Positions 1 through 64,000 of a stretch of DNA of 64,000 nt are shown one piece after another; positions within the stretch are counted from its first letter, which is position 1, and each line of letters begins with the position of its first letter. Origin of the DNA: Conchocele bisecta (taxonomy: Eukaryota > Mollusca > Bivalvia > Lucinida > Thyasiridae); assembly GCA_029237695.1 (NCBI GenBank), contig CM055279.1, positions 23,687,919 to 23,751,918 on the forward strand, given 5' to 3'. Below the pieces are notes generated by a model. The model did not search any database, was not told the DNA's origin, and saw only the letters and a list, made by a program, of their open reading frames with translations. A program made the position numbers and the translations under genes.

Positions 1-540
1 ACGGGCCACAAAATTAGATCTAGTTTCACTATAATCGTTATTATAAGACAAGAAATGGCACCGTTAAACGAAGTTTATGCCCTCGCTGGCAGCCTTGATA
101 ATAATAAACAAAAACGAAGAAAAGTCGTCCGTCACCTTGACCTTGGTCGTTCAAAAGTGGGTTGTACTGGCAGCCTTATATATAACAACTGAACAACAGC
201 TTGCCTTACAAATTTGCATTACAAAGAAGGTGAACATAAGTCCTCAGTGACCTTGACCTTGGGTGGTCAGACGTGGGTCGTATGCAAAACGAAGCACCAT
301 CCATAAACACAAATTGTGGCAAAATATTATCAAAATTGGTGAAGTGGTTATGAGTTATTCGGATAAAAGAACTTTACCATTTTTGTGTTACAATTTGCCT
401 TACAGACAAGGTGAACACAAGTACTTAGTGACCTTGACCTTGGCGGTCGGACGTGGGTTGTATGTACAACAAAGCACCATTCCTAGACACACATTGTGGC
501 CAAATATTATCAAAATCTGGTTACGATGACAGCTACATTG
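1..540. repeat. Dispersed ~180-bp repeat with CCTTGACCTTGG core
   Basis: Three related units are seen. Their shared core (tgaccttgacctt) lies near 134, 250 and 431, and units 2 and 3 are about 181 bp apart. Each core is followed by a conserved GTGGGT-GTATG stretch, and in units 2 and 3 by an ACAAATTGTGGC-like stretch. On the reverse strand the core reads CCAAGGTCAAGGTCA, a direct repeat of the nuclear-receptor half-site AAGGTCA. The array runs off the left edge. The short ORF at 263-529 is only a reading of this repeat. Confidence 0.6.
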
Positions 541-1082
541 ATCTTAAATGATATCACTTTAGTTTGTGTGCCTTTATCAATAATGGCATACTATTAATTT
601 GCTTTCAGGCGACGAAGATATGCTAAGCCAATTTCGTTAAGGACGCCTCCTACATCACTAACTATTAACAAATCCATGCTAGCGTATCCTCGACTTCGTC
701 ACTTTACCAAAGGACTCGGCCCAGCACAACTTCGCACCCTGCATATTTGCTGATAACCGATCTAGATGTCCATGTCTGTATGTTTGTCACAAGAACAACC
801 CATTCACATCATGCAATAACAGGCAACCAATAAATTCATTCCAGAATGAACTGTATATTCAAATACATAGGAAACACAATCTCCCGCCTAATTATTGGAT
901 TTCCGAACCTAATTCGGGTTCAAATTTCATTGCCACGAAAGAAGTTTGCACATTTATAGAAAGAAAGCGTTTCAATCACAAATTTGGATGTATTCAGTTG
1001 AGACAACCAGAGGAACAATGCGTTATGACAAATTCGACTTCACTTTAAATTTTGACATATTCCGGAAATATTTTTTTTTCTC
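541..1082. other. Unassigned AT-rich intergenic sequence
   Basis: No ORF with protein-like composition, no inverted repeat and no RNA gene was seen here. Confidence 0.4.
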
Positions 1083-1330
1083 TTTTACCCTTTGAACCCG
1101 AAATCCCGCTATATCGGTTTATGCAAAAAATGCAGATCCAGATGAGCCGGCTCGTAAAGAGCCGTCTCATCAGGATCTGCACTTTTTGAAAGTAATTTTA
1201 ATATTTTTGAGAAAAAAAACACCCCCTTTTCATAAATGGACGAATCTGAAAATCATTTTGTGACCATTGGATTGGTCGGAACATTAGCATATCACAGTCC
1301 ATTCCAGTTCATTAGGGTTGAAAGGGTTAA
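1083..1330. mobile_element. TTAACCC MITE (GAGCCGGCTCGT hairpin), copy 1
   Basis: Member of an approximately 245-bp family with eight or more copies in the window. Intact copies begin TTAACCCTTT and end AAAGGGTTAA. Near one end is a strong hairpin (gtgcagatccagatgag, GCCGGCTCGT, and its complement), followed by ACCCCCTTTTATAAATGG-like sequence. This copy has the hairpin at about 1130-1182 and ends ggttgaaagggttaa. TTAA at both ends suggests a TTAA target duplication, as in piggyBac or Kolobok elements, but no transposase is present. Confidence 0.75.
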
Positions 1331-1394
1331 ACTGCGATATTGGTTAATAGTAAGGGAAACTCTAGGGAGCCATCGATTCAGTTGCAACGTACAT

Positions 1395-1781
1395 ATAGAG
1401 AATACCAGGCTAGTGTCTTTTGATATTAAGTTTATCAGGCAAGGCTAGGAAACGCGTAGGAATTCAGAGGCTTGCCGAGGAATTCCTACCGTTTCCGAGC
1501 CGAGCCTGATAAACTTGATATCAAAATACACTAGCCTGGTATTATATTTATCAGGTAACGTTTTATGCTCGAAAATGACATTAGATGACGTCGTATTCTA
1601 TGGACAGAACGCGTCATTTCACTGACGTCATTCGGTAACGTCACGTGACGTCATCCGACCAATGGAACGTCAGTTTTCACTTCGTTGTAACCCGGATGTT
1701 TATATCAGGACCATGCCTGATACAACAATATGTTATCAATCAGTACGTATTCGGTCAATGCAGGACAGGTTACCTGATAAA
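1395..1781 (-). mobile_element. Double-hairpin element DH-B, copy 1
   Basis: Starts ATAGAGAATACCAGGCTAG. The first hairpin (1401-1543) has arms running from the CAGGCTAGTG side to cactagcctggtatt, with an inner hairpin around tatcaggcaaggctagg. It is followed directly by a second pair: TTTATCAGGTAACG at about 1546 and the complement GTTACCTGATAAA at 1769-1781. The order end motif, stem 2, junction, stem 1 is the reverse of the DH-A family, and the terminal ATAGAGAATA is shared with it. It has no coding capacity. Confidence 0.7.
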
Positions 1782-1785
1782 TGAC

Positions 1786-2011
1786 TATGACTGGAGAAAT
1801 GGGGCTTATGGGATTTGTTACTAATGTAGCTCCTGATCAGATAACACATTTTGAATGCACATTTGCTTGTTAGCAGCATTACAGGTGATTCCTTAATGGA
1901 ATGGCGAACGGTGCAGATCCTGATCAGACTGTGCGATTGCACAGGCTGATCTGGATCTACACTTGTCGCAAAAGTCAAAAGCCCCATGTATCCAGTCACA
2001 GCCACATATAT
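1786..2011. mobile_element. CTTATGG palindromic MITE, copy 1
   Basis: Family of about 230 bp that reads from gactggagaaatggggc to its complement cccatttctccagtcac. The centre contains gatcctgatcagactgtgc and gcacaggctgatctggatc. This copy runs from just after the DH-B element to ccagtcacagccacatata. The minus-strand ORF here is a reading of the palindrome. Confidence 0.7.
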
Positions 2012-2284
2012 GTAACGTCTTCAGTTCAGAATTCTTAAAAAGTCGAATAGTTGAACAGTTTTAAGGTTTGAGGGATGATCAAAAAGTTCGCGGAAACGTG
2101 CAATGCGAATTTCTGACAAAAATAATTCTCACAGTAATCGGATACATGTACTTATGGCATACTTGTAATTGCGGGTATCCCAGACCTTAAGCAGCGTTCC
2201 TAATAATTGCATAACACTCGTTGCATATGAAATTATTAAATTCGTTTAAGAAATATCATATTAAGTCATCGTTAATATAATATG

Positions 2285-2760
2285 CACTATAAAACAGTGT
2301 ACGAGTATACGCCGCATGTAGCGTTTTCTTTGTCGGTAACGTATGTAATATGCACACGAGCTGTCAAAGTTATGATACTATACATGTAATGTAACGCAGA
2401 AAAACCGGACACTATGGGGACCACCCAGTCTGTCTGATTTTGAGGGTTTCCACACAATAACAACATGATCGTTGAACAACTCTATATATAATGTATAATT
2501 ATATCAGTGTACGTGAATACCGGAATCGTATTTCCAATGTGGCGGACCTTGCCCGTTTCAGTAACGAATGTTGTAGTGTGCCTAAATTATAGTGGAACAC
2601 CTCTAAACCGGACACCCTGGGGACCTCCCAGGTTGTCAGATTTTGAGGATTTCCACTGAATAACAAGTACAAAATGTACGGGTATACCTGTATCGGTTTC
2701 GCATCTACTGGGACCTTGTCGGCGTCGGTAACGTATGTTACCAATGACTGCCAGGAGACA
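2285..2760. repeat. Degenerate ~190-bp tandem repeat carrying CCGGACA half-hairpins
   Basis: Three diverged units are visible. Each has a gtgtacg-gtata-c-g start (about 2296, 2508 and 2677) and a gtcggtaacgtatgt-like stretch. The first two continue into aaaccggacac...ggggacc...cccag (about 2401 and 2612). The second CCGGACA block (2588-2660) resembles the dispersed CCGGACA hairpins found elsewhere. Confidence 0.5.
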
Positions 2761-3261
2761 AATGGTTCCTTTGGTACCTCTGTTATTCTGTATTTCAGCA
2801 TTTCTACATCCATTGCGGTATATACACGGTCGGTCTGTTATAGGTATATTCGGGTGCTATGTCGCGATATTATGTGTTATATTGCAATTACAATGTTTAA
2901 ATGTCCGCCTCTTTGTATACTAATTAATCATACTTATTTTACACAACCAACATGCACGGAACTTTAACACTATCCAAATATATTATTCAAATTCCAACTT
3001 GTGTTTATAAGTAACTCACACACGTACATGTCTCAAGGTTTTTATGAACAATAAACATGGTCACATCAACACGTGCTTTTCTATGCAAAGAAATTATCAC
3101 ATTATTAATGGTCCAATATTCGCAAAACACCTTCTCTATGGCAGTGCTAAGAAATGTCTAAGAGCTAGAAAAGTTTTACAAACAATAATATTGCTTTTGC
3201 GTGTTATCGGTAATTAGGACCCTTGTGCTAATTTGCATGTTGTTAATGCGCCATATGGCAA
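2761..3261. other. Unassigned intergenic sequence
   Basis: Nothing recognisable. Short ORFs at 2674-2967 lack any known motif. Confidence 0.4.
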
Positions 3262-3440
3262 TTCAATTCAATTCAATATCTTTATTTCCTCTTTACACAG
3301 ATTTTGAGTAGAAGTCAAACAGCATAGTGAAGGTGAACATAATGTCCAATAATAGTGCAAACATGTGTGTTTACATAGATTATATTATGTGCATGACTAC
3401 ATGGAGGTACGTTATAATGAGCACACGTCTTATGCATGTG
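3262..3440 (-). mobile_element. Probable 3' end of a non-LTR retrotransposon or SINE
   Basis: The stretch caattcaattcaattcaa followed by tatctttatttcc reads on the minus strand as ggaaataaagata followed by a (TTGAA)n tail. That arrangement is typical of LINE or LINE-mobilised 3' ends. About 150 bp inward shows no reverse-transcriptase sequence, so this is a 5'-truncated remnant at most. Confidence 0.4.
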
Positions 3441-3762
3441 GGTATGAAATAATACTGAAAATGACACCAAGATTAAACAACATTCATCGTCGCATACACG
3501 TCATAACTAAGCAGTCTCTAAGAACTAGTTAATCAAAGAAGTTAACTCATAAATTGCACCTGATTAATTGAACATAGTCTATGACGGTCTCTAACAAAAC
3601 AAGTGCCATATGGCGTAATTACCGTACTGTTATTGTTGGAGCATTAATTATTCACAGATGTTATCTCCTGACCAAGGCATTTAGCACCTCTGCTGGCAAC
3701 AGTGTGGTTTTAGACCTACATGTACCTGTTGTAATATGCTATTTTTATCCACCTGTGTCTTT
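3441..3762. other. Unassigned intergenic sequence
   Basis: No supported feature. The ORF starting at 3581 runs into the hairpin that follows. Confidence 0.35.
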
Positions 3763-3828
3763 TCATGTATCAACCAACAATTCAAAGTTAACCGTTACGG
3801 TTAACTTTGAATTGTTGGTTGATAACAT
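3763..3828. repeat. Near-perfect hairpin
   Basis: The arms atcaaccaacaattcaaag and ctttgaattgttggttgat flank a short ttaaccgttacggttaa centre. Part of the same arm (aattgttggttgataacatg) recurs at 4976, so this is a dispersed palindromic element. Confidence 0.65.
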
Positions 3829-3877
3829 GAAAAATAGAAATAGTATACACGTACCTAGAAAATGAAACATAAGAACC

Positions 3878-4122
3878 CGGGGCGCGTTTCACTAAATTTC
3901 GTACGACTAAAATTGTTCGTAAGTGCACATTTAGGATTGTCTGGAAATTTAAATTGACCGATTTACATTTATTGAGCATAGGCTGCATATGCAGCCTATG
4001 CTCAATTAATGTAAATCCAATAGTTGTTTACAAAAATATATTGTTAATGTGAAATTTACAGACTGTCATAATGTAGCACTTACTAAGATTTTAGTCGTAC
4101 GACGTTTCGTGAAACGGCCCCC
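3878..4122. mobile_element. CGTACGACTAAAAT palindromic MITE, copy 1
   Basis: About 240-bp palindrome. The ends are GGGGCCCGTTTCACTAAA and its complement, followed inward by cttcgtacgactaaaatg, ttcgtaagtgcaaatttag and a central perfect palindrome (gagcataggctgcatatgca onward). Nested copies at 16466 and 46014 suggest a 3-bp CWG target duplication, which points to PIF/Harbinger. No transposase is present. Confidence 0.8.
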
Positions 4123-4955
4123 AGGTAAACCATAGTGTAGCTATATACGGCCACAGGTCAATGACCCGTACATGTAGTAGGGATGGAAATAAAATCAAAG
4201 TACTGAAAGTACTGACTGGCGGGAGACAAGTAGCCACTTGTGAATTTGCATACTCAGAAATTCCTTGTTAGAAATATATTCGATGTTGATTATTGGATGA
4301 ACAATCTGCACATTTGGAGAACTTGATCAGTTACTGGTGTTTGTAAAATACAGCCTGCTCTAAACACAAATAGGTTGATGAAGCAAAGGTGCTTTATGTC
4401 CGACTAATACACCGTTTTACGAGGTATATTGCAGACGTATTATGCGAAATCTTTTCAAAATTATGACTGGGCGTAAGCCTACAAACGTGTATGCTGCATG
4501 AACTGCAAAATGTTTTCATGAATTTTGTTTCGCTCACCCAGAGGGTAATCTTTTAGAAAATCGCCAGTAAACCACAATATGAAAAAGAAATGGCCTTCGA
4601 CGTCGCCATGCGACTGCGTGGTACACGATACGGGGGGCGTCTCAATAACAGCAATTTGTTCTCTTCAAAAGTAAAGTTGGGCATGCCAACTATTTTACAC
4701 ATAATGTTGAGCATTGCCGTTGCTATTACTAACTTGCTTTCAGTTCACTCGCTGACTTTAAATGTCACCTGACTGTTGTTAATTGCGAACGCAAATTGAG
4801 CCTATTGAGACGTCCCCCGATGAACAGAGAGCCACTTCCGAAAGTAGACCCGTGCAAACGGCCAGAATCACGATCCCAATAGCGTGGAGACAGTATGTCT
4901 CCCGCCAAAAACGTCACTAAAGGCCTTTTATTTTATTCTATTGTTCCGAGACTGG
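4123..4955. other. Unassigned intergenic sequence
   Basis: No hairpin, repeat or convincing ORF. The 60-codon ORF at 4590-4772 has no recognisable motif. Confidence 0.35.
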
Positions 4956-4956
4956 G

Positions 4957-5130
4957 GCACGTTTCACTCGAATTGTTGGTTGATAACATGCACCTAGAAA
5001 ATGATACCTAAGAACCAGGGGTCCGTTTCACTAAAGTTCGTGGGACAAAATTGTTCGTACGTGCAAATTTAGGATTATCTGGCAATTTCAATTCATGGAT
5101 TTACATTTATTGAGGACAGGCTGCATATAC
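4957..5130. mobile_element. Fragments of the CGTACGACTAAAAT MITE and the 3763 hairpin
   Basis: The sequence ggggcacgtttcactcg joins aattgttggttgataacatg, followed by a second MITE end (gggtccgtttcactaaag) that runs to tgaggacaggctgcatat. Only the left half of the palindrome remains. Confidence 0.6.
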
Positions 5131-5977
5131 CTGATGTCGTGTAGCCGCCCGGGCGGGTCCTTTGTCCATCAACCGGTTGTTCCTTGACCAGTAGGCGAAA
5201 CTCATCGTGCCGAATTACCGCTGAAAACACACGACTGCATCAGAATAAATGTCATACAATCGCGTCCGCGTCTGAAAAAGTATCGTTTACTTCATATCTA
5301 AACCCGCCATGTTTGCGGATTAATATTTGTGCATATGAGGTGTGGTTGCGGGAAGTACCGTACGGGACATTTGCAGCGTTACTGCCCGCAATTAAATTGG
5401 GAGTTCTCCGAAACCTGTGTCCATTACGCATGCGCTCCGAATTGTTGGTTAGCATCCACGATTATGACACGAAAACCTTTCTATTATGTGCTGTAACCCA
5501 ATTCATAAATCTGATATGACACACGTGTAATAATAACACCTGGAGCGAATTTGATTGGCCAACCGCATGACCCTATTAACGTATTCGTATTATGCGCCAA
5601 AGTTATGCCAAAACGAACAAAATGAAGACGGTCCAAATGACATCCATAATGACGCGACAAGACAATGATGTTTTGACGTCTTTGTGTTGTAAACGTCATT
5701 ACTAGCGTCAGCGACTCAGTAACAATGTTGCAATTGTTATAATGTGCTCCCGTTTGGTAATGTGAAGTTTTTACAAAGAAGGGGAATCTCAAATTTAACA
5801 TATCTATAATAGATTTATTTCTAGTACAAATTTAAAAAACATTTTTCTCTGTGGAGACTTTCAACTAGATGCGAAAATAGTCAATGGCGTCTTCTGACTT
5901 ATAAGTATCGAATATCTTCCACGTTTTCTGTTCTTTGGAGTGTGAACTCCTGTGATAAACACAATCTCAAACTCGTT
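5131..5977. other. Unassigned intergenic sequence
   Basis: The opposed ORFs at 5184-5519 and 5252-5455 overlap and carry no recognised domain. No repeat family identified elsewhere in the window occurs here. Confidence 0.35.
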
Positions 5978-6106
5978 TTCATTTGATATGATATTTATGA
6001 AACGCGTTAGCAATTTTATGCACCTCGCCAGAGGCTCGGTGCATAAACTGTGCGTGACTCGTTTCATAAATCCCATATCAAATGGAAACTCGTGTGCATC
6101 CTCTAT
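5978..6106 (+). mobile_element. Hairpin ending in ATCCTCTAT, possible truncated DH element
   Basis: The arms ctcgttttcatttgatatg and catatcaaatggaaactcg enclose an inner hairpin around gcacctcgccagaggctcggtgc. The sequence before it (gataaacacaatctc) and the end (gcatcctctatata) resemble the DH junction and terminus. No first hairpin could be matched upstream, so the assignment is tentative. Confidence 0.4.
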
Positions 6107-6118
6107 ATATTATCTAAA

Positions 6119-6213
6119 CCAGTGAATTGAAATTAAAATCACCATTGCGTGCATGATATTGACAGTAAACAAAGAAAACCAGTTAATTTAAATTAAAATC
6201 ACCATTGCGTGCA
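6119..6213. repeat. Short direct duplication (~60 bp period)
   Basis: The stretch aaattaaaatcaccattgcg followed by tgcat occurs at 6131 and again at 6190, each preceded by an accagt-aatt-aa block. Confidence 0.5.
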
Positions 6214-6221
6214 TATGAGTA

Positions 6222-6526
6222 CAGTGGGGTCAGCGTGTAAGTGCACACACGAACGAACACGACAGGTTGGAACGCTGACCCCACTGTATTTCATGCATAA
6301 ACAAAAATGTAAATATTTTTCTGCATTTTTTCTCATTTCGCATCAAAAATGTATGTTGTTACCACTCAGTTGAACCGTCTCGGCGAGACGGTTCAACTGA
6401 GTGGTGTGAGTGGAACCGTCTCGGCGAGACGGTTCAACTGAGTGGTAACAACATACACTTTGGGTGGGTAGCGAACCAACCTGTCGTGTTCGTTCGTGTG
6501 TGCACTTACACGCTGACCTCACTGTA
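6222..6526. mobile_element. TACAGTGGGG palindrome with nested CGAGACGG hairpin
   Basis: Roughly 50-bp arms: tacagtggggtcagcgtgta at 6224 continues through cgaacgaacacgacaggttg, and its complement is at 6476-6526. TACAGT...ACTGTA ends suggest a TA-targeting pogo- or Tc1-like MITE. Inside (6352-6457) is the module gttgttaccactcagttgaa with two copies of the CGTCTCGGCGAGACG core. A truncated right arm recurs at 54741-54782. Confidence 0.65.
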
Positions 6527-6846
6527 TGGTATAAACCGACACCCACCCTCCCATACGCATCCATGTACTAAAATGGTTTTCTTTGTTTACTGTCAATGTA
6601 TGACAGTAAGCAAAGAAAACCATTTTAGTACATGTATGCGTAGTCGAGGGTGGGGTGTCGGTTTAGACCATATTCATAAATCAAAAGCTAATCTTTGCCA
6701 ATCGCGTCGTATTTGTGTGTCGATTCCACACCGTATCTCGAGCAAAACCCCAAAAGCTCCGAAATTATGTCCTTATAAATACGAGACGCGAGCCCAAGTT
6801 TGAACGTACCCATGCATAAAATTATAAGAACGTTAACGTACCTGTA
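6520..6846 (+). repeat. Long direct repeat DR1 with TATA box
   Basis: Almost identical to 7989-8314. It contains its own palindrome (gtactaaaatggttttcttt, cattgac, and complement), then unique sequence with TTATAAATACGAG at about 6773, a good TATA box. The spacing and orientation are LTR-like. However, the palindromic half and the absence of a primer-binding site or gag-pol argue against a standard retrotransposon. Confidence 0.7.
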
Positions 6847-7052
6847 ATTCTATTTTTATCGGAGTATTTTTAGTTCCACGCGGTTCCGTCATGACCACGG
6901 AATTCTGGGAATTGGCGCAATTTTTTATCTCTTTCCGGCATTGCTGCTAAAGGATATTGAGGACATTTAAATGTAAACCGTACATTTAATTTACTTATTT
7001 AGGTGATTTTAACATGTAAACTAATGGTAATAGCATCTCTTCATACTCGCCA

Positions 7053-7463
7053 ATGTTTGTGGCAGCTCTTTGTGGTAGGGGTTGCTTGATAAACATGCAA
7101 AATGAGACAGAGTCCGAATTTGCCTCCAACATGTGTTGTTTCTTTGCAGATTCCATGCAATCATTTCAAAATCATACCATAAGGTATCACAAAGATGATC
7201 CAAGCTTCTCGGTTGCATGCAGTATAGGTTCTTGCTCCTTCACATCAAGCAAATGGTCCATTTTTAGATCGCATGTAAGCCGTAAACACGATAACCGAAA
7301 TCAAAATGTAGACTTACCCCACCCACCCATGTTATTCAATGATGATGGAGAAAATGATGTTGTTATTCCGTTCAACGATACAGAAGCTCTGCAGATATGT
7401 ATGCATGTAATTCTATATACTAATGTACAATGTAATGCCATTATATTGAATGATTCAAAATAA
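7053..7463 (+). pseudogene. C2H2 zinc-finger ORF fragment between direct repeats
   Basis: A 136-codon ORF. Its centre reads VACSIGSCSFTSSKWS then IFRSHVSRKHD, a C-x4-C-x12-H-x4-H zinc finger. The preceding QSFQNHTIRYHKDDPSF resembles a linker between such fingers. A good splice acceptor (tttctttgcag ending at 7149) suggests the real exon starts at 7150 rather than at the first ATG, because the 5' part reads through the intron-like stretch. An AATAAA overlaps the stop region (7461-7466). After the finger comes an acidic DDGEND stretch. No transposase, integrase or further finger is present. It lies between DR1 and DR2, downstream of the DR1 TATA box, so it may be the remnant of an element-borne or captured gene. 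I recognise the finger type but not the gene. Confidence 0.45.
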
Positions 7464-7494
7464 AATGTGTAAATGAATTGTTTTTAATACCTTC

Positions 7495-7985
7495 TGTTCA
7501 AATTAGAACATTTCCATGATTAAATTAAGAACAGAAACACGTCCCTGTTCAAATATGAACACCTTTCTGTTTATATTAGAGCACCACAATATGTGTGTGC
7601 TCAAAATTGCATACATACATGTTCATGTGGTGTTCCAAAGCTGAACACTTGTAACTTGAACATGTTCGAGGTGTTCAATATCTGTTGCATCGTATTTGAA
7701 CGCGTCAAGCGTTAATAATTGGAACACTTGAAATGTTCAATATTGAACACACAACGTTCATGTTTTGAACGGTAGTGTTCACGGTTTGAACACATAAATT
7801 TAAACCAATGTCTCACACTAGTGTTCAAAGGGTGTTGAGATTAGAACACTGTGCGTTAATGCTTTGAACATTAGCGTTAAGAAATCGAATGCTCGTTGAA
7901 CGCGTCATTGCGTTCTTGACGTGTTCAATAGCTGTTGCATTTTGGTGTTCAAAGTGCATTCTAAAGTTGAACGTTTGGGTTTACA
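7495..7985. repeat. GTGTTCAA / TTGAACAC interspersed motif tract
   Basis: About 490 bp in which GTTCAA, TTGAAC, AACAC and GTGTT words recur every 15-40 bp in both orientations, for example ttgaacatgttcgaggtgtt and atgttcaatattgaacacac. There is no fixed period. It starts right after the zinc-finger ORF poly(A) signal and ends at DR2. Confidence 0.6.
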
Positions 7986-7988
7986 GTG

Positions 7989-8314
7989 CACTGTATGGTA
8001 TAAACCGACACCCACCCTCCCATACGCATCCATGTACTAAAATGGTTTTCTTTGTTTACTGTCAATGTATGACAGTAAGCAAAGAAAACCATTTTAGTAC
8101 ATGTATGCGTAGTCGAGGGTGGGGTGTCGGTTTAGACCATATTCATAAATCAAAAGCTAATCTTTGCCAATCGCGTCGTATTTGTGTGTCGATTCCACAC
8201 CGTATCTCGAGCAAAACCCCAAAAGCTCAGAAATTATGTCCTTATAAATACGAGACGCCAGCCCAAGTTTGAACGTACCCATGCATAAACTATAAGAACG
8301 TTAACGTACCTGTA
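7989..8314 (+). repeat. Long direct repeat DR2
   Basis: Second copy of DR1, about 98% identical by eye. It is preceded by tttacagtgcactgta, where the two ends of the TACAGTGGGG palindrome that adjoins DR1 meet with almost nothing between. The TATAAATA box is kept at about 8243. Similarity stops at cctgta on the right, as in DR1. Confidence 0.7.
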
Positions 8315-8589
8315 TCTATATCCTATACTTTCCAGAGTAGCAGAGTTAGCGTAACTAAGTACACAGACATACGGAGCTAATATACAAGCGAATGCATTTA
8401 TACGTATGTTATAAAGTGAAAGGTGTATCTGTTTCTTTCAATACGGGCCCAGACTATATCGGTTGCACATTGGACAAAACCGGGTTTATTTTATTTCTGT
8501 TCGGAAATCAACATGCAGACACATAGATTCGTTGTTGTTCGTATCTTGTATGCATACCAGTACTGGTTACATCACATAATTGGCGCACA

Positions 8590-8652
8590 TTGAAGACACA
8601 TACCAGGCTGCGCGGATACACAGGCTGGTCTGGATCTTCGCTGGTAAGCGCG
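8590..8652. mobile_element. CTTATGG MITE fragment
   Basis: The sequence accaggctgcgcggatacac then aggctggtctggatcttcgc matches the central part of the CTTATGG family. Confidence 0.4.
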
Positions 8653-8903
8653 AAATAAGTAACGGTTTGTCAAATTATACACAATGTTCAATAATTATGT
8701 TTAACGTATTCAGCAATTGAACATCAATATTCTAGCGTTCTGTTGAAGAGCTACACTGTCGGAAAACGTTGTAAAGAATACATCCTGCTTGTTGTCATGG
8801 CAATACATGTACATATGGACCCTGATCAGATTGTGCAGATATTTAAACTGGTATGGTTCTGAAAAGAGTACAGGGTGTATGTACCGCCAGACACCGTCTG
8901 TTA

Positions 8904-9208
8904 TTTATCCCGTCAACACAGTGCGTATATGCCGTGAAACACGGTGCCGTGAAACATTTTTGATATCCTGTCAATACGATCTAATCACTGCGTATGAATA
9001 TGTGCGGTGGCTGGGGTTATATTTTTGCATTTTACAGCCATTTGTAGGTGTTGACGGGATAATTAGAATAGTAGATTAGTGCCGTGAATGGGAAAATATC
9101 TGGCGCGGCATGGAAACGGGATGTGCTCGGCAGAGCCCCGCCCATCCCGTTTCCTGAGCCTTGCCAGATAGTTTTACCCATTCACGACACTAACCTACTA
9201 TTCTCTAT
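8904..9208 (+). mobile_element. Double-hairpin element DH-A, copy 1
   Basis: Full architecture. Stem 1 is TTATCCCGTCAACAC at 8905 and its complement GTGTTGACGGGATAA at about 9050. Stem 2 follows directly: AATAGAATAGTAG and taGTGCCGTGAATGGGAAA pair with the copy of the complement that ends AACCTACTATTCTCTAT at 9208. The loop of stem 2 holds gtgctcggcagagc. Stem 1 contains its own small hairpin, GTGCCGTGAAACACGGTGC. It has no coding capacity. Confidence 0.8.
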
Positions 9209-9287
9209 ATATGTGCACGCTGGCACGTTTTAATATTCATCAACAGCGAGCCATTCAACTGGTATTCAAATAATCAAAAAGAGTAAT

Positions 9288-9712
9288 GTACGGAGCCCCT
9301 CAGGGGACATGGATTTTGTTTATTCATTCGTTCCCACGAACAATCGAATTAACAATTCGTTCCCACGAAATGACAATTCGTTCCCTAAATTTAACAATTC
9401 GTTCCCTCGAATTAACAATTCGTTCACACGAAATCACAATTCGTTCCCTCAATTTAACAATTCATTCCCTTGAATTAACAATTAATTCCCATGATATAAC
9501 AATTAGTTCCCACGAATTAACAATTCGTTCCCGTGGGAACGAATTGTAATTTCGTGGGAACGAATTGTTAAATTGAGGGAACGAATTGTTAATTCGTGGG
9601 GAGGAATTGTTAATTCATGGGAACGAATTGTTAAATTGAGGGAACGAATTTTTATTTCGTGGGAACGAATTAATAAAAAAAATAATTCTACGTCCCATGC
9701 GGGGCTCCGTAG
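9288..9712. mobile_element. CGTTCCC palindromic array element, copy 1
   Basis: Ends are tacggagcccctcagggga and its near complement (tcccatgcggggctccgta). Each end is itself a small hairpin (GGAGCCCC/GGGG). The interior is a 21-bp unit (AACAATTCGTTCCC plus a variable 7-bp tail) repeated about nine times, then inverted after the centre cgttcccgtgggaacg at 9528-9543. Tails appear in a set order (cgaaat, caattt, cgaatt, gatat types). Because 21 is a multiple of three and the unit lacks stops, spurious ORFs run on both strands. Confidence 0.75.
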
Positions 9713-9817
9713 AAATGTGTATACAAAATGCGATATACTCCGCAACATAACTAACTAAACACAAACACGTATACTTGTGGTGCACTAATCAGACATAAAT
9801 ATGGGGCTGATAACATT

Positions 9818-10330
9818 TATGGCTGTGATTGGAGAAATGAAATAGGCCTTATGGGATTTGTGACCAGTGCAGCTCCTGATGAAATATCACGCTCCTGTAG
9901 CCTGCTAAGGATCTTTATCCCGTCAACTATGTCGCTACTAGACGTGAAAAGCATGTACGTGTATTTTTTCTCGTTCACGTCTAGTAGATACGTCATTATG
10001 TATGACGTTACGTCATTATGTGAATGACGTAACACGATAATCTTGTCGCTTCAGAAGACAAACTTATGAGGCCACAAATGCATTTTTAGAGACATTTGAA
10101 CAACTTTGATGTGGTTAACGGGATAAATAGAATATTATTATAGTGTCATGAACGTGAATAAATATCTGACTCGGCTCGAAATCAGAATGTGCTCGGCAAG
10201 CCTCGCCCATCCTGATTTCTCAGCCTCGACAGATATTTATTCACGTTCATGACACTGTACTAATATTCTCTATATATTGCTTGTTAGAAGCATGATAAGT
10301 GTTTCATTGATAGAATGGTGAACAGTGCAA
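9818..10330. mobile_element. CTTATGG MITE interrupted by DH-C
   Basis: The left part ends ctgctaaggatct at 9914 and the right part resumes atattgcttgttagaagca at 10274. The uninterrupted form is seen at 24325 (acgatctatagtgcttgtt), which fixes the insertion point. Confidence 0.6.
9915..10273 (+). mobile_element. Double-hairpin element DH-C
   Basis: Begins TTATCCCGTCAACTATG. The stem-1 partner (ttaacgggataaatagaata) is at about 10105. The second stem (gtgtcatgaacgtgaataaa, with complement at about 10232-10253) surrounds tgtgctcggcaagcctcgcc, like the DH-A loop. It ends AATATTCTCTAT. The left hairpin also holds an inner pair (gctactagacgtgaa / ttcacgtctagtag). The stems differ from DH-A while the ends are the same. 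Confidence 0.7.
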
Positions 10331-10609
10331 TTGGGGAGTGTGACTTTTTTGTTATTGATGAAAAAGTACAGGGTGGCCCAAAACAACTTGGACATTTACA
10401 TATTGTTGTCTGTGCTGTTTGAAGAATGTATATTGCGTACTGCTTTTGCACGGATTGTGACGTCATTATAAGTATGACGTCACGAGGTCATACTCCAGAA
10501 TTTCTATTCCTGACACGCGCGTAGCTGCATTAAGGCAAAAATGCAATAAAAATAGGCAACATTTTGCCAATACAAAGGTGTTTTGAAACGTGCCAGAGTG
10601 CTCCATTTA

Positions 10610-10742
10610 CCTTCTTTTTTCTTTTTTCTGGGGGGGGGGGGGGGAGTGGGGCATGCCCCCAGACCCCTAGCATACTCGCACCAACGGTGCTCGGAAGTCG
10701 TCAACCGGGCCTGTAGATTCAAATTGGCTAGCTACGCCCCTG
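10610..10742 (-). mobile_element. Transposon end fragment CAGGGGCGTAGCTAGCC
   Basis: On the minus strand it begins caggggcgtagctagccaat and leads to a G/C-homopolymer (14-15 bp) next to a tggggcatgccccca palindrome. The terminus resembles hAT-like MITE ends. The other end was not found. Confidence 0.35.
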
Positions 10743-11149
10743 CCTGAGAACGTTGTGAAACAGTTGAAAAGCCGTACAATCTATTAGCCATTGTTTTCAT
10801 TGAAAAAGTCAAATAAATGATATACTGAACAGATTAAATGCATAAATAAATATTCCTTTCATGTACAATGCCATTAACAGCAAATAACACACAGCAGAGT
10901 TGGTAAATGCCACCAGTAAACATGCTACACGCGCAAGACTGAGAAATTTAATGCTCAAAAAGTGACACGAAGTCAGCAATTCGTATTTTTAGCAAAATTG
11001 AGGCAAACTTGCATTACATAATGCCTACTGTAAGCGGTGAAGCGGTGAATACTTGTATTGTATTACTCGATGGTGGATTTAATGCACTAAATGCAATTTT
11101 TCAGCATGAAAGTGGTTTAGTACCATTTTACAGCAGTTGTATAGCATTG

Positions 11150-11593
11150 CCAAGGTGCATGATCACATGGTTAGATCAACAACAACAATGGCAAAGTGTT
11201 GAAAGCGCGCCAACTGCAAAGTAAGTATCATTTGATAGTTTCTTTAATATGCAGCGGATTTTGATGAAATATGGCGCAGCAAACGCGTCTTCATGTGCTG
11301 CATTTGGTGGTCCCGGCACATTGGCTCATACTTATGTCGTTTCTGCGTAAAATCGATTTCCGTGTCAGTAGACACGGAAATCGATTCTTCATAAAAACGA
11401 CAGAATTTTCGGCCAAAGTACCGGGACCACCGAATGCAGCTTAACAAGACGCGTTTGATGCGCCATATTTCATCAAAATCAGTTACATAATAAGGACAAT
11501 ATACAAGAATATGTACTTTGAATCGGAGGCGCTTCTGGAATTTTCAGTAATTGTTGTTGTAGTTGTAACCACGTGAGCATGCACCTTGGTTAC
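11150..11593. mobile_element. GCATGATCACGTGG palindromic MITE, copy 1
   Basis: The ends are aaggtgcatgatcacatgg and its complement, followed inward by a caacaacaacaat stretch. The middle palindrome contains tgaaatatggcgc, aaacgcgtct, tgcatttggtggtc and the central pair aatcgatttccgtgtc / gacacggaaatcgatt. It is about 440 bp, with five copies in the window. Confidence 0.75.
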
Positions 11594-12140
11594 GTAAATA
11601 TTATGTTTCTTTCGATTTCGACCCAGTGAAGTAAAAATCGCCATGGCAACAGTATGCGTGTGGTTTCGATAAAGTCAATATAAAATTAATATGCCAAATA
11701 TAATAATCAACATGTATATCAACATTTGTGAAGATTGAAAGATGTTATGTACTGTGTCCAAGTTTATTTGGGCCACCATGTACATACATTTAACGATATA
11801 TATGATTTAATATGTTTAATAGCCGAAGGTTCGTCGGCAGCAAAACGTGGAACAGACATTAGTTTTCATTGCAGTGAATCCTCACTAAACTGGGTTCCCA
11901 GGATGTCCGAATTAGAGTGGGTTAACTGTACATGAACGATTCATTTGTGGATAATTTCCAAGAAATGCGTACATGCACATATATACATGTAATTATGATA
12001 CCATGATCAGGCATAAACGTGATGTTAACTGTAGAAATGCGGCTTATGGGTTTGCGATCATTGAATCCGCAGTCTGAATAGGGCGTGCAGTGTTCACAGT
12101 TCAGTCCTTGACCCACACTGAATGCACCTGACAGTAAATA

Positions 12141-13487
12141 TACAGTCAAGGGACATAATTATTCACCACTTTCAAAATGACTGACAACACTTGTGGAAAT
12201 GAAACTGCTGTATATGTGGTCATTATTTTGTAACAGATTGAAATTTTACCTTAATATTTGGTCAGATTGCCTTTCATCCTAACTACTTCTGACAGACGTG
12301 TTGGAATTGGACTGGTATAGCTTTCTAACATAGTCTTGTTGGATGTTTTCCCAGACACGTCGAACAGCACAAATGAGCTCGGAGTTGGTGTGAATATTTG
12401 CTGCAGAAGGTTCTATGTCTCTTTTTAATTTCAGCCAAATATTTTCTATAGGATTTATGTCTGGTGACTGTGCTGGCCACGTTGTGTTGTTTATGTTGTT
12501 TGTTTCTATATATTCTTTCACTGAACGGGTCCTGTGGGCAGGGGCATTGTCATCCATAAATATATAGTCGTTACCATGGAAATGGCGTGCAACAACTGGC
12601 CACCAATTATCGTCAAGTATTTCAATATATTTAGTAGCATTTATGTTACTTTCTACTTGTGTTAATGTTCCGACACCTTCATAACAAATACATCCCCACA
12701 CCATCAAACTGACTCGCCCCCTTGGAGGTTCGTTCACAAGCTGGGGGTCGTTGACTTCAGAGCCCTTTCTCCAGATAAGCACACGGTTCTTTGCACCAAT
12801 TACAATTTGACTTTCATCACTAAATATCCACTTGCTCCAGTGTTCATCAACTGTCCATTTCCTTCTTTCTTTAGCCCACGTCACACGCTTTTTCTTGTTG
12901 GCATGCCTCACCACCACCCGTTTCTTGGCAACACGTCGCTTATACCCCAGATCATGGATTTTTCTCTGCAGAGTTTTAGTACAGAAAGTATGGTCCTTAC
13001 CCTCATTAATTATGCTGGTAATATCCTGGAGTGATCTCCTTCTGTTCTGTTTCACAACACGATAAAGTTGATTGCTATCCCTGTCTGTGAACAATTTCTT
13101 CCTGCCTCTTCCTGGTCTATTTTCTACAGTTCCAAATTCTTTATATTTCTTTATTATGCTCTTAATAGTGGACCGTGGTTATTAAATATTCTTGCCAATT
13201 CTGACTGATTTTGGCCAGACGCATAAGAAGTTATGATTAATTTTCTAACTTCACTACACGATTCTTTTTGTTTGGAAGCCATTAATCAAACGCAGTGTTA
13301 CCCATGGTTACAGGAAGTGCACAGCTTCCATTTTATGTCATGTGATCAGTTAATTATGATGTCATAATATGATGTCATTTATACTTCCTGTTGCATGTCT
13401 ATAAATAGCACACAGCGCATTTGCACTGACAGGGTAACCCAATTTAGACAATTTGGTAACAGGGTGGTGAATAATTATATCAGGCTA
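12141..13487 (-). mobile_element. Tc1-like DNA transposon
   Basis: A 1.35 kb element. The left end is TACAGTCAAGGGACATAATT then ATTCACCAC. The right end, read inward on the minus strand, is TAGCCTGATATAATTATTCA then CCAC. TA is present at both outer edges. It encodes one transposase on the minus strand. Confidence 0.75.
12251..13282 (-). pseudogene. Tc1-type DD34E transposase, two compensating frameshifts
   Basis: Cut-and-paste transposase of the IS630/Tc1/mariner superfamily. The largest open segment (12279-13094, 271 codons) has all catalytic residues: D in IFSDESQ (12816-12818), D in FMDDNAPAH (12549-12551) and E in SPDINPIENIW (12444-12446), with 34 residues between the second D and E. 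WPAQSPD precedes the E. Upstream, ATG at 13280-13282 opens MASKQKESCSEVRKLI, a helix-turn-helix start. One base is missing near 13180, after ELARIFN. The other frame then gives the second DNA-binding helix and GRGRKK. At about 12310 one extra base moves the true C-terminus (RLSEVVRMKGNLTKY, stop at 12251-12253) out of frame. The total is 344 codons, normal for Tc1. The protein is almost certainly inactive, but so few lesions suggest a fairly recent arrival. Confidence 0.9.
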
Positions 13488-13562
13488 CATGAGTGTGCTA
13501 GCCTATCAGAAGGCAGGGTGTACCTGAATACCATACGCTCCAGTGACAGTCACAATTGACTG

Positions 13563-13801
13563 TTAACGCTTTCACCCCTAAGTATGCTGCAATATGTTAA
13601 TTTTGCAACCAATCCAATCATCGCAAAATGATTTTCAGACTATTCCATTTATAAAAAGGGGGTATTTGTTGTTCTCAAAAATATGAAAATTTCTTTCAAA
13701 CAGTGCAGATCCAGTTGAGACGGCTCGTTACGAGCCGGCTCATCTGAATCTGCACTGTTTGCATAAACCGATATAGCGGGCTTTCGGGTTCAAAGGGTTA
13801 A
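13563..13801. mobile_element. TTAACCC MITE, copy 2 (reverse)
   Basis: Starts ttaacgctttcacccctaag and ends tttcgggttcaaagggttaa. The hairpin gtgcagatccagttgagac with its complement lies at about 13702-13758. Confidence 0.8.
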
Positions 13802-14035
13802 GCCTATGGAAATATAAGGTTTTCTCATGTTCAGAGAGGTTTTACTGTGCCAGTACATGTATCTGCCTATATAATTTTTGTAGGAATTTTGTCGATGTCA
13901 ATAAAATCATTTCCACTCAACTAACATTTTCACCATATGCCATAGCAATTTTACAATTATAGTGTTAGCGCGCGTTTCTTTCGTTGATTAGTATACAATG
14001 TATGTATGGAATGAAATCGCATATTAATAATACGT

Positions 14036-14277
14036 GGCTGTAACTGGATAAATGGGGCTTATGGGTTTTGCGATCAGTGTAGATCCAGATCAGCCTGCGC
14101 ATACGCGCAGTCTGATCAGGATCTGCACTGTTCGCCATGCCATCAATGAAACACCCGTCCTGCTTCTAACAATCAATACAGATCGTTATCAGGCTATACG
14201 ACTGTGCTATTTGATCAGGAACTAAATTGATCACACATCCCATGAGCCTCATTCTTCAGTCACAGGCACATATATGG
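14036..14277. mobile_element. CTTATGG palindromic MITE, copy
   Basis: Runs from gtggctgtaactggataaat to cttcagtcacaggcacatat. The centre agatccagatcagcctgcgc / gcgcagtctgatcaggatct is well kept. It includes the tgcttctaacaatc half that serves as an empty-site reference for DH-C. Confidence 0.7.
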
Positions 14278-14940
14278 GTTTGTGCACTCGCGTCGTGCAA
14301 AAGCTTTTCATTAAACTCAATAGACTCCAGCCCATACTGCTTTTCATTTACACGAGCACATCTGTATGTGAAGGTCCGTGACAAAATGATGCTTATTAAC
14401 ATGCAACATATTTATCTTCATGCCGATTATTCACGTGCATGTTGACAATATATACAGATAAAATAGCTATATACATGTTTTAATTTCTTCGTTTTCCCAT
14501 AGTCCAAAAACCTGTATTAAGTATATTTATATCATTAATTAAAACATGTACTGAAAACAAAACTTACCAAATATAAAACGTCTCATTGTAAATATGCATG
14601 TACAGAGATTGCTATTTTTTATGTATAATTACTTCGTAAATCTACTCCACTTACAGGTGCCTGAAAAGTGCCTTAAGTTTAACTTACCTTGTACATGTAT
14701 ATTCCGTGTTGCGAATCATGAATATAATCAATGGAATATCTAATACATTAAAACATATATTACAATCAGGAACGAGCACAGTTCCATGTTTCCATGTATG
14801 TGTCAATTATGATATGTAAACAGTACTATTAAACATGAGAAGTTAAAACAAATCCCGATAACGCACAGCGATACACCTTTTGGTCTTAGTGACTAAATTA
14901 CTACGTTTTTACCTGGGGAAAACCTTTCTTATCTAATATG
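14278..14940. other. Unassigned AT-rich intergenic sequence
   Basis: No repeat, hairpin or protein-like ORF was seen. Confidence 0.35.
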
Positions 14941-15009
14941 GGCTACCTTATTCCAAACACGCCAGCAAATCCACTTGTGGATTTGCTAGCGTGTTTGGAA
15001 TAAGGTAAC
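14941..15009. repeat. Isolated perfect-arm hairpin
   Basis: The arms taccttattccaaacacgc and agcaaatccac pair with gtggatttgct and gcgtgtttggaataaggta, with a 2-base centre and one mismatch. There is only one copy here. Confidence 0.6.
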
Positions 15010-15685
15010 CACCTGTGTTTACAAGACGCTGCAGAAGTCATATAGAAACATTGCAGTTGAAAATTAACAGTGTATGGCAAAATGTACCGTTTAACAGGAT
15101 TCTTGTTTTGGTTCGGCGCTTTGATTCGTCGCGTCGGTATACCATACAAGGCGCGTTTTGACGTGGATTAGAGATTATCTTAAGATTATCAATGAAGTGA
15201 AACCAGATAGAACGTGTGGTATTGTCGCCGGTTTTGCGACCATTGTAATATGAACTACTTCATGTGAAGATACGACCTCAGTATGAATACAAATAAATAG
15301 AGGATCTTACATGAGTGATGATTAAATAACATATTTATTCAACGAGTTTACTGATTTCATACGGAACGAGGCTATGCCGAGTTTCTTATGGAATCAGTCA
15401 ACGATTTTAACAAATATCATATTAAATAAAAGCACAACTGTTAGATTATATTGATTGCATAAGCACATCATCATAATTTGAAGCTGTACTGATTACCTCA
15501 CATGTTTTTTCTAGCAGGCTCATTTGCATACTTATCACACTAGTTTATTATGAATTTTATTACACTATTGTTATTAAACTGTGAAAATCCATTTTATGCA
15601 ATACATATTGTTACTCACATTCACATAATGTAATGTGCGTAAGAACATACATATAGTGGGTGTGGCAAACTCTCGAGAACAAGAT
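15010..15685. other. Unassigned intergenic sequence
   Basis: Nothing identified. At 15346-15405, tcaacgagttt...gaatcagtcaac is a weak imperfect inverted repeat. Confidence 0.3.
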
Positions 15686-16030
15686 ATAGAGGATATTCAT
15701 ATTTTTGCAACGAATATGACATATGTTCATCTCGTGGTGTGGAATGTCCATATTTCACGAGATGAACATATATGTCATATTCGTCGCAAAAATATGAATA
15801 TTCTATTTATTATATACCGCTCCATGGAAATTAGTAGTTTTTTAGACTGTATACGGTAATGAATGTGTATTTGCACCCTATTTGCAGTCCGGTACTGCAG
15901 GTGCGCGTTATGAATATAGATAGCGGAAGTAGTCGTATTTTCACCGGAAGATGTTTATTTCATCGATGAGAACATATGACTTTTATTTACATCGTATAAC
16001 TATGTATTTCATGGGTAGGTATATAATAAA
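15686..16030 (-). mobile_element. Double-hairpin element DH-D
   Basis: Starts ATAGAGGATATTCATATTTT. Its stem-2 partner ends aaaaatatgaatattc at 15803 and is followed at once by TATTTATTATATACC. The stem-1 partner of that, GGTATATAATAAA, ends at 16030. The stem-2 arms also include gaatatgacatatgttcatc and its complement. The motifs ATAGAG-ATA, TATTCTATTTAT and terminal ATAAA match DH-A and DH-B, but both stems are unrelated to theirs. Confidence 0.65.
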
Positions 16031-16175
16031 GATTTGTATTCGCGATGGAATATATTGCTTATATAACATGAATTAAGCATGGAAACTAACGTACGTTTCC
16101 ATTAAATGGTGACGTCAGAGATAAGCAACTATCTCACTACATGCATATATAATAAATTACATATATATATACATT

Positions 16176-16390
16176 TAGTGGAACCTCTCTAAACGAGACA
16201 CCCTGGGGAGCCCATGGTGATTAATGTAGAGGCGTTTCAACATACATTGTGATTTATTTCATTGTCATGTCTGTTCATGACTGAAAACGACAAAAATTGG
16301 TCATCGAGTGCTTAATTACAGTGGAACCCATCTAAACCGGACACCCTGTGGACCTGCCAGGATGTCCGGTTTAGAGAGGTTCCACGGTAC
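16176..16390. repeat. Two CCGGACA hairpin elements
   Basis: A degenerate copy is at 16178-16240 (gtggaacctctctaaacgag). A good one is at 16319-16386, where cagtggaacccatctaaacc and ggacaccctg pair with aggatgtccggtttagagag and gttccac. The family has cagtggaacctctctaaacc and its complement as ends, often with TA outside. Confidence 0.7.
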
Positions 16391-16417
16391 AATAAATAGC
16401 TCCACGAATTAACCTCT

Positions 16418-16795
16418 TTAACCCTGCAGGCCATAAGCCAACACTTACAAACACTGTAGATCCAAGGGGCCGTTTCACTAAACTTCGTACGACTAAAATG
16501 TTCGTAAGTGCAAACTTATGACAGTCTTTGAATTTCACATTAACAATGTTTTCTTGTAAGCAATTATTTGATTTACATTTATTGAGCATAGGCTGCATAT
16601 GCAGCCTATGCTCAATAAATGTAAAGCCATCAATTGAAATTTCCAGACTATCCTAAAGTTGCACTTACGAACATTTTAGTCTTACGGAGTTTAGTGAAAC
16701 GGGCCCCAGATGAGGCGGCTCATAGTGAGCCGTCCCATCAACATCTACAGTATTTATCAGTAATTTTCAGATTATACAAAAACATCCCTCACACG
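16418..16795. mobile_element. TTAACCC-like MITE relic interrupted by CGTACGAC MITE
   Basis: Left: cactgtagatc ending at 16463. Right: atgaggcggctcatagtgag, ccgtcccatcaacatctaca at 16710 onward. Together they make the GAGCCGGCTC-type hairpin. The family sequence gatccagatgagacggctc gives the empty site. Confidence 0.55.
16464..16709. mobile_element. CGTACGACTAAAAT palindromic MITE, nested copy
   Basis: Ends caaggggccgtttcactaaa and ttagtgaaacgggccccag. Read against the empty site GATC-CAG-ATGAG, the flanking triplets are CAA and CAG, consistent with a CWG duplication. The central gagcataggctgcatatgca palindrome is intact. Confidence 0.75.
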
Positions 16796-16995
16796 ATTAA
16801 TGAACTAGTCCAAAGATCAATATGAACCAGTATATGTCAGTTATTTAGTAATGAAAGTGGTAAGGTATATTTTCATATGACTGGTCCCATGTATATATTA
16901 TGAACCCGTAATTCGTTTTTGTTCTGCTGCAGGAATTCCAGCATTTTACTCAAATACTATTGGGAATATTTATTGAATAATTAAACAGTAAGCCA

Positions 16996-17389
16996 GCGCT
17001 CCAGATAATGTGCGTATTGGAGTATTTGACGCACTCATTTTTAGCAGAATCCGCATTAATTAACAACGGTGGGAGTACAAAATACTCACAGCAAAGCAAT
17101 GTGAAAATACGCATTGGTTTTCAAATTGAGTAGTGAAAATATGTAATAAAGTTGAAAATTTACTCAGTTGAGCTCAACTAATTAAATTTGCAACTATACT
17201 ACAGAAAGAAATAACTGAATAAGTAAAAATACACTCAAATGAGTAAATGTTTAACTTTTTTTTTTTATCATTTGTTCCCTATTTAATAATGACGAAAATC
17301 AATAATTCATTTCTCAAAATAAAATACGCATTTAATTTGAAATCAGGGGTACAATGCTCTTTAGACACAAAGCTTATCTGGAGCTCTGG
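16996..17389. mobile_element. GCTCCAGATAAG MITE, copy 1
   Basis: Ends cagcgctccagataatg and its near complement cttatctggagctctgg. The interior is AT-rich and contains gagta/tactc words in both orientations (about 17020-17240). About 394 bp. Confidence 0.6.
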
Positions 17390-17561
17390 TAAGCAGACTA
17401 TTGCGTTCAACACCATAACACTCATGGGACAGCACACTAATTGCATTACTCCTTAACAAACTGAAATGTTATTACATTTTATGTTACACGTGTTCCGCTT
17501 CTAAAACAAACTAATGATGGAAGGACATAACAGTTTAACATCTTTACCTGTTTGAATCTCT

Positions 17562-17726
17562 GGGGGCCGTTTCACTAAACTTCTGTTCGTAAGTGCAAAC
17601 TTATGATAGTCTGTAATGCAGCCTATGATCAATACATGTAAATCCATCAATTGAAATTTCCAGACGATTCCAAATTTGCACTTACGAACATTTTAGTCGT
17701 ACGAAGTTTAGTGAAACGGGCCCCAG
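17562..17726. mobile_element. CGTACGACTAAAAT MITE, shortened copy
   Basis: Both ends are present (tgggggccgtttcactaaac and gtttagtgaaacgggcccca), but the left half lacks cgtacgactaaaat and part of the centre. Confidence 0.7.
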
Positions 17727-17734
17727 GTGCATTT

Positions 17735-18030
17735 GCTAAACTATATTTATCTCCTAATTAGGAGATACTAACTCCTAATTAGGATATACTATCTTCAAAT
17801 TAGGACTTATTATTTCCTAATTAGGAGATACTTAGTCCTACTTATGAGATAGTAACTCCTAATTAAGAGACAGTAAGTCCTAATTATGATATACTAAGCC
17901 CTAATTAGGAGATACTAAGTCCTAATTAAGAGACAGTAAGTCATAATTAGGAGATACTATCTTCTGATTAGGAGTTACTATCAACTAATTAGGAGTTATT
18001 ATCTCCTAATAAGGAGATACAAATATTATA
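17735..18030. repeat. CTCCTAATTAGGAGATACTAA minisatellite with inverted ends
   Basis: About 12 imperfect units of 21-24 bp based on tcctaattaggagatacta, a motif that is itself palindromic at CTAATTAG. The array begins atatttatctcctaattagg and ends cctaataaggagatacaaat, so the ends are inverted copies. Direction shifts at about 17960-17990 (ggagttactatc). Confidence 0.65.
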
Positions 18031-18064
18031 GCATTGGCACTAGGACGCTTCCGTAGATACAAGA

Positions 18065-18613
18065 CTACTGTCTGTTTCACATATTGCTGCCGATAAACTT
18101 TTGGTTATTAAACATATTAAATCTAAGAACTATTAAACTATAAGTACTTTCTCATCAACAATAAAAATCGCCATCCCCAGTTTCTTTAGTTTAGTGAAAT
18201 TCCATCAAATATTGATTTTATTACGAAAAAAACTATTTTTCATATGGGAATTTAACATGGAGCAAAAAGTAGATGGAGCGTGATTGTGTGGAGTCGAACA
18301 ATGAAATATGTTGGAAAGTGACCTCAAAACCTGTCTAGATAACTGGAAATGATGTAACTAAGAAAACAAAAGTAGACTTTAAAAAAATTGGTCTACAAGT
18401 TCAAAAAAAGAGAGAAGATTTTAGCTCCCATGTTAAATTCCCATAGCAAAGTTGTATTTTCCCTAGAAAATCAATATTTGATGGAATTTCATTAAATCAT
18501 TTCTTTGTGGAGGGTGACTTCGATGAAAAAGTACTTACATTTAAATATATTTTTAGATATAATGTGTTTAATAGCCAAAAGTTCGTCGGCAGCAATATGT
18601 GGATCAGACAGTA
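18065..18613. mobile_element. GTCGGCAGC palindromic MITE, copy
   Basis: About 550 bp. It starts tactgtctgtttcacatatt and gctgccgataaacttttgg, and ends with the complement (ttcgtcggcagcaatatgtg then gatcagacagta). Inward are aagtactttctcatcaa / gatgaaaaagtacttac and two gggaatttaacatgg / ccatgttaaattccc arms. Confidence 0.7.
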
Positions 18614-18617
18614 GTTA

Positions 18618-18882
18618 TTTATCCCGTCAACACAGTGAGTATGTGCCGTGAAACACGGTGCCGTGAAACATTTTTGATATCCAGTTAATACAAGTTTTGC
18701 ATTTTACAGCCATTTGTAGGTGTTGACGGGATAAATAGAATAGTAGGTTAGTGCCGTGAATGGGAAAAAATATCTGGCGCGGCACGGAAACGGGATGTGC
18801 TCGGCAGAGCCTCGCCCATCCCGTTTCCTAAGCCTTGCCAGATATTTTTTCCCATTCACGGCACTAACCTACTATTCTCTAT
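18618..18882 (+). mobile_element. Double-hairpin element DH-A, copy 2
   Basis: A clean copy directly beside the previous MITE: TTTATCCCGTCAACACAGTG, stem-1 return at about 18722-18738, then the AATAGTAGG stem with loop gtgctcggcagagcctcgcc. It ends CTATTCTCTAT. No extra 3' module. Confidence 0.85.
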
Positions 18883-18907
18883 GTATGGAATATCTCGTAT
18901 CAGACTT

Positions 18908-18977
18908 ATTGTGGAACAGCTTCAAACCGGATATCCTGGGAACGTCCCAGGATGTCCGGTTTAGAGACGTTCCACTG
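18908..18977. repeat. CCGGACA hairpin
   Basis: The sequence gtggaacagcttcaaaccgg then atatcctgggaacg pairs with cccaggatgtccggtttaga and gacgttccac. Confidence 0.75.
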
Positions 18978-18993
18978 TTCTTAGATTAGTACT

Positions 18994-19483
18994 TACTGTC
19001 TGTTTCACGAAAGCTGCCCAAATTTTACGGCTATATAAACAATTCAAAAACTCTTTTGATAATATTAAATTAAAGGAAAAATTAAGAATGAGCCTTCTTT
19101 TTATTTCGTGAAATTTGGTCAAATATTGATTTTATTGCGAAAAAACAATTTCCCCATGTTAAATCCCCATAGACATCTTCACGGAGTGAAGATAAGATGT
19201 CTATGGGGATTTAACATGGGGATTTTTTTTTGAATTTTAGAAATACTGGACCGATTTTTAAAATTTAACTTTTGTTTTCTTACTTAGATCATATCCAAGC
19301 TATCTAGTCAGGTTTCGGAGTCAATTTCCAATTTTTTTCGTTTTGTGACTCCTCCCACACTTCCTTACCACTTTTTCACCCATGTTAAATTCCCATAGAC
19401 AAATCAATTTTTCGTAATAAAATCAATATTTGAGATTTAATTTGTTTAATAGCCAAACGTTTGTCGGCAGCAAGACGTGGAAC
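18994..19483. mobile_element. Hybrid palindromic MITE (CGAAAGCTGCCC / GTCGGCAGC)
   Basis: The left end is tactgtctgtttcacgaaag then ctgcccaaattttacggc, as at 54844. The right end is the GTCGGCAGC family (gtttgtcggcagcaagacgt). The centre (19150-19225) is a perfect hairpin: ccccatgttaaatccccat with its complement around cttcacggagtgaag. Confidence 0.6.
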
Positions 19484-19713
19484 GTAAGTGTTTTTCAATC
19501 ATGAACACACACACACTATAATCAGTGATAGATGTCAGTGAAGCATATCTTGCATGTAAGTATGTAAGATATATATCTGGCTTCTGAACACGTGGGTATA
19601 GGAAGAATACTATGTGCCCTGTTAAGGTCGATGACTTGTTACCACTAACGTCGTAATTCCGTATATTAGCTAATGTTATTATATACATTTGTGTTTCTGT
19701 TCGAGTAGCAATT

Positions 19714-20160
19714 TGTACCGAGCCCCGCTGTTGACGTAGAATTCTTTTTTTATTAATTCGTTCAAACGAAATAACAATTAGTTCCCTCAATTTAACAATT
19801 CGTTCCCACAAAATAACAAATAACAATTCGTTCCCGTGGGAACGAATTGTTATTTCATGGGAACGAATTGTTAAATTGCGCGGGAACGAATTGTTATTTC
19901 GTGGGAACGAATTGTTAAATTGAATGCACGAATTGTTAATTCGTGGGAACGAATTGTTATATCGTGGGAACGAATTGTTAATTCGAGGGAACTAATTGTT
20001 AATTCAAGGGAACGAAATGTTAAAATCAGGGAAAGAATTGTCATTTCGTGAGAAAATATTGTTAATTCGAGGGAACGAATTGTTAATTCGAGGGAACGAA
20101 TTGTTAAATTGAGGAAACGAATTGTTATTTCGTGGGAACGAATTAATGAAAAAAAATCCA
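19714..20160. mobile_element. CGTTCCC palindromic array element, copy 2
   Basis: The left end gtaccgagccccgctgttga and gacgtagaattc is diverged. Few forward units remain before the centre cgttcccgtgggaacg (19831-19846). About 14 inverted units follow to 20145. The right TIR is missing: after aattaatgaaaaaaaatcca the sequence is unrelated. Confidence 0.7.
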
Positions 20161-20216
20161 TGTAAATTTGCGCCCACAATCAACACTATTGTACAAAAAG
20201 TCACCGACATTTGGAA

Positions 20217-20587
20217 ATAATTCCAGCACAAAAATATTTACACAATTCCCTAACATTTGATTGGTCCGTAGCAAGTCTCTGTCCAAAATTTATATCCCAG
20301 TAAACTCCCATGCCGAACTACTTTCCGTAACCGTGATGCGCAGTTAAAATAATTCTTAAGAAAACGGAAAATAAACACATTTTCTTGATGTATTTATTTC
20401 AAATGCTGGAATTATAAGGAATGAATGGCATTTTTGTGGAATTTATCGGGGATATAAACTTGGAAAAGTCGCGGGAATACTGGACGAGGCCTTCCGGCCT
20501 TCGTCCAGTATTCCCGCGACTTTTCCAAGTTTATACCCCGATAAATTCCACAAAAAGGCCATTCATTCCTATAATAATTTTCTTTAC
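20217..20587 (+). mobile_element. Double-hairpin element DH-E, copy 1
   Basis: Stem 1 is ATAATTCCAGCA at 20218 with TGCTGGAATTAT at 20405. Stem 2 begins in the same bases (ATAAGGAATGAATGGC). It is long and nearly perfect (tggaatttatcggggatata, aacttggaaaagtcgcggga, atactggacgagg) up to its complement ending ggccattcattcctataa. This is the DH layout with looser end motifs. Nearly identical to 33250-33620. Confidence 0.65.
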
Positions 20588-21201
20588 AATATTCCCCACG
20601 CCATTAGGTCTGCTATTCCATGACTGCGTTGTATATTAACCGCGCGTAACAATTGGCAATAACGACCGACAATACACGATCAATCATGGTGTAGAAAAGA
20701 AAAGCAATTTCAAATGGTTAGCGAAATATAATCTCACTTTTTTTTCTTTTCTAATTATATATTAATAATACGAGAATATATAACCTACATGTGTTGTACG
20801 CAAATGTTTTCTATGACAATTGGAAATAGGCAACCAGTTTCCGTGACCAGTGAGCATACACTGAAAGAACAGACATGGTCAATACTTTATTCTGCAGTGG
20901 TTAGTATCATCATGAAAAGCCCAGAAAATAAATTGTCTGTGCTGTCCATGGTGATACGCAACACTGCATAGTAAAACTATAAACAGTAATTTGTTCAGTA
21001 TTCCGACAATACCGGTTTTCGGATGACGGGTACTGGATTACAGAATTATTGAGTTAAATGGTTAAGAATGACAATAGGAATGCCACCGACTTAGAGCACC
21101 GTTAATCTGCCGGCTATTCATTGTTCCGATAATCCCGTCGTAGATAAGATACTCCGAGATATGGTATATGTATGTATACTGGCGAGCAAAAATAACGCAC
21201 C
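20588..21201. other. Unassigned intergenic sequence
   Basis: No supported feature. A 60-codon ORF at 20789-20971 has no recognisable motif. Confidence 0.3.
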
Positions 21202-21416
21202 AGGGGTCAGTTTCACTAAACTTCGTACGACTAAAATGTTCGTACATGCATAATTATGATAGTCTGTAAATTTCACTTTAACATTGTTTTCTTGTAAACA
21301 ATTAATTATGCAGCCTATGTTCAATAAATGTAAATCCATCAATTGTAATTTCCAGACGATCCTAAATTTGCACTTACAAACATTTTAGTCGTACGAAGTT
21401 TAGTGAAACGGTCCAC
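21202..21416. mobile_element. CGTACGACTAAAAT MITE, copy
   Basis: Starts aggggtcagtttcactaaac and ends agtttagtgaaacggtcc. The left half of the central palindrome is shortened (aattatgcagcctatgttc). Confidence 0.75.
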
Positions 21417-21590
21417 ATGGCCGCGTTTGACTGATCTTCTTACGATAAAAAAGTTCGTGCGAAGATAGTTATTAGTACGTGATAATGTATTAATGATTTT
21501 CCACGATCGGCTGTCTGTGTAAATGCTTTTTTAAACAATATTTTTGCACTTACGAACTTAGTTTTACGAAGTTTAGTGAAACGGGCCGCA
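21417..21590. mobile_element. Diverged relative of the CGTACGAC MITE
   Basis: It has the end sequence and a cttacgaacttag / ttcttacgataaaaaagttc inner pair, but a different middle (gattttccacgatcggctg). It abuts the previous copy. Confidence 0.55.
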
Positions 21591-22427
21591 CTTGATCAAT
21601 ACATATGAGACAAGCCATGCGATTTTATACCTGACAAACGGGTTACCTCCTTATCAAAGTTCAAGGGTGAACTATTGGACAAGAACCTATATTGGACAAA
21701 CATTTCATAAACACTATTTTTGTTCTCGTCACATATATGCGATCAGACATGTGCTTTTGTAACTCCGAAAATGTGCGATTTTTTCGACGTCATTTCCTGA
21801 TAAAAGGTAGACACTAGTTAAACCAACTGGCTTTTTCAAAAACGTGGAAATGTTAAAAATCGTCACCTTCTTGTAACAGTTGATGTTGAAAAGACACCAA
21901 ACAGCGTCATAGCGCCGTGTACCATGCCAAAAAACACGGCACAAGTTTTAGCAAGTCACCGGGCCCCGCAAACAGTCGTCGAAATCGATGTTTTCCGTCA
22001 CCTGTGATAAGGATCCAAGCTAGAGGTAGCACAACCTCTCAACAACGTGTTCTTGTTCAACTCAGGCGAGCTTGCGCCAGCTAATTTGAGCACTGCTCAA
22101 AGCTGTTGACGGCAATTACTTTGTTGGGTATTTTCACACGGGGTTAAGCATTTAATCAATCTCATTCTAAAAATCAAGCAGCTTGATTTGCCGAGCCTGA
22201 GCTGAGCTCATATATATTAAATATAAGATTAAATATAAGGCCATACAAATAATTCGGCTAGTAGACACGGAGGGCGGATACTTTATAGACTCATGTACAT
22301 GCTATACAAATATTTTGTTGTGACTAAAAAGAAAATAAATAAAAACGAAATATTTTGTTTGAAATCCTCGTTTCTGATTTATTTAAAATTCGTAATTTTG
22401 CATGTCCATTGAACATATGGTTCACAT
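21591..22427. other. Unassigned intergenic sequence
   Basis: No repeat family is recognised. The minus-strand ORF at 21729-21944 carries no motif. At 22053-22115, caactcaggcgagcttgcg and gctaatttgagcactgctc are low-complexity only. Confidence 0.3.
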
Positions 22428-22497
22428 TTAATGAAACCTCTCTAAACCGGACACCCTGTGAGATCCCAGTATGTCCGGTTTAGAGAGGTTTCACTGT
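22428..22497. repeat. CCGGACA hairpin
   Basis: The sequence atgaaacctctctaaaccgg then acaccctg pairs with agtatgtccggtttagagag and gtttcac. The flanking aaatcaggcatttgatcgtt is the inner part of the longer form seen at 22812-23032. Confidence 0.75.
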
Positions 22498-22627
22498 AAA
22501 TCAGGCATTTGATCGTTCTGAGTCAAAGTTGTCCAGCACGAGAGCGGAGTGATATAAACTTTATAATCATGGTTTATGGGTCTCCAAGTCATGACTGATA
22601 TACTGGCGTATGTCGGTGTCTTTTATA

Positions 22628-22804
22628 CATACAGTCGACAATCGTTTACTCAAAGTCCAGGGGACTGAGGAGAATACTTTGAGTTATTGAACATTTGAGT
22701 TAACGAGATATATTATATAGAAAAACACGTACTTGGGACCGAGAATTCAATTTGATATCAGTAGTTTGTCTTAAGAGAGTTTGAGGTAACGAGTGTTTAC
22801 TGTA
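22628..22804. mobile_element. pogo/Tigger-like MITE
   Basis: The ends tacagtcgacaatcgtttac then tcaaagtcc, and the complement of tacagtaaacactcgttacc then tcaaactctc, lie 177 bp apart. The CAGT...-start and TA flanks fit pogo-type elements. Confidence 0.5.
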
Positions 22805-22811
22805 TATTCAT

Positions 22812-23032
22812 ATACAGTGGAACCTCAGCTACATGTACAGCTATCACCAAGAAAATACATGTGATCTCATTTTTCGTCATTTATCGCAGGTGATAATGTT
22901 TGTTCGTGATCGCTATCGCACACAGCTATTTATCAGAACGATCAAATGCCTGATTTACCGTGAGTGAAACCTCTCTAAGCCGTACACCATGGGGACCTCC
23001 CAGGGTGTCCAGTTTACAGAGGTTTCACTGTA
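22812..23032. mobile_element. Long CCGGACA element
   Basis: Starts tacagtggaacctcagctac and ends with the hairpin gtgaaacctctctaagccgt...agaggtttcactgta. Between them are gtttgttcgtgatcgctatc and atcaaatgcctgatttac, as in the longer copies at 30386 and 62336. Confidence 0.6.
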
Positions 23033-23299
23033 CTATTTATCTATAGTTGGGTTCACTTGAGAATTACTTAAACATGCTGCGCCAATCTTGCCAATATTCG
23101 TCAATGAGTACTAAAACTTCTGAAAATTAATATTGCATTCGCATAGTATGCTCGAAACAACAAAGTGAGATTGGCTGAGACTGGGCATAGCTCAGGCCCA
23201 GCCAATCACACTGTGTGCTTTCGGGTTTTAAAATCGAGTACATACCTGCTATAGATGAGACAATAATCGCTGACCCGTCTAGATTAATTAAAGCAGCCG

Positions 23300-23974
23300 G
23301 AAGTGTTTTGACGTATTGTCTTTTCCAAGCTTTTCTGCAGACGAACATTTGGTTATTGAACACATTATATCTAAAAATATTTAAATGTAAGTACTTTATT
23401 ATCTATAACTAAAAAGTCACCTACAAACAAATTTTTTGATGAAATTCCATCAAATATTGATTTAATTGCGAAAAAACGATTTTCATATTGTAATTTAACA
23501 TGGGGGCGAAAAATAGATGTTTAAACATATTTTTTTTATTTGTGGACAGATTTTCAAAATCTAACTTGTTTTCTTATTTGCATCATTTCCAAGCTATCTC
23601 ACCAGGTTCCAGAGTCAAATTCAATGTTTCGTTCTTTGATCCTCCTCCACCTCCTCCTCCTTGTTCTCACATGTTAAATTCCCATAGGCTTCGTCCATTT
23701 ATGAATAGGGGGTGTTTTTGTTCTAAGAAATATTAAAATTACTTTCAAAAAGTGCAGATCCTGATGAGACGGCTCGTTACGAGCCGGCTCATCTGGATCT
23801 GCACTTTTTGCATAATCGTTCTCGCAATAAAATGAAAATTTATGAAATGTCATCAAATAAAAAAAATGGTGGAAGGGTGACATTTTTGTTATTAGTACTT
23901 ACTTATTTTTTTAGATTTATTGTGCTTAGCAGCCAAACGTTCGTCGGCAGCAAAACGTGGAACAAACAGTAGGC
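23300..23974. mobile_element. GTCGGCAGC MITE with nested GAGCCGGCTC hairpin
   Basis: The left end is damaged (cagacgaacatttggttatt). The right end is tcgtcggcagcaaaacgtgg then aacaaacagtagg. The left inner arm atgttaaattcccatagg stops at 23688 and the family resumes at 23817 (tcgttctcgcaataaaatg). Confidence 0.65.
23689..23816. mobile_element. TTAACCC family hairpin part, nested
   Basis: Contains ccatttatgaatagggggtg and the full gtgcagatcctgatgagac hairpin to 23806. The outer TTAACCC ends are absent. Confidence 0.65.
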
Positions 23975-24227
23975 GCATGCATTTTGGGAACGAAGGCGTT
24001 CGGTAAGTGGGTTTGCTTAGAAATTAGGAATGGATAAGTTCATTGCATTATAAAGTGGTAGCTCTGAAACATCTAGTTGATAAATTGCTTTCGTATTTAA
24101 ATGGATGTTGTGTAACTTCATTACCATACTGTGATTGACAAGTCAATAGTTTTAAATTGTTTTTCGTCTCTAAAATAACATTCTACCTTTGGAGGACACT
24201 CTAGGTCTCTCTGTAATCAATCGGGAC

Positions 24228-24490
24228 GAGAACTAAATTGTGCTCGTGACTGGAGAAATGGGGGTTATGGGATTTGTAACTCGTGTATATAGTAATCAAA
24301 TAGCACACTCAGTATGTAGCATGACAACGATCTATAGTGCTTGTTCGAATCATGAAAATCATGACGTACGCTTAATTTATGGAATGGCGAACAGTGTAGA
24401 TCCTGTTTGGCCTGTGCGGATGCCTGATCAGCATCTAAACTGGTCGCAAAACACATAAGCCACATGTATCCAGTCACAGACGCAATTAAC
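24228..24490. mobile_element. CTTATGG palindromic MITE, copy
   Basis: Runs from gtgactggagaaatgggggt to tgtatccagtcacagacgc. It keeps the site acgatctatagtgc (24328-24341) that is empty of the DH-C insertion. Confidence 0.7.
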
Positions 24491-24983
24491 CACTCGCCAT
24501 CGAACATGTCGAATGCTGCTAGTTGCATGTTTTCAAAAGTAAAGCTATTTATTTTTCTACTTACATCATTTTTGCCATACTTGTCCCCGGAAGAATATAA
24601 TTGTCATGCGCCGCCCACAGCGGAAAGCGAAATCTCGTAATCATTTGAAAGTCTCGCACGCAACGAGGTTATTTCCCGCGAATTCATGCACCGCCGACGT
24701 AATTAATTAACTGTGACGACACCGGAACCACCCGTGTCGCGAATGATTGAGAAAATAAATGACTTTGGGAATTTGAAAACTGAGTTGTTTGTCATTTTCT
24801 TGTATTCTTGTTATGACGCTATCGACGTCATTAGTTACGTATGCAAGGCAAAGCAATTCAACGTTTCCCGCAATTCCAACATTGTCCGATTCCAACATTG
24901 ACGGAGACCAGCTCACATTTCCGCACGATATGCCACCTGATGTACACATATTTGCATGTGTTGTGTAATTGTTCGTTGCGTAT
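24491..24983. other. Unassigned intergenic sequence
   Basis: Opposed short ORFs at 24713-24949 show no known motif and no repeat family is present. This could be single-copy sequence. Confidence 0.3.
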
Positions 24984-25052
24984 TGTCTAGTAACATAAGG
25001 TCGTAACTGCTATGCTAAAGCATAGCATTTACGACCTTATGTTACTAGACCA
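24984..25052. repeat. Isolated hairpin
   Basis: The arms gtctagtaacataaggtcgt and its complement surround aactgctatgctaaagcatagcattt, which is itself an inner hairpin. Confidence 0.65.
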
Positions 25053-25059
25053 TCATGTC

Positions 25060-25492
25060 ATTTGTCAAGGTACATGATCACGTTGTTACAACAATTACTG
25101 AAATTTCCAGAAGCGCCTCCGATTCAAAGTACGTATTGTTACATTGTCCTTATTGTGTAACGGATTTTAATGAAATATGGCGCATCAAACGCGTCTTGTT
25201 AAGCTGCATTTTGGTGGTCTCGGTACTTTGGCCAAAACTTCTGTCGTTTTTGCGAAGAATCGATTTCCGTGTTTGCTGTCAATACTGACACGGAAATCGA
25301 TTCTTCTCAAAAACGACATAATAATGTGCCGTTGTCCCGAGACCACAACATGCTGTGCCATATTTCATCAAAATACGTTGCATATTAAGGAAACTATCAA
25401 ATACTATTTACTTTGGAGTGGGAGCGCTTTCAATACTTTCAAACATTGTTGTGGTTGTGGTAACCACGTGATCACGCACCTTGTTTGTGATT
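25060..25492. mobile_element. GCATGATCACGTGG MITE, copy 2
   Basis: Starts caaggtacatgatcacgttg and ends taaccacgtgatcacgcacc then ttg. Central pair aatcgatttccgtgt / gacacggaaatcgatt at 25258-25303. Confidence 0.75.
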
Positions 25493-25497
25493 GCGAC

Positions 25498-25735
25498 ATG
25501 AGGATTTGGGGCTGATGACAGTTACGCCGATGATGGACCCAGAGCAGTATGTGTATTTGCGCAGACTGATTAGGCCGGGTCTACACTGGTCGGCATGCGG
25601 TGAGTAACCAACACGTCACTCATATAGCAAACAGAACAGATCCATATCAGACAATTGTAGTGTGCTAGACGATGAGAAGCTATACTGTTGGAAAATGTCG
25701 TAAGCCCCCATTTCTCCTGTCGCGGCCACATTTGA
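25498..25735. mobile_element. Diverged CTTATGG MITE
   Basis: The start ggatttggggctgatgacag is poorly kept. The right half (ctgttggaaaatgtcgtaag then cccccatttctcctgtcgc) is clear and also starts the tandem duplication. Confidence 0.5.
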
Positions 25736-25992
25736 GACACGCCATGTAATTTGTTACCTTCGGAAATCTGCGTAATTGCATGAAATACGTTTATAAAAGT
25801 TACAATATTTTCCGTAAATGACGTCAAAGGTTGACAAAAATTTCACAGTACATGCGGAATAATGTACTCCGAAAATTGTGTCAACTTTTGACTTTATCTG
25901 TGAAAAATATTGTAAATTTTGTAAACCTGTTTAATGAAATTACGCCGCTGTACGAAGGTACACAATCGCATGGCGTGTCTCATTTGTCTACC
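25728..25992. mobile_element. GACACGCCATG palindromic MITE, copy 1
   Basis: The ends tgagacacgccatgtaattt and its near complement (gcatggcgtgtctcatttg), with inner pairs ttccgtaaatgacgtcaaag / tgtgtcaacttttgac and acatgcgg-aataatgta. About 260 bp. Confidence 0.65.
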
Positions 25993-26235
25993 GGAATTTG
26001 TTGAATGTATTCATTTGCATTTAAACTGCCTCAATCAAAGCTGTCAGAGGGGGTCCTTAAATGAGGGATCGCCGACGTTTCGAGACAGATTTGTCATTGA
26101 TTGCCGACGACAGCAACATTGCAAACACAGCGACGTGTGCCGGAGATGCGAATGCTGACAATAAACACTAGTTACACCGTGGTTCGTCCGCATGCACGGG
26201 GAGAGAATCCACGAGTAGATTATTGGCAGTACAGT

Positions 26236-26940
26236 ACAATATCAGTAGCCTATTTCACCAACATTGCAAAGTATACTTTCCTAGCAAAGTATACTTTGAG
26301 GGAGAAATCTTCAATTTTGGATAAATTTATTAATTTTTATTATACTGAATTTATTACATTATCACAGCCAATTTGGCTGTGATAATGTAATACATTCAGT
26401 ATGATAATTCTGCATACTTTTAATCATCAAATATATGCAGTTGTTTGTTCTATATGAAATGATGCATTTCAGGAATAATACATGATTGCTCCCTCAAAGT
26501 ATACTTTGCTAGATAAGTATATTTTGCAAGTTTGATGAAATCGGCTACAGGCTAGTGTCTTTTGATATTAAGTTTATCAGGCAAGGCTAGGAAACGCGTA
26601 GGAATTCCGAGGCTTGCCGAGGAATTCCTACCGTTTCCGAGCCGAGCCTGATAAACTTGATATAAAAATACACTAGCCTGGTATTCTATTTATCAGGTAA
26701 CGTTTTATGCTCGAAAATGACATTATATGACGTCGTAATCTATGGACAGAACGCGAACTTGTTTACGTTGAGTCATTACACTGACGTCATTCGGTAACGT
26801 CATTTGACGTCATCCGACCAATGGAATGTCAGTTTTCACTTCGTTGTAACCCGGATGTTTATATCAGGGCAATGCCTGATACAACAATATGTTATCAGTC
26901 AGTACGTATTCGGTCAATACAGGGCAGGTTACCTGATAAA
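26236..26940 (-). mobile_element. Double-hairpin element DH-B, copy 2, with nested MITE
   Basis: It starts ACAATATCAG, a diverged form of AGAGAATACCAG. After the nested insertion it continues GGCTAGTGTCTTTTGATATT at 26551 and ends GTTACCTGATAAA. The junction at 26678-26692 reads ggtattctatttatc, identical to the DH-A junction motif. The other tandem copy reads cagtacagt-cggaca-accatcttct at the same place, an empty or nearly empty site. Confidence 0.7.
26246..26547. mobile_element. AGTATACTTTG palindromic MITE, copy 1
   Basis: Starts tagcctatttcaccaacatt then gcaaagtatactttcc and ends with the complement (agtatattttgcaagtttga, tgaaatcggcta). CAG flanks both sides (26243-26245, 26548-26550) and occurs once in intact DH-B, so this is a 3-bp CAG target duplication. 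The central hairpin is attacattatcacagccaat / ttggctgtgataatgtaat. Confidence 0.75.
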
Positions 26941-27102
26941 ACCATCTTCTATAAATAGTTCCATATATTGTCGACTGTCTGTCTATAGATGTATTTATAA
27001 ACAATGCAAACACATTTTCTACGATATTATTAAACTTTAATAGAGGTACTATCAATATTTGACCAAAATTCACGAAATAAAAATGTAGTCTCGTATACAA
27101 GG

Positions 27103-27545
27103 TGGATGATTACAACAACAACAACAATTACTGAAACTTTCAGAAACGCCTCCGATTCAAGGTACTTGTACGTAGTCTTTTATATTGTCCTTATTATGTA
27201 TTTTTATGAAATATGGCGCATCAAACGCGTCTTGTTAATCTGCATTTGGTGGTCTCGATACTTTGGCCTAAACTTCTATCGTTTTGGCAAAGAATGGAAT
27301 TTCGTGTTTACTGTAATACTGACACGGAAATAGATTCTTCGCAAAAACGACATGAGTATGTCCCGAAGTCCTAAGACCACCGAATGCAGCTCGTCGTGAA
27401 GACGCGTTTGCTCCGCCATGTTCCATCAAAATCCATTGCATATTAACGAAACTATCAAATAATACTTACTTTGGAGTGGGCGCGCTTTCAACACGTTCAG
27501 TAATTGTTGTTGTTGCTCTAACCGCGTGATCATGCACCTTGGTAT
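27103..27545. mobile_element. GCATGATCACGTGG MITE, copy 3
   Basis: Starts aaggtggatgattacaacaa and ends aaccgcgtgatcatgcacct tgg. It is the last element of tandem copy 1. Confidence 0.7.
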
Positions 27546-27664
27546 ATATAGTTTGCAAAAGAATAATAATATTGAAAGATAAATATTTTGCAATGTTTAT
27601 ATAGCCATACAACTGGGAATGTTTACACGAACAGACTGTTGGAAAATGTCGTAAGACCCCATTT

Positions 27665-27935
27665 CTCCTGTCGCGGCCACATTTGAGACACGCCATGTAA
27701 TTTGTTCCCTTCGGAAATCTGCGTAATTGCATGAAATACGTTTACAAAAGTTACAATATTTTCCGTAAATGACGTCAAAGGTTGACAAAAATTTCACAGT
27801 ACATGCGGAATAATGTACTCCGAAAATTGTGTCAACTTTTGAATTTATTGTAAATTTTGTAAACCTATTTAATGAAATTACGCAGCTGTCCGAAGGTACA
27901 CAATCGCATGGCGTGTCTCATTTGTATACCGGCAT
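27665..27935. mobile_element. GACACGCCATG palindromic MITE, copy 2
   Basis: Duplicate of 25728-25992 with the same inner pairs. The stretch tttatctgtgaaaaatattg is shortened. Confidence 0.65.
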
Positions 27936-28105
27936 TTGTTGAATGTATTCATTTGCATTTAAACTGCCTCAAACAAAGCTGTCAGAGGGGGTCCTTAAAT
28001 GAGGGATCGCCGACGTTTCGAAACAGATTTGTCATTGATTGCGACGACAGCAACATTGCAAACACAGCGACGTGTGCCGGAGATGCGAATGCTGACAATA
28101 AACAC

Positions 28106-28539
28106 AGAGAGAATGTGCCGTGAAACACGGTGCCGTGAAACATTTTTGATATCCAGTCAATACAATTTTTGCATTTTGCAGCCATTTGAAGGTGTTGATG
28201 GGATAAATAGAATAGTAGGTCAATGCCGTGAATGGGAAAACATATCTGGCGCGGCACGGAAACGGGATGTGCTCGGCAGAGCCTCGCCCATCCCGTTTGC
28301 TGAGCCTTGCCAGATATTTTTTCCCATTCACGGCACTAACCTACTATTCTCTATCTATTTTCCTTATTTCTGAACCAAAGTATATGTTGTGACCACTCAT
28401 TTGAAACGTCTCGTCGAGACGGTTTAAATGGTTGTCGCTACATATACTTCTGATGAGAAATAAAGAAATTCTATTTTCCGTTTCCTGAGCTTTGCAATAT
28501 ATTTTTTCCCATTCACGGCACTAACCTACTATTCTCTAT
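28106..28539 (+). mobile_element. DH-A element with one 3' module, 5'-truncated
   Basis: The usual TTATCCCGTCAACACAG start is missing; it opens agagagaatgtgccgtgaaa. The stem-2 hairpin ends CTATTCTCTAT at 28354 and is followed by an extra module: ttatttctgaaccaaagtat, a decayed CGAGACGG hairpin (28396-28446), agaaataaagaaattct, then a second partial stem-2 arm ending CTATTCTCTAT at 28539. Confidence 0.75.
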
Positions 28540-28781
28540 TTACACCGTGGTTCGTCCGCATGCACGAGGAGAGAATCCACGAGTAGATTATTGGCAGTAC
28601 AGTCGGACAACCATCTTCTATAAATAGTTCCATATATTGTCGACTGTCTTTCTCACGAAAGCTAATGACATATTGCTATACATTGTATTTATAAACAATG
28701 AAAACAAATTTTCTACGATATTATTAAATTACTATCAATATTTGACCAAAATTCACGAAATAAAAATGTAGTCTCGTATAC

Positions 28782-29220
28782 AAGGTGGATGATTACAACA
28801 ACAACAACAATTACTGAAACTTTCAGAAACGCCTCCGATTCAAGGTACTTGTACGTAGTCTTTTATATTGTCCTTATTATGTATTTTTATGAAATATGGC
28901 GCATCAAACGCGTCTTGTTAATCTGCATTTGGTGGTCTCGATACTTTGGCCTAAGCTTCTATCGTTTTGGCAAAGAATCGAATTTCGTGTTTACTGTAAT
29001 ACTGACACGGAAATAGATTCTTCGCAAAAACTACATGAGTATGTCCCGAAGTCCTAAGACCACCGAATGCAGCTCGTCGTGAGACGCGTTTGCTCCACAA
29101 TGTTCCATCAAAATCCGTTGCATATTAACGAAACTATCAAATAATACTTACTTTGGAGTGGGCACGCTTTCAACGCGTTCAGTCATTGTTGTTGTTGCGT
29201 GATCATGCACCTTGGTATAT
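28782..29220. mobile_element. GCATGATCACGTGG MITE, copy 4
   Basis: Paralogue of 27103-27545 with small changes. The right end has lost part of gtggttac (gttgttgcgtgatcatgcac). Confidence 0.7.
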
Positions 29221-29302
29221 ATAGTTTGCAAAAGAATAATAATATTGAAAGATAAATATTTTGCAATGTTTATATAGCCATACAACTGGGAATGTTTACA
29301 CG

Positions 29303-29654
29303 AATTGACAGTATAAGGGCTCTTAACCCCTAAAATGTGAAAAACGTAAATTGTTGTCTGGTGTTCTGTTATATAGTGTGTTCGTTCACAATAAAACATG
29401 TTTTGACAGCACTTTCCATTGGAAATGATTCTAAAGTGTTGGTAAAACATGTTTTTGACGAGTAAATGGAAAATAAAAAATAAACAACAGACAAACACAT
29501 TTTAATTCACCGCTGTAAGAGTTAACAATCGTAGGGCACGGTCACGAGTTTACTAGTACACGAACATATATATATTCAAGCGGAATAAATTCAGTAATAT
29601 TTATAATTATACGCGGTGTGGGTTGTCTACCATATTGACGTTCCATATTCGTTT
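29303..29654. other. Unassigned sequence with a short inverted repeat
   Basis: The words aaaacatgttttgacagcac and gttggtaaaacatgttt repeat at 29394 and 29440 around a tccattgga centre. Nothing else was recognised. Confidence 0.35.
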
Positions 29655-30115
29655 GTTACTAAAGCGGCCCTTACATATCGGTCGCGGAACCCACGCGACT
29701 CCTAAAACAGGCCAAAACGGGCATTTTCGTCGGACGCTGCCCGATTTCTACGGCTTCCGCTGCGATCTTTAGGGGTCGCCCGAACCCCGCGGGCGTGAAA
29801 ATCTGACTCCCAAATCTGCGATTTTCCAAGCGCGATTTTAGGTCTTGGCAAGCCCGTAGACAAGTCGCCAGGGCCTGCTGGAAATCGACCGGTGATCGGG
29901 CGGACGCCTGAATATGTTTTTTTTTTATCTTATATTTAAGGGTAGGAATTGGCTCGAGGACCTTCCAAACCCGGTAGCCTGAATATTTATACAACGCATC
30001 TATATATACTCGAGGCACGGATGCCGGGAGGAAGCCTAACATCAATCGCTAGTCGCCCAGCCGGCGTCCTGGCGGCGCCTAGACGGGCTCCGCCAGGACG
30101 CCTATAGAAAATAGT
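29655..30115. mobile_element. GC-rich unclassified repeat
   Basis: The composition is much richer in GC than the surroundings. Conspicuous words are gcggcccttacatatcggtc, gggcattttcgtcgga and tctgcgattttccaagcgcg. It ends in a strong hairpin (ggcgtcctggcgg / ccgccaggacgcc) and ctatagaaaatag. The minus-strand ORF of 124 codons matches nothing I recognise. It resembles interspersed repeats of marine invertebrates, but the class is unknown. Confidence 0.4.
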
Positions 30116-30349
30116 GATGGTATACAGGAAAACATGTTTTTGTTGTTGTTTTAAATTCGGAAAACGCTGCTATTCAGTGTAATCGATTGTTGTTATATGA
30201 TCTCCATTAAAAACGTGACAATTCGCCGAATTTCACCAAATCTAACGCCGGTGATACACAAATGTAGTCCGAAATTACATCTAAGGGAAGTTAATCGTGA
30301 TCTTCCTGGGTCGGTAACCTATTTATAAGACTGGTATATCGGATATACT

Positions 30350-31003
30350 TACAGGAAAACCTCTCTAACCCGGGCACAATGTACAATGGAACCTCTCTAA
30401 ACCGGACACTCGAGAAAATATGGATGTTTAACTTAGCGATTTTTTGGGGGTTACTTTGTAATTTACCTCCGATGGTAATGTCTGTTCGTGATCACAAAGC
30501 GTGAACACATGTCTTGGAGTGGTCACATGCCTCATTTACCATAGAACCTGTCTAACCCGGACACAAAGTACAGTGAAACCCCTCTAAACCGGGCACTCGG
30601 GAAAATATGGATGTTTAACTTAGATGGGCTTCGCAGTTATGTATTTCCGATTACAATGACTTTTTATGTTTGCAAAACACTAGACTGTGCCATGAAGCGC
30701 TAACATGTCTGATTTACAGTGGAACATCTCCAAATCGGACACCCTGGGGACCCCCCAGGGTGTCCGGTTTAGAGAGATTCCACTGCAAGTTGCTTTATTG
30801 GTGAAGTTTTGTTTTGGGTTACTTTATAATTTACCTCCGATAGAAATGTCTGTTCGTGATCGCAAAGCATGAACACATGTCTTGGAGTGGTCATATGCCT
30901 GATTTAAGCTGGAACCTCTATAAACCGGACATACTGGGGACCTCCTAGGAGGTCCCCAGTGTGTCCGGTTTAGAGAGGTTCTACTTTGCATATACACATA
31001 CGA
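30350..31003. repeat. Cluster of CCGGACA elements
   Basis: At least five ends lie in 650 bp: tacaatggaacctctctaaa (30382), tacagtgaaacccctctaaa (30570), a complete hairpin at 30717-30784, and another at 30909-30986 whose arms include ctaggaggtccccagtgtgt. The inner sequence gtctgttcgtgatcacaaag and gaacacatgtcttggagtgg is repeated twice. Confidence 0.7.
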
Positions 31004-31166
31004 CAATAAATCGAGAATAATCCTTGGGATCACGCTGGCCATCCATCAGGATGAGACCGTTATATGGGCAATAGCAGTCATTGAATGTGTCGCCGTATTT
31101 CAGGATTCGGCCGGCTCAGCTGTCGCCGTGGATAAACTAGGAGACCGTTAAACTTTAATCTCGCTG

Positions 31167-31616
31167 TTAAACGTACATTCCCACTCAGTCGGCACAAAAT
31201 GTTCTTTATATCAGAGACATCACCTGAGACATTTTCTGGCAAAATAAACATTATTTCACCAATACCCCACATATTGATTGGCATTATTATACAATTCATA
31301 TCAGACGTAGATTTATTCTCTGTATTTATTTTTTGATGTGCAATGATCATACCTTATAATCTGTCTAAAATATTATTTATTCAGATGATGCATTTAATTA
31401 GTATAAATAATGAAAAAATATCATGCCTCATTTGCATATGAAAATAGCCTGATACCACCGCGCGTCACTATCAGTAAAATAAATATTACTAAATGATTAT
31501 ATCTGTATAGCGGGCACTAGTAAATTTTAGAACTGGTGGAATAGTGACACAATTATACACTTATTTAATTCCTATAAAGAACATTTTGTACCTACTGAGT
31601 GGGTATGTACCTTTAA
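31167..31616. mobile_element. GGTACATGCCCACT MITE, copy 1
   Basis: Ends acgtacattcccactcagtc then ggcacaaaatgttctttata, and the complement ending gggtatgtacctttaa. The inner right half contains cctgataccaccgcgcgtca and gataagtata-like AT-rich sequence. TTAA at the ends suggests TTAA targeting. About 450 bp. Confidence 0.7.
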
Positions 31617-31864
31617 GGGTACTGTGTGTCACATGGTGTCACAAATGTTCAACGTGTGGTGGTTCTCATTATGGACGCCAACTAGCATATTTTATTCGAT
31701 CAAATTTCAAGCAGTTTCTGTTGCATTTCCACATATATAGAGGAAGAAAGAAATACTACTAGTATATAAGTATATTGTAACATGGCGCTAACAGGACACC
31801 GTAGAGATCAGATTATCATGTGCTCTGATACAGTAGGTGACTGGTCAGAACAGTTATTCAGGGA

Positions 31865-31972
31865 CAAAATGTTCGATTTACGGTACGGCGACCAGCGAAG
31901 CCCCTGATCAGACTGCGCGGACGCGCAGGCTGATCTGGGGCTACGCTGGTCGCTCACGCTGTAACGTTGTAA
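31865..31972. mobile_element. Short CTTATGG-type hairpin
   Basis: The stretch gcgaccagcgaagcccctga then tcagactgcgcg pairs with cgcgcaggctgatctggggc and tacgctggtcgc. Only the centre of the family is present. Confidence 0.55.
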
Positions 31973-32094
31973 GGTACTCGTTTCAACAATGCCATTTACA
32001 ATAATTCATTTTTCGATATCCTGAGCCCCCATCACAGCATACGACTAAGATATAGCCCTGCCGAACAGGAAAATAAAAGTGCATAATGTTTATT

Positions 32095-32250
32095 TAACCA
32101 GCTCAGCTGATTATTGTGAAATATTGCATGAGCGATTTGGGACCTTACGCTAAACAAACGAGTGCGCGTTGAGAATCGATGTTGTTTAGCGGTAGGACCC
32201 AATCACATTGCGGCAAAACAATCAGCGCAACTGGCTAAATATTAATTTTC
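32095..32250. mobile_element. Short palindromic MITE
   Basis: The imperfect arms taaccagctcagctgattat and attgcatgagcgatttggga, ccttacgctaaacaa pair with ttgtttagcggtaggaccca and the rest, ending ggctaaatatt. Single copy here. Confidence 0.5.
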
Positions 32251-32955
32251 TTACATTTCACACATGATGCTTTATAACAAAAAAAGCGAACCAAGCCTAT
32301 AAAATATGGTAAAGAGTTTGGCGGTAGTGAGGGCAGCTGTCTCGCGATTCAGAGGGTGTCTCGGAGAACATGATTTGATTGGTCGGAGGAAACACGTCAT
32401 TATGACGCTACTGACGTCATATCTCCGTATTGCATATTTCGCTGAACGGCAATAAATGTATTGCATCGATATCGAAAATGCTAACTAGAAACTCGAAAAC
32501 GGCAACTCGACGTCAGTCTCTAAGCTGGAACTACAAACTTCAAATTTAAAAAACAAAATCTTTATTTTCCAAGCGCGATGGCAAATGCTTTCGTTGGCAC
32601 ATATGAAAGCTTAATAGTGTGGGAGAAAACCAGAGTACCCGACTACAACTGACTTCTCTGATCTCATGATCACACACATTGGAATTTACAAATCTAAATT
32701 GTAGCATATCGATCAAGTCTCCACACCCAAGTTTAGAATCCATTTGTGGTATGATTTCGTATTATTCACGTGTCCCGATTAATTAGGGACAGTTCATGGA
32801 TTGCCTATGTATACCCAGTCAGAGACAATTCAATGTTTCACAGTGCATTAGTAAACCATTAATGTTACGTTCAATATGCATTAAAATAAAGTGCTTTACT
32901 AAAATGCATGCTGATTGCTTCATTAAGTACGCACTCGCTGACGCTGCATACATGT
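32251..32955. other. Unassigned intergenic sequence
   Basis: No repeat family. Short minus-strand ORFs (32272-32466, 32546-32743) show no motif. Confidence 0.3.
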
Positions 32956-32956
32956 A

Positions 32957-33165
32957 TAGAGTGCAATCTCACTAACCCGGGCACCCTGGGAGGATGAGAG
33001 AGATTTCACTGTAAATCAAACATTTGATCATTCTGAGACATAGATGTGCGATATGCGATCACGAACAGACATTACTCACCTTAAACAAATGACCAAGAAG
33101 CTCATCAGATATAAGATCACATGTGTTTTATTGGTGTCCGGTTAAAGGGGTTCGACTGTATAAGG
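32957..33165. mobile_element. Long CCGGACA element, degraded
   Basis: Left hairpin: gagtgcaatctcactaaccc, gggcaccctggga with gagagatttcactgta. Then aaatcaaacatttgatcatt and cgatcacgaacagacattac. Right end ggtgtccggttaaaggggtt then cgactgta. Confidence 0.55.
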
Positions 33166-33249
33166 TAACAACGAGTGTATGTGCATTAGACAATACACGT
33201 ATTCAGTGGCAGATCCAGGATTTCGCCAAAGGGGTGAGGGCAATTTGAA

Positions 33250-33620
33250 CGAATAATTCCAGCACAAAAAAATTTACACAATTCCGTAACATTTGATTGG
33301 CCCGTACCAAGTCTCTGTCCAAAATTTATATCCCAGTAAACTCCCACGCCGAACTACTTTCCGTAACCGTGAGGCGCAGTTAAAATAATTCTTAAGAAAA
33401 CGGATAATAAACACATTTGCTTGATGAATGTATTTCAAATGCTGGAATTATAAGGAATGAATGGCCTTTTTGTGAAATTTATCGGGGATATAAACTTGGA
33501 AAAGTCGCGGGAATACTGGACGAGGCCTTCCGGCCTTCGTCCAGTATTCCCGCGACTTTTCCATGTTCATACCCCGATAAATTCCACAAAAAAGGCCATT
33601 CATTCCTATAATAAATTTCA
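33250..33620 (+). mobile_element. Double-hairpin element DH-E, copy 2
   Basis: Nearly identical to 20217-20587 over 370 bp, with the same two stems (ATAATTCCAGCA and ATAAGGAATGAATGGCC). The flanks differ on both sides, so the boundaries are set by comparison: aataattccagcac on the left, ccattcattcctataataa on the right. Confidence 0.7.
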
Positions 33621-33751
33621 GTATATACTGCCGATGTGATAAGGCGGATTGCGATAATATCTTCTGAATGGACTAACTATAAAAACTGGACCTTGATGTA
33701 ATAAAACCACCCGTATTATATATGATTAAACATGATTGTAGGTGGATATAT

Positions 33752-34156
33752 TCAGCGCTCCAGATAAGGCATTAGTAATTGAGTATTGTTACTCCATCAT
33801 TTCTGAAGCAATTGTGTATTTCAAAATTTTAATTTGGGTAATATAAAATCACAGTACTGTTTACACATCAACAGACAGCAATTATTGAAAAGTTTTCTTC
33901 TAATGAAAACATGTCTTGGTATTTCATTAGAATTGTCTCCTTGGAAACAATTCTAATGAAATACCTAGATGTGTTTTCATGGAAAAATAATAAAAAATAT
34001 GTTATTTGTGTGGTCTGTTTGTTGTTTTCTGTAGCATGATAAAGATACCACACATTTTTCATTGCTTTTTGATACTCATTACTTCTGATTTCAATTGGGT
34101 TTTTGGCAATTTTAATTGGGTATTTAAGCAAATACGCACCTTATCTGGAGCTCTGT
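33752..34156. mobile_element. GCTCCAGATAAG MITE, copy 2
   Basis: Starts cagcgctccagataaggcat and ends ccttatctggagctctg. The core hairpin tcttggtatttcattagaat / attctaatgaaatacctaga lies around tgtctccttggaaaca. Confidence 0.65.
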
Positions 34157-34204
34157 ATATTACATGTTAAGTGCATACTACAGCGGCCAGTTTTAGACGA
34201 CACT

Positions 34205-35010
34205 TGACTTTGACGATGACAAAATGCATCCAGATCAATCTAGATACAATATACGGAAATGTTCGGCAATATACGATTAATAAGTAACATTGGGACATTT
34301 TCATGGAATAAATAAAAACGATCGGCATAATACTACGAAACGGTTGCAGTTGAAAATGTTTGGCAATAAACGAAACGGTAATGTTCGGAAATGTTCTGCG
34401 GTATACGAAAACGATCATCAGAATACGAAATGGTTGCAGTTGAAAATGTTTGGCAATATTATACGAAACAGTAATGTTCGGAAATGTTCGGCAATATACG
34501 GAAATGCTCGGACAATATATGGCAATGTTGGAATAAGTAACATACGGAATTGTTAGACAAGGTGTATGATCACGTGGTTACAGCAACAACAAGAAGTACC
34601 GATTCAAAGTACGTATTCTTTTATAGTGTCCTTATTATGTAACGGATTTTGATGAAATATGGCGCATCAAACGTCTTGTTACATGTAAGCTGCATTTGGT
34701 GATCTCTTTATTTTCGCCCAAACTTCTATCGTTTTTGTGAAGAAACGGAAATCGATTCTTCGCAAAAATGACATAAGCCTGTGCCAAACTCAATAGACCA
34801 CCAAATGCAGCTCATGAAGACGCGTTTGCTGCGCCATATTTCATCAAAATCCGTTGCATATTAAGGAAAATATCAAATAATACTTACTTTGGAGTTGGCG
34901 ACGTTGTTGTTGTTGTAACCACGTGATCATGCACCTTGTTAGAGAGCAACAATAAAAAGCGATCGGCCTTGTACGAAACGGTTGTATTTGAGCATGTTCG
35001 GTATAATATG
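34205..35010. repeat. TGTTCGGCAATATACG tandem array, interrupted
   Basis: Irregular units of 20-30 bp built on aatgttcggcaatatacgaa and cgaaacggttgcagttgaaa run from 34255 to 34555 and resume at 34970-35010. The GCATGATCACGTGG MITE lies between. Similar units (acggaaatgctccggcaata) appear again at 35355-35415. Confidence 0.6.
34556..34938. mobile_element. GCATGATCACGTGG MITE, copy 5
   Basis: Ends acaaggtgtatgatcacgtg and cacgtgatcatgcaccttgt. Shorter than the others: the central cgatttccgtgtc arm is mostly lost. Confidence 0.7.
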
Positions 35011-35535
35011 CGGGATGATTGTATACGTACATTCGTTTCCCATTGAAACACAGTAACGCAAGCCGTCAATATTTATTTCCTTATGGACGTCTCGTGAGTT
35101 CATATTTGTCAGCGCCGTAACTACGTTTCACCTTGTATTCCACGTATTTCCTTCTGAATCATCAGTAATTTGTTTACTTCATTTATAGTTTGTATATTTT
35201 TCTATTTACTTATATAATAAAAAGGTTCTTATGCCGCTCGTTCCGCCGTGCATCGATTGCGCTCCTAAAGTCGCGCAATATATATCGGACTCTACGGAAC
35301 TCATGCATATATCCACATACAAATCAAATAACCTAGAAATATTTGCCTATATACGGAAATGCTCCGGCAATATACAGAAGAGTTCGGACAATATATGAAA
35401 AGAGTCGGCAACAACATACAAACATTGATCAACTGAGCAATCTGAAATATTGAGGCAATATCATCATGTACGCGGAGAGCCGAGTATAACTGCTACATGT
35501 ACCAAATGGGCGGTTTATTTGCCCATTTTACAGAT
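35011..35535. other. Unassigned sequence with TTCGGCAATATACG remnants
   Basis: Apart from the array remnants at 35355-35415, nothing was recognised. Confidence 0.35.
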
Positions 35536-35716
35536 GTACGGAACACCGCGGGGGACGTAGAATTCTTTTTTTATTAATTTGTTCACACGAAATAACAATT
35601 CGTTCCCAGGAAATAACAATTCGTTCCCTCCATTTAACAATTCGTTCCCACGAATTAACAATTCGTTCCCTCAATTTAACCATTCGTTCCCACGAAATAG
35701 CAATTCGTTCCCAGGC
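35536..35716. mobile_element. CGTTCCC array element, truncated
   Basis: The left end gtacggaacaccgcggggga then cgtagaattc is followed by seven forward units (for example ccctcaatttaaccattcgt) with no inverted half. It ends at caattcgttcccagg before gcgctctacgaaagtccg. Confidence 0.65.
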
Positions 35717-35831
35717 GCTCTACGAAAGTCCGCCCAAATTTGAATGCGTGAATTCGTGAGTGCGGGAGTGGGTCAATGAAACAATTTAAACGTGCCACCA
35801 ATGCAAATGTAGATTGGCCTAAAATAGTTTT

Positions 35832-36239
35832 TTATCCCGTCAACACAGTGCGTATGTGCCGTGAAACACGGTGCCGTGAAACATTTTTGATATCCAGTCA
35901 ATACTATTTTTGCATTTTAAAGCCATTTTTAGGTGTTGACGGGATAAATAGAATAGTAGGTTAGTAGGTTAGTGCCGTGAATGGGAAAACATATCTGGCG
36001 CGGCACGTTTCCTGAGCCTTGCCAGATATTTTTTCCCATTCACGGCACTAACCTACTATTCTCTATCTATTTTCCTTATTTCTGAACCAAAGTATATGTT
36101 GTGACCACTCATTTGAACCGTCTCGGCGAGACGGTTCAAATGAGTGGTCACAACATATACTTCTGATGAGAAATAAAGAAATTCTTGAGCCTTGCCGGAT
36201 ATGTTTTCCCATTCACGGCACTAACCTACTATTCTCTAT
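35832..36239 (+). mobile_element. DH-A element with one 3' module
   Basis: Starts TTATCCCGTCAACACAGTGC. The stem-2 hairpin is short because its left arm joins the right arm early (ggcgcggcacgtttcctgag). Then comes one module: tctgaaccaaagtatatgtt, the perfect CGAGACGG hairpin (36096-36155), aaataaagaaattcttgagc and a second CTATTCTCTAT end. The unoccupied sequence exists at 41250-41400 in inverted orientation. Confidence 0.8.
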
Positions 36240-36272
36240 GTTGCAGGCAACAGTCCAGAATATACTAAATAG

Positions 36273-36510
36273 TATGGAGCCCTGCAGGGGACGTAGAATT
36301 CCTCTTTATATTAATTAGTTCCCACGAAATAACAATTAATTCCCTCAATTTAACAATTCGTTACCAATTTGTTAATTCGAGGGAGCGAATTATTATATCG
36401 TGGGAACGAATTGTTAATTCGAGGGAACGAATTGTTAAATTGAGGGAACGAATTGTTATTTCGTGGGAATGAATTAATAAAAAAAAATGTCCCCTATGGG
36501 GCTCCGTAGA
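36273..36510. mobile_element. CGTTCCC palindromic array element, short copy
   Basis: Ends tatggagccctgcagggga / tcccctatggggctccgta. Two forward units, a damaged centre at 36360-36385, then five inverted units in the order aattcgag, atatcgtg, aattcgag, aaattgag, atttcgtg. Confidence 0.7.
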
Positions 36511-36960
36511 GATGCGTATGTACAAATGTACACCATCCAGTGCGTTCATTGCCGATGTAATTACGATTCGCTACTCTAATTAATCATAAGCCTTTGTGAA
36601 CGGCGTATTAAGCCCGTTATCACTGCCGTGCAGATAGCCTCAAGATGTGATACACATCGTTTAGGGTACACGGCGTACTGGAAATTCGCATATGCAATAA
36701 TATGAAATAGGCACTACCTATGACGGGCGACGTTAGTATATGAAACTAAATTTACCAATTGATAGCTTTACCATGATGTTAGTATGCTATAAACGGTACC
36801 GTAGTATATTGTAGTATTGCAGAACTACTTCCCGCAACTACCACGGTGTTACAACTTCTCCATTATAATTAAATGGTGTCATTGTCGCACATCTCTTATT
36901 TGAACCAGTGATACAATTTAGATATTTCCGTTTCACATATAGTACATTAATAGCCTGTGC
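36511..36960. other. Unassigned intergenic sequence
   Basis: Nothing recognised before the SINE. Confidence 0.35.
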
Positions 36961-37160
36961 ATAGTGGAGCGCGTGGTCGAGCGGTCTGAGGCGTCGGTCT
37001 GCTGATCTTACGATCGTGGGTTCGAGCCTTGAGCAAGACACTTTATCCACACTGCTTCATCCCACCCAGATGTAAATGGGTACCGGCTAAATACCGGGAA
37101 CATCGATTGTATTTAATTGTATTTGATTGTATGTACATGTACTTATGAATAAAATATGAT
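36961..37160 (+). mobile_element. tRNA-derived SINE (MetaSINE-like)
   Basis: The tRNA-like head has an A box (cgtggtcgagcggtctgag, about 36971) and a perfect B box (gggttcgagcc, 37018-37028). It is followed by gagcaagacactttatccac and cacccagatgtaaatgggta, which I recall as the core of MetaSINEs in animals. The tail is a (ttgtatttaa)-like repeat at 37107-37130. There is no CCA and no folded 3' acceptor stem, so this is not a working tRNA gene. Confidence 0.7.
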
Positions 37161-37978
37161 CCACTAGTGATAAGCCTCAGTATTGAGGGTATACCAGTAT
37201 ACTGGCAAAAGCAAAGCAATATAGAAACTGTATTAGTACATTTACGATCATTTTAAGAAAAAATAACTAGGCTAAGAATCTTCAGTGATAATATTCCCAA
37301 TTTTCGCAATCTCAGTCGTCATTGAGCACGACTGTCACTTCGAGAGTTATACACATTTTGCCCATTTTTGGTATGAATTGTGTTAAGTTTTGCATTTACT
37401 TTTTTTCATTAACCCAGTGCTGTGTCAGAGGTGTTTGTATCCTGGACTACAGCAACAGGTGCACTAGACGCACACTTGCAATGCATACTTTATTCCGTAG
37501 GTCGTGTTCTCCAATTATCCCGGATCGCTTGACTATGTCTTGTATTTTTAAACTCACATCAGCGAAGTTAAGTGCAGCGTGGCGGCTATAGAAATTTTCC
37601 AGGTGTGCACATGTCCTTCCAGTGATGCTATTATTATCTCGATCCCTGGTGGTCTTTGAGCACATTTTGACTATTGTTCGTATTAGTTTTGTCCGTTTTA
37701 CATACAGCTTCACTTCAGCTGTTGGTAAGAGGTACATGTGTCATGAATTGTGAATACAGCACAGGCCGTGACACAACCGAACAGGCGCAATAAAACAGCA
37801 GTTACAATGCATACTTGTTTCTGTCATGTCCACAGAGTATCATGGATCGCTTGACTTTGTCTTGTAAACAAAATCACAACATGTGCGCTTTCTATCCAAT
37901 GATATTGAGAGAGATATAGTGTGCTTCTATCTAACGATGTTGAAAGATAGATAGATAATATATGGATGTGGGAGAGAG
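37161..37978. repeat. Partial duplication, otherwise unassigned
   Basis: The stretch caatgcatactt...tggatcgcttgactttgtcttgta at 37806-37866 repeats 37480-37550 imperfectly, a duplication of about 320 bp. The minus-strand ORF at 37447-37737 (96 codons) has no recognised domain. Confidence 0.35.
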
Positions 37979-37982
37979 TGAA

Positions 37983-38041
<59 letters not shown>

Positions 38042-38043
38042 GC

Positions 38044-38090
<47 letters not shown>

Positions 38091-38092
38091 TC

Positions 38093-38124
<32 letters not shown>

Positions 38125-38173
38125 GACAGACAGACAGACAGACACAGACAGACAGACAGATACAGACATACAT

Positions 38174-38228
<55 letters not shown>

Positions 38229-38253
38229 TACATACAGACAGACAGACAGACAT

Positions 38254-38316
<63 letters not shown>

Positions 38317-38321
38317 TACAT

Positions 38322-38376
<55 letters not shown>

Positions 38377-38377
38377 T

Positions 38378-38419
<42 letters not shown>

Positions 38420-38572
38420 TACAGACAGACAGACATACAGACAGACAGACAGACAGACATACAGACAGACACAGACAGACAGACAGACAGACAGACCAGA
38501 CAGACAGACAGACAGACAGACATACAGACAGACAGACAGACAGACAGAGACATACGACAGACAGACATACAT

Positions 38573-38623
<51 letters not shown>

Positions 38624-38691
38624 TACAGACAGACAGGCAGGCAGACAGACAGACAGACATACAGACATACAGACAGACAGACATACAGACT

Positions 38692-38742
<51 letters not shown>

Positions 38743-38743
38743 T

Positions 38744-38810
<67 letters not shown>

Positions 38811-38907
38811 TACAGACAGACAGACAGACATACAGACATACAGACAGACAGACAGACAGACATACAGACATACATACAGACAGACAGACATACAGACAGA
38901 CAGACAT

Positions 38908-38966
<59 letters not shown>

Positions 38967-38975
38967 TACAGACAT

Positions 38976-39052
<77 letters not shown>
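37979..39052. repeat. (GACA)n microsatellite, 1.07 kb
   Basis: Nearly pure CAGA/GACA tetranucleotide with scattered CATA variants and a few single-base slips. Open frames of 100-377 codons run on both strands (DRQT or SVCL repeats) simply because the unit has no stop. Confidence 0.95.
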
Positions 39053-39054
<2 letters not shown>

Positions 39055-39574
39055 CATGGGTGTGGGAGAGAGAAAGGTGTTAAAATAAATACGGAATAAT
39101 GAAACTCCATTTCGTTGCAAATTGTTTTTCTTTTTTTCCCATAAAATATTCCAATGCGCATTTAAGGCATTTCTACTCCGATCATTTAAAACGCATATTT
39201 TCAAGCGTCTCTCGGGGGACTCTTCAGCGTTGTGATAAAAGCATCTTTAGTCTTCCTAACGACAACACAATTTTGAAATGCAGTAACTTCGTAAGCTATG
39301 TTCAGTATACTTACCGATGTTATCTAAATTTCGTTTTAGAAGCATTGGCCCTTCGGGCCAAATTATTCGTCGCCCGTAGTAGTAATACCACGTGTCGTAA
39401 AAAAACATCCTGCTTGGTTTATTGGTTTACGGCAAAACAAATTTTACACTTTCAATCATATGTTCAACATAGTTTCACTGAATGGTAAGTTTTCATATAC
39501 GCGTAACATAAAGCGGGCGACAAAGAGTCGCCCGTATTACACTTGTATAATTAGATATCCCCGTAGGTTACTAG
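39053..39574. other. Unassigned intergenic sequence
   Basis: A plus-strand ORF (39099-39488, 129 codons) crosses this stretch, but its composition is not protein-like and I recognise no motif. Confidence 0.3.
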
Positions 39575-40036
39575 TAAAGGTACATGTCAACTTTATATCA
39601 GAGACATCACCTGGGACATTTTCTTGCAAAATAAGCATTCATTCACCATTACCCCACGTATTGATTGGCATTATTATACGTTTTATATCAGATTTCCACA
39701 CTGATGTCAGGGGCGATACCGCGTTTATTTAAAATGTTAACGGACATTACTATTTATTCTCTGTATTTATTTTTTCTGTGGAATGATCATATTTTATAAT
39801 CTGTCGAAAATGTTATTTTTTCAGGCGACGCATTTAATTAGTGTAAATAATTAAAAAAATATCATTCCTCATTTGCATATGAGTACACTATCGGTAAAAT
39901 AAACATTACTAAATGATTATATCTGTACAGCGGGCACTTGTAATTTTTAGAACTGGTGGAATAGAGACACAATTATACACTTATTTAATTCCTATAAATA
40001 ACAATTTGTGCCTACTGAGCGGGCATGTACCTTTAA
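39575..40036. mobile_element. GGTACATGCCCACT MITE, copy 2
   Basis: The left end is damaged (taaaggtacatgtcaacttt). The right end gcgggcatgtacctttaa is intact. The interior follows copy 1. Confidence 0.7.
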
Positions 40037-40099
40037 CCCAATACATGTTGAGGCTATATTTAATACATTTTCATACTACTGTTTTAATTATGCACGGAC

Positions 40100-40175
40100 G
40101 TATATGTTGTTACCACTCATTTGAACCGTCTCGCCGAGACGGTTCAAATGATTTGTAACACCATATACTTTTGAA
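40100..40175. repeat. Free CGAGACGG hairpin
   Basis: The sequence tatatgttgttaccactcat then ttgaaccgtctcgccgagac with complement to catatac. Here the module stands without DH sequence. Confidence 0.7.
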
Positions 40176-40354
40176 TATAAATAAGAAACAAAATTGAACC
40201 ATTATTTAAAGTTGTTCATACCCCATATATGGATATTCAGCCTGACCTGGTGTTGATAACCTAACATGATATGTATACAACGATACAGTTACGACTAATA
40301 AGAAACAACCATAACTATATATGGTCAGCCCCATTCAGTTATTCGGGATGTTAG

Positions 40355-40585
40355 TCCTGTGGCCCGTTTCACTAAATGTTTCATTTCACATTGATATCTA
40401 TCAATTTACCTTACACATTAATGTGGTTCACGAATGCTGTCATTATCCACCTACATGTAACGTCATAAAATCTGAAAGAATCCACCAACGATTTCCCAGC
40501 ATCGGCTGATAACGCCGACTTCGTTGTGAAATTTAATTTAATTTTTGCACTTACGAATGTCTTAGTCGTATTTAGTCCCCTGGCC
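40355..40585. mobile_element. Degraded CGTACGAC-type MITE
   Basis: The left end gtggcccgtttcactaaatg and the right end tgcacttacgaatgtcttag then tcgta remain. The middle is unrelated (cgatttcccagcatcggctg). Confidence 0.45.
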
Positions 40586-40824
40586 CTGACCTAAAGACAC
40601 GTATGCATTTACCAGTTAAGACACTTTGACTATTTACTTGAGTAACTGAAACTTATAACTTAAACAATTCTACTCGGAGGAACTTTGAACAACTGGGCAC
40701 GTACATTTGGCGGCCATTTTTCAATATCAGATAATTACAAACCCGGATCGTCTGATACGGGCGTGGCATTCGCGTCGTTTATGCTATGTAGCTGAGCATT
40801 GTACCACCAAACCAGTCCAGACAT

Positions 40825-41012
40825 GTGGCCCGTTTCACTTCAACTTCGTAAGTCTAAGACGTTCGTAAGTGCCAAAATAAAGTTTAGAATAACGAGCTTT
40901 AGTAAAACTGCCCCAGCTAAATTTAGTCGTACGAGCTTTAGTAAAACGGCCCCAGCTGGGGCCGTTTTACTAAAGCTCGTACGACTAAATGCTCGTAAGC
41001 ACAAACTTATGT
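40825..41012. mobile_element. Rearranged CGTACGAC MITE ends
   Basis: Three end sequences occur in 190 bp, including a perfect hairpin at 40924-40990: taaatttagtcgtacgagct, ttagtaaaacggccccagct and its complement. Confidence 0.6.
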
Positions 41013-41037
41013 ACATTACAATTATGTACAAGGTTTC

Positions 41038-41250
41038 CAATTTGTTCCCACGAATAAACAATTGGTTCCCACGATATAACAATTCGTTCACACGAATTAA
41101 CAATTCGTTCACGTGGGAACGAATTGTTAAATTGAGGGAAAGAATTGTTAATTCGTGGGAACGAATTGTTAAATTGAGGGAACGAATTTTTATTTCGTGG
41201 GAACGAATTAATAAACAAAAGAATTCTACGTCCCCTGCGGAGCTCCATAC
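41038..41250. mobile_element. CGTTCCC palindromic array element, short copy
   Basis: Four forward and five inverted units around cgttcacgtgggaacg (41105-41120). The right end is cgtcccctgcggagctccata. Its right flank matches the inverted left flank of the 36273 element, so the two derive from one segment copied in inverted orientation. Confidence 0.7.
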
Positions 41251-41597
41251 TGTTTAGTACATTCTGGACTGTTGCCTGCAACAAAACTATTTCTAGGCCA
41301 ATCTACATTTGCATTGGTGGCACGTTTAAATTGTTTCATTGACCCACTCCCGCACTCACGCATTCACGCATTCAAATTTGGGCGGAACTTCGTAGAGCGC
41401 TTGCAATTACTGGCGCCAAGAAAGTAGCTGACAAACGTGTCCGCAAATCAAACTACTAAACATCCGGAGAATTTGTGTTGTAATTGAAACTCCGCATAAA
41501 AAGAAAGAGCCCGTACATAATTTGCCACCAGTGATTTGAATTGTAACACGTCCTGTTTTCCCAGTACAAATAAGGCCATACCATATCTTTTCTTTGT

Positions 41598-42212
41598 TAA
41601 GCGTCCACCGAGTTTTATCCCGTCACACAGTGCGTATGTGCCGTGAAACACGGTGCCGTGAAACATTTTTGATATATTGTCAATACGACCTAATCACTGC
41701 GTATGAATATGTGCTGTTGTCGTGCTAGTTGATTCTCCGATTTTGACGATGTGGCTGGGATTATTTTTTGGCATTTTAAAGCTATTTGTAGGTGTTGACG
41801 GCATAAATAGAATAGTAGGTTATTGTTGTGAATGGGAAACATATCTGGCGCAGCACGGAAACGGGATGTGCTCGGCAGAGCCTCGCCCATCCCTTTTCCT
41901 AAGCCTTGCCAGATATTGTTTCCCATTCACGTCACTAACCCCCGGAATTTCTTTGAAATCTACATTGCATTTCCTGCATTCTGGCGCATTTTGGAGCAAA
42001 ATTATTGCCGGGTCCGCCCCCACCCCCCCCTGAATCCGTCCATGACAACACTTATTAAGTGGACAATCATGAACGGATTCAATACTTGGACACGTCCCCA
42101 ATCAGTTTTCATATTACTTTACCAGTAAATAGTGAAAAATAGCATACGCATGTTTTTTGTTTTTTTTTATCACAAAACCACTTTCAAAGCCTACCCACAC
42201 GCGGACGCTTAA
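41598..42212. mobile_element. TTAAGCGTCC MITE holding a DH-A insertion
   Basis: Left end ttaagcgtccaccgag, right end complement (cctacccacacgcggacgct then taa). The same ends bound 53298-53546. The DH-A copy sits 17 bp inside the left end. Confidence 0.5.
41615..41940 (+). mobile_element. Double-hairpin element DH-A, nested and 3'-truncated
   Basis: Starts TTATCCCGTCACACAGTG. Carries gacctaatcactgcgtatga, as in copies 1 and 55432. The right end stops at gtcactaacc without CTATTCTCTAT. Confidence 0.75.
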
Positions 42213-42443
42213 TAGAGAAAGAACTTGCTATGGCCTAACGTTCGAGCCGGTATTGTTATTGCAATCACGAGTCGCCATTAACTAGGAACATGCCGCTCTG
42301 TGACGATAACATAATTACATACGCTGATTTAGCGATCTCATAACGCGGGCTTTCTTGACTGTGCGACCAGCCTATGTGAATAAGTCAATACGTTCCATTT
42401 TAGACCAACACAATACTGTGCAAGTTGGAGCGTTTTGGCTCGA

Positions 42444-42979
42444 CTACTGTCTGTTCCACGTTTTGCTGCCGACGAAATGTTGCCTATTAAACACATTAAA
42501 TCTAAAATATATTTAAAAGTAAGTACTTTTTTATCAATAACAAAAAGTCACCCTCCCCAAAAAAATAAATTTGATCAAATTAAATAAAATATTGATTTTA
42601 TTGCGAAAAAAAAGATTTTCAGATGGGAATTTAACATGGTGGCTAAAGATAGATTTTTTTTAAATATTTTTTTAATTCGTGGACCGATTTTCAACATCTA
42701 ACAGTTGTTTTCTTAATTACATCATTTTCAAGCTATCTCGCCATGTTTCGGGGTCAATTTCCCAAATTTGGGAAATTGACTCCCCATGTTAAATTCCCAT
42801 AGGAAAATCGTTTTTACGAAATAAAATCAATATCTGATGGAATTTCATCAAACAAATATTTTAGGGAGGGTGACTTTTTTGTTATTGATGAAAAAGTACT
42901 TACTTTTAAATATTATTTAGATGTAATGTGTATAATGGCCAAAAGTTCGTCGGCAGCAAAACGTGGAACAGACAGTAGA
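42444..42979. mobile_element. GTCGGCAGC palindromic MITE, best copy
   Basis: 536 bp with both ends intact: tactgtctgttccacgtttt then gctgccgacgaaatg, and the complement ending cagcaaaacgtggaacagac agta. The central pair is tcaatttcccaaatttggga. Uninterrupted at the two points where other copies carry the mariner-like and TTAA insertions, so it serves as the reference. Confidence 0.8.
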
Positions 42980-43052
42980 CGTGCCAATACCAGTTTGGTA
43001 AGGCTCTATATTGTTCGCAATTAAACGAAGGAATAACAGTTATGAATCCATA

Positions 43053-43345
43053 TACAGTGGAACCTTTCAAAACCAGACACCCTGGGAGGTCCCAATGGTG
43101 TCCGGTTTGGAGATGTTCCGCTGTAAATGAGTTATGTTAAGCGCTTCATGACACATTCTAGTGTTTTGCAATCATGAATAGTCATTGTAATCGGAGATAT
43201 ATAACAGCGAAGCCCACCTAACTTAAACATCCATATTTTCCTGAGAGTCCGGTTTAGAGGGGTTCCACTGCAATACGAAGTACGATGGATGAATCCATAT
43301 ACAGTGGAACCTCTCTAAACCGGACACCCTGGGGACCTGTATAAC
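43053..43345. mobile_element. CCGGACA elements
   Basis: A hairpin at 43056-43127 (cagtggaacctttcaaaacc ... ggtttggagatgttccgctg), a longer form to 43272 with ctgagagtccggtttagagg, and a third left end at 43301. Confidence 0.65.
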
Positions 43346-43431
43346 AGATGACTACTTCAAGACACACGTGGGTGCTTAGGGATCATCAACAGACATTATC
43401 ACCTCAGATAAATGACAATGGAACATTATAC

Positions 43432-43600
43432 AATTATTTTCTTTTGAGTAGATTTACAGACCTGAGAAAAGTGATGTTCACCGACGCCGAAGGCGGAGGT
43501 GAACATCACTTTTCGAAAGTCCGTAAATTTCATGTACACCGACTGAAAAGAAAATAATTGTTTTATTATACTATAATTGTTTTATTATATGACCCTTACC
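43432..43600. mobile_element. Hairpin with duplicated 3' end
   Basis: The arms caattattttcttttgagta and acctgagaaaagtgatgttc pair with gaacatcacttttcgaaag and gactgaaaagaaaataattg. The end ataattgttttattata occurs twice in tandem (43551, 43571). Confidence 0.55.
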
Positions 43601-43839
43601 GGTCTCGCGGTCCGAGAGTGCTTATTCGTGTAAACAAACCATTCAGAGGTCTACATTAAATTTGTAGATAATCACGTGATCGTGTTTCGGCCAAGTAGAA
43701 TGACTGAAATACTTAGTCATATAATACATCCAAATTAAGAAGAATTGACCCGTCTCTGTGTCCGGTTTCGAGAGGTTTGAATGTACATTTAATACATGTA
43801 ATACGTATAATTCAGACGTCATACGTGTGTAAAATAGTA

Positions 43840-44199
43840 TTCTAATGCACTCTATAAATATCACGTAATCTGATTGGCTGATGGTCATACATTACAGGTA
43901 TATCATTGTTGATGAACGGTCGTAAATTATTTCAATATGTATTCCTACGCCAGTAGTAAAGGAGTGCATTAGAAATAGGTTAACCGCATTGTAATTTTGA
44001 AATTTGCGGCGTATATCAGAAAATGATAGGTCGGAAAACATGTTTAATGGCTAGCGCGTCGCCATTAAACAGATTTTCCGACTTTCTGATATACGCCGCA
44101 AATTTGAAAATTATAATACAATGAACCCTATATTACAATAAAGTTAACCCTATATTACAATACAGTTAACCCTATATTACAATACAGTTAACCCTATAG
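43840..44199 (+). mobile_element. Double-hairpin element DH-F with 3' tandem ends
   Basis: Stem 1 is TAATGCACTC with GAGTGCATTA at 43962-43971. Directly after it, the stem-2 arm AGAAATAGGTTAACCGCATT, gtaattttgaaatttgcggc leads to its complement at about 44120. The end unit ttaaccctatattacaata is then repeated four times to 44199. Confidence 0.55.
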
Positions 44200-44427
44200 T
44201 ATACGCTTAGCTGGTCTGAATTGAAACAACATCGATTTTGTCAGATTCTGTTTCATCTCACCCACTTGTCGACAAAACGGACTTTACGTCGATTGCAACC
44301 GGCATAGCGACTGATCAGCCAGTCCGATCAGGGTGTATGCTGTTCGAAGCCGTGTCATTAAACATTGTGTATTACCGTACGCAAAAAGAGTAACTCTTAT
44401 CACATCAGTGTGACCTCACGCCAGATA

Positions 44428-44504
44428 TACAGTGAAACCTCTCTAAACCGGAAACACTGGGAGGTCCCCAGGGTGTCCGGTTTAGAGAAGTTCTACTGTG
44501 AATC
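44428..44504. repeat. CCGGACA hairpin
   Basis: The sequence acagtgaaacctctctaaac then cggaaacactggga pairs with cagggtgtccggtttagaga and agttctactgt. Confidence 0.75.
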
Positions 44505-44737
44505 TGTATGCTTTTTTTAAAAATGGCAGAACGTCCCTTTTCTTTTGTCAAATCGCAACAGATTTGCATACAAGAAGCTATCACCACAATCATGTCAACG
44601 TCCCACACTATCAGATCTGCGAGTTGTTGTATTTAGTAGGGTTTAACGACATTAGCAACGAACTGGGCTCAGCGATCTTGTCGTCGGCAGATTGTTATTT
44701 TACTTTTGACCGCCATTTTTCTCAGTAAGAAGCTTGG

Positions 44738-44865
44738 TATTATAGGTCGGAAAACATGTTTAATGGCTCCGCTAGCGCGTCGCCATTAAACAGATTTTCC
44801 GACCTATCATTTTCTGACATACGCCGCAAATTTCAAAATTACAATGCGGTTAACCCTATATTTCA
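44738..44865 (+). mobile_element. DH-F second hairpin, 5'-truncated copy
   Basis: Contains taggtcggaaaacatgttta, gcgcgtcgccattaaacag and acaatgcggttaaccctata, matching DH-F stem 2. No stem 1 and only one end unit. Confidence 0.6.
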
Positions 44866-44939
44866 GTCATCTTGTTACCTTGTAACCTAACTTTAAATAA
44901 AAGTATGTTATGTTCTGAAACTCTGAACAACAACGATCG

Positions 44940-45415
44940 TTTACCTCTTTCACCCTTAAGTAACTGTAGCCGATTTCATGAAAATTGCAAAGTATACTTT
45001 CCTAGCAAAGTATACTTTGAGGGAGCTATCATTGATTTTTCCGAAATGCATTATTTCATGCAGAACTAACGATTGCATATATTTGATGATTAAAACTATG
45101 CAGAATTATTATACTGAATTTATTACATTATCACAGCCAAAATTGGCTGTGATAATGTAATAAATTCAGTATAATAACAATTAATAAATTTATTCTAAAA
45201 TTGAAAATTTCTCCCTCAAAGTATACTTTGCAATGTTGATTAAATAGGCTCCTGGTGTTGACACACCCGTGCAAGCATTTTAATTATTGCATTAAAAGGG
45301 ATAAGGGATTTTTGTTTGTAAAAAATGTGAAGAGATCTACAAACAGTGCAGATCCTGATGAGACGGCTCGTTACGAGCCGGTTCTTCTGGATGTACACTG
45401 TTTGCAATCATTGAG
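44940..45415. mobile_element. TTAACCC MITE relic with nested AGTATACTTTG MITE
   Basis: The left part tttcacccttaagtaactg ends at 44966. The right part resumes after 45250 and ends with the hairpin gtgcagatcctgatgagac at 45347-45403. The family normally reads taactggaatgg at this point. Confidence 0.6.
44967..45250. mobile_element. AGTATACTTTG palindromic MITE, copy 2
   Basis: Starts tagccgatttcatgaaaatt then gcaaagtatactttcc and ends tgcaatgttgattaaatagg ct. Flanked by CTG (44964-44966) and cCTG, again a CWG triplet. The central hairpin cacagccaaaattggctgtg is perfect. Confidence 0.75.
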
Positions 45416-45515
45416 GCCTGCGGTGTTGAATATTAATGCATGTTCTTCTCGTTTTTCATACTAGTAAGTGATATGTATGTCAGTGCATCATAAGACTCTG
45501 TCTGCTGGCTGTTCA

Positions 45516-45756
45516 GGGGCATGTTTCACTAAAATTCGTACGACTGAAATGTTCGTAAAGTGCAAAGTTAGGATTGTCTGGAAATTTCAATTCATGGATT
45601 TACATTTATTGAGCATAGGCTGCATATGCAGCCTATGCTCAATAAATGAAAATCCAATAATTGTTTACAAGAAAATATTGTTAACGTGAAATTTACAGAC
45701 TATCATAATTTTGCACTGACGAACATTTTAGTCGTATGAATTTTAGTGAAACATGC
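45516..45756. mobile_element. CGTACGACTAAAAT MITE, copy
   Basis: Ends aggggcatgtttcactaaaa and ttttagtgaaacatgc. The centre gagcataggctgcatatgca is perfect. Confidence 0.8.
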
Positions 45757-46013
45757 AGCCTATCCCCAATAAATGTAATCCATCATTTAAAATGTCCAGA
45801 CGATCCTATGATTGATGATTGTTCGATAGAGTGTCCGATAAGTCAAATACAGACACAATAATAAACAAACCTTAATTTACTTTCACCTTGCTGTGCAGTG
45901 GTTAATATGTATGTGTGATAGGGTTAATACGCGTTTGTTAATTCGCTTAACCACACATGTCATACACAGAAATTTGCAAACATTGCAGACCCAGATGAGA
46001 CGGTTCATGATCT

Positions 46014-46258
46014 GGGGCCCGTTTCACTAAACTTCGTACGACTAAAATGTTCGTAAGTGCAAATTTAGGATCGTCTGGAAATTTCAATTCATGAATTTAC
46101 ATTTATTGAGCATAGGCTGCATATGCAGCCTATGCTCAATAAATGTAAATCCAATAATTGTTTACAAGAAAACATTGTTAATGTGAAATTTACAGACTAT
46201 CATAATTTTGCACTTACGAACATTTTAGTCGCAAGAAGTTTAGTGAAACGGACCCTAG
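46014..46258. mobile_element. CGTACGACTAAAAT MITE, nested copy
   Basis: It lies in the right stem of a TTAACCC-family hairpin (left gcagacccagatgagacggt, right aggatctgtagtgtttga). Flanking triplets CTG and TAG against the empty CAT-CTG-GATCTG support a CWG duplication. Confidence 0.8.
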
Positions 46259-46735
46259 GATCTGTAGTGTTTGACATGACATTTAGAATTTTAAAAAAAA
46301 TATGCCGTACCACATTTTAAATTAGTAGAATAGCGCAAATTGTGCATGAAACAATCAATTGTAACGATGTGGCAAGGACCTCAGCTTTCAGATCGGTATG
46401 ACAGACGTATCTAGTAAGTAATGCTAGTTTTGGCTGAAGCCAGACAAACTGAGTAAATGCCATCCAGATGATATATTACGGGCTTCCCCGGAGATTGGTA
46501 GTCGGTGCACAGATTGCTGGCTAGCGATATTCTCTCAATTCGGCTGGTTTAAAGATCGGGCGCACGTTGGATCGCCTTGGGCGCCGTTTTGGTACATGCA
46601 GTCTGGGCACGGGTGCCGACCTGGAACTCTGGGACGTAGGCTACATGTAACTCCACTATACGATCGATTGCATGCCAATAAAGTATGATTGCAAAACTAC
46701 TATGTTGTTTCTTCTTAGAGACGCTCCAGTCAAGG
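46259..46735. other. Unassigned intergenic sequence
   Basis: No feature supported. A 63-codon minus-strand ORF at 46549-46740 lacks motifs. Confidence 0.3.
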
Positions 46736-46816
46736 TGCAACTCACAAGAACGTTATACAATGTTATACAATGTATACTTAGTATACATTGTATAACATTG
46801 TATAACGTTATTAGGT
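46736..46816. repeat. Perfect hairpin of TTATACAATG units
   Basis: The sequence aacgttatacaatgttatac, aatgtatac with its exact complement around cttag. Each arm is also a 10-bp direct repeat. Confidence 0.7.
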
Positions 46817-46951
46817 ATATAAAAAAAACGAACCAGCCCCAGTTTTGTTGTATGTCGTCTATAAATGAAAAAAGACCTTGGTTCACAATGTAGCAAACAA
46901 TTTCACAACTCGTAAAAGAACGACATAACAGTATACACTATAGGGGTGAAC

Positions 46952-47265
46952 ATAGAGAATAGTAGGTTAGTGCCATGAATGGGAAAAATATCTGGCAAGG
47001 CTTAGGAAACGGGATGTGCGAGGCTCTGCCGAGCGCATCCCGTTTCCGTGCAGCGCCAGATATTTTTCCCATTCACGGAACTAACATACTATTCTATTTA
47101 TCCCGTCAACACCTACAAATAGCTTTAAAATGCAAAAATATAACCTCAGCCGCATCGTCAAAATCGGAGAATCGACTAGTGTGACAACCGCACATATTCA
47201 TAGGCAGTAATTAGGTCGTATTGACAGGATATAAAAAATCACGGCACCGTGTTTCACGGGATAAA
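46952..47265 (-). mobile_element. Double-hairpin element DH-A, reverse copy
   Basis: Starts ATAGAGAATAGTAGGTTAGT. Junction ctattctatttatcccgtca at about 47091. The first hairpin has lost its outer arm: it ends accgtgtttcacgggataaa. Confidence 0.8.
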
Positions 47266-47369
47266 TTGATATTGCGTCTCTGTCCCTCGCGCCAACGGAA
47301 GGTCTGTGCGCAGCCACAGTACAATACACACCCGTGTAGTCAGATGTCACAGTTTTCCAACACGTATAT

Positions 47370-47732
47370 ACAGTAGAACCCCTCTAAACCGGACACAGGG
47401 GAAAGTTAGTTGAGCTTAATTTAGATACGAAACATTGCCGTTTACCTCCGTTAACCCGTTGAACCCGAAAGCCCGCTATAGCGGTTTATGCAAACAGTGC
47501 AGATCCAGATGAGCCGGCTCGTAACGAGCCGTCTCATCAGGATCTGCACTGTTTGAAAGTAATTTTCATATTTTTGAGAACAACAAATACCCCCTTTCAT
47601 AAATTGAATAGTCTGGAAAACATTTTATGACGGTTGGATTGGTTGCAAAATTAACGTATCAATATCCATTCCAGTTACTTAGGGGTGAAAGGGTTAATAA
47701 TGTGTCCAGTTTAGAGGGGTTCCACTGTAGTA
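47370..47732. mobile_element. Long CCGGACA element split by a TTAACCC MITE
   Basis: Left: tacagtagaacccctctaaa then ccggacac. Right: gtgtccagtttagaggggtt then ccactgta. The break lies at gtttacctccg, just where other long copies continue atggtaatgtc. Confidence 0.7.
47451..47697. mobile_element. TTAACCC MITE, nested copy
   Basis: Complete: ttaacccgttgaacccgaaa to cttaggggtgaaagggttaa. TTAA on both edges. Confidence 0.85.
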
Positions 47733-47826
47733 CATTTCAACACGTTCAATTCTGATATTATAAAATCATTGTTTGCAGTTTAGATTCACGTCAGCCGGCG
47801 TAACGTAAAATTGTAAATTCTCATTG

Positions 47827-48073
47827 TTAACCCTTTCACGCCTAAGTAACTGGAATGGGCTGCGATATGTTCGTTTTGCAACCAATCCAATCATCGCAAA
47901 ATGATTTTCAGACTATTCCATTTATAAAAAAGGGTATTTGTTCTTCTCAAAAATATGAAAATTACTTTCAAACAGTGCAGATCCTGATGAGACGGCTCGT
48001 TACGAGCCGGCTCATCTGGATCTGCACTATTTGCATAAACCGATATAGCGGGCTTTCGGGTTCAAAGGGTTAA
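47827..48073. mobile_element. TTAACCC MITE, complete copy (reverse)
   Basis: ttaaccctttcacgcctaag to ctttcgggttcaaagggtta a. The hairpin is at 47971-48028. Confidence 0.85.
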
Positions 48074-48129
48074 GCGATTCTTTCGAAATAAATACAATTA
48101 CAATGGAATATTTCATGTTCAGGGGTAAA

Positions 48130-48532
48130 CTACGGAGCCCCGCAGGTGATATGGATTTTTTTATTATTAATTCGTTCCCACGAAATAACAATTCGTTCAC
48201 TCAATTTAACAATTCGTTCCCTCGAATTAACAATTCATTCCCACGATATAACAATTCGTTCCCTAGAATTAACAATTCGTTCCCACGAAATGACAATTCG
48301 TTCCCTCAATTTAACAATTCGTTCCCTCGAATTAACAATTCGTTCCCACGATATAACAATTCGTTACCACGAATTAACAATTCGTTCCCGTGGTATACAA
48401 TTTTTCGGTATACAAGCAGTATAAAGAGGATTGGAACGAACGATTGCTGTCTTATGGAGTTCTTCTACTTGTTATTTCGTGGGAACGAATTAATAACAAA
48501 CATAATTCTACGTCCCCTGCGGGGTTCCGTAG
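48130..48532. mobile_element. CGTTCCC array element with TAAA duplication
   Basis: The ends ctacggagccccgcagg and its complement are intact, flanked by TAAA at 48126-48129 and 48533-48536. Ten forward units run in the order A B C D C A B C D E (see findings), up to cgttcccgtgg at 48390. The inverted half is almost completely replaced by unrelated sequence (48395-48468) before a final inverted unit. Confidence 0.75.
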
Positions 48533-48548
48533 TAAACGGATTAACTTA

Positions 48549-48562
48549 TTGCTTTATTTGTT
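48549..48562 (-). terminator. Poly(A) signal of the GPCR gene
   Basis: AATAAA on the minus strand (tttatt at about 48553), some 90 bp after the stop codon. The transcript would end just before the CGTTCCC element. Confidence 0.5.
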
Positions 48563-48647
48563 TTAAAATAAAGTGAAAAAGTATCGTTGAAAGTATTGTT
48601 GAAATTGGGTTACCACCGGTTTCCAGGCAACGGCGTACCGTAATCAA

Positions 48648-49630
48648 TCAATTAGCAAGTCTGATTGTCGATACCATTTGGTTATTGTTTGTTTGAGAGT
48701 CGTATTTCTCAATCTGCTCGGTGAGTGTGAGTGTATATCCAGTTTCCCGAGTTCGCCGTCGCCGGCACTTCCGGCAGAACAGGTGCACAAACGTCTGGCG
48801 GAATTTGGCGCTCATAGAACAATAGAGGATAAAATTCACCGCGTTGTTTACTAACGCCACGATATCCATAACGTCTCCAAGCTTCATGTACACGTGTTCG
48901 AAAAATCCAGGTACGCATGCGCTGAACACGATTAATACACCTTGCGGTAGTTCGGTCAACAGAAATAGAATTATAACTGCTAATAACATTTTTGTCGTTC
49001 TGGAATGTTCGCTAAGTCGGATACTATTCTGTCCGGATATTTGTAAAACCTTCCTTCGTTGTCTAACCTTTATGTGTATATTATAAATTAGTAAACTTCC
49101 AAATATGGACATCAGTAAACAGGGAACTATTTTTCCTGTGACGGCATACAGCCATACGTTAATTAAAACCATTGGTTCTGTATCGTTCCGCCCTAAATTC
49201 AAGGGACGTAGCGTATATCCGGTTTGATTAGTCAACGTCATTTCCTGGATTTCGTTGCTCATATAGTTGGGTATTAATAGAACAGCCGCCATTACGTACA
49301 CAACACATATTATATTCCGTGTTTGGTGATTGCGCCGAATTCTAAATATATTCGCCTTTGTGGGCTTTCGGATATGTAGATATCGCACTATCGCGAGTAA
49401 CACACACATCCATATTGATATAGTATGCGTCGTTGACGTCAGGTTTACATGGAACAGCATAAACGTCATCCACGAGCGGCTGCTCCATTCACTGAACCTA
49501 CTTCCGTCTGGGCCGTTACAGTAGAAATGAACGGCAAACGGAACGTACGAGCACATGGTCAGGATGTCGGACACGGCAAGCCAGGTCAGGATTTGGTTTA
49601 CAGGAGTGTGCATGTGTCGTCTGGTCAGCA
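48648..49630 (-). CDS. Neuropeptide GPCR, last exon (FMRFamide/DMSR-like)
   Basis: Plasma-membrane rhodopsin-type receptor, probably for an RFamide- or myosuppressin-type peptide. The exon encodes about 327 residues: TM2 (LTWLAVSDILTM, 15-26), TM3 (55-87) ending IVRYLHI in place of a classical DRY, TM4 (105-122), a loop with two NxT sites (NQT, NDT), TM5 (154-183), TM6 with TELPQG (226-231) and TM7 with NNAVNFILYC in place of NPxxY. TELPQG and NFILYC are marks of the FMRFamide/sex-peptide/DMSR receptor group. TM1 and the N-terminus are missing. The minus-strand sequence just upstream is an acceptor (ctacatttcag, 49631-49633), so the true start is in an exon at higher coordinates and the GTG at 49631 is only the split codon. 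No frameshift or stop is seen. A tail of about 45 residues with an RRRR stretch follows TM7. Exact ligand unknown. Confidence 0.88.
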
Positions 49631-49645
49631 CTGAAATGTAGGGGA
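49631..49645 (-). promoter_or_regulatory. Splice acceptor of the GPCR exon
   Basis: The minus strand reads ctacatttcag followed by TGCTGACC. A pyrimidine-rich run before CAG and the family-consistent VLTRR reading support it. Confidence 0.65.
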
Positions 49646-49688
49646 AAGAAGAATTACAATTATACCAACAATTGAATACATAATGGGT

Positions 49689-50284
49689 CTATATGTGACT
49701 GTGAATGAAGAAATTTGGCTTATGGGATTCATATAGCTCCTGGTCAAACCAGGAGGGGACATAGAATTATTTTTTTTTATTAATTCGTCCCCACGAAATA
49801 ACAATTCGTTCCCTCAATTTAACAATTCGTTCGCTCGAAATAAAAATTATTTCCCACGAAAGAACAATTCGTTCCCTCAATTTATCAATTCGTTCCCAAG
49901 AATTAACAATTCGTTCCCTCAATTTAACAATTCGTTCCCACAAAATAACAATTCGTTCCCACGGGAAAGAATTGTTAATTAGTGTGAACGAATTGGTATA
50001 TCGTGGGAACGAATTGTTAATTCGAGGGAACGAATTGTTAAATTGAGGGAACGAATTGTCATTTCGTGGGTACGAATTGTTATTCAAAGTCGAGGGAACG
50101 AATTGTTATATCGTGGGAACGAATTGTTAATTCGACGGAACGAATTGTTAAAATGAGGGAACGAATTGTTATTTCTTGGGAACGAATTAATAAAACAGAA
50201 TTCTGCGTCATATGTGGGGCTCCGTATATGTGTGACTGAATGAAGAAATGTGGCTTATGGGATTTGTATAGCTCCTGGTCAAAC
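49689..50284. repeat. 61-bp direct repeat bracketing a CGTTCCC element
   Basis: The stretch gtgactgaatgaagaaatgt ... tatagctcctggtcaaac occurs at 49689-49749 and 50224-50284 with about 5 differences. It is the left end of the CTTATGG MITE family. Confidence 0.75.
49750..50223. mobile_element. CGTTCCC palindromic array element, copy
   Basis: The left TIR is shortened (caggaggggacatagaatt). The right TIR gcgtcatatgtggggctccg is nearly full. About eight forward units, centre cgttcccacgggaaag (49959-49974), then ten inverted units with the same order as the 48130 element. One junction is disturbed (ttattcaaagtcgaggg, 50080). Confidence 0.75.
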
Positions 50285-50301
50285 AGAATGGTCAAATGCC
50301 T

Positions 50302-50552
50302 GGGTCCCGTTTCACTAAACTTCGTAAGACTAAAATGTTCGTAAGTGCAAATTTAGGATTTTACTGGAATTTTCGATTGATGGATTTACATTTATTGAGC
50401 ATAGGCTGCATATGCAGCCTATGCCAAATAAATGTAAATCCTGTAATTGTTTACATGTACAAGAAAACACTGTCAATGTGAAATTTACAAACTATCATAA
50501 TTTTACACTTAAGAACATTTTAGTCGTACGAAGTTTAGTGAAACGGTCCCCT
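50302..50552. mobile_element. CGTACGACTAAAAT MITE, copy
   Basis: Ends tgggtcccgtttcactaaac and gtttagtgaaacggtcccc, centre gagcataggctgcatatgca. Confidence 0.8.
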
Positions 50553-50562
50553 GATTTGCAGT

Positions 50563-50630
50563 GGTACATCTCTAAACTGGACAACCCGGGAACTTCCCAG
50601 GGTGTCCAGTTTAGAGAGGTTTCACTGAAT
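50563..50630. repeat. CCGGACA hairpin
   Basis: The sequence agtggtacatctctaaactg then gacaacccggga pairs with cagggtgtccagtttagaga and ggtttcact. Confidence 0.7.
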
Positions 50631-50631
50631 A

Positions 50632-50766
50632 TTGCTTGTTAGAAGCATGACGTGTGTTTCATTCATGGAATGGCGAGCCGTGTAGATCCTGATCAGACTG
50701 TGCCAGTGACCAGGATATACACTGGTTGCAAATTCCATAAGCCCCATTTCTCCAGTCACAACCACA
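50632..50766. mobile_element. CTTATGG MITE, right part
   Basis: attgcttgttagaagcatga through agatcctgatcagactgtgc to cataagccccatttctccag tcac. Confidence 0.65.
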
Positions 50767-50869
50767 TACATGTATTAGTTTGATATTCTGAACACATAAG
50801 TACAGCACAGTGTTACGCATGCAGACGACACCGGGGGCTATGATTGTAAAACCATTTGAGCTCGTAATC

Positions 50870-51305
50870 AGTCATGCTCACTCAGTAGGCACAAAATGAT
50901 CTTTATCGGAAATAAATAAGTGTATATATATTTGTGTCATTATTCCACCATACTGATAGTGATTCACGGTGGTATCAGGCTAATTTCATATGCAAATGAT
51001 GCATGAATTGTTTTAATTATTCATACGAATTAAATGCGTCACCTGAACAAAAAAATATTCGACAGATTATAAAGTATGATCATTGCACATTAAAAAAGAA
51101 TGAAATGTCCGTTAACATTTTAAGGAAACACGGTTATCACCCCTGATATCCGTTTGGAAATGTACGTCTGATATAAAATGTATAATAATACCAATCAACA
51201 CGTGGAGTAATGGTGAAAGAATGTTTATGTTGCCAGAAAATCTTTCAGACGGTGTCTCTGATAGAACGAACAGTTTGTGCCTACTGAGTGGGCATGTACC
51301 TTTGA
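50870..51305. mobile_element. GGTACATGCCCACT MITE, copy 3 (interior reversed)
   Basis: Both ends are present (catgctcactcagtaggcac and gcctactgagtgggcatgta cc). The interior runs opposite to copy 1: gtggtatcaggctaatttca precedes cggttatcacccctgatatc. Confidence 0.65.
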
Positions 51306-51572
51306 CCCGTACGGTATTAATGCTGATTTCCTTTTTTCCTCTCGTCAAAACATGGTTTGGCAACACCTGAGAATAATTTCAAATGGATCAAATTCTAAAC
51401 TGCTTTCAAACCATGTTTTTTATTTTGGAAGAAGACAATTTCCCGCATCATAATAGTTAATCTAAACAAGGATATCAATGTTGTATTGGTTGAGTTTGTG
51501 TTGTGCTCAGTCTCCCGTTATCCAACTGTCAGATTTCGAGTACAAAAGTTGAGAACATGCTCAGTTTGTCTT

Positions 51573-52404
51573 TTATCCCGTCAACACAGTGCGTATGTGC
51601 CGTGAAACACGTTGCCGTGAAACATTTTTGATATCCAGTCAATACTATTTTTTGCATTTTACTGCCATTTGTAGGTGTTGACGGGATAAATAGAATAGTA
51701 GGTTAGTGCCGTGAATGGGAAAACATCTGGCGCGGCACAGAAACGGGATATGCCCGGCAGAGCCTCGCCCATCCCGTTTCCTCAGCCTTGCCAGATATGT
51801 TTTCCCATTCACGGCACTAACCTACTATTCTCTATCTATTTTCCTTATTTCTGAACCAAAGTATATGTTGTGACCACTCATTTGAACCGTCTCAGCGAGA
51901 CGGTTCAAATGAGTGGTACTCATTTGAACCGTCTCAGCGAGACGGTTCAAATGAGTGGTCACAACATATACTTCTGATGAGAAATAAAGAAATTCTTGAG
52001 CCTTGCCGGATATTTTTTCCCATTCACGGCACTAACCTACTATTCTCTATCTATTTTCCTTATTTCTGAACCAAAGTATATGTTGTGACCACTCGTTTGA
52101 ACCGTCTCGGCGAGACGGTTCAAATGAGTGGTCACAACATATACTTCTGGTGAGAAATAAAGAAATTCTTGAGCCTTGCCGGATATTTTTTCCCATTCAC
52201 GGCACCTAACCTACTATTCTCTATCTATTTTCCTTATTTCTGAAACCAAAGTATATGTTGTGACCACTCATTTGAACCGTCTCGGCGAGACGGTTCAAAT
52301 GAGTGGTCGTGGTCACAACATATACTTCTGATGAGAAATAAAGAAATTCTTGAGCCTTGCCGGATATTTTTTCCCATTCACGGCACGAACCTACTATTCT
52401 CTAT
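51573..52404 (+). mobile_element. DH-A element with three tandem 3' modules
   Basis: Starts TTATCCCGTCAACACAGTGC. The standard stem-2 hairpin ends CTATTCTCTAT at 51835. Then three ~190-bp modules follow, each made of ttatttctgaaccaaagtat, the CGAGACGG hairpin, atacttctgatgagaaataa, agaaattcttgagccttgcc and an arm ending in the CTATTCTCTAT motif (about 52050, 52225, 52404). The first module has its hairpin core duplicated (51882-51960). Confidence 0.85.
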
Positions 52405-52511
52405 GTAGCAGGCACCCAGTATCGCTAGTGCTGCATTCCGCGCCGGCGTAAAATATTTCACGTCGAAAGAGGCGCCGGATTATTGACGAATTCCCATTCA
52501 GCTACATGCAG

Positions 52512-52604
52512 AAGATACTGCATAAACGAATTGTTCGTCTAGTAACCGGTGCAAGAAATTTGCGCTGGTTACTAGACGAATAATGCGTTTATACGATAGC
52601 TGTA
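52512..52604. repeat. Hairpin
   Basis: The sequence ataaacgaattgttcgtcta then gtaacc pairs with ggttactagacgaataatgc gtttat. Confidence 0.6.
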
Positions 52605-52921
52605 CAGCGCTCCAGATAAGGAATTAGTAATTGAGTATTGTCACCCCATCATTTCCGAAGCAATTGGGTATTTCAAAATTTTAATTGCATAAAATAAAAT
52701 TACACTACTGTTTACACATCAAAAGACATAAATTATTTAATAGTTTGCTTCGAAATGAAAACAAGTCTTGGCATTTCATTAGAAGTGTCTCCTTGGAGAC
52801 AATTCTAATGAAATACCAATATGTGTTTTCATGGGAAATAAGAATACTTCTGATTTCAATTGGGTTTTTGGCAATTTTAATTGGGTATTTACGCAAATAC
52901 GCAGCTTATCTGGAGCTCTGG
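52605..52921. mobile_element. GCTCCAGATAAG MITE, copy 3
   Basis: cagcgctccagataaggaat to cagcttatctggagctctg. Core hairpin ggcatttcattagaagtgtc / gacaattctaatgaaatacc. Confidence 0.7.
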
Positions 52922-53295
52922 TAGTAAATATAGCTGATTGGAATTTTGTTAGGGAACCGATTTCAAGCGAGTATTCCAGAGCACCAGTGAGTATTAGAAA
53001 TGACGTCATAATTTAACTCTAATTTCCACGTGAATCCGGTGCGATCCATTCTGTTATCGAGCTTCCGGCTTGTGCTGAAATAACTTTTCATCGTGTATTT
53101 CACAGATCCTGCCGGAAATTGGAAGAAATTTAATATCCAATGCATTTGTTTAACATTTTCATTACAAATACATTAACTGTCAATTAATAAATGGAAACGT
53201 GTACGAAATAAATGGCATTCCCACAGTAAAACATGAGAACTATTACTTCCAGCTTCAACCTGTGTACATGATAAGGCCATAACTAGTTCTTCATA
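52922..53295. other. Unassigned intergenic sequence
   Basis: Short overlapping ORFs on both strands without motifs. No repeat recognised. Confidence 0.3.
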
Positions 53296-53297
53296 TG

Positions 53298-53546
53298 TTA
53301 AGCGTCCGCGTGCGGGTAGGTTTTGAGAGTGGTTCTATGAATTACACTTAATACGTTTAATAAAAGTATTTTCTTATGATTTAGAGGCAATTTAAATTTA
53401 TGTTAAAAACTTCATCAACCCTTTGCACACTGCAAAGGGTTGAGAAAGTTTTTAACATAAATTTACAGTGAATTTTTTTTTTTTCAAACCCTTGTTTGTT
53501 TTTACCGGATATGTAAGTAGGTTTCGGCTATCCAGGTGGACGCTTA
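53298..53546. mobile_element. TTAAGCGTCC MITE
   Basis: Ends ttaagcgtccgcgtgcgggt / aggtggacgcttaa. The central hairpin aaatttatgttaaaaact / agtttttaacataaattt surrounds caaccctttgcacactgcaa agggttg. Confidence 0.65.
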
Positions 53547-53656
53547 ACAGAGAAAAACAATGGCATGTTCTAATACGAGCATTTTCATTAGCCGCATGTA
53601 GCCACTTCCGGACGAATGGCAACCGTTCATACAAGGACATAAACAAATGCCAGAAC

Positions 53657-54245
53657 TATGGTGGCATATATTTGCCATCGAGATGTCGAGATGTTGGCAC
53701 AATTTATCGCAACATGACGACTTAAATATCACGAAATGTCGACATACGTGGAACTATGTTAGCATATAGTGACAAATTATGTCGACATAACGTGATCACA
53801 AGTCGGCATACCATGATAGTCTAACACAACATGTCGACATAACGTGATATCATAAGTTATCACAAATCGGTATACCGTGATAGTCTAACACAACATGTCG
53901 ACGTAATGTGATATGTTAGCACAATATGTCGACTTACGGGGATATTTTATCTCAACATATCGACATATCGTAATATTTTATCTCAACATGTCGACATAAT
54001 ATGATAAGTTATCGTGACGAGTTGACACAAAGTGATAATCTAACACAACATGACGACATAGCGTAATAATTTAACACAACATGTCGACATAATGTGATAT
54101 TTTATTTCAACATGTCGACATTATTTATCTAAACATGTCGACATACTTTCACGTTATATCGACATGTTGTAATATTTAAGTCGACATGTTGCAATAAATT
54201 ATGTCAATATCTCAACATCTCGATGGCAAGTATATGCTACCATAC
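53657..54245. mobile_element. TIR element with ACATGTCGACATAACGTGATA array
   Basis: The ends tatggtggcatatatttgcc then atcgagatgtcgagatgttg pair with the complement ending ccatcgagatgttg... (tagcatatacttgccatcga). The interior is about 14 irregular 30-38 bp units around acaacatgtcgacataacgt, mostly forward, turning to the reverse near 54150 (acgttatatcgacatgttg). Confidence 0.65.
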
Positions 54246-54404
54246 ACAACAGTTGAACGTTTGTATTGAGTCGAAATTTCAAATGATATAAAAATGCAAT
54301 AATACGAAGACATACGAGACCTGTCTCAAAATAGCGAGACAAATAACATGTCTTTACTTTCCGGGATCGCGTAAAACAAGAACCAATGTTCCTGTTATAT
54401 TGCC

Positions 54405-54651
54405 TTAACCCTTTGAACCCGAAAGCCCGCTATATAGGTTTATGAAAACAGTGCAGATCCAGTTGAGCCGGCTCGTAACGAGCCGTCTCATCAGGATCTG
54501 CACTGTTTGAAAGTAATTTTCATATTTTTGAGAAAAACAAATACCCCCTTTTTATAAATGGAATAGTCTGAACATCATTTTGCGATGATTGGATTGGTTG
54601 CAAAACGAACATATCGCAGCCCATTCAGTTACTTAGGGGTGAAAGGATTAA
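54405..54651. mobile_element. TTAACCC MITE, complete copy
   Basis: ttaaccctttgaacccgaaa to taggggtgaaaggattaa. Confidence 0.85.
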
Positions 54652-54740
54652 TAACAATATTCAGCCAGTTACTTACATGTGTTCATGTTTCATGTGTTTT
54701 GTGCGAAATTGTCCTTTATTCCTGTAATGAGGGCTGTCGT

Positions 54741-54782
54741 GTTCGTTCGTGTGTGCACTTACACGCTGACCCCACTGTACAT
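54741..54782. mobile_element. Right end of the TACAGTGGGG palindrome
   Basis: gttcgttcgtgtgtgcactt then acacgctgaccccactgta matches 6484-6525. The left arm is absent. Confidence 0.6.
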
Positions 54783-54843
54783 AGAGAAAATCCACCAGCT
54801 TTTATTGGATACATAATATATTTTACGAGACAGCCAAAACACG

Positions 54844-55356
54844 TACTGTCTGTTTCACTAAACCAGCCCAATTTTTACGGCTATATGAATGATGAAAAAA
54901 CAATATATTTGTTCGATACTATTAAATTATAGCAACATTTAATAATGAGCCTACTTTTTATTTCGTGAAATTTGGTGCAATATTGATTTTACTGCTAAAA
55001 AACAACTTCCACATGTTAAATCCCCATATACATCTTCACAGAGTGAACCGATTTTCAAAATATAACTTTTGTTTTCTTAATAAGATCATTTACAAGCTAT
55101 CCAGTTAGATTTCAGAATCAATTTTTCGTTTTTCGTCTCCTCTTCCAGGTTCTCCACTTCTTTTGTTCCCCTGTTAAATTCCCATAGAGAACTTAATTTT
55201 CGTAATAAAATCAATATTTGACCAAATTTCACGAAATAAAAGGAAGAATCATTCTTAAATCTTGATAAAATTTAATATTATCGAGAAAAAAAATATAGTT
55301 TTTGCATTGTTAATATGGCCGTAACATTTGGGCAGGTTTCGTGAAACAGACAGTAA
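54844..55356. mobile_element. TACTGTCTGTTTCAC palindromic MITE
   Basis: Ends tactgtctgtttcactaaac / gtttcgtgaaacagacagta with inner ttacggctatat / atggccgta. Same inner layout as the GTCGGCAGC family, including ttaaatccccat / ttaaattcccat. Confidence 0.65.
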
Positions 55357-55431
55357 ATCGGTTGACTAAGTTAACGAGTGCGCAGCCCGAGTTAGTCAGT
55401 GGAAATACATGACTTGGCTGTCGAGAGACAT

Positions 55432-55713
55432 TTATCTCGTCAACACAGTGCTTATGTGCCGTGAAACACGGTGCCGTGAAACATTTTTGATATCCTATCA
55501 ATACGACCTAATCACTGCGTATTATTTTTGTATTTTACAGCCATTCGTAGGTGTTGACGGGATAAATAGAATCGTAGGTTAGTGCCGTGAATGGGAAAAA
55601 TATCTGGCGCGGCACGGAAACGGGATGTGCTCGGCAGAGCCTCGCCCATCCCGTTTCCTAAGCCTTGCCAGATATTTGTTTCCCATTCACGGCACTAACC
55701 TACTATTCTCTAT
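55432..55713 (+). mobile_element. Double-hairpin element DH-A, copy
   Basis: TTATCTCGTCAACACAGTGC to ACTATTCTCTAT, no extra module. Includes gacctaatcactgcgtat like the 8904 and 41615 copies, which may form a subgroup. Confidence 0.85.
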
Positions 55714-55904
55714 TTATTCTGTATCCAGACAGGCTGGTGGTTGTCCTATTTCTTACAGATTACATTTGCTTATAACATTCTACATGTATTTGTCTATTTG
55801 GTATGCAGATTGGATGTCAATTCGAGCATGTAACTACAGTGGCTACACTACGCCAAGTTGTACGTTTGACAAATGTGCTAGGGGCTACACTGATATCATT
55901 TACC

Positions 55905-55966
55905 CAATGTCGAGTGTATGATTTTGCTGAATAATGTTCAGCAAAATCATCCACTCGACACGATGC
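55905..55966. repeat. Hairpin
   Basis: tgtcgagtgtatgattttgc tga pairs with tcagcaaaatcatccactcgaca; one mismatch. Confidence 0.6.
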
Positions 55967-56385
55967 TATGTGCGTGTGTACAAACTATTTTAAATTGTTT
56001 TTCCAGTCGAAAAATGATAATGTTCTCAATTCTAGAACAACATGAATCATTACATCTACCACATCGCCGAAGTTTATTATAGGACATGGACATAATAAAA
56101 CACTTATTTATATGGAAAATCACACATTTTCACAAGAAAATTATATTTAGCAACATCCAATGCAGCCCGGGTTCGATCTAGGACCGGTACAGTATAACAG
56201 ATGGTATGGTGGTCGCCAGACTGGACAAGTGGGTTTTCTCCAGGTATTTCTCCAGAATATTTTGTCAGTTGCCTCCCACATTAAGGATCGCCTTTACGCC
56301 TCCATATGTGCCATTTTATTTGGAATAATTCCACGTTTCCACGATATTCTGCCAGCTACACACGTAATAAGGAACATTTTTTTGC
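55967..56385. other. Unassigned intergenic sequence
   Basis: No firm feature. The stretch gcccgggttcgatct at 56164 resembles a tRNA B box but lacks an A box upstream. Confidence 0.3.
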
Positions 56386-56708
56386 ATTTGAGACACGCCA
56401 TGCGAGTAAATACATTCGATCATCTGCGTAATTTCATTAAATACGTTTACAAAATTTACAATATTTTTCATAAATAAAGTAAAAAGCTGACGACATTAAT
56501 TTTGCAGAGTAGAACTGAGTAATTTCATGAAATACATTTACAAAAAAATACAATATCTTCCGTGAATGGTGTCAAAAGCTGACAAAATTTTCAAAGTACA
56601 TGCGGAATATAATTCCACATGTACTTTGAATATTTTGTCAGCTTTTGACGCCATTCACGGAAAATATTGTATTTATTTTTTGTAAATGTATTTCATGAAA
56701 TTACGTCT
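56386..56708. mobile_element. GACACGCCATG-type palindrome, part
   Basis: Left end tgagacacgccatgcgagta. Inner pair ccgtgaatggtgtcaaaagc / gcttttgacgccattcacgg about 56560-56660. The right end passes into the next element. Confidence 0.55.
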
Positions 56709-57110
56709 CCGTTGTTCGTCGGCGGTAAAACAAAACAAAACCAGGTTTGGCACGGAGATAAACCATACAGCTCTTAAATGAGACACGCCATGTGATGTTG
56801 TACCTTCGGACATCTGAGTAATTTCATTCATTTCAGCAAAAAAAATACAATATTTTCCGTGAATGGCGTCAAAAGTTGACAATATTTTCAAATTACATAC
56901 GGAATATAATTCCGCATGTACTTTGGAAATTTTGTCAACTTTTGACGCCATTCACGGAAGATATTGTATTTTTTTGTAAATGTATTTCATGAAATTACTC
57001 AGATGTCCGAAGGTACAAAATCACATGGCGTGTCTCATTTAAGGGCTGTATGGGTTATCTCCGTGCCAATCCTGGTTTTGTTTTGTTTTACCGCCGACGA
57101 ACAATGGAGA
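56709..57110. mobile_element. GTTCGTCGGCGGTAAAAC palindrome, ~80-bp arms
   Basis: Left arm 56713-56795 (gttcgtcggcggtaaaacaa ... gagacacgccatg) and its complement at 57024-57104. The inner pair ttttccgtgaatggcgtcaa / gacgccattcacggaa extends the stem. It is probably the longer form of the GACACGCC family. Confidence 0.7.
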
Positions 57111-57120
57111 CATCGAAGAG

Positions 57121-57652
57121 TTAAAGGTACATGCCCACTCAGTAGGCACAACATGTTCTTTATATCAGAGACATCATCAGAGACATTTCATGGCAAAATA
57201 AACACTCATTCACCATTTCCCCACGTAATGATTGGCATTATTATACATTTTATATCAGAGGTAGATATCCACACTGATATCAGGGGCGATAACCGTATTT
57301 CCTTAAAATGTTAACGGACATTACTAATTATTCTCTGTATTTATATTTTTAATTATTCTCTGTATTTATATTTTGATATGCAATGATCATACTTTATAAT
57401 TTGACGAAATTAATATTTTTTTCAGGCATTTAATTTGTATAAATAATTAAAAAATATCATGCCTCATTTGCATATGAAAACGGCCTGATACCACCACGCG
57501 TCACTATCAGTAATATAAATATTACTAAATGATTATATCTGTATAGCGGGCACACGTAATCTTTAGAACTCGTGGAATAGTGACACAATTATACACTTAT
57601 TTCATTCCTATAAAGAACAGTTTGTTCCTACTAAGTAGGCATGTACATTTAA
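57121..57652. mobile_element. GGTACATGCCCACT MITE, copy 4
   Basis: ttaaaggtacatgcccactc to aagtaggcatgtacatttaa. It carries a small tandem duplication of attattctctgtatttatat at 57330-57370. Confidence 0.75.
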
Positions 57653-57912
57653 AAGCGCTTTATTGCACGTAATGTTCTACGTAATATATTATATGTAGCC
57701 TACCGGAAGCAGAAGAAAAGCGCCGCCTAATGCTTAATGTAGTGCTTTATAAATTAATTGCAAACGGAAGTAGCATAAAGTAGATAGTATAATACATAAT
57801 GTGAGCGTCGTGCAGCTCGCACAGATATCCGTGCAAATACGCACATTAAACCAGTCAATCTACTGTCTGTTCCACGTTTTGCCGACGAACTTTTGGCAAT
57901 TAAACACATTAA

Positions 57913-58655
57913 AGCGGCTCCACTCCAGATGGGATTACAGTGTACTGTATTTTTTTCACGCGATGTTTACCTGCATTTGCTATATATCTACACATTGCGA
58001 GCTCATTTTCGGTTGGTGGATGTTATATTCGCGTTAAATCGTACTTTATACGTCCCTATACGAAAGGGCTTTTCCGTTTCCAATTCTATTTTTACTTACG
58101 ACCTGCTTGCCGTACGTAATCCCACGTGACACAAATGGCCCACAAATCATACTTCCGGGCATGCGCACATCGCGTCCAGCTATATCAACAACAATGTCCG
58201 ACTCTGAGGTAAGTCGATACATATTAGCGTTATACACAGGCGTTCTATATGAAACGAATGTGTTTCAACATCAATACATTTCCAAATAACTTACTTTTAC
58301 CTAGGGCAGACCACAGATGTTGTTTAAATATGTAGAAAGTATGTATTTTGTAACGGACGTGCTATCGCATCGGCAATTTTCTTCCGAGGGACCGTCTCAA
58401 AACACACAATTTGGGGTCAAGACAGTCAACTGCGCATGTGCATGATACCACGTGACGGGCAATATCAGTATAGCGCGAATTATAAAAATAAATGGGAGTA
58501 ACGCGCGCCACTCCCAACAAATTAATTAATATTAAATAAATAAATATCTATACTGGCCACTTATAATTTTTAAACCTGTCGCAATAGTTACATCATTAGG
58601 TACTTATTTATTTAAAATAGTATCCCTTTTACCCCTCATCTGGAGTGGAGTCGCT
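57913..58655 (+). mobile_element. 743-bp TTAA-targeting MITE (piggyBac- or Kolobok-like)
   Basis: TIRs agcggctccactccagatgg and the complement of agcgactccactccagatga. TTAA on both sides (57909-57912, 58656-58659), single in the uninterrupted host. The interior starts with a GC-richer promoter-like stretch (acttccgggcatgcgcacat) leading to a short exon. The rest is AT-rich. Confidence 0.75.
58194..58214 (+). CDS. Putative first exon with splice donor, retained in the MITE
   Basis: ATG at 58194 opens M-S-D-S-E, followed at once by GTAAGT (58209-58214), a consensus 5' splice site. The A/C-rich leader tatcaacaacaATG fits a start context. Upstream lie cttccggg (ETS-like) and catgcgcac (NRF-1-like), as in TATA-less promoters. 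The acidic MSDSE start is what I would expect of a piggyBac-type transposase, but five residues cannot prove it. The remaining exons appear deleted. Confidence 0.4.
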
Positions 58656-59121
58656 TTAAATCTAAAAAATATTTAATGTAACTACCTTCTCATCAATAAT
58701 AAAAAAGTCACGCTCCGGAAAAAGATTTGTTGATGTATTTCCATCAAGTATTTATTTTATTGCGAAAAAACGATTTTCCTATGGGAATTTAACTTAGGGG
58801 CTAACGATAGATTTTTTTTAAAATATTTGTGGACCGATTTTCAAAATCTAACTTTTGTTTTCTTAGTTACATTATTTCCAAGCTATCTAACCAGTTTTCG
58901 GAGTCAATTTCAATTATTATTTTCGTTTTGTATTCCTCCCGCAGATCCTTAATAGCCAAAAATTCGTCTGCAGCAAATTAGACGGTAGGAATATATCAGC
59001 CAAACCCACCACTAATTGCAACAGAAGGTATCATAGCTACTTTTTTAAAAACACTTTATGAAGACAATATATGCCGTATGCGGATGCACATGCTGATCTG
59101 GATCTACACTGGTGGTAAATA

Positions 59122-62100
59122 GTGCAGGGGCAATTGGTAACAATCCGGCACCTCGTGTTAATTTTTGTTTCTCGGTGGATTCGTAGTCTTTGGGTTCTCA
59201 ACTTTCCGAAAAATCCGGGTGCCATTTTTTAAATCCACTTTCAAGGTCATTTAAAGGTCATTCAAGGGTCACCGTGACCCTATCTCGCCTTGGTGTGATA
59301 TAATGCTCTACCATCCAGAAATCATCACATATAAAGCCCATAATATGATCTTAATGTATGCCACTATAGATATAGACATGTTTTAACAATAATACTTGGT
59401 GAGTATTCGTGCGTAAAGGTCAAGTTCAAGGTCATATCCGGTATTATAAAGTAAAACATTGCCTATCATATGCCATAATGAACACATTTTAATGATATTG
59501 GTGTCTATCATATAGTTATCTATGACCACGGATCGATTCGTGAACTTTTCAGAGCCATTGAAGTTGAAGGTTGTACGCTAGGGCTCAAGGTCAATTTCAT
59601 TGTGAACCGTCAAAATCCGCAGAAACCCTTGAAAATGCCATATCACCGTTACTAATTGTCCTATTTGAATGATTGCGGTGTCAATGGTGTCATTGTATTA
59701 TTTCGGGGGCACATAGTCGTCATCCTGTCCGTCTGTGTCTGTCTGTCCGAACCTATATCTTAAGTTGTGTATGTCCGATCCTTACCGTTCTTCACATGTG
59801 CATTGATATTGACGACACCCACTGGATATGGGCTTCGTCCACCCAAGGTCAAGGTCACAATTTCTAAAAATAGACACTTGCGTTAAAGTTTTTAATGTTA
59901 AAGTTTGTTTGTGTTTTTTTGTGTTTTTTTTTTAATTTGCGGCCAGGGTGCATCCATCACTGAGCGCTAAACCAGTCAAGACATGCGAACAGTTTGCAAA
60001 TTAATTTGTGAATCGCACAAATCATATGATAAAAAAGTATGATGAAGCACATCATATTTGACCATTATGATGTAGACACATCTTTGAAGACAAATACCAG
60101 AGATAGGCGCAGCAAGGGAGAACGAGAACAATTTCATGTGTGCAAAGATGTAACACCCATACGGTCATCATTTGTTAAGTTCATGTTGAATACAAAGACA
60201 AAGCATGGTCTGACGCTTTATCTTGCGGATAAGCTTCTGGACAGTTGTAACGACTCCTTAACCCCAGTAGTTGTGTCAACCAGCCAAGGTGCCCAATGAA
60301 ACAAACTTGATGTAGAGCATCTATCATCGACCCATGAAGAAGCCGATAATATATTGATAGTACATGCTCTGGAAGCTGTAAAACGAGGGTGTGATGTTGA
60401 CATAGTGTCTCCTGATACGGATGTGTTCGTATTAGCTGTTTCGCAATCACGGATGTTGGGGAAAGATCCCAGAATTGTAACAAAGCGAAGGTCCAGCTAT
60501 AGCTGCTGCTCTGCCCGGGTTTCGCGTATTCACTGGGTGCGACACGTGTGGGCGGTTTCAAGGCAAAGGCAAAGTCACGTGCTGGAACACCTTACAGAAA
60601 CAGCCAGCTCGCATTACAAACGCATTTGCAGAGCTTGGCAAATCGGACAAAGTAGATGACAACACTGTAAACGCGCTAGAAAAATTTGTCTGTGACATGT
60701 ATAGACAGAAAGGTTCTCATGCCACAGAGTTGGCTGATCTCCGATGGGAATTATTTAAAATGTCACAGGCGGAATCTGATAGGCTTCCACCCACAAGAGG
60801 CGCGCTGCTCCAGCACACCCTCTGTGCTGCATATCAGTCACTGGTATGGGCTCACTCTGATGATGCTAAACCAAATTACCCCACACCAACTGAATTCGGA
60901 TGGATGGTGCAAAATGACACATATGTACCCGTTGTTACTACAATGGAGCCCGCTCCAAAAGCAGTACTAGAACTTGTACGCTGTAGTTATCAAATAAGTC
61001 AGTGTTCGACAGTAAGGTGTACATGCCATAAAGCTAGTCTTGTGTGTACAGAACTTTGCAAATGTAGTCTAAACGAAAACACATGTCATCCAACAGTACC
61101 TGATATCGAGTCAGATAGTGATGACGATTAAACTTACTGAACGATACTTATTTCTTCATACTGGTGACATATAACCCACCCGGATATTGAAAAATAGTAA
61201 TTGATACCCAAAGGAGAGCCGAAGAGCCCGGAACTAACGATGAATGTAATTAATATGCCAAGCACAGCTAACGTATATCGGTAATCGAATTCTTCAACAC
61301 GCACACCAGTGCACTCTACGACTAGCGGTATACGCTCCCAAAAAGTAGGATAAAATACGAAAATTAAAATTAAAACTAATTTTGACACTTTTTCGACTTT
61401 ATGTATGAAGTTCAATGACCTTGAAATGACCTTTAGAGTATAATTTTGAACCACTTTCGCTCTGGAAAGTTCATTCATTTACTCAGGACCATGAAAACCC
61501 ATTAGATACAACGCCAGACTCATTAAAACCTCACCATTTGTGCATTAAATATAGCATTTTCAATGTATTATGCGTATTATTGGAGGTCAAACATGACATT
61601 GACCTTGGCCCTCGTACTATAAATTTAACCCCAATCACTCCGAGACATTAATTAATCAATACGTAACAATGTAAAGAAATAAGATAATTACCAAACTCGT
61701 TCAAATCGGATCGTTTGTGCCGAAGATAAGGCATTCTCAAGGTTTTGTGCGTATTTTGGGGATCCAAAATGACATTGACCTTGACCCTTAGAATATAAAA
61801 TGAAACCTAAATCGCTCTGAAAAGTTAAATAATTTATCCAGGACTATGCAACACCTTAGTATAGCCACCATGATCATTACAACTGTTCATTATGGCGTGA
61901 TAGAGGCAATTATTTACTATTTTTGAGAAAATGACCTTGAATATGACCTTTAACCCCAAACAGGCGACCAGTAATATTGTTAAAACGAATCTATTTTTAT
62001 AGCGATATATAAGAGGAACATATTTCGTACTTTAAATGTGACCAATTATGTGTGACAGAACCTTTTATGATATCAGGGCGACATTGGGTTACGGTGACCA

Positions 62101-62255
62101 TTGTATGACCTTTAAATGACCTTGAAAGTGTATGAAAAAAATGGCACCCGGATTGTTTGGAAACCTTAGGGCATTGGGGTTACGAAACTACCAGGTGCCA
62201 AAAATTAACATGAGGTGCCGGAATGTTCCACATACAATTACATTTGCCCCTGCAC
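59122..62255 (+). mobile_element. 3.1 kb TIR transposon with XPG-like relic gene
   Basis: Long imperfect TIRs of about 160 bp: gtgcaggggcaattggtaac ... tccggcacctcgtgttaatt, then atccgggtgccatttttt, then actttcaaggtcatttaaag gtcat. The right end matches in complement from 62255 to about 62085. TA flanks both sides. The inner flanks (59400-59950, 61480-62080) repeat short caaggtca / tgaccttga words. The coding relic lies in the middle. Superfamily uncertain: XPG-like nucleases are described in Academ elements, but their target duplication is usually given as 3-4 bp. Confidence 0.7.
60039..61131 (+). pseudogene. Relic transposon protein with XPG/PIN-like and Cys-rich domains
   Basis: About 364 codons remain in three blocks. 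Block 1 (60039-60296) ends in an in-frame TGA at 60297. The same frame goes on with HEEADNILIVHAL and DIVSPDTDVFVLAV, acidic motifs spaced like the EAD and D-x-D parts of flap/XPG nucleases. Near 60482 the frame shifts by one. The new frame reads ALPGFRVFTGCD then TCGRFQGKGKVTCW, a glycine/cysteine signature I know from many unannotated invertebrate and fish proteins, then FVCDMYRQKGSHATELADLR, and finishes with eight cysteines (RCSYQISQC to NENTCHP) and an acidic SDSDDD tail before TAA. The N-terminus that full proteins have is absent. Inactive as it stands. Confidence 0.65.
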
Positions 62256-62335
62256 TAAAAAGCCGTACTACCCATTTCTCCAGTCTCAGCCACATATGAC
62301 CAAAAACTATGAAATCCGTAGGAAAATTAAAAGTT

Positions 62336-62552
62336 ATACAGTCGAACACCTCTAAACCGGACACAAATAAAAGTTAGTTCTACTTAATTATAATCGGGTT
62401 CATTATCATTTATCTCCCCTGATTATGTATGTTCGTGAACGCAAAGCACCCACGCGTGTCCTGGAGTAGTTGTCTGTCTGTCTTACAATGGAACCGTTCT
62501 AAACCGGACACCATGGGGACCTCCCAGGGTGTTCGGTTTATAGAGGTTCCAC
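62336..62552. mobile_element. Long CCGGACA element
   Basis: tacagtcgaacacctctaaa then ccggacac, inner gtatgttcgtgaacgcaaag and gtgtcctggagtagttg, then the hairpin aatggaaccgttctaaaccg ... ggttccacc. Confidence 0.65.
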
Positions 62553-62562
62553 CTTATTATTC

Positions 62563-62732
62563 GTAATAAACCATCAACCCACTATTCCAACGTTTCATCA
62601 GAAACGTTGGAATAATGGGTTGGTGGTTTATTAAGTACCATGCAACATGGCGCTATGAAATCTATTCATATTGTGTAGATCTCAAAGGTATTCATTTTGC
62701 ATTGAGATCTACACAATATGAATAGATTTCAA
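62563..62732. repeat. Two adjacent hairpins
   Basis: First: taataaaccatcaacccact attccaacg with its complement to 62633. Second, 20 bp on: gaaatctattcatattgtgt agatctcaa with complement to 62731. Adjacent hairpins recall the DH layout, but the DH motifs are absent. Confidence 0.6.
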
Positions 62733-63051
62733 CGTCAAAGCAGTGATGGACGGTGATACTCATTCTGCAAAATTGAATGTAATAACATATAATAACACAC
62801 TATTAAGTTCATTTGCTGCATATTATCCAAATAAAGCATTGTATTTGGCAAATGTATATGGATTGGAATTGTGTTTCGTTGGCATGTAGGAAAACTAGTA
62901 ACTGTAATGCATTTTGCAAACAGTACCGTTATAAACAGAACGTACTGAAAATGAGTTATCGAAAAGTGACAAAGTAGCTGGAAAGTATAGATTTATTTTC
63001 GATTACTGATACTGTAGGTGTTTATTGTTGCAATTGCAATATGGTCGGTCA
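62733..63051. other. Unassigned intergenic sequence
   Basis: Nothing recognised. Confidence 0.35.
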
Positions 63052-63299
63052 TTAACCCTTTCACCCCTAAGTAACTGGAATGGAATTTGATATGTTAATT
63101 TTGCAACCAATGCAATCGTCACAAAATGATTTTTAGACTATTCCATTTATAAAAAGGGGGTATTTGTTGTTCTCAAAAATATGAAAATTACTTTCAAACA
63201 GTGCAGATCCAGATGAGACGGCTCGTTACGAGCCGGCTCATCTGGATCTGCACTGTTTGCATAAACCGATATAGCTGGCTTTCGGGTTCAAAGGGTTAA
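63052..63299. mobile_element. TTAACCC MITE, complete copy (reverse)
   Basis: ttaaccctttcacccctaag to ctttcgggttcaaagggtta a. Hairpin gtgcagatccagatgagac at 63201, perfect to 63256. Confidence 0.85.
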
Positions 63300-63568
63300 C
63301 TGTGGTACACTGTAGCAGCCCATATATTACATACACACGACAGGTACAGTACGTGCAAAAGGTAAAAGGCAAAAGAAGCAATTGTTTCCGAAGATACAGT
63401 ATGATACAGTATGGGGCTGGGCCCCATAAAATGAAATCTGACAAAGCCGATAAAGCAAAAGTAATGACTACTTTCAGTCAATGCATTATATTATGCTGAA
63501 CACAAATCCGGTGTCAAATCAAATCAGATGGGACAATGTTATTGTTGGAGTTAAAGACATGGGCACCT

Positions 63569-63779
63569 GGGGGCCGTTTCACCAAACTTCGTACAACTAA
63601 AATGTTCGTAAGTGCAAATGAAGGATCGTCTGGAATGTCCGTTCATGCATGCAGCCTATGCTCAATGAATGTAAATCCAATAATTGTTTACAAGAAAACA
63701 GTCTTAATGTGCAATTTACAGACTATCATTTTGCACATACGAACATTTTACTCGTACGAAGTTTAGTGAAACGGCCCCC
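63569..63779. mobile_element. CGTACGACTAAAAT MITE, copy
   Basis: ctgggggccgtttcaccaaa to gtttagtgaaacggccccca. The left half of the centre has been lost (gttcatgcatgcagcctatg). Confidence 0.75.
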
Positions 63780-64000
63780 AGAAGTATACATACACCGTAT
63801 TAGAGAAATCAGTGTGTAATTTGATAATATAAATCCAATGCTGGATTTTATAAAACATTATTATTCCATGCAATAAGGAAGTATTATTCTTTCAATTTAT
63901 TCTGTAATCCGGTTTTGGGTTTTGGTTATTGCATTTTTTAGAGGGAGCTAACTATTTTGTCATTTGTTCTCAGCCAGCATTTCGATATATCACCAGCTCC
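63780..64000. other. Unassigned sequence to the right edge
   Basis: Nothing recognised. Confidence 0.35.

Follow-up and report, generated by a model that had tools for sequence, protein, structure and literature searches.

The 64 000-nucleotide stretch of the Conchocele bisecta genome analysed here (the window) is rich in genuine palindromic and TIR-like elements. It also carries elements that combine short common boundary motifs with hairpins of differing sequence, which raises the question of whether one machinery moves them and, if so, of what kind. A first-pass annotation had described them as double-hairpin families with a common plan, stem 1 followed directly by stem 2. We conclude that they are probably several related non-autonomous rolling-circle transposon families of the Helitron2/Helentron type, served in trans by a putative RepHel.

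Shared motifs and layout

Copies of families A, B, C and D are present much as first described, with slight corrections to their coordinates (table 1), and carry the boundary motifs. With at most one mismatch allowed, the window contains 15 occurrences of the string CTATTCTCTAT where 0.96 would be expected, and none of 100 shuffles reached this count. Window copies have the left end TTTATC (TTTATT in D), with left-end boundaries on the minus strand at 1781 and 26940 for B and at 16030 for D. The joint ATAAATAGAATA is present, with one difference each in A1 and B1, and the right terminus is TATTCTCTAT (TATCCTCTAT in D). Joint and terminus motifs are common to families A–E, while A and C also have the left repeat TTATCCCGTCAAC in common. 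A left end for E was sought and none convincing was found.

Both stems of the proposed plan exist, but stem 1 is better read as a pair of 12–16 bp inverted repeats (ATIRs), located at the 5′ end and immediately ahead of the terminal 3′ hairpin, than as an independent hairpin, since two copies in which the usual ends enclose a foreign interior (1288 bp at locus L032 and 930 bp at L031) keep the pair around other sequence. In A, B, C and D the 5′-ATIR lies 0–2 bp from the 5′ end and the 3′-ATIR directly upstream of the 3′ hairpin, about 120–155 bp from the 3′ end; the outer ends of the elements are not inverted repeats of each other. A scan for the bare layout (a 12-bp inverted word, then a hairpin) gave no excess in the window, with 160 places against 157, 292, 364, 336, 1028, 1326 and 273 at seven decoy offsets, and was therefore not used as evidence. 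The signal is carried by the motifs, not by the bare layout. Eight window ORFs scanned with Pfam yielded no Helitron domain.

Table 1. Elements of the five families, their parts and their empty relatives, in window coordinates.
Feature	Position	Strand	Basis or remark
A1, complete	8904..9208	+	right-end alignment, flank check
A2, complete	18618..18882	+	right-end alignment, layout scan
A2 ATIRs	18618-18633 and 18720-18735	+	
A2 3′ hairpin	about 18737-18882	+	63 predicted pairs within last 153 nt
Tip module CTC-GGC-AGA-GCC-TC, example in A2 hairpin	18800..18815	+	
A3 with one 3′ tail unit	35831..36239	+	right-end alignment, empty site
A3 tail unit	36067-36239	+	palindrome and a further 3′ end
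A3 empty relative	41185-41384		aligned as 41384-41185
A4	46952..47265	-	left repeat shortened via internal deletion
A5 with three 3′ tail units	51572..52404	+	repeated 3′ ends
A5 tail units	51836-52050, 52051-52224, 52225-52404	+	
A6, complete	55431..55713	+	right-end alignment, flank check
A element without last bases of 3′ end	41614..41940	+	right-end alignment
A28, without 5′ end, one 3′ tail unit	28101..28539	+	right-end alignment, empty site
A28 tail unit	28355-28539	+	
A28 empty relative	26063-26235		
C	9914..10273	+	shares the left repeat of A; right-end identity to A 73-78%
C empty relatives	14124-14273 and 24246-24396		
B1, complete	1395..1781	-	
B2	26548..26940	-	3′ end interrupted by TIR-type element (26246-26547)
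B2 empty relative	28536-28728		
D	15686..16030	-	repeats TTATTATATACC / GGTATATAATAA, unrelated hairpin, end TATCCTCTAT
E, right end only	5954..6106	+	joint GATAAACACAAT, hairpin z -8.74, end CATCCTCTAT

Hairpin arms and the tip module

The stems had been said to differ completely between families. This is true of D alone, which differs throughout and whose hairpin is unrelated to those of A, B and C; the right ends of the latter three align at 65–78% identity (C with A at 73–78%, most over about 170 bp; A with B1 at 65–68% over about 160 bp). Between 47 and 63 pairs are predicted in each of 11 right ends, and 22 of 62 hairpin pairs show compensatory changes among six A, one C and one B copy. 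This pattern suggests that the A, B and C hairpins keep their pairing through compensatory changes, although arm conversion within the palindrome can also give it. The hairpin-tip module is common to A, B, C and E, and is found in nine window hairpins and one other place against 0.17 per shuffle. It is not invariant, being exact in 26 of 43 right-end rows. Within their first 60 nt, A, C and D showed no 5′ terminal hairpin involving the ATIR, with z ranging from −0.79 to 0.36, and B has a weak one, CAGG-TAA-CCTG (z −0.22 and −1.55).

Insertion as one unit and the rolling-circle reading

Empty relatives make both junctions readable for A3 (93% identity over 201 columns) and for C (two relatives, 76% and 69% over 157 columns, with targets CT|G and CT|A), and one junction each for A28, which lacks its 5′ end, and B2, whose 3′ end is damaged. 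The whole unit, both stems included, inserts at once, and the empty sites have neither stem. At A3 and C the insertion lies beside one T with zero target duplication. Alignments for A1 (61%) and B1 (67%) were dropped as weak and unreliable, and a third C relative (1781–1915), with a deletion at the insertion site, was not used. In the nine complete window copies the only flank identities are two single-base matches and one 3-base match; the base before the T is A in five, T in two and C in two, and the base after it A in four, G in four and T in one.

Repeated 3′ ends are carried by three of the eight window A copies (A3, A5 and A28), and the empty-site comparison places the A3 tail inside the inserted unit. 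Scanning 309 kb gave one head-to-tail pair with zero host bases between its members, at L032, which could also have arisen by insertion of one element at another's end. The tailed copies, this pair and the two foreign-interior copies fit rolling-circle replication. The loci scanned here were picked for carrying A right ends and thus over-represent A and intact right ends; in the table of elements, 24 of 32 rows had TTTAT (21 after a recount), with A5 read at its first 3′ end only. Three L012 rows were left out as false pairings, the ‘left end’ being the joint of an opposite copy.

As we picture it, a RepHel (HUH nuclease and helicase) acting in trans would nick at the 5′ end (T|TATC...) and one strand would be peeled off until the 3′ hairpin and TATTCTCTAT are reached; there, another nick may free a single-stranded or circular copy. 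This copy would go in beside a T, mostly before a purine, and leave the target unduplicated. The ATIR pair may bring the ends together, while the hairpin would serve as terminator, recognised by its tip and flanking motifs, with arms that may change as long as they pair. With such recognition, arms would be free to drift between families and the short motifs would be kept. The first-pass proposal of one machinery reading boundary motifs and hairpin is in part supported, by the motifs shared across A–E and by whole-unit insertion.

It is rather unlikely that the families form a distinct bivalve rolling-circle lineage, in which its own initiator reads the tip CTC-SSC-A(G)A-GSS-TC and the joint ATAAAYAGAAT, families exchange or drift whole arms, and a single enzyme mobilises four or more families totalling over 43 000 right ends in one genome. 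We also think it unlikely that a different HUH enzyme (an IS200/IS605-type Y1 transposase or a viral-type Rep) reads the end hairpins and that the Helitron2 likeness is convergent. The long structured end, the unduplicated target and the fixed base beside the insertion would suit such an enzyme, and the few loci read showed no RepHel between such ends. However, placement of an inverted repeat immediately ahead of the 3′ hairpin is specific to the Helitron2/Helentron layout, the head-to-tail pair and foreign interiors are in keeping with Helitrons, and the genome contains RepHel genes, one with an endonuclease domain. To our knowledge, IS200/IS605 elements have no paired repeat before the right hairpin. 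They do resemble the present elements in that terminal hairpins are important for transposition and the target is unduplicated (PMC3627910).

TIR-type (DDE) MITEs, with stem 1 an ordinary TIR and the hairpin either belonging to that TIR or forming a palindrome of its own, would account for perfect inverted repeats of 12–16 bp in a window rich in palindromic and TIR-like elements, but are very improbable: empty sites lacking either stem point to one unit, the outer ends are not inverted repeats of each other, target duplication is absent in A3 and C, and the nine complete copies show no flank identity beyond 1–3 chance bases. Chance or assembly artefact, placing AT-rich motifs beside palindromes of other origin, would fit a layout that does not exceed decoys, but the probability is negligible given motif strings far above shuffles, genome counts of hundreds to tens of thousands against zero for the control, and the empty sites. 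Neither outcome against which the first-pass annotation had set its proposal, chance motifs or ordinary TIRs with target duplications, was found.

Abundance, known relatives and candidate partners

The genome-wide motif search gave large counts, with at least 26 744 A, 11 014 B, 5353 D and 614 E right ends in the 1.89-Gb genome, and zero hits for reversed control patterns. Four families were counted, A with one 24-base pattern at up to two mismatches, and B, D and E with 29–33-base patterns at up to three. In searches from which own-genome records were possibly excluded, the joint-to-end pattern had no match in viral or genome contig collections, the A joint none in viral contigs and A2 none in phages. 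Two motif strings were sought in literature text; 47 papers contain one or the other, and among the 20 matches listed none was by title on transposons.

No named superfamily had been thought to fit, yet the plan matches those of Helitron2 (PMC3627910) and Helentron/HINE (PMC4067079; oyster, PMC7492417). Helitron2 likewise has one inverted repeat at 0–2 bp from its 5′ terminus and another immediately ahead of the 3′ hairpin, a 5′ T, and short non-coding copies that nearly all lack a target duplication (PMC3627910). The Helitron2 3′ repeat, however, is about 20–30 bp from the 3′ end rather than about 120–155 bp, its repeat takes part in a 5′ hairpin (absent from A, C and D, weak in B), and its Chlamydomonas target is TTTT|T/C, which the sites here do not match (PMC3627910). 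Target duplication is found in 1 of 200 copies of Helitron-1N1_CRe, while the Fanzor-carrying CRe-1, 2 and 3 Helitron2 elements do show target duplications (PMC3627910).

Helentron/HINE/DINE-1 elements (PMC4067079; oyster Cg_HINE, PMC7492417) likewise have subTIRs (11–15 bp), a 3′ palindrome, an unduplicated target and high-copy non-autonomous families, and this genome has a locus of the helicase, endonuclease and OTU kind, L033, where PIF1, Exo_endo_phos and OTU domains lie beside a Helitron_like_N match. In contrast, the mite families have a 3′ palindrome of 5–10 bp against 47–63 predicted pairs here, and Helentron/HINE targets are TT or T-rich whereas those here are not TT; here, the 5′ repeat of A, C and D showed no IR partner in its vicinity, and the copies read contained no central satellite array. 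FoHeli1/2 of Fusarium (PMC5148889) have ATIRs and a 3′ hairpin and insert after T, before A according to the text (T in the figure legend), but they start with TCAG, end with ATTTT, have hairpins at both ends and reach about 5–6 kb as full elements. Canonical Helitrons (Helitron1) have 5′ TC, 3′ CTRR and an A|T target, compared with T(T)TATC, CTAT and a target beside T here; the canonical bat Helitron Helraiser shares the 3′ hairpin terminator, but has 5′ TC and 3′ CTAG and lacks ATIRs (PMC4778049). The Helitron2/Helentron plan is thus known, and what differs is the hairpin, which at about 60 pairs exceeds those described for known groups several times over, the non-TT targets and the absence of a 5′ hairpin in A, C and D.

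The families amount to a natural experiment on the 3′-end needs of a rolling-circle transposase. For Helraiser, the loop is more important than the stem, and read-through and head-to-tail circles are described (PMC4778049); here, in line with what the Helraiser loop and stem swaps would predict, the arms vary and the tip and short flanking motifs are largely conserved. The elements also suggest that repeat searches designed around TC...CTRR or short palindromes may overlook their kind.

The genome has 77 Helitron_like_N matches, some of which lie side by side and may be pieces of one gene. Among these, element ends were not found in the sense-downstream flanks of three or in the 2.1 kb upstream of eight. 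Downstream of the L043 RepHel frame lies a strong palindrome, which was a candidate right end but was rejected, having neither the joint nor the terminal motifs. Autonomous partners of the non-autonomous families are not identified in the excerpts considered from two studies of oysters (PMC7492417, PMC7992393). Here, long open RepHel frames and high-copy families with many exact copies occur in one genome, so that partner and ends could be matched directly.

Element plan and 3' hairpin

The first-pass annotation had proposed a single plan held together by short boundary motifs, and we could read the same layout in copies of families A, B, C and D. Each element starts with TTTAT and an inverted repeat at the 5' end, followed by a variable interior; the right part comprises the complement of the inverted repeat ending in ATAAA, then TAGAATA and a long hairpin, after which the terminus reads TATTCTCTAT in A, B and C and TATCCTCTAT in D. 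In the window, CTATTCTCTAT was matched 15 times at ≤1 mismatch against 0.96 expected, a level reached by 0 of 100 shuffles, and the joint between 3' inverted repeat and hairpin, GATAANTAGAATA, 28 times at ≤2 mismatches against 12.4 expected. In most of the 100 E matches listed genome-wide this joint takes the form ATAAACAGAAT. A GPCR frame in the window identifies the host as a bivalve, its best named matches (120 of 458 listed) coming from Pecten, Ostrea, Magallana and Mactra.

The stems had also been thought unrelated between families, a view we abandon since the right ends of A, B and C align by blastn: C with A at 73–78% identity, A with copy B1 at 65–68% over about 160 bp and A with copy B2 at 70% over 122 bp. 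RNAalifold of eight right ends (six from A and one each from B and C) yielded 62 pairs, 22 of which stay paired via two-sided changes in at least one sequence. Such changes show a conserved hairpin shape, though conversion between palindrome arms could yield them too. The right end of E folds with a z-score of −8.74.

The hairpins of A, B, C and E have in common a tip module, CTC-(3 nt)-A(G)A-(complement)-TC, with E carrying a compensated form (GCC-AGA-GGC in place of GGC-AGA-GCC). Nine of its 10 exact matches in the window lie inside these hairpins, against a background of 0.17 per dinucleotide shuffle (60 shuffles, maximum 2). The module is not invariant, being exact in 26 of 43 right-end rows from the window and sampled loci, in which tailed copies enter twice; 13 of the other 17 have one or two changed bases, and in four it is missing, namely in D and in the shortened hairpins of the sampled loci L012 (two) and L013.

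Insertion sites, tails and foreign interiors

Four elements could be compared with unoccupied relatives: A3, C, B2 and A28. A3 and its tail are missing from 41384–41185, which reads AGTTTT|GTTGC against AGTTT[TTTATC...CTCTAT]GTTGC at the filled site, and C is missing from two repeats (GATC-T-GTATTG and GATC-T-ATAGTG). B2 is readable at the left side only, against the empty relative 28728–28536, because a later TIR-type insertion at 26246–26547 damaged its right end. That element (TAGCC...GGCTA) sits in the 3' end of B2 and has a second copy at 44966–45231. From these comparisons, the unit TTATC...CTCTAT inserts beside one T without duplication. The copy A28 (28101–28539), which has no 5' end, meets its target via a short shared AACAC, and the TAG of the empty copy (26063–26235) is absent at the junction, as in one-ended or truncated transposition. 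A purine follows the target T in eight of the nine complete window copies; in a table of copies from the window and sampled loci, A holds this position in 18 of 24 rows, or 15 of 21 once three false L012 pairings are removed.

Three A copies carry 3' tail units (A3 and A28 one each, A5 three), and every unit joins a palindrome to a repeat of roughly the final 58 bp of the element. The tail palindrome is near-perfect, with the tip CTCGGCGAG or CTCGCCGAG, and is also found free-standing at 40083–40188 and around 6327–6463. The A3 empty site has no tail, which places the tail of A3 within the inserted unit; this tail could either have been brought in with the element or have grown afterwards. Two sampled loci (L019 and L028) show an identical tail start past the first 3' end, and L017 has a second 3' end at matching spacing.

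At L032 an A element abuts, with zero host bases between, another element that follows it; this one is 1288 bp long, with matching ends around a foreign interior, and the junction is the sole head-to-tail one in the 28 sequences (309 kb) scanned. L031 holds a 930-bp copy with A ends and a foreign interior; an exon-like ATG...GTAAGG stretch within it is possibly captured host DNA. Tails, head-to-tail pair and foreign interiors resemble what Helitrons produce by read-through, concatemer formation and sequence capture, although the L032 pair could alternatively be a nested insertion. In Helraiser, as shown in PMC4778049, the 3' hairpin is a terminator whose loop counts for more than its stem; bypass of the 3' end is possible, and circles with head-to-tail joints arise.

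Abundance and probable rolling-circle affinities

Right ends in the 1.89-Gb genome numbered 26,744 for A (13,411 + 13,333; ≤2 mismatches) and, at ≤3 mismatches, 11,014 for B (5,441 + 5,573), 5,353 for D (2,674 + 2,679) and 614 for E (297 + 317), or 43,725 for these four families together; the reversed control patterns for these four gave 0 matches each across the whole genome. The best 100 of the D matches and the best 100 of the B matches are all exact and fall within the opening 73 Mb (D) and 64 Mb (B) of one contig (C1), so exact copies are numerous, which suggests recent spread.

The families share their asymmetric plan with Helitron2 (PMC3627910) and Helentron/HINE elements (PMC4067079 and PMC7492417). 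They differ from Helitron2 in having no 3' repeat within 20–30 bp of the end and, in A, C and D, no 5' hairpin, and from the known groups in lacking a TT or TTTT target. Because of these three differences we do not file them as proven members of either group; they work in the same way and most likely represent a diverged lineage within that kind. Their target is unlike the TT of Helentrons or the A|T of canonical Helitrons, and close to the T|A of FoHeli1/2 in the account excerpted from PMC5148889. Judged by titles and the text consulted, none of the papers listed from the open-access library searched describes these ends, though a repeat-library entry may well exist.

Above the family cut-off, the genome holds 77 Helitron_like_N matches; some are adjacent to one another, and their open frames reach 2046 aa. 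One locus (L033) encodes PIF1 helicase, Exo_endo_phos and OTU domains across two adjoining long frames, the Helentron make-up as outlined in parts of PMC4067079. Ends of the A–E type were not found in the sense-downstream flank of three of these RepHel (HUH nuclease and helicase) loci (L033, L042 and L043), nor in 2.1 kb upstream of eight (L034–L041). As these are few loci among the 77 matches and the elements may be of any length, the flanks neither support nor refute a RepHel link. The L043 frame is succeeded by a very long palindrome, with CCACCAACCTACGTCAC at its ends, that looks like an unrelated element. In the available passages of PMC7492417 and PMC7992393, no autonomous partner is identified for the oyster families; for bivalves overall, rolling-circle elements are reported to make up a high share of the genome, 5.91% on average (PMC10294476).

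Features located in the window and at two RepHel loci
Feature	Location	Strand	Details
Tail palindromes fused to repeated A 3' ends	36067–36239 (A3), 51836–52404 (A5)		tandem tails, about 173–215 bp
Palindromic arrays	9349–9676, 19750–20160, 48160–48400, 49770–50200		TTCGTTCCCACGAAAT-like short repeat
Long AGAC/GTCT microsatellite	37950–39090		
Open Tc1/mariner-type transposase frame	12279–13178	−	DDE_3, HTH_Tnp_Tc3_2
L033	G000:C3:111906000-111915999		downstream of Helitron_like_N match with longest (2046-aa) frame
L043	G000:C7:11822500-11828499		RepHel frame; PIF1 encoded

Since GTCY microsatellites are reported within oyster HINE elements (PMC7492417), the long microsatellite of the window may mark a HINE. 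The first of the palindromic arrays is flanked by GGAGCCCC and GGGGCTCC.
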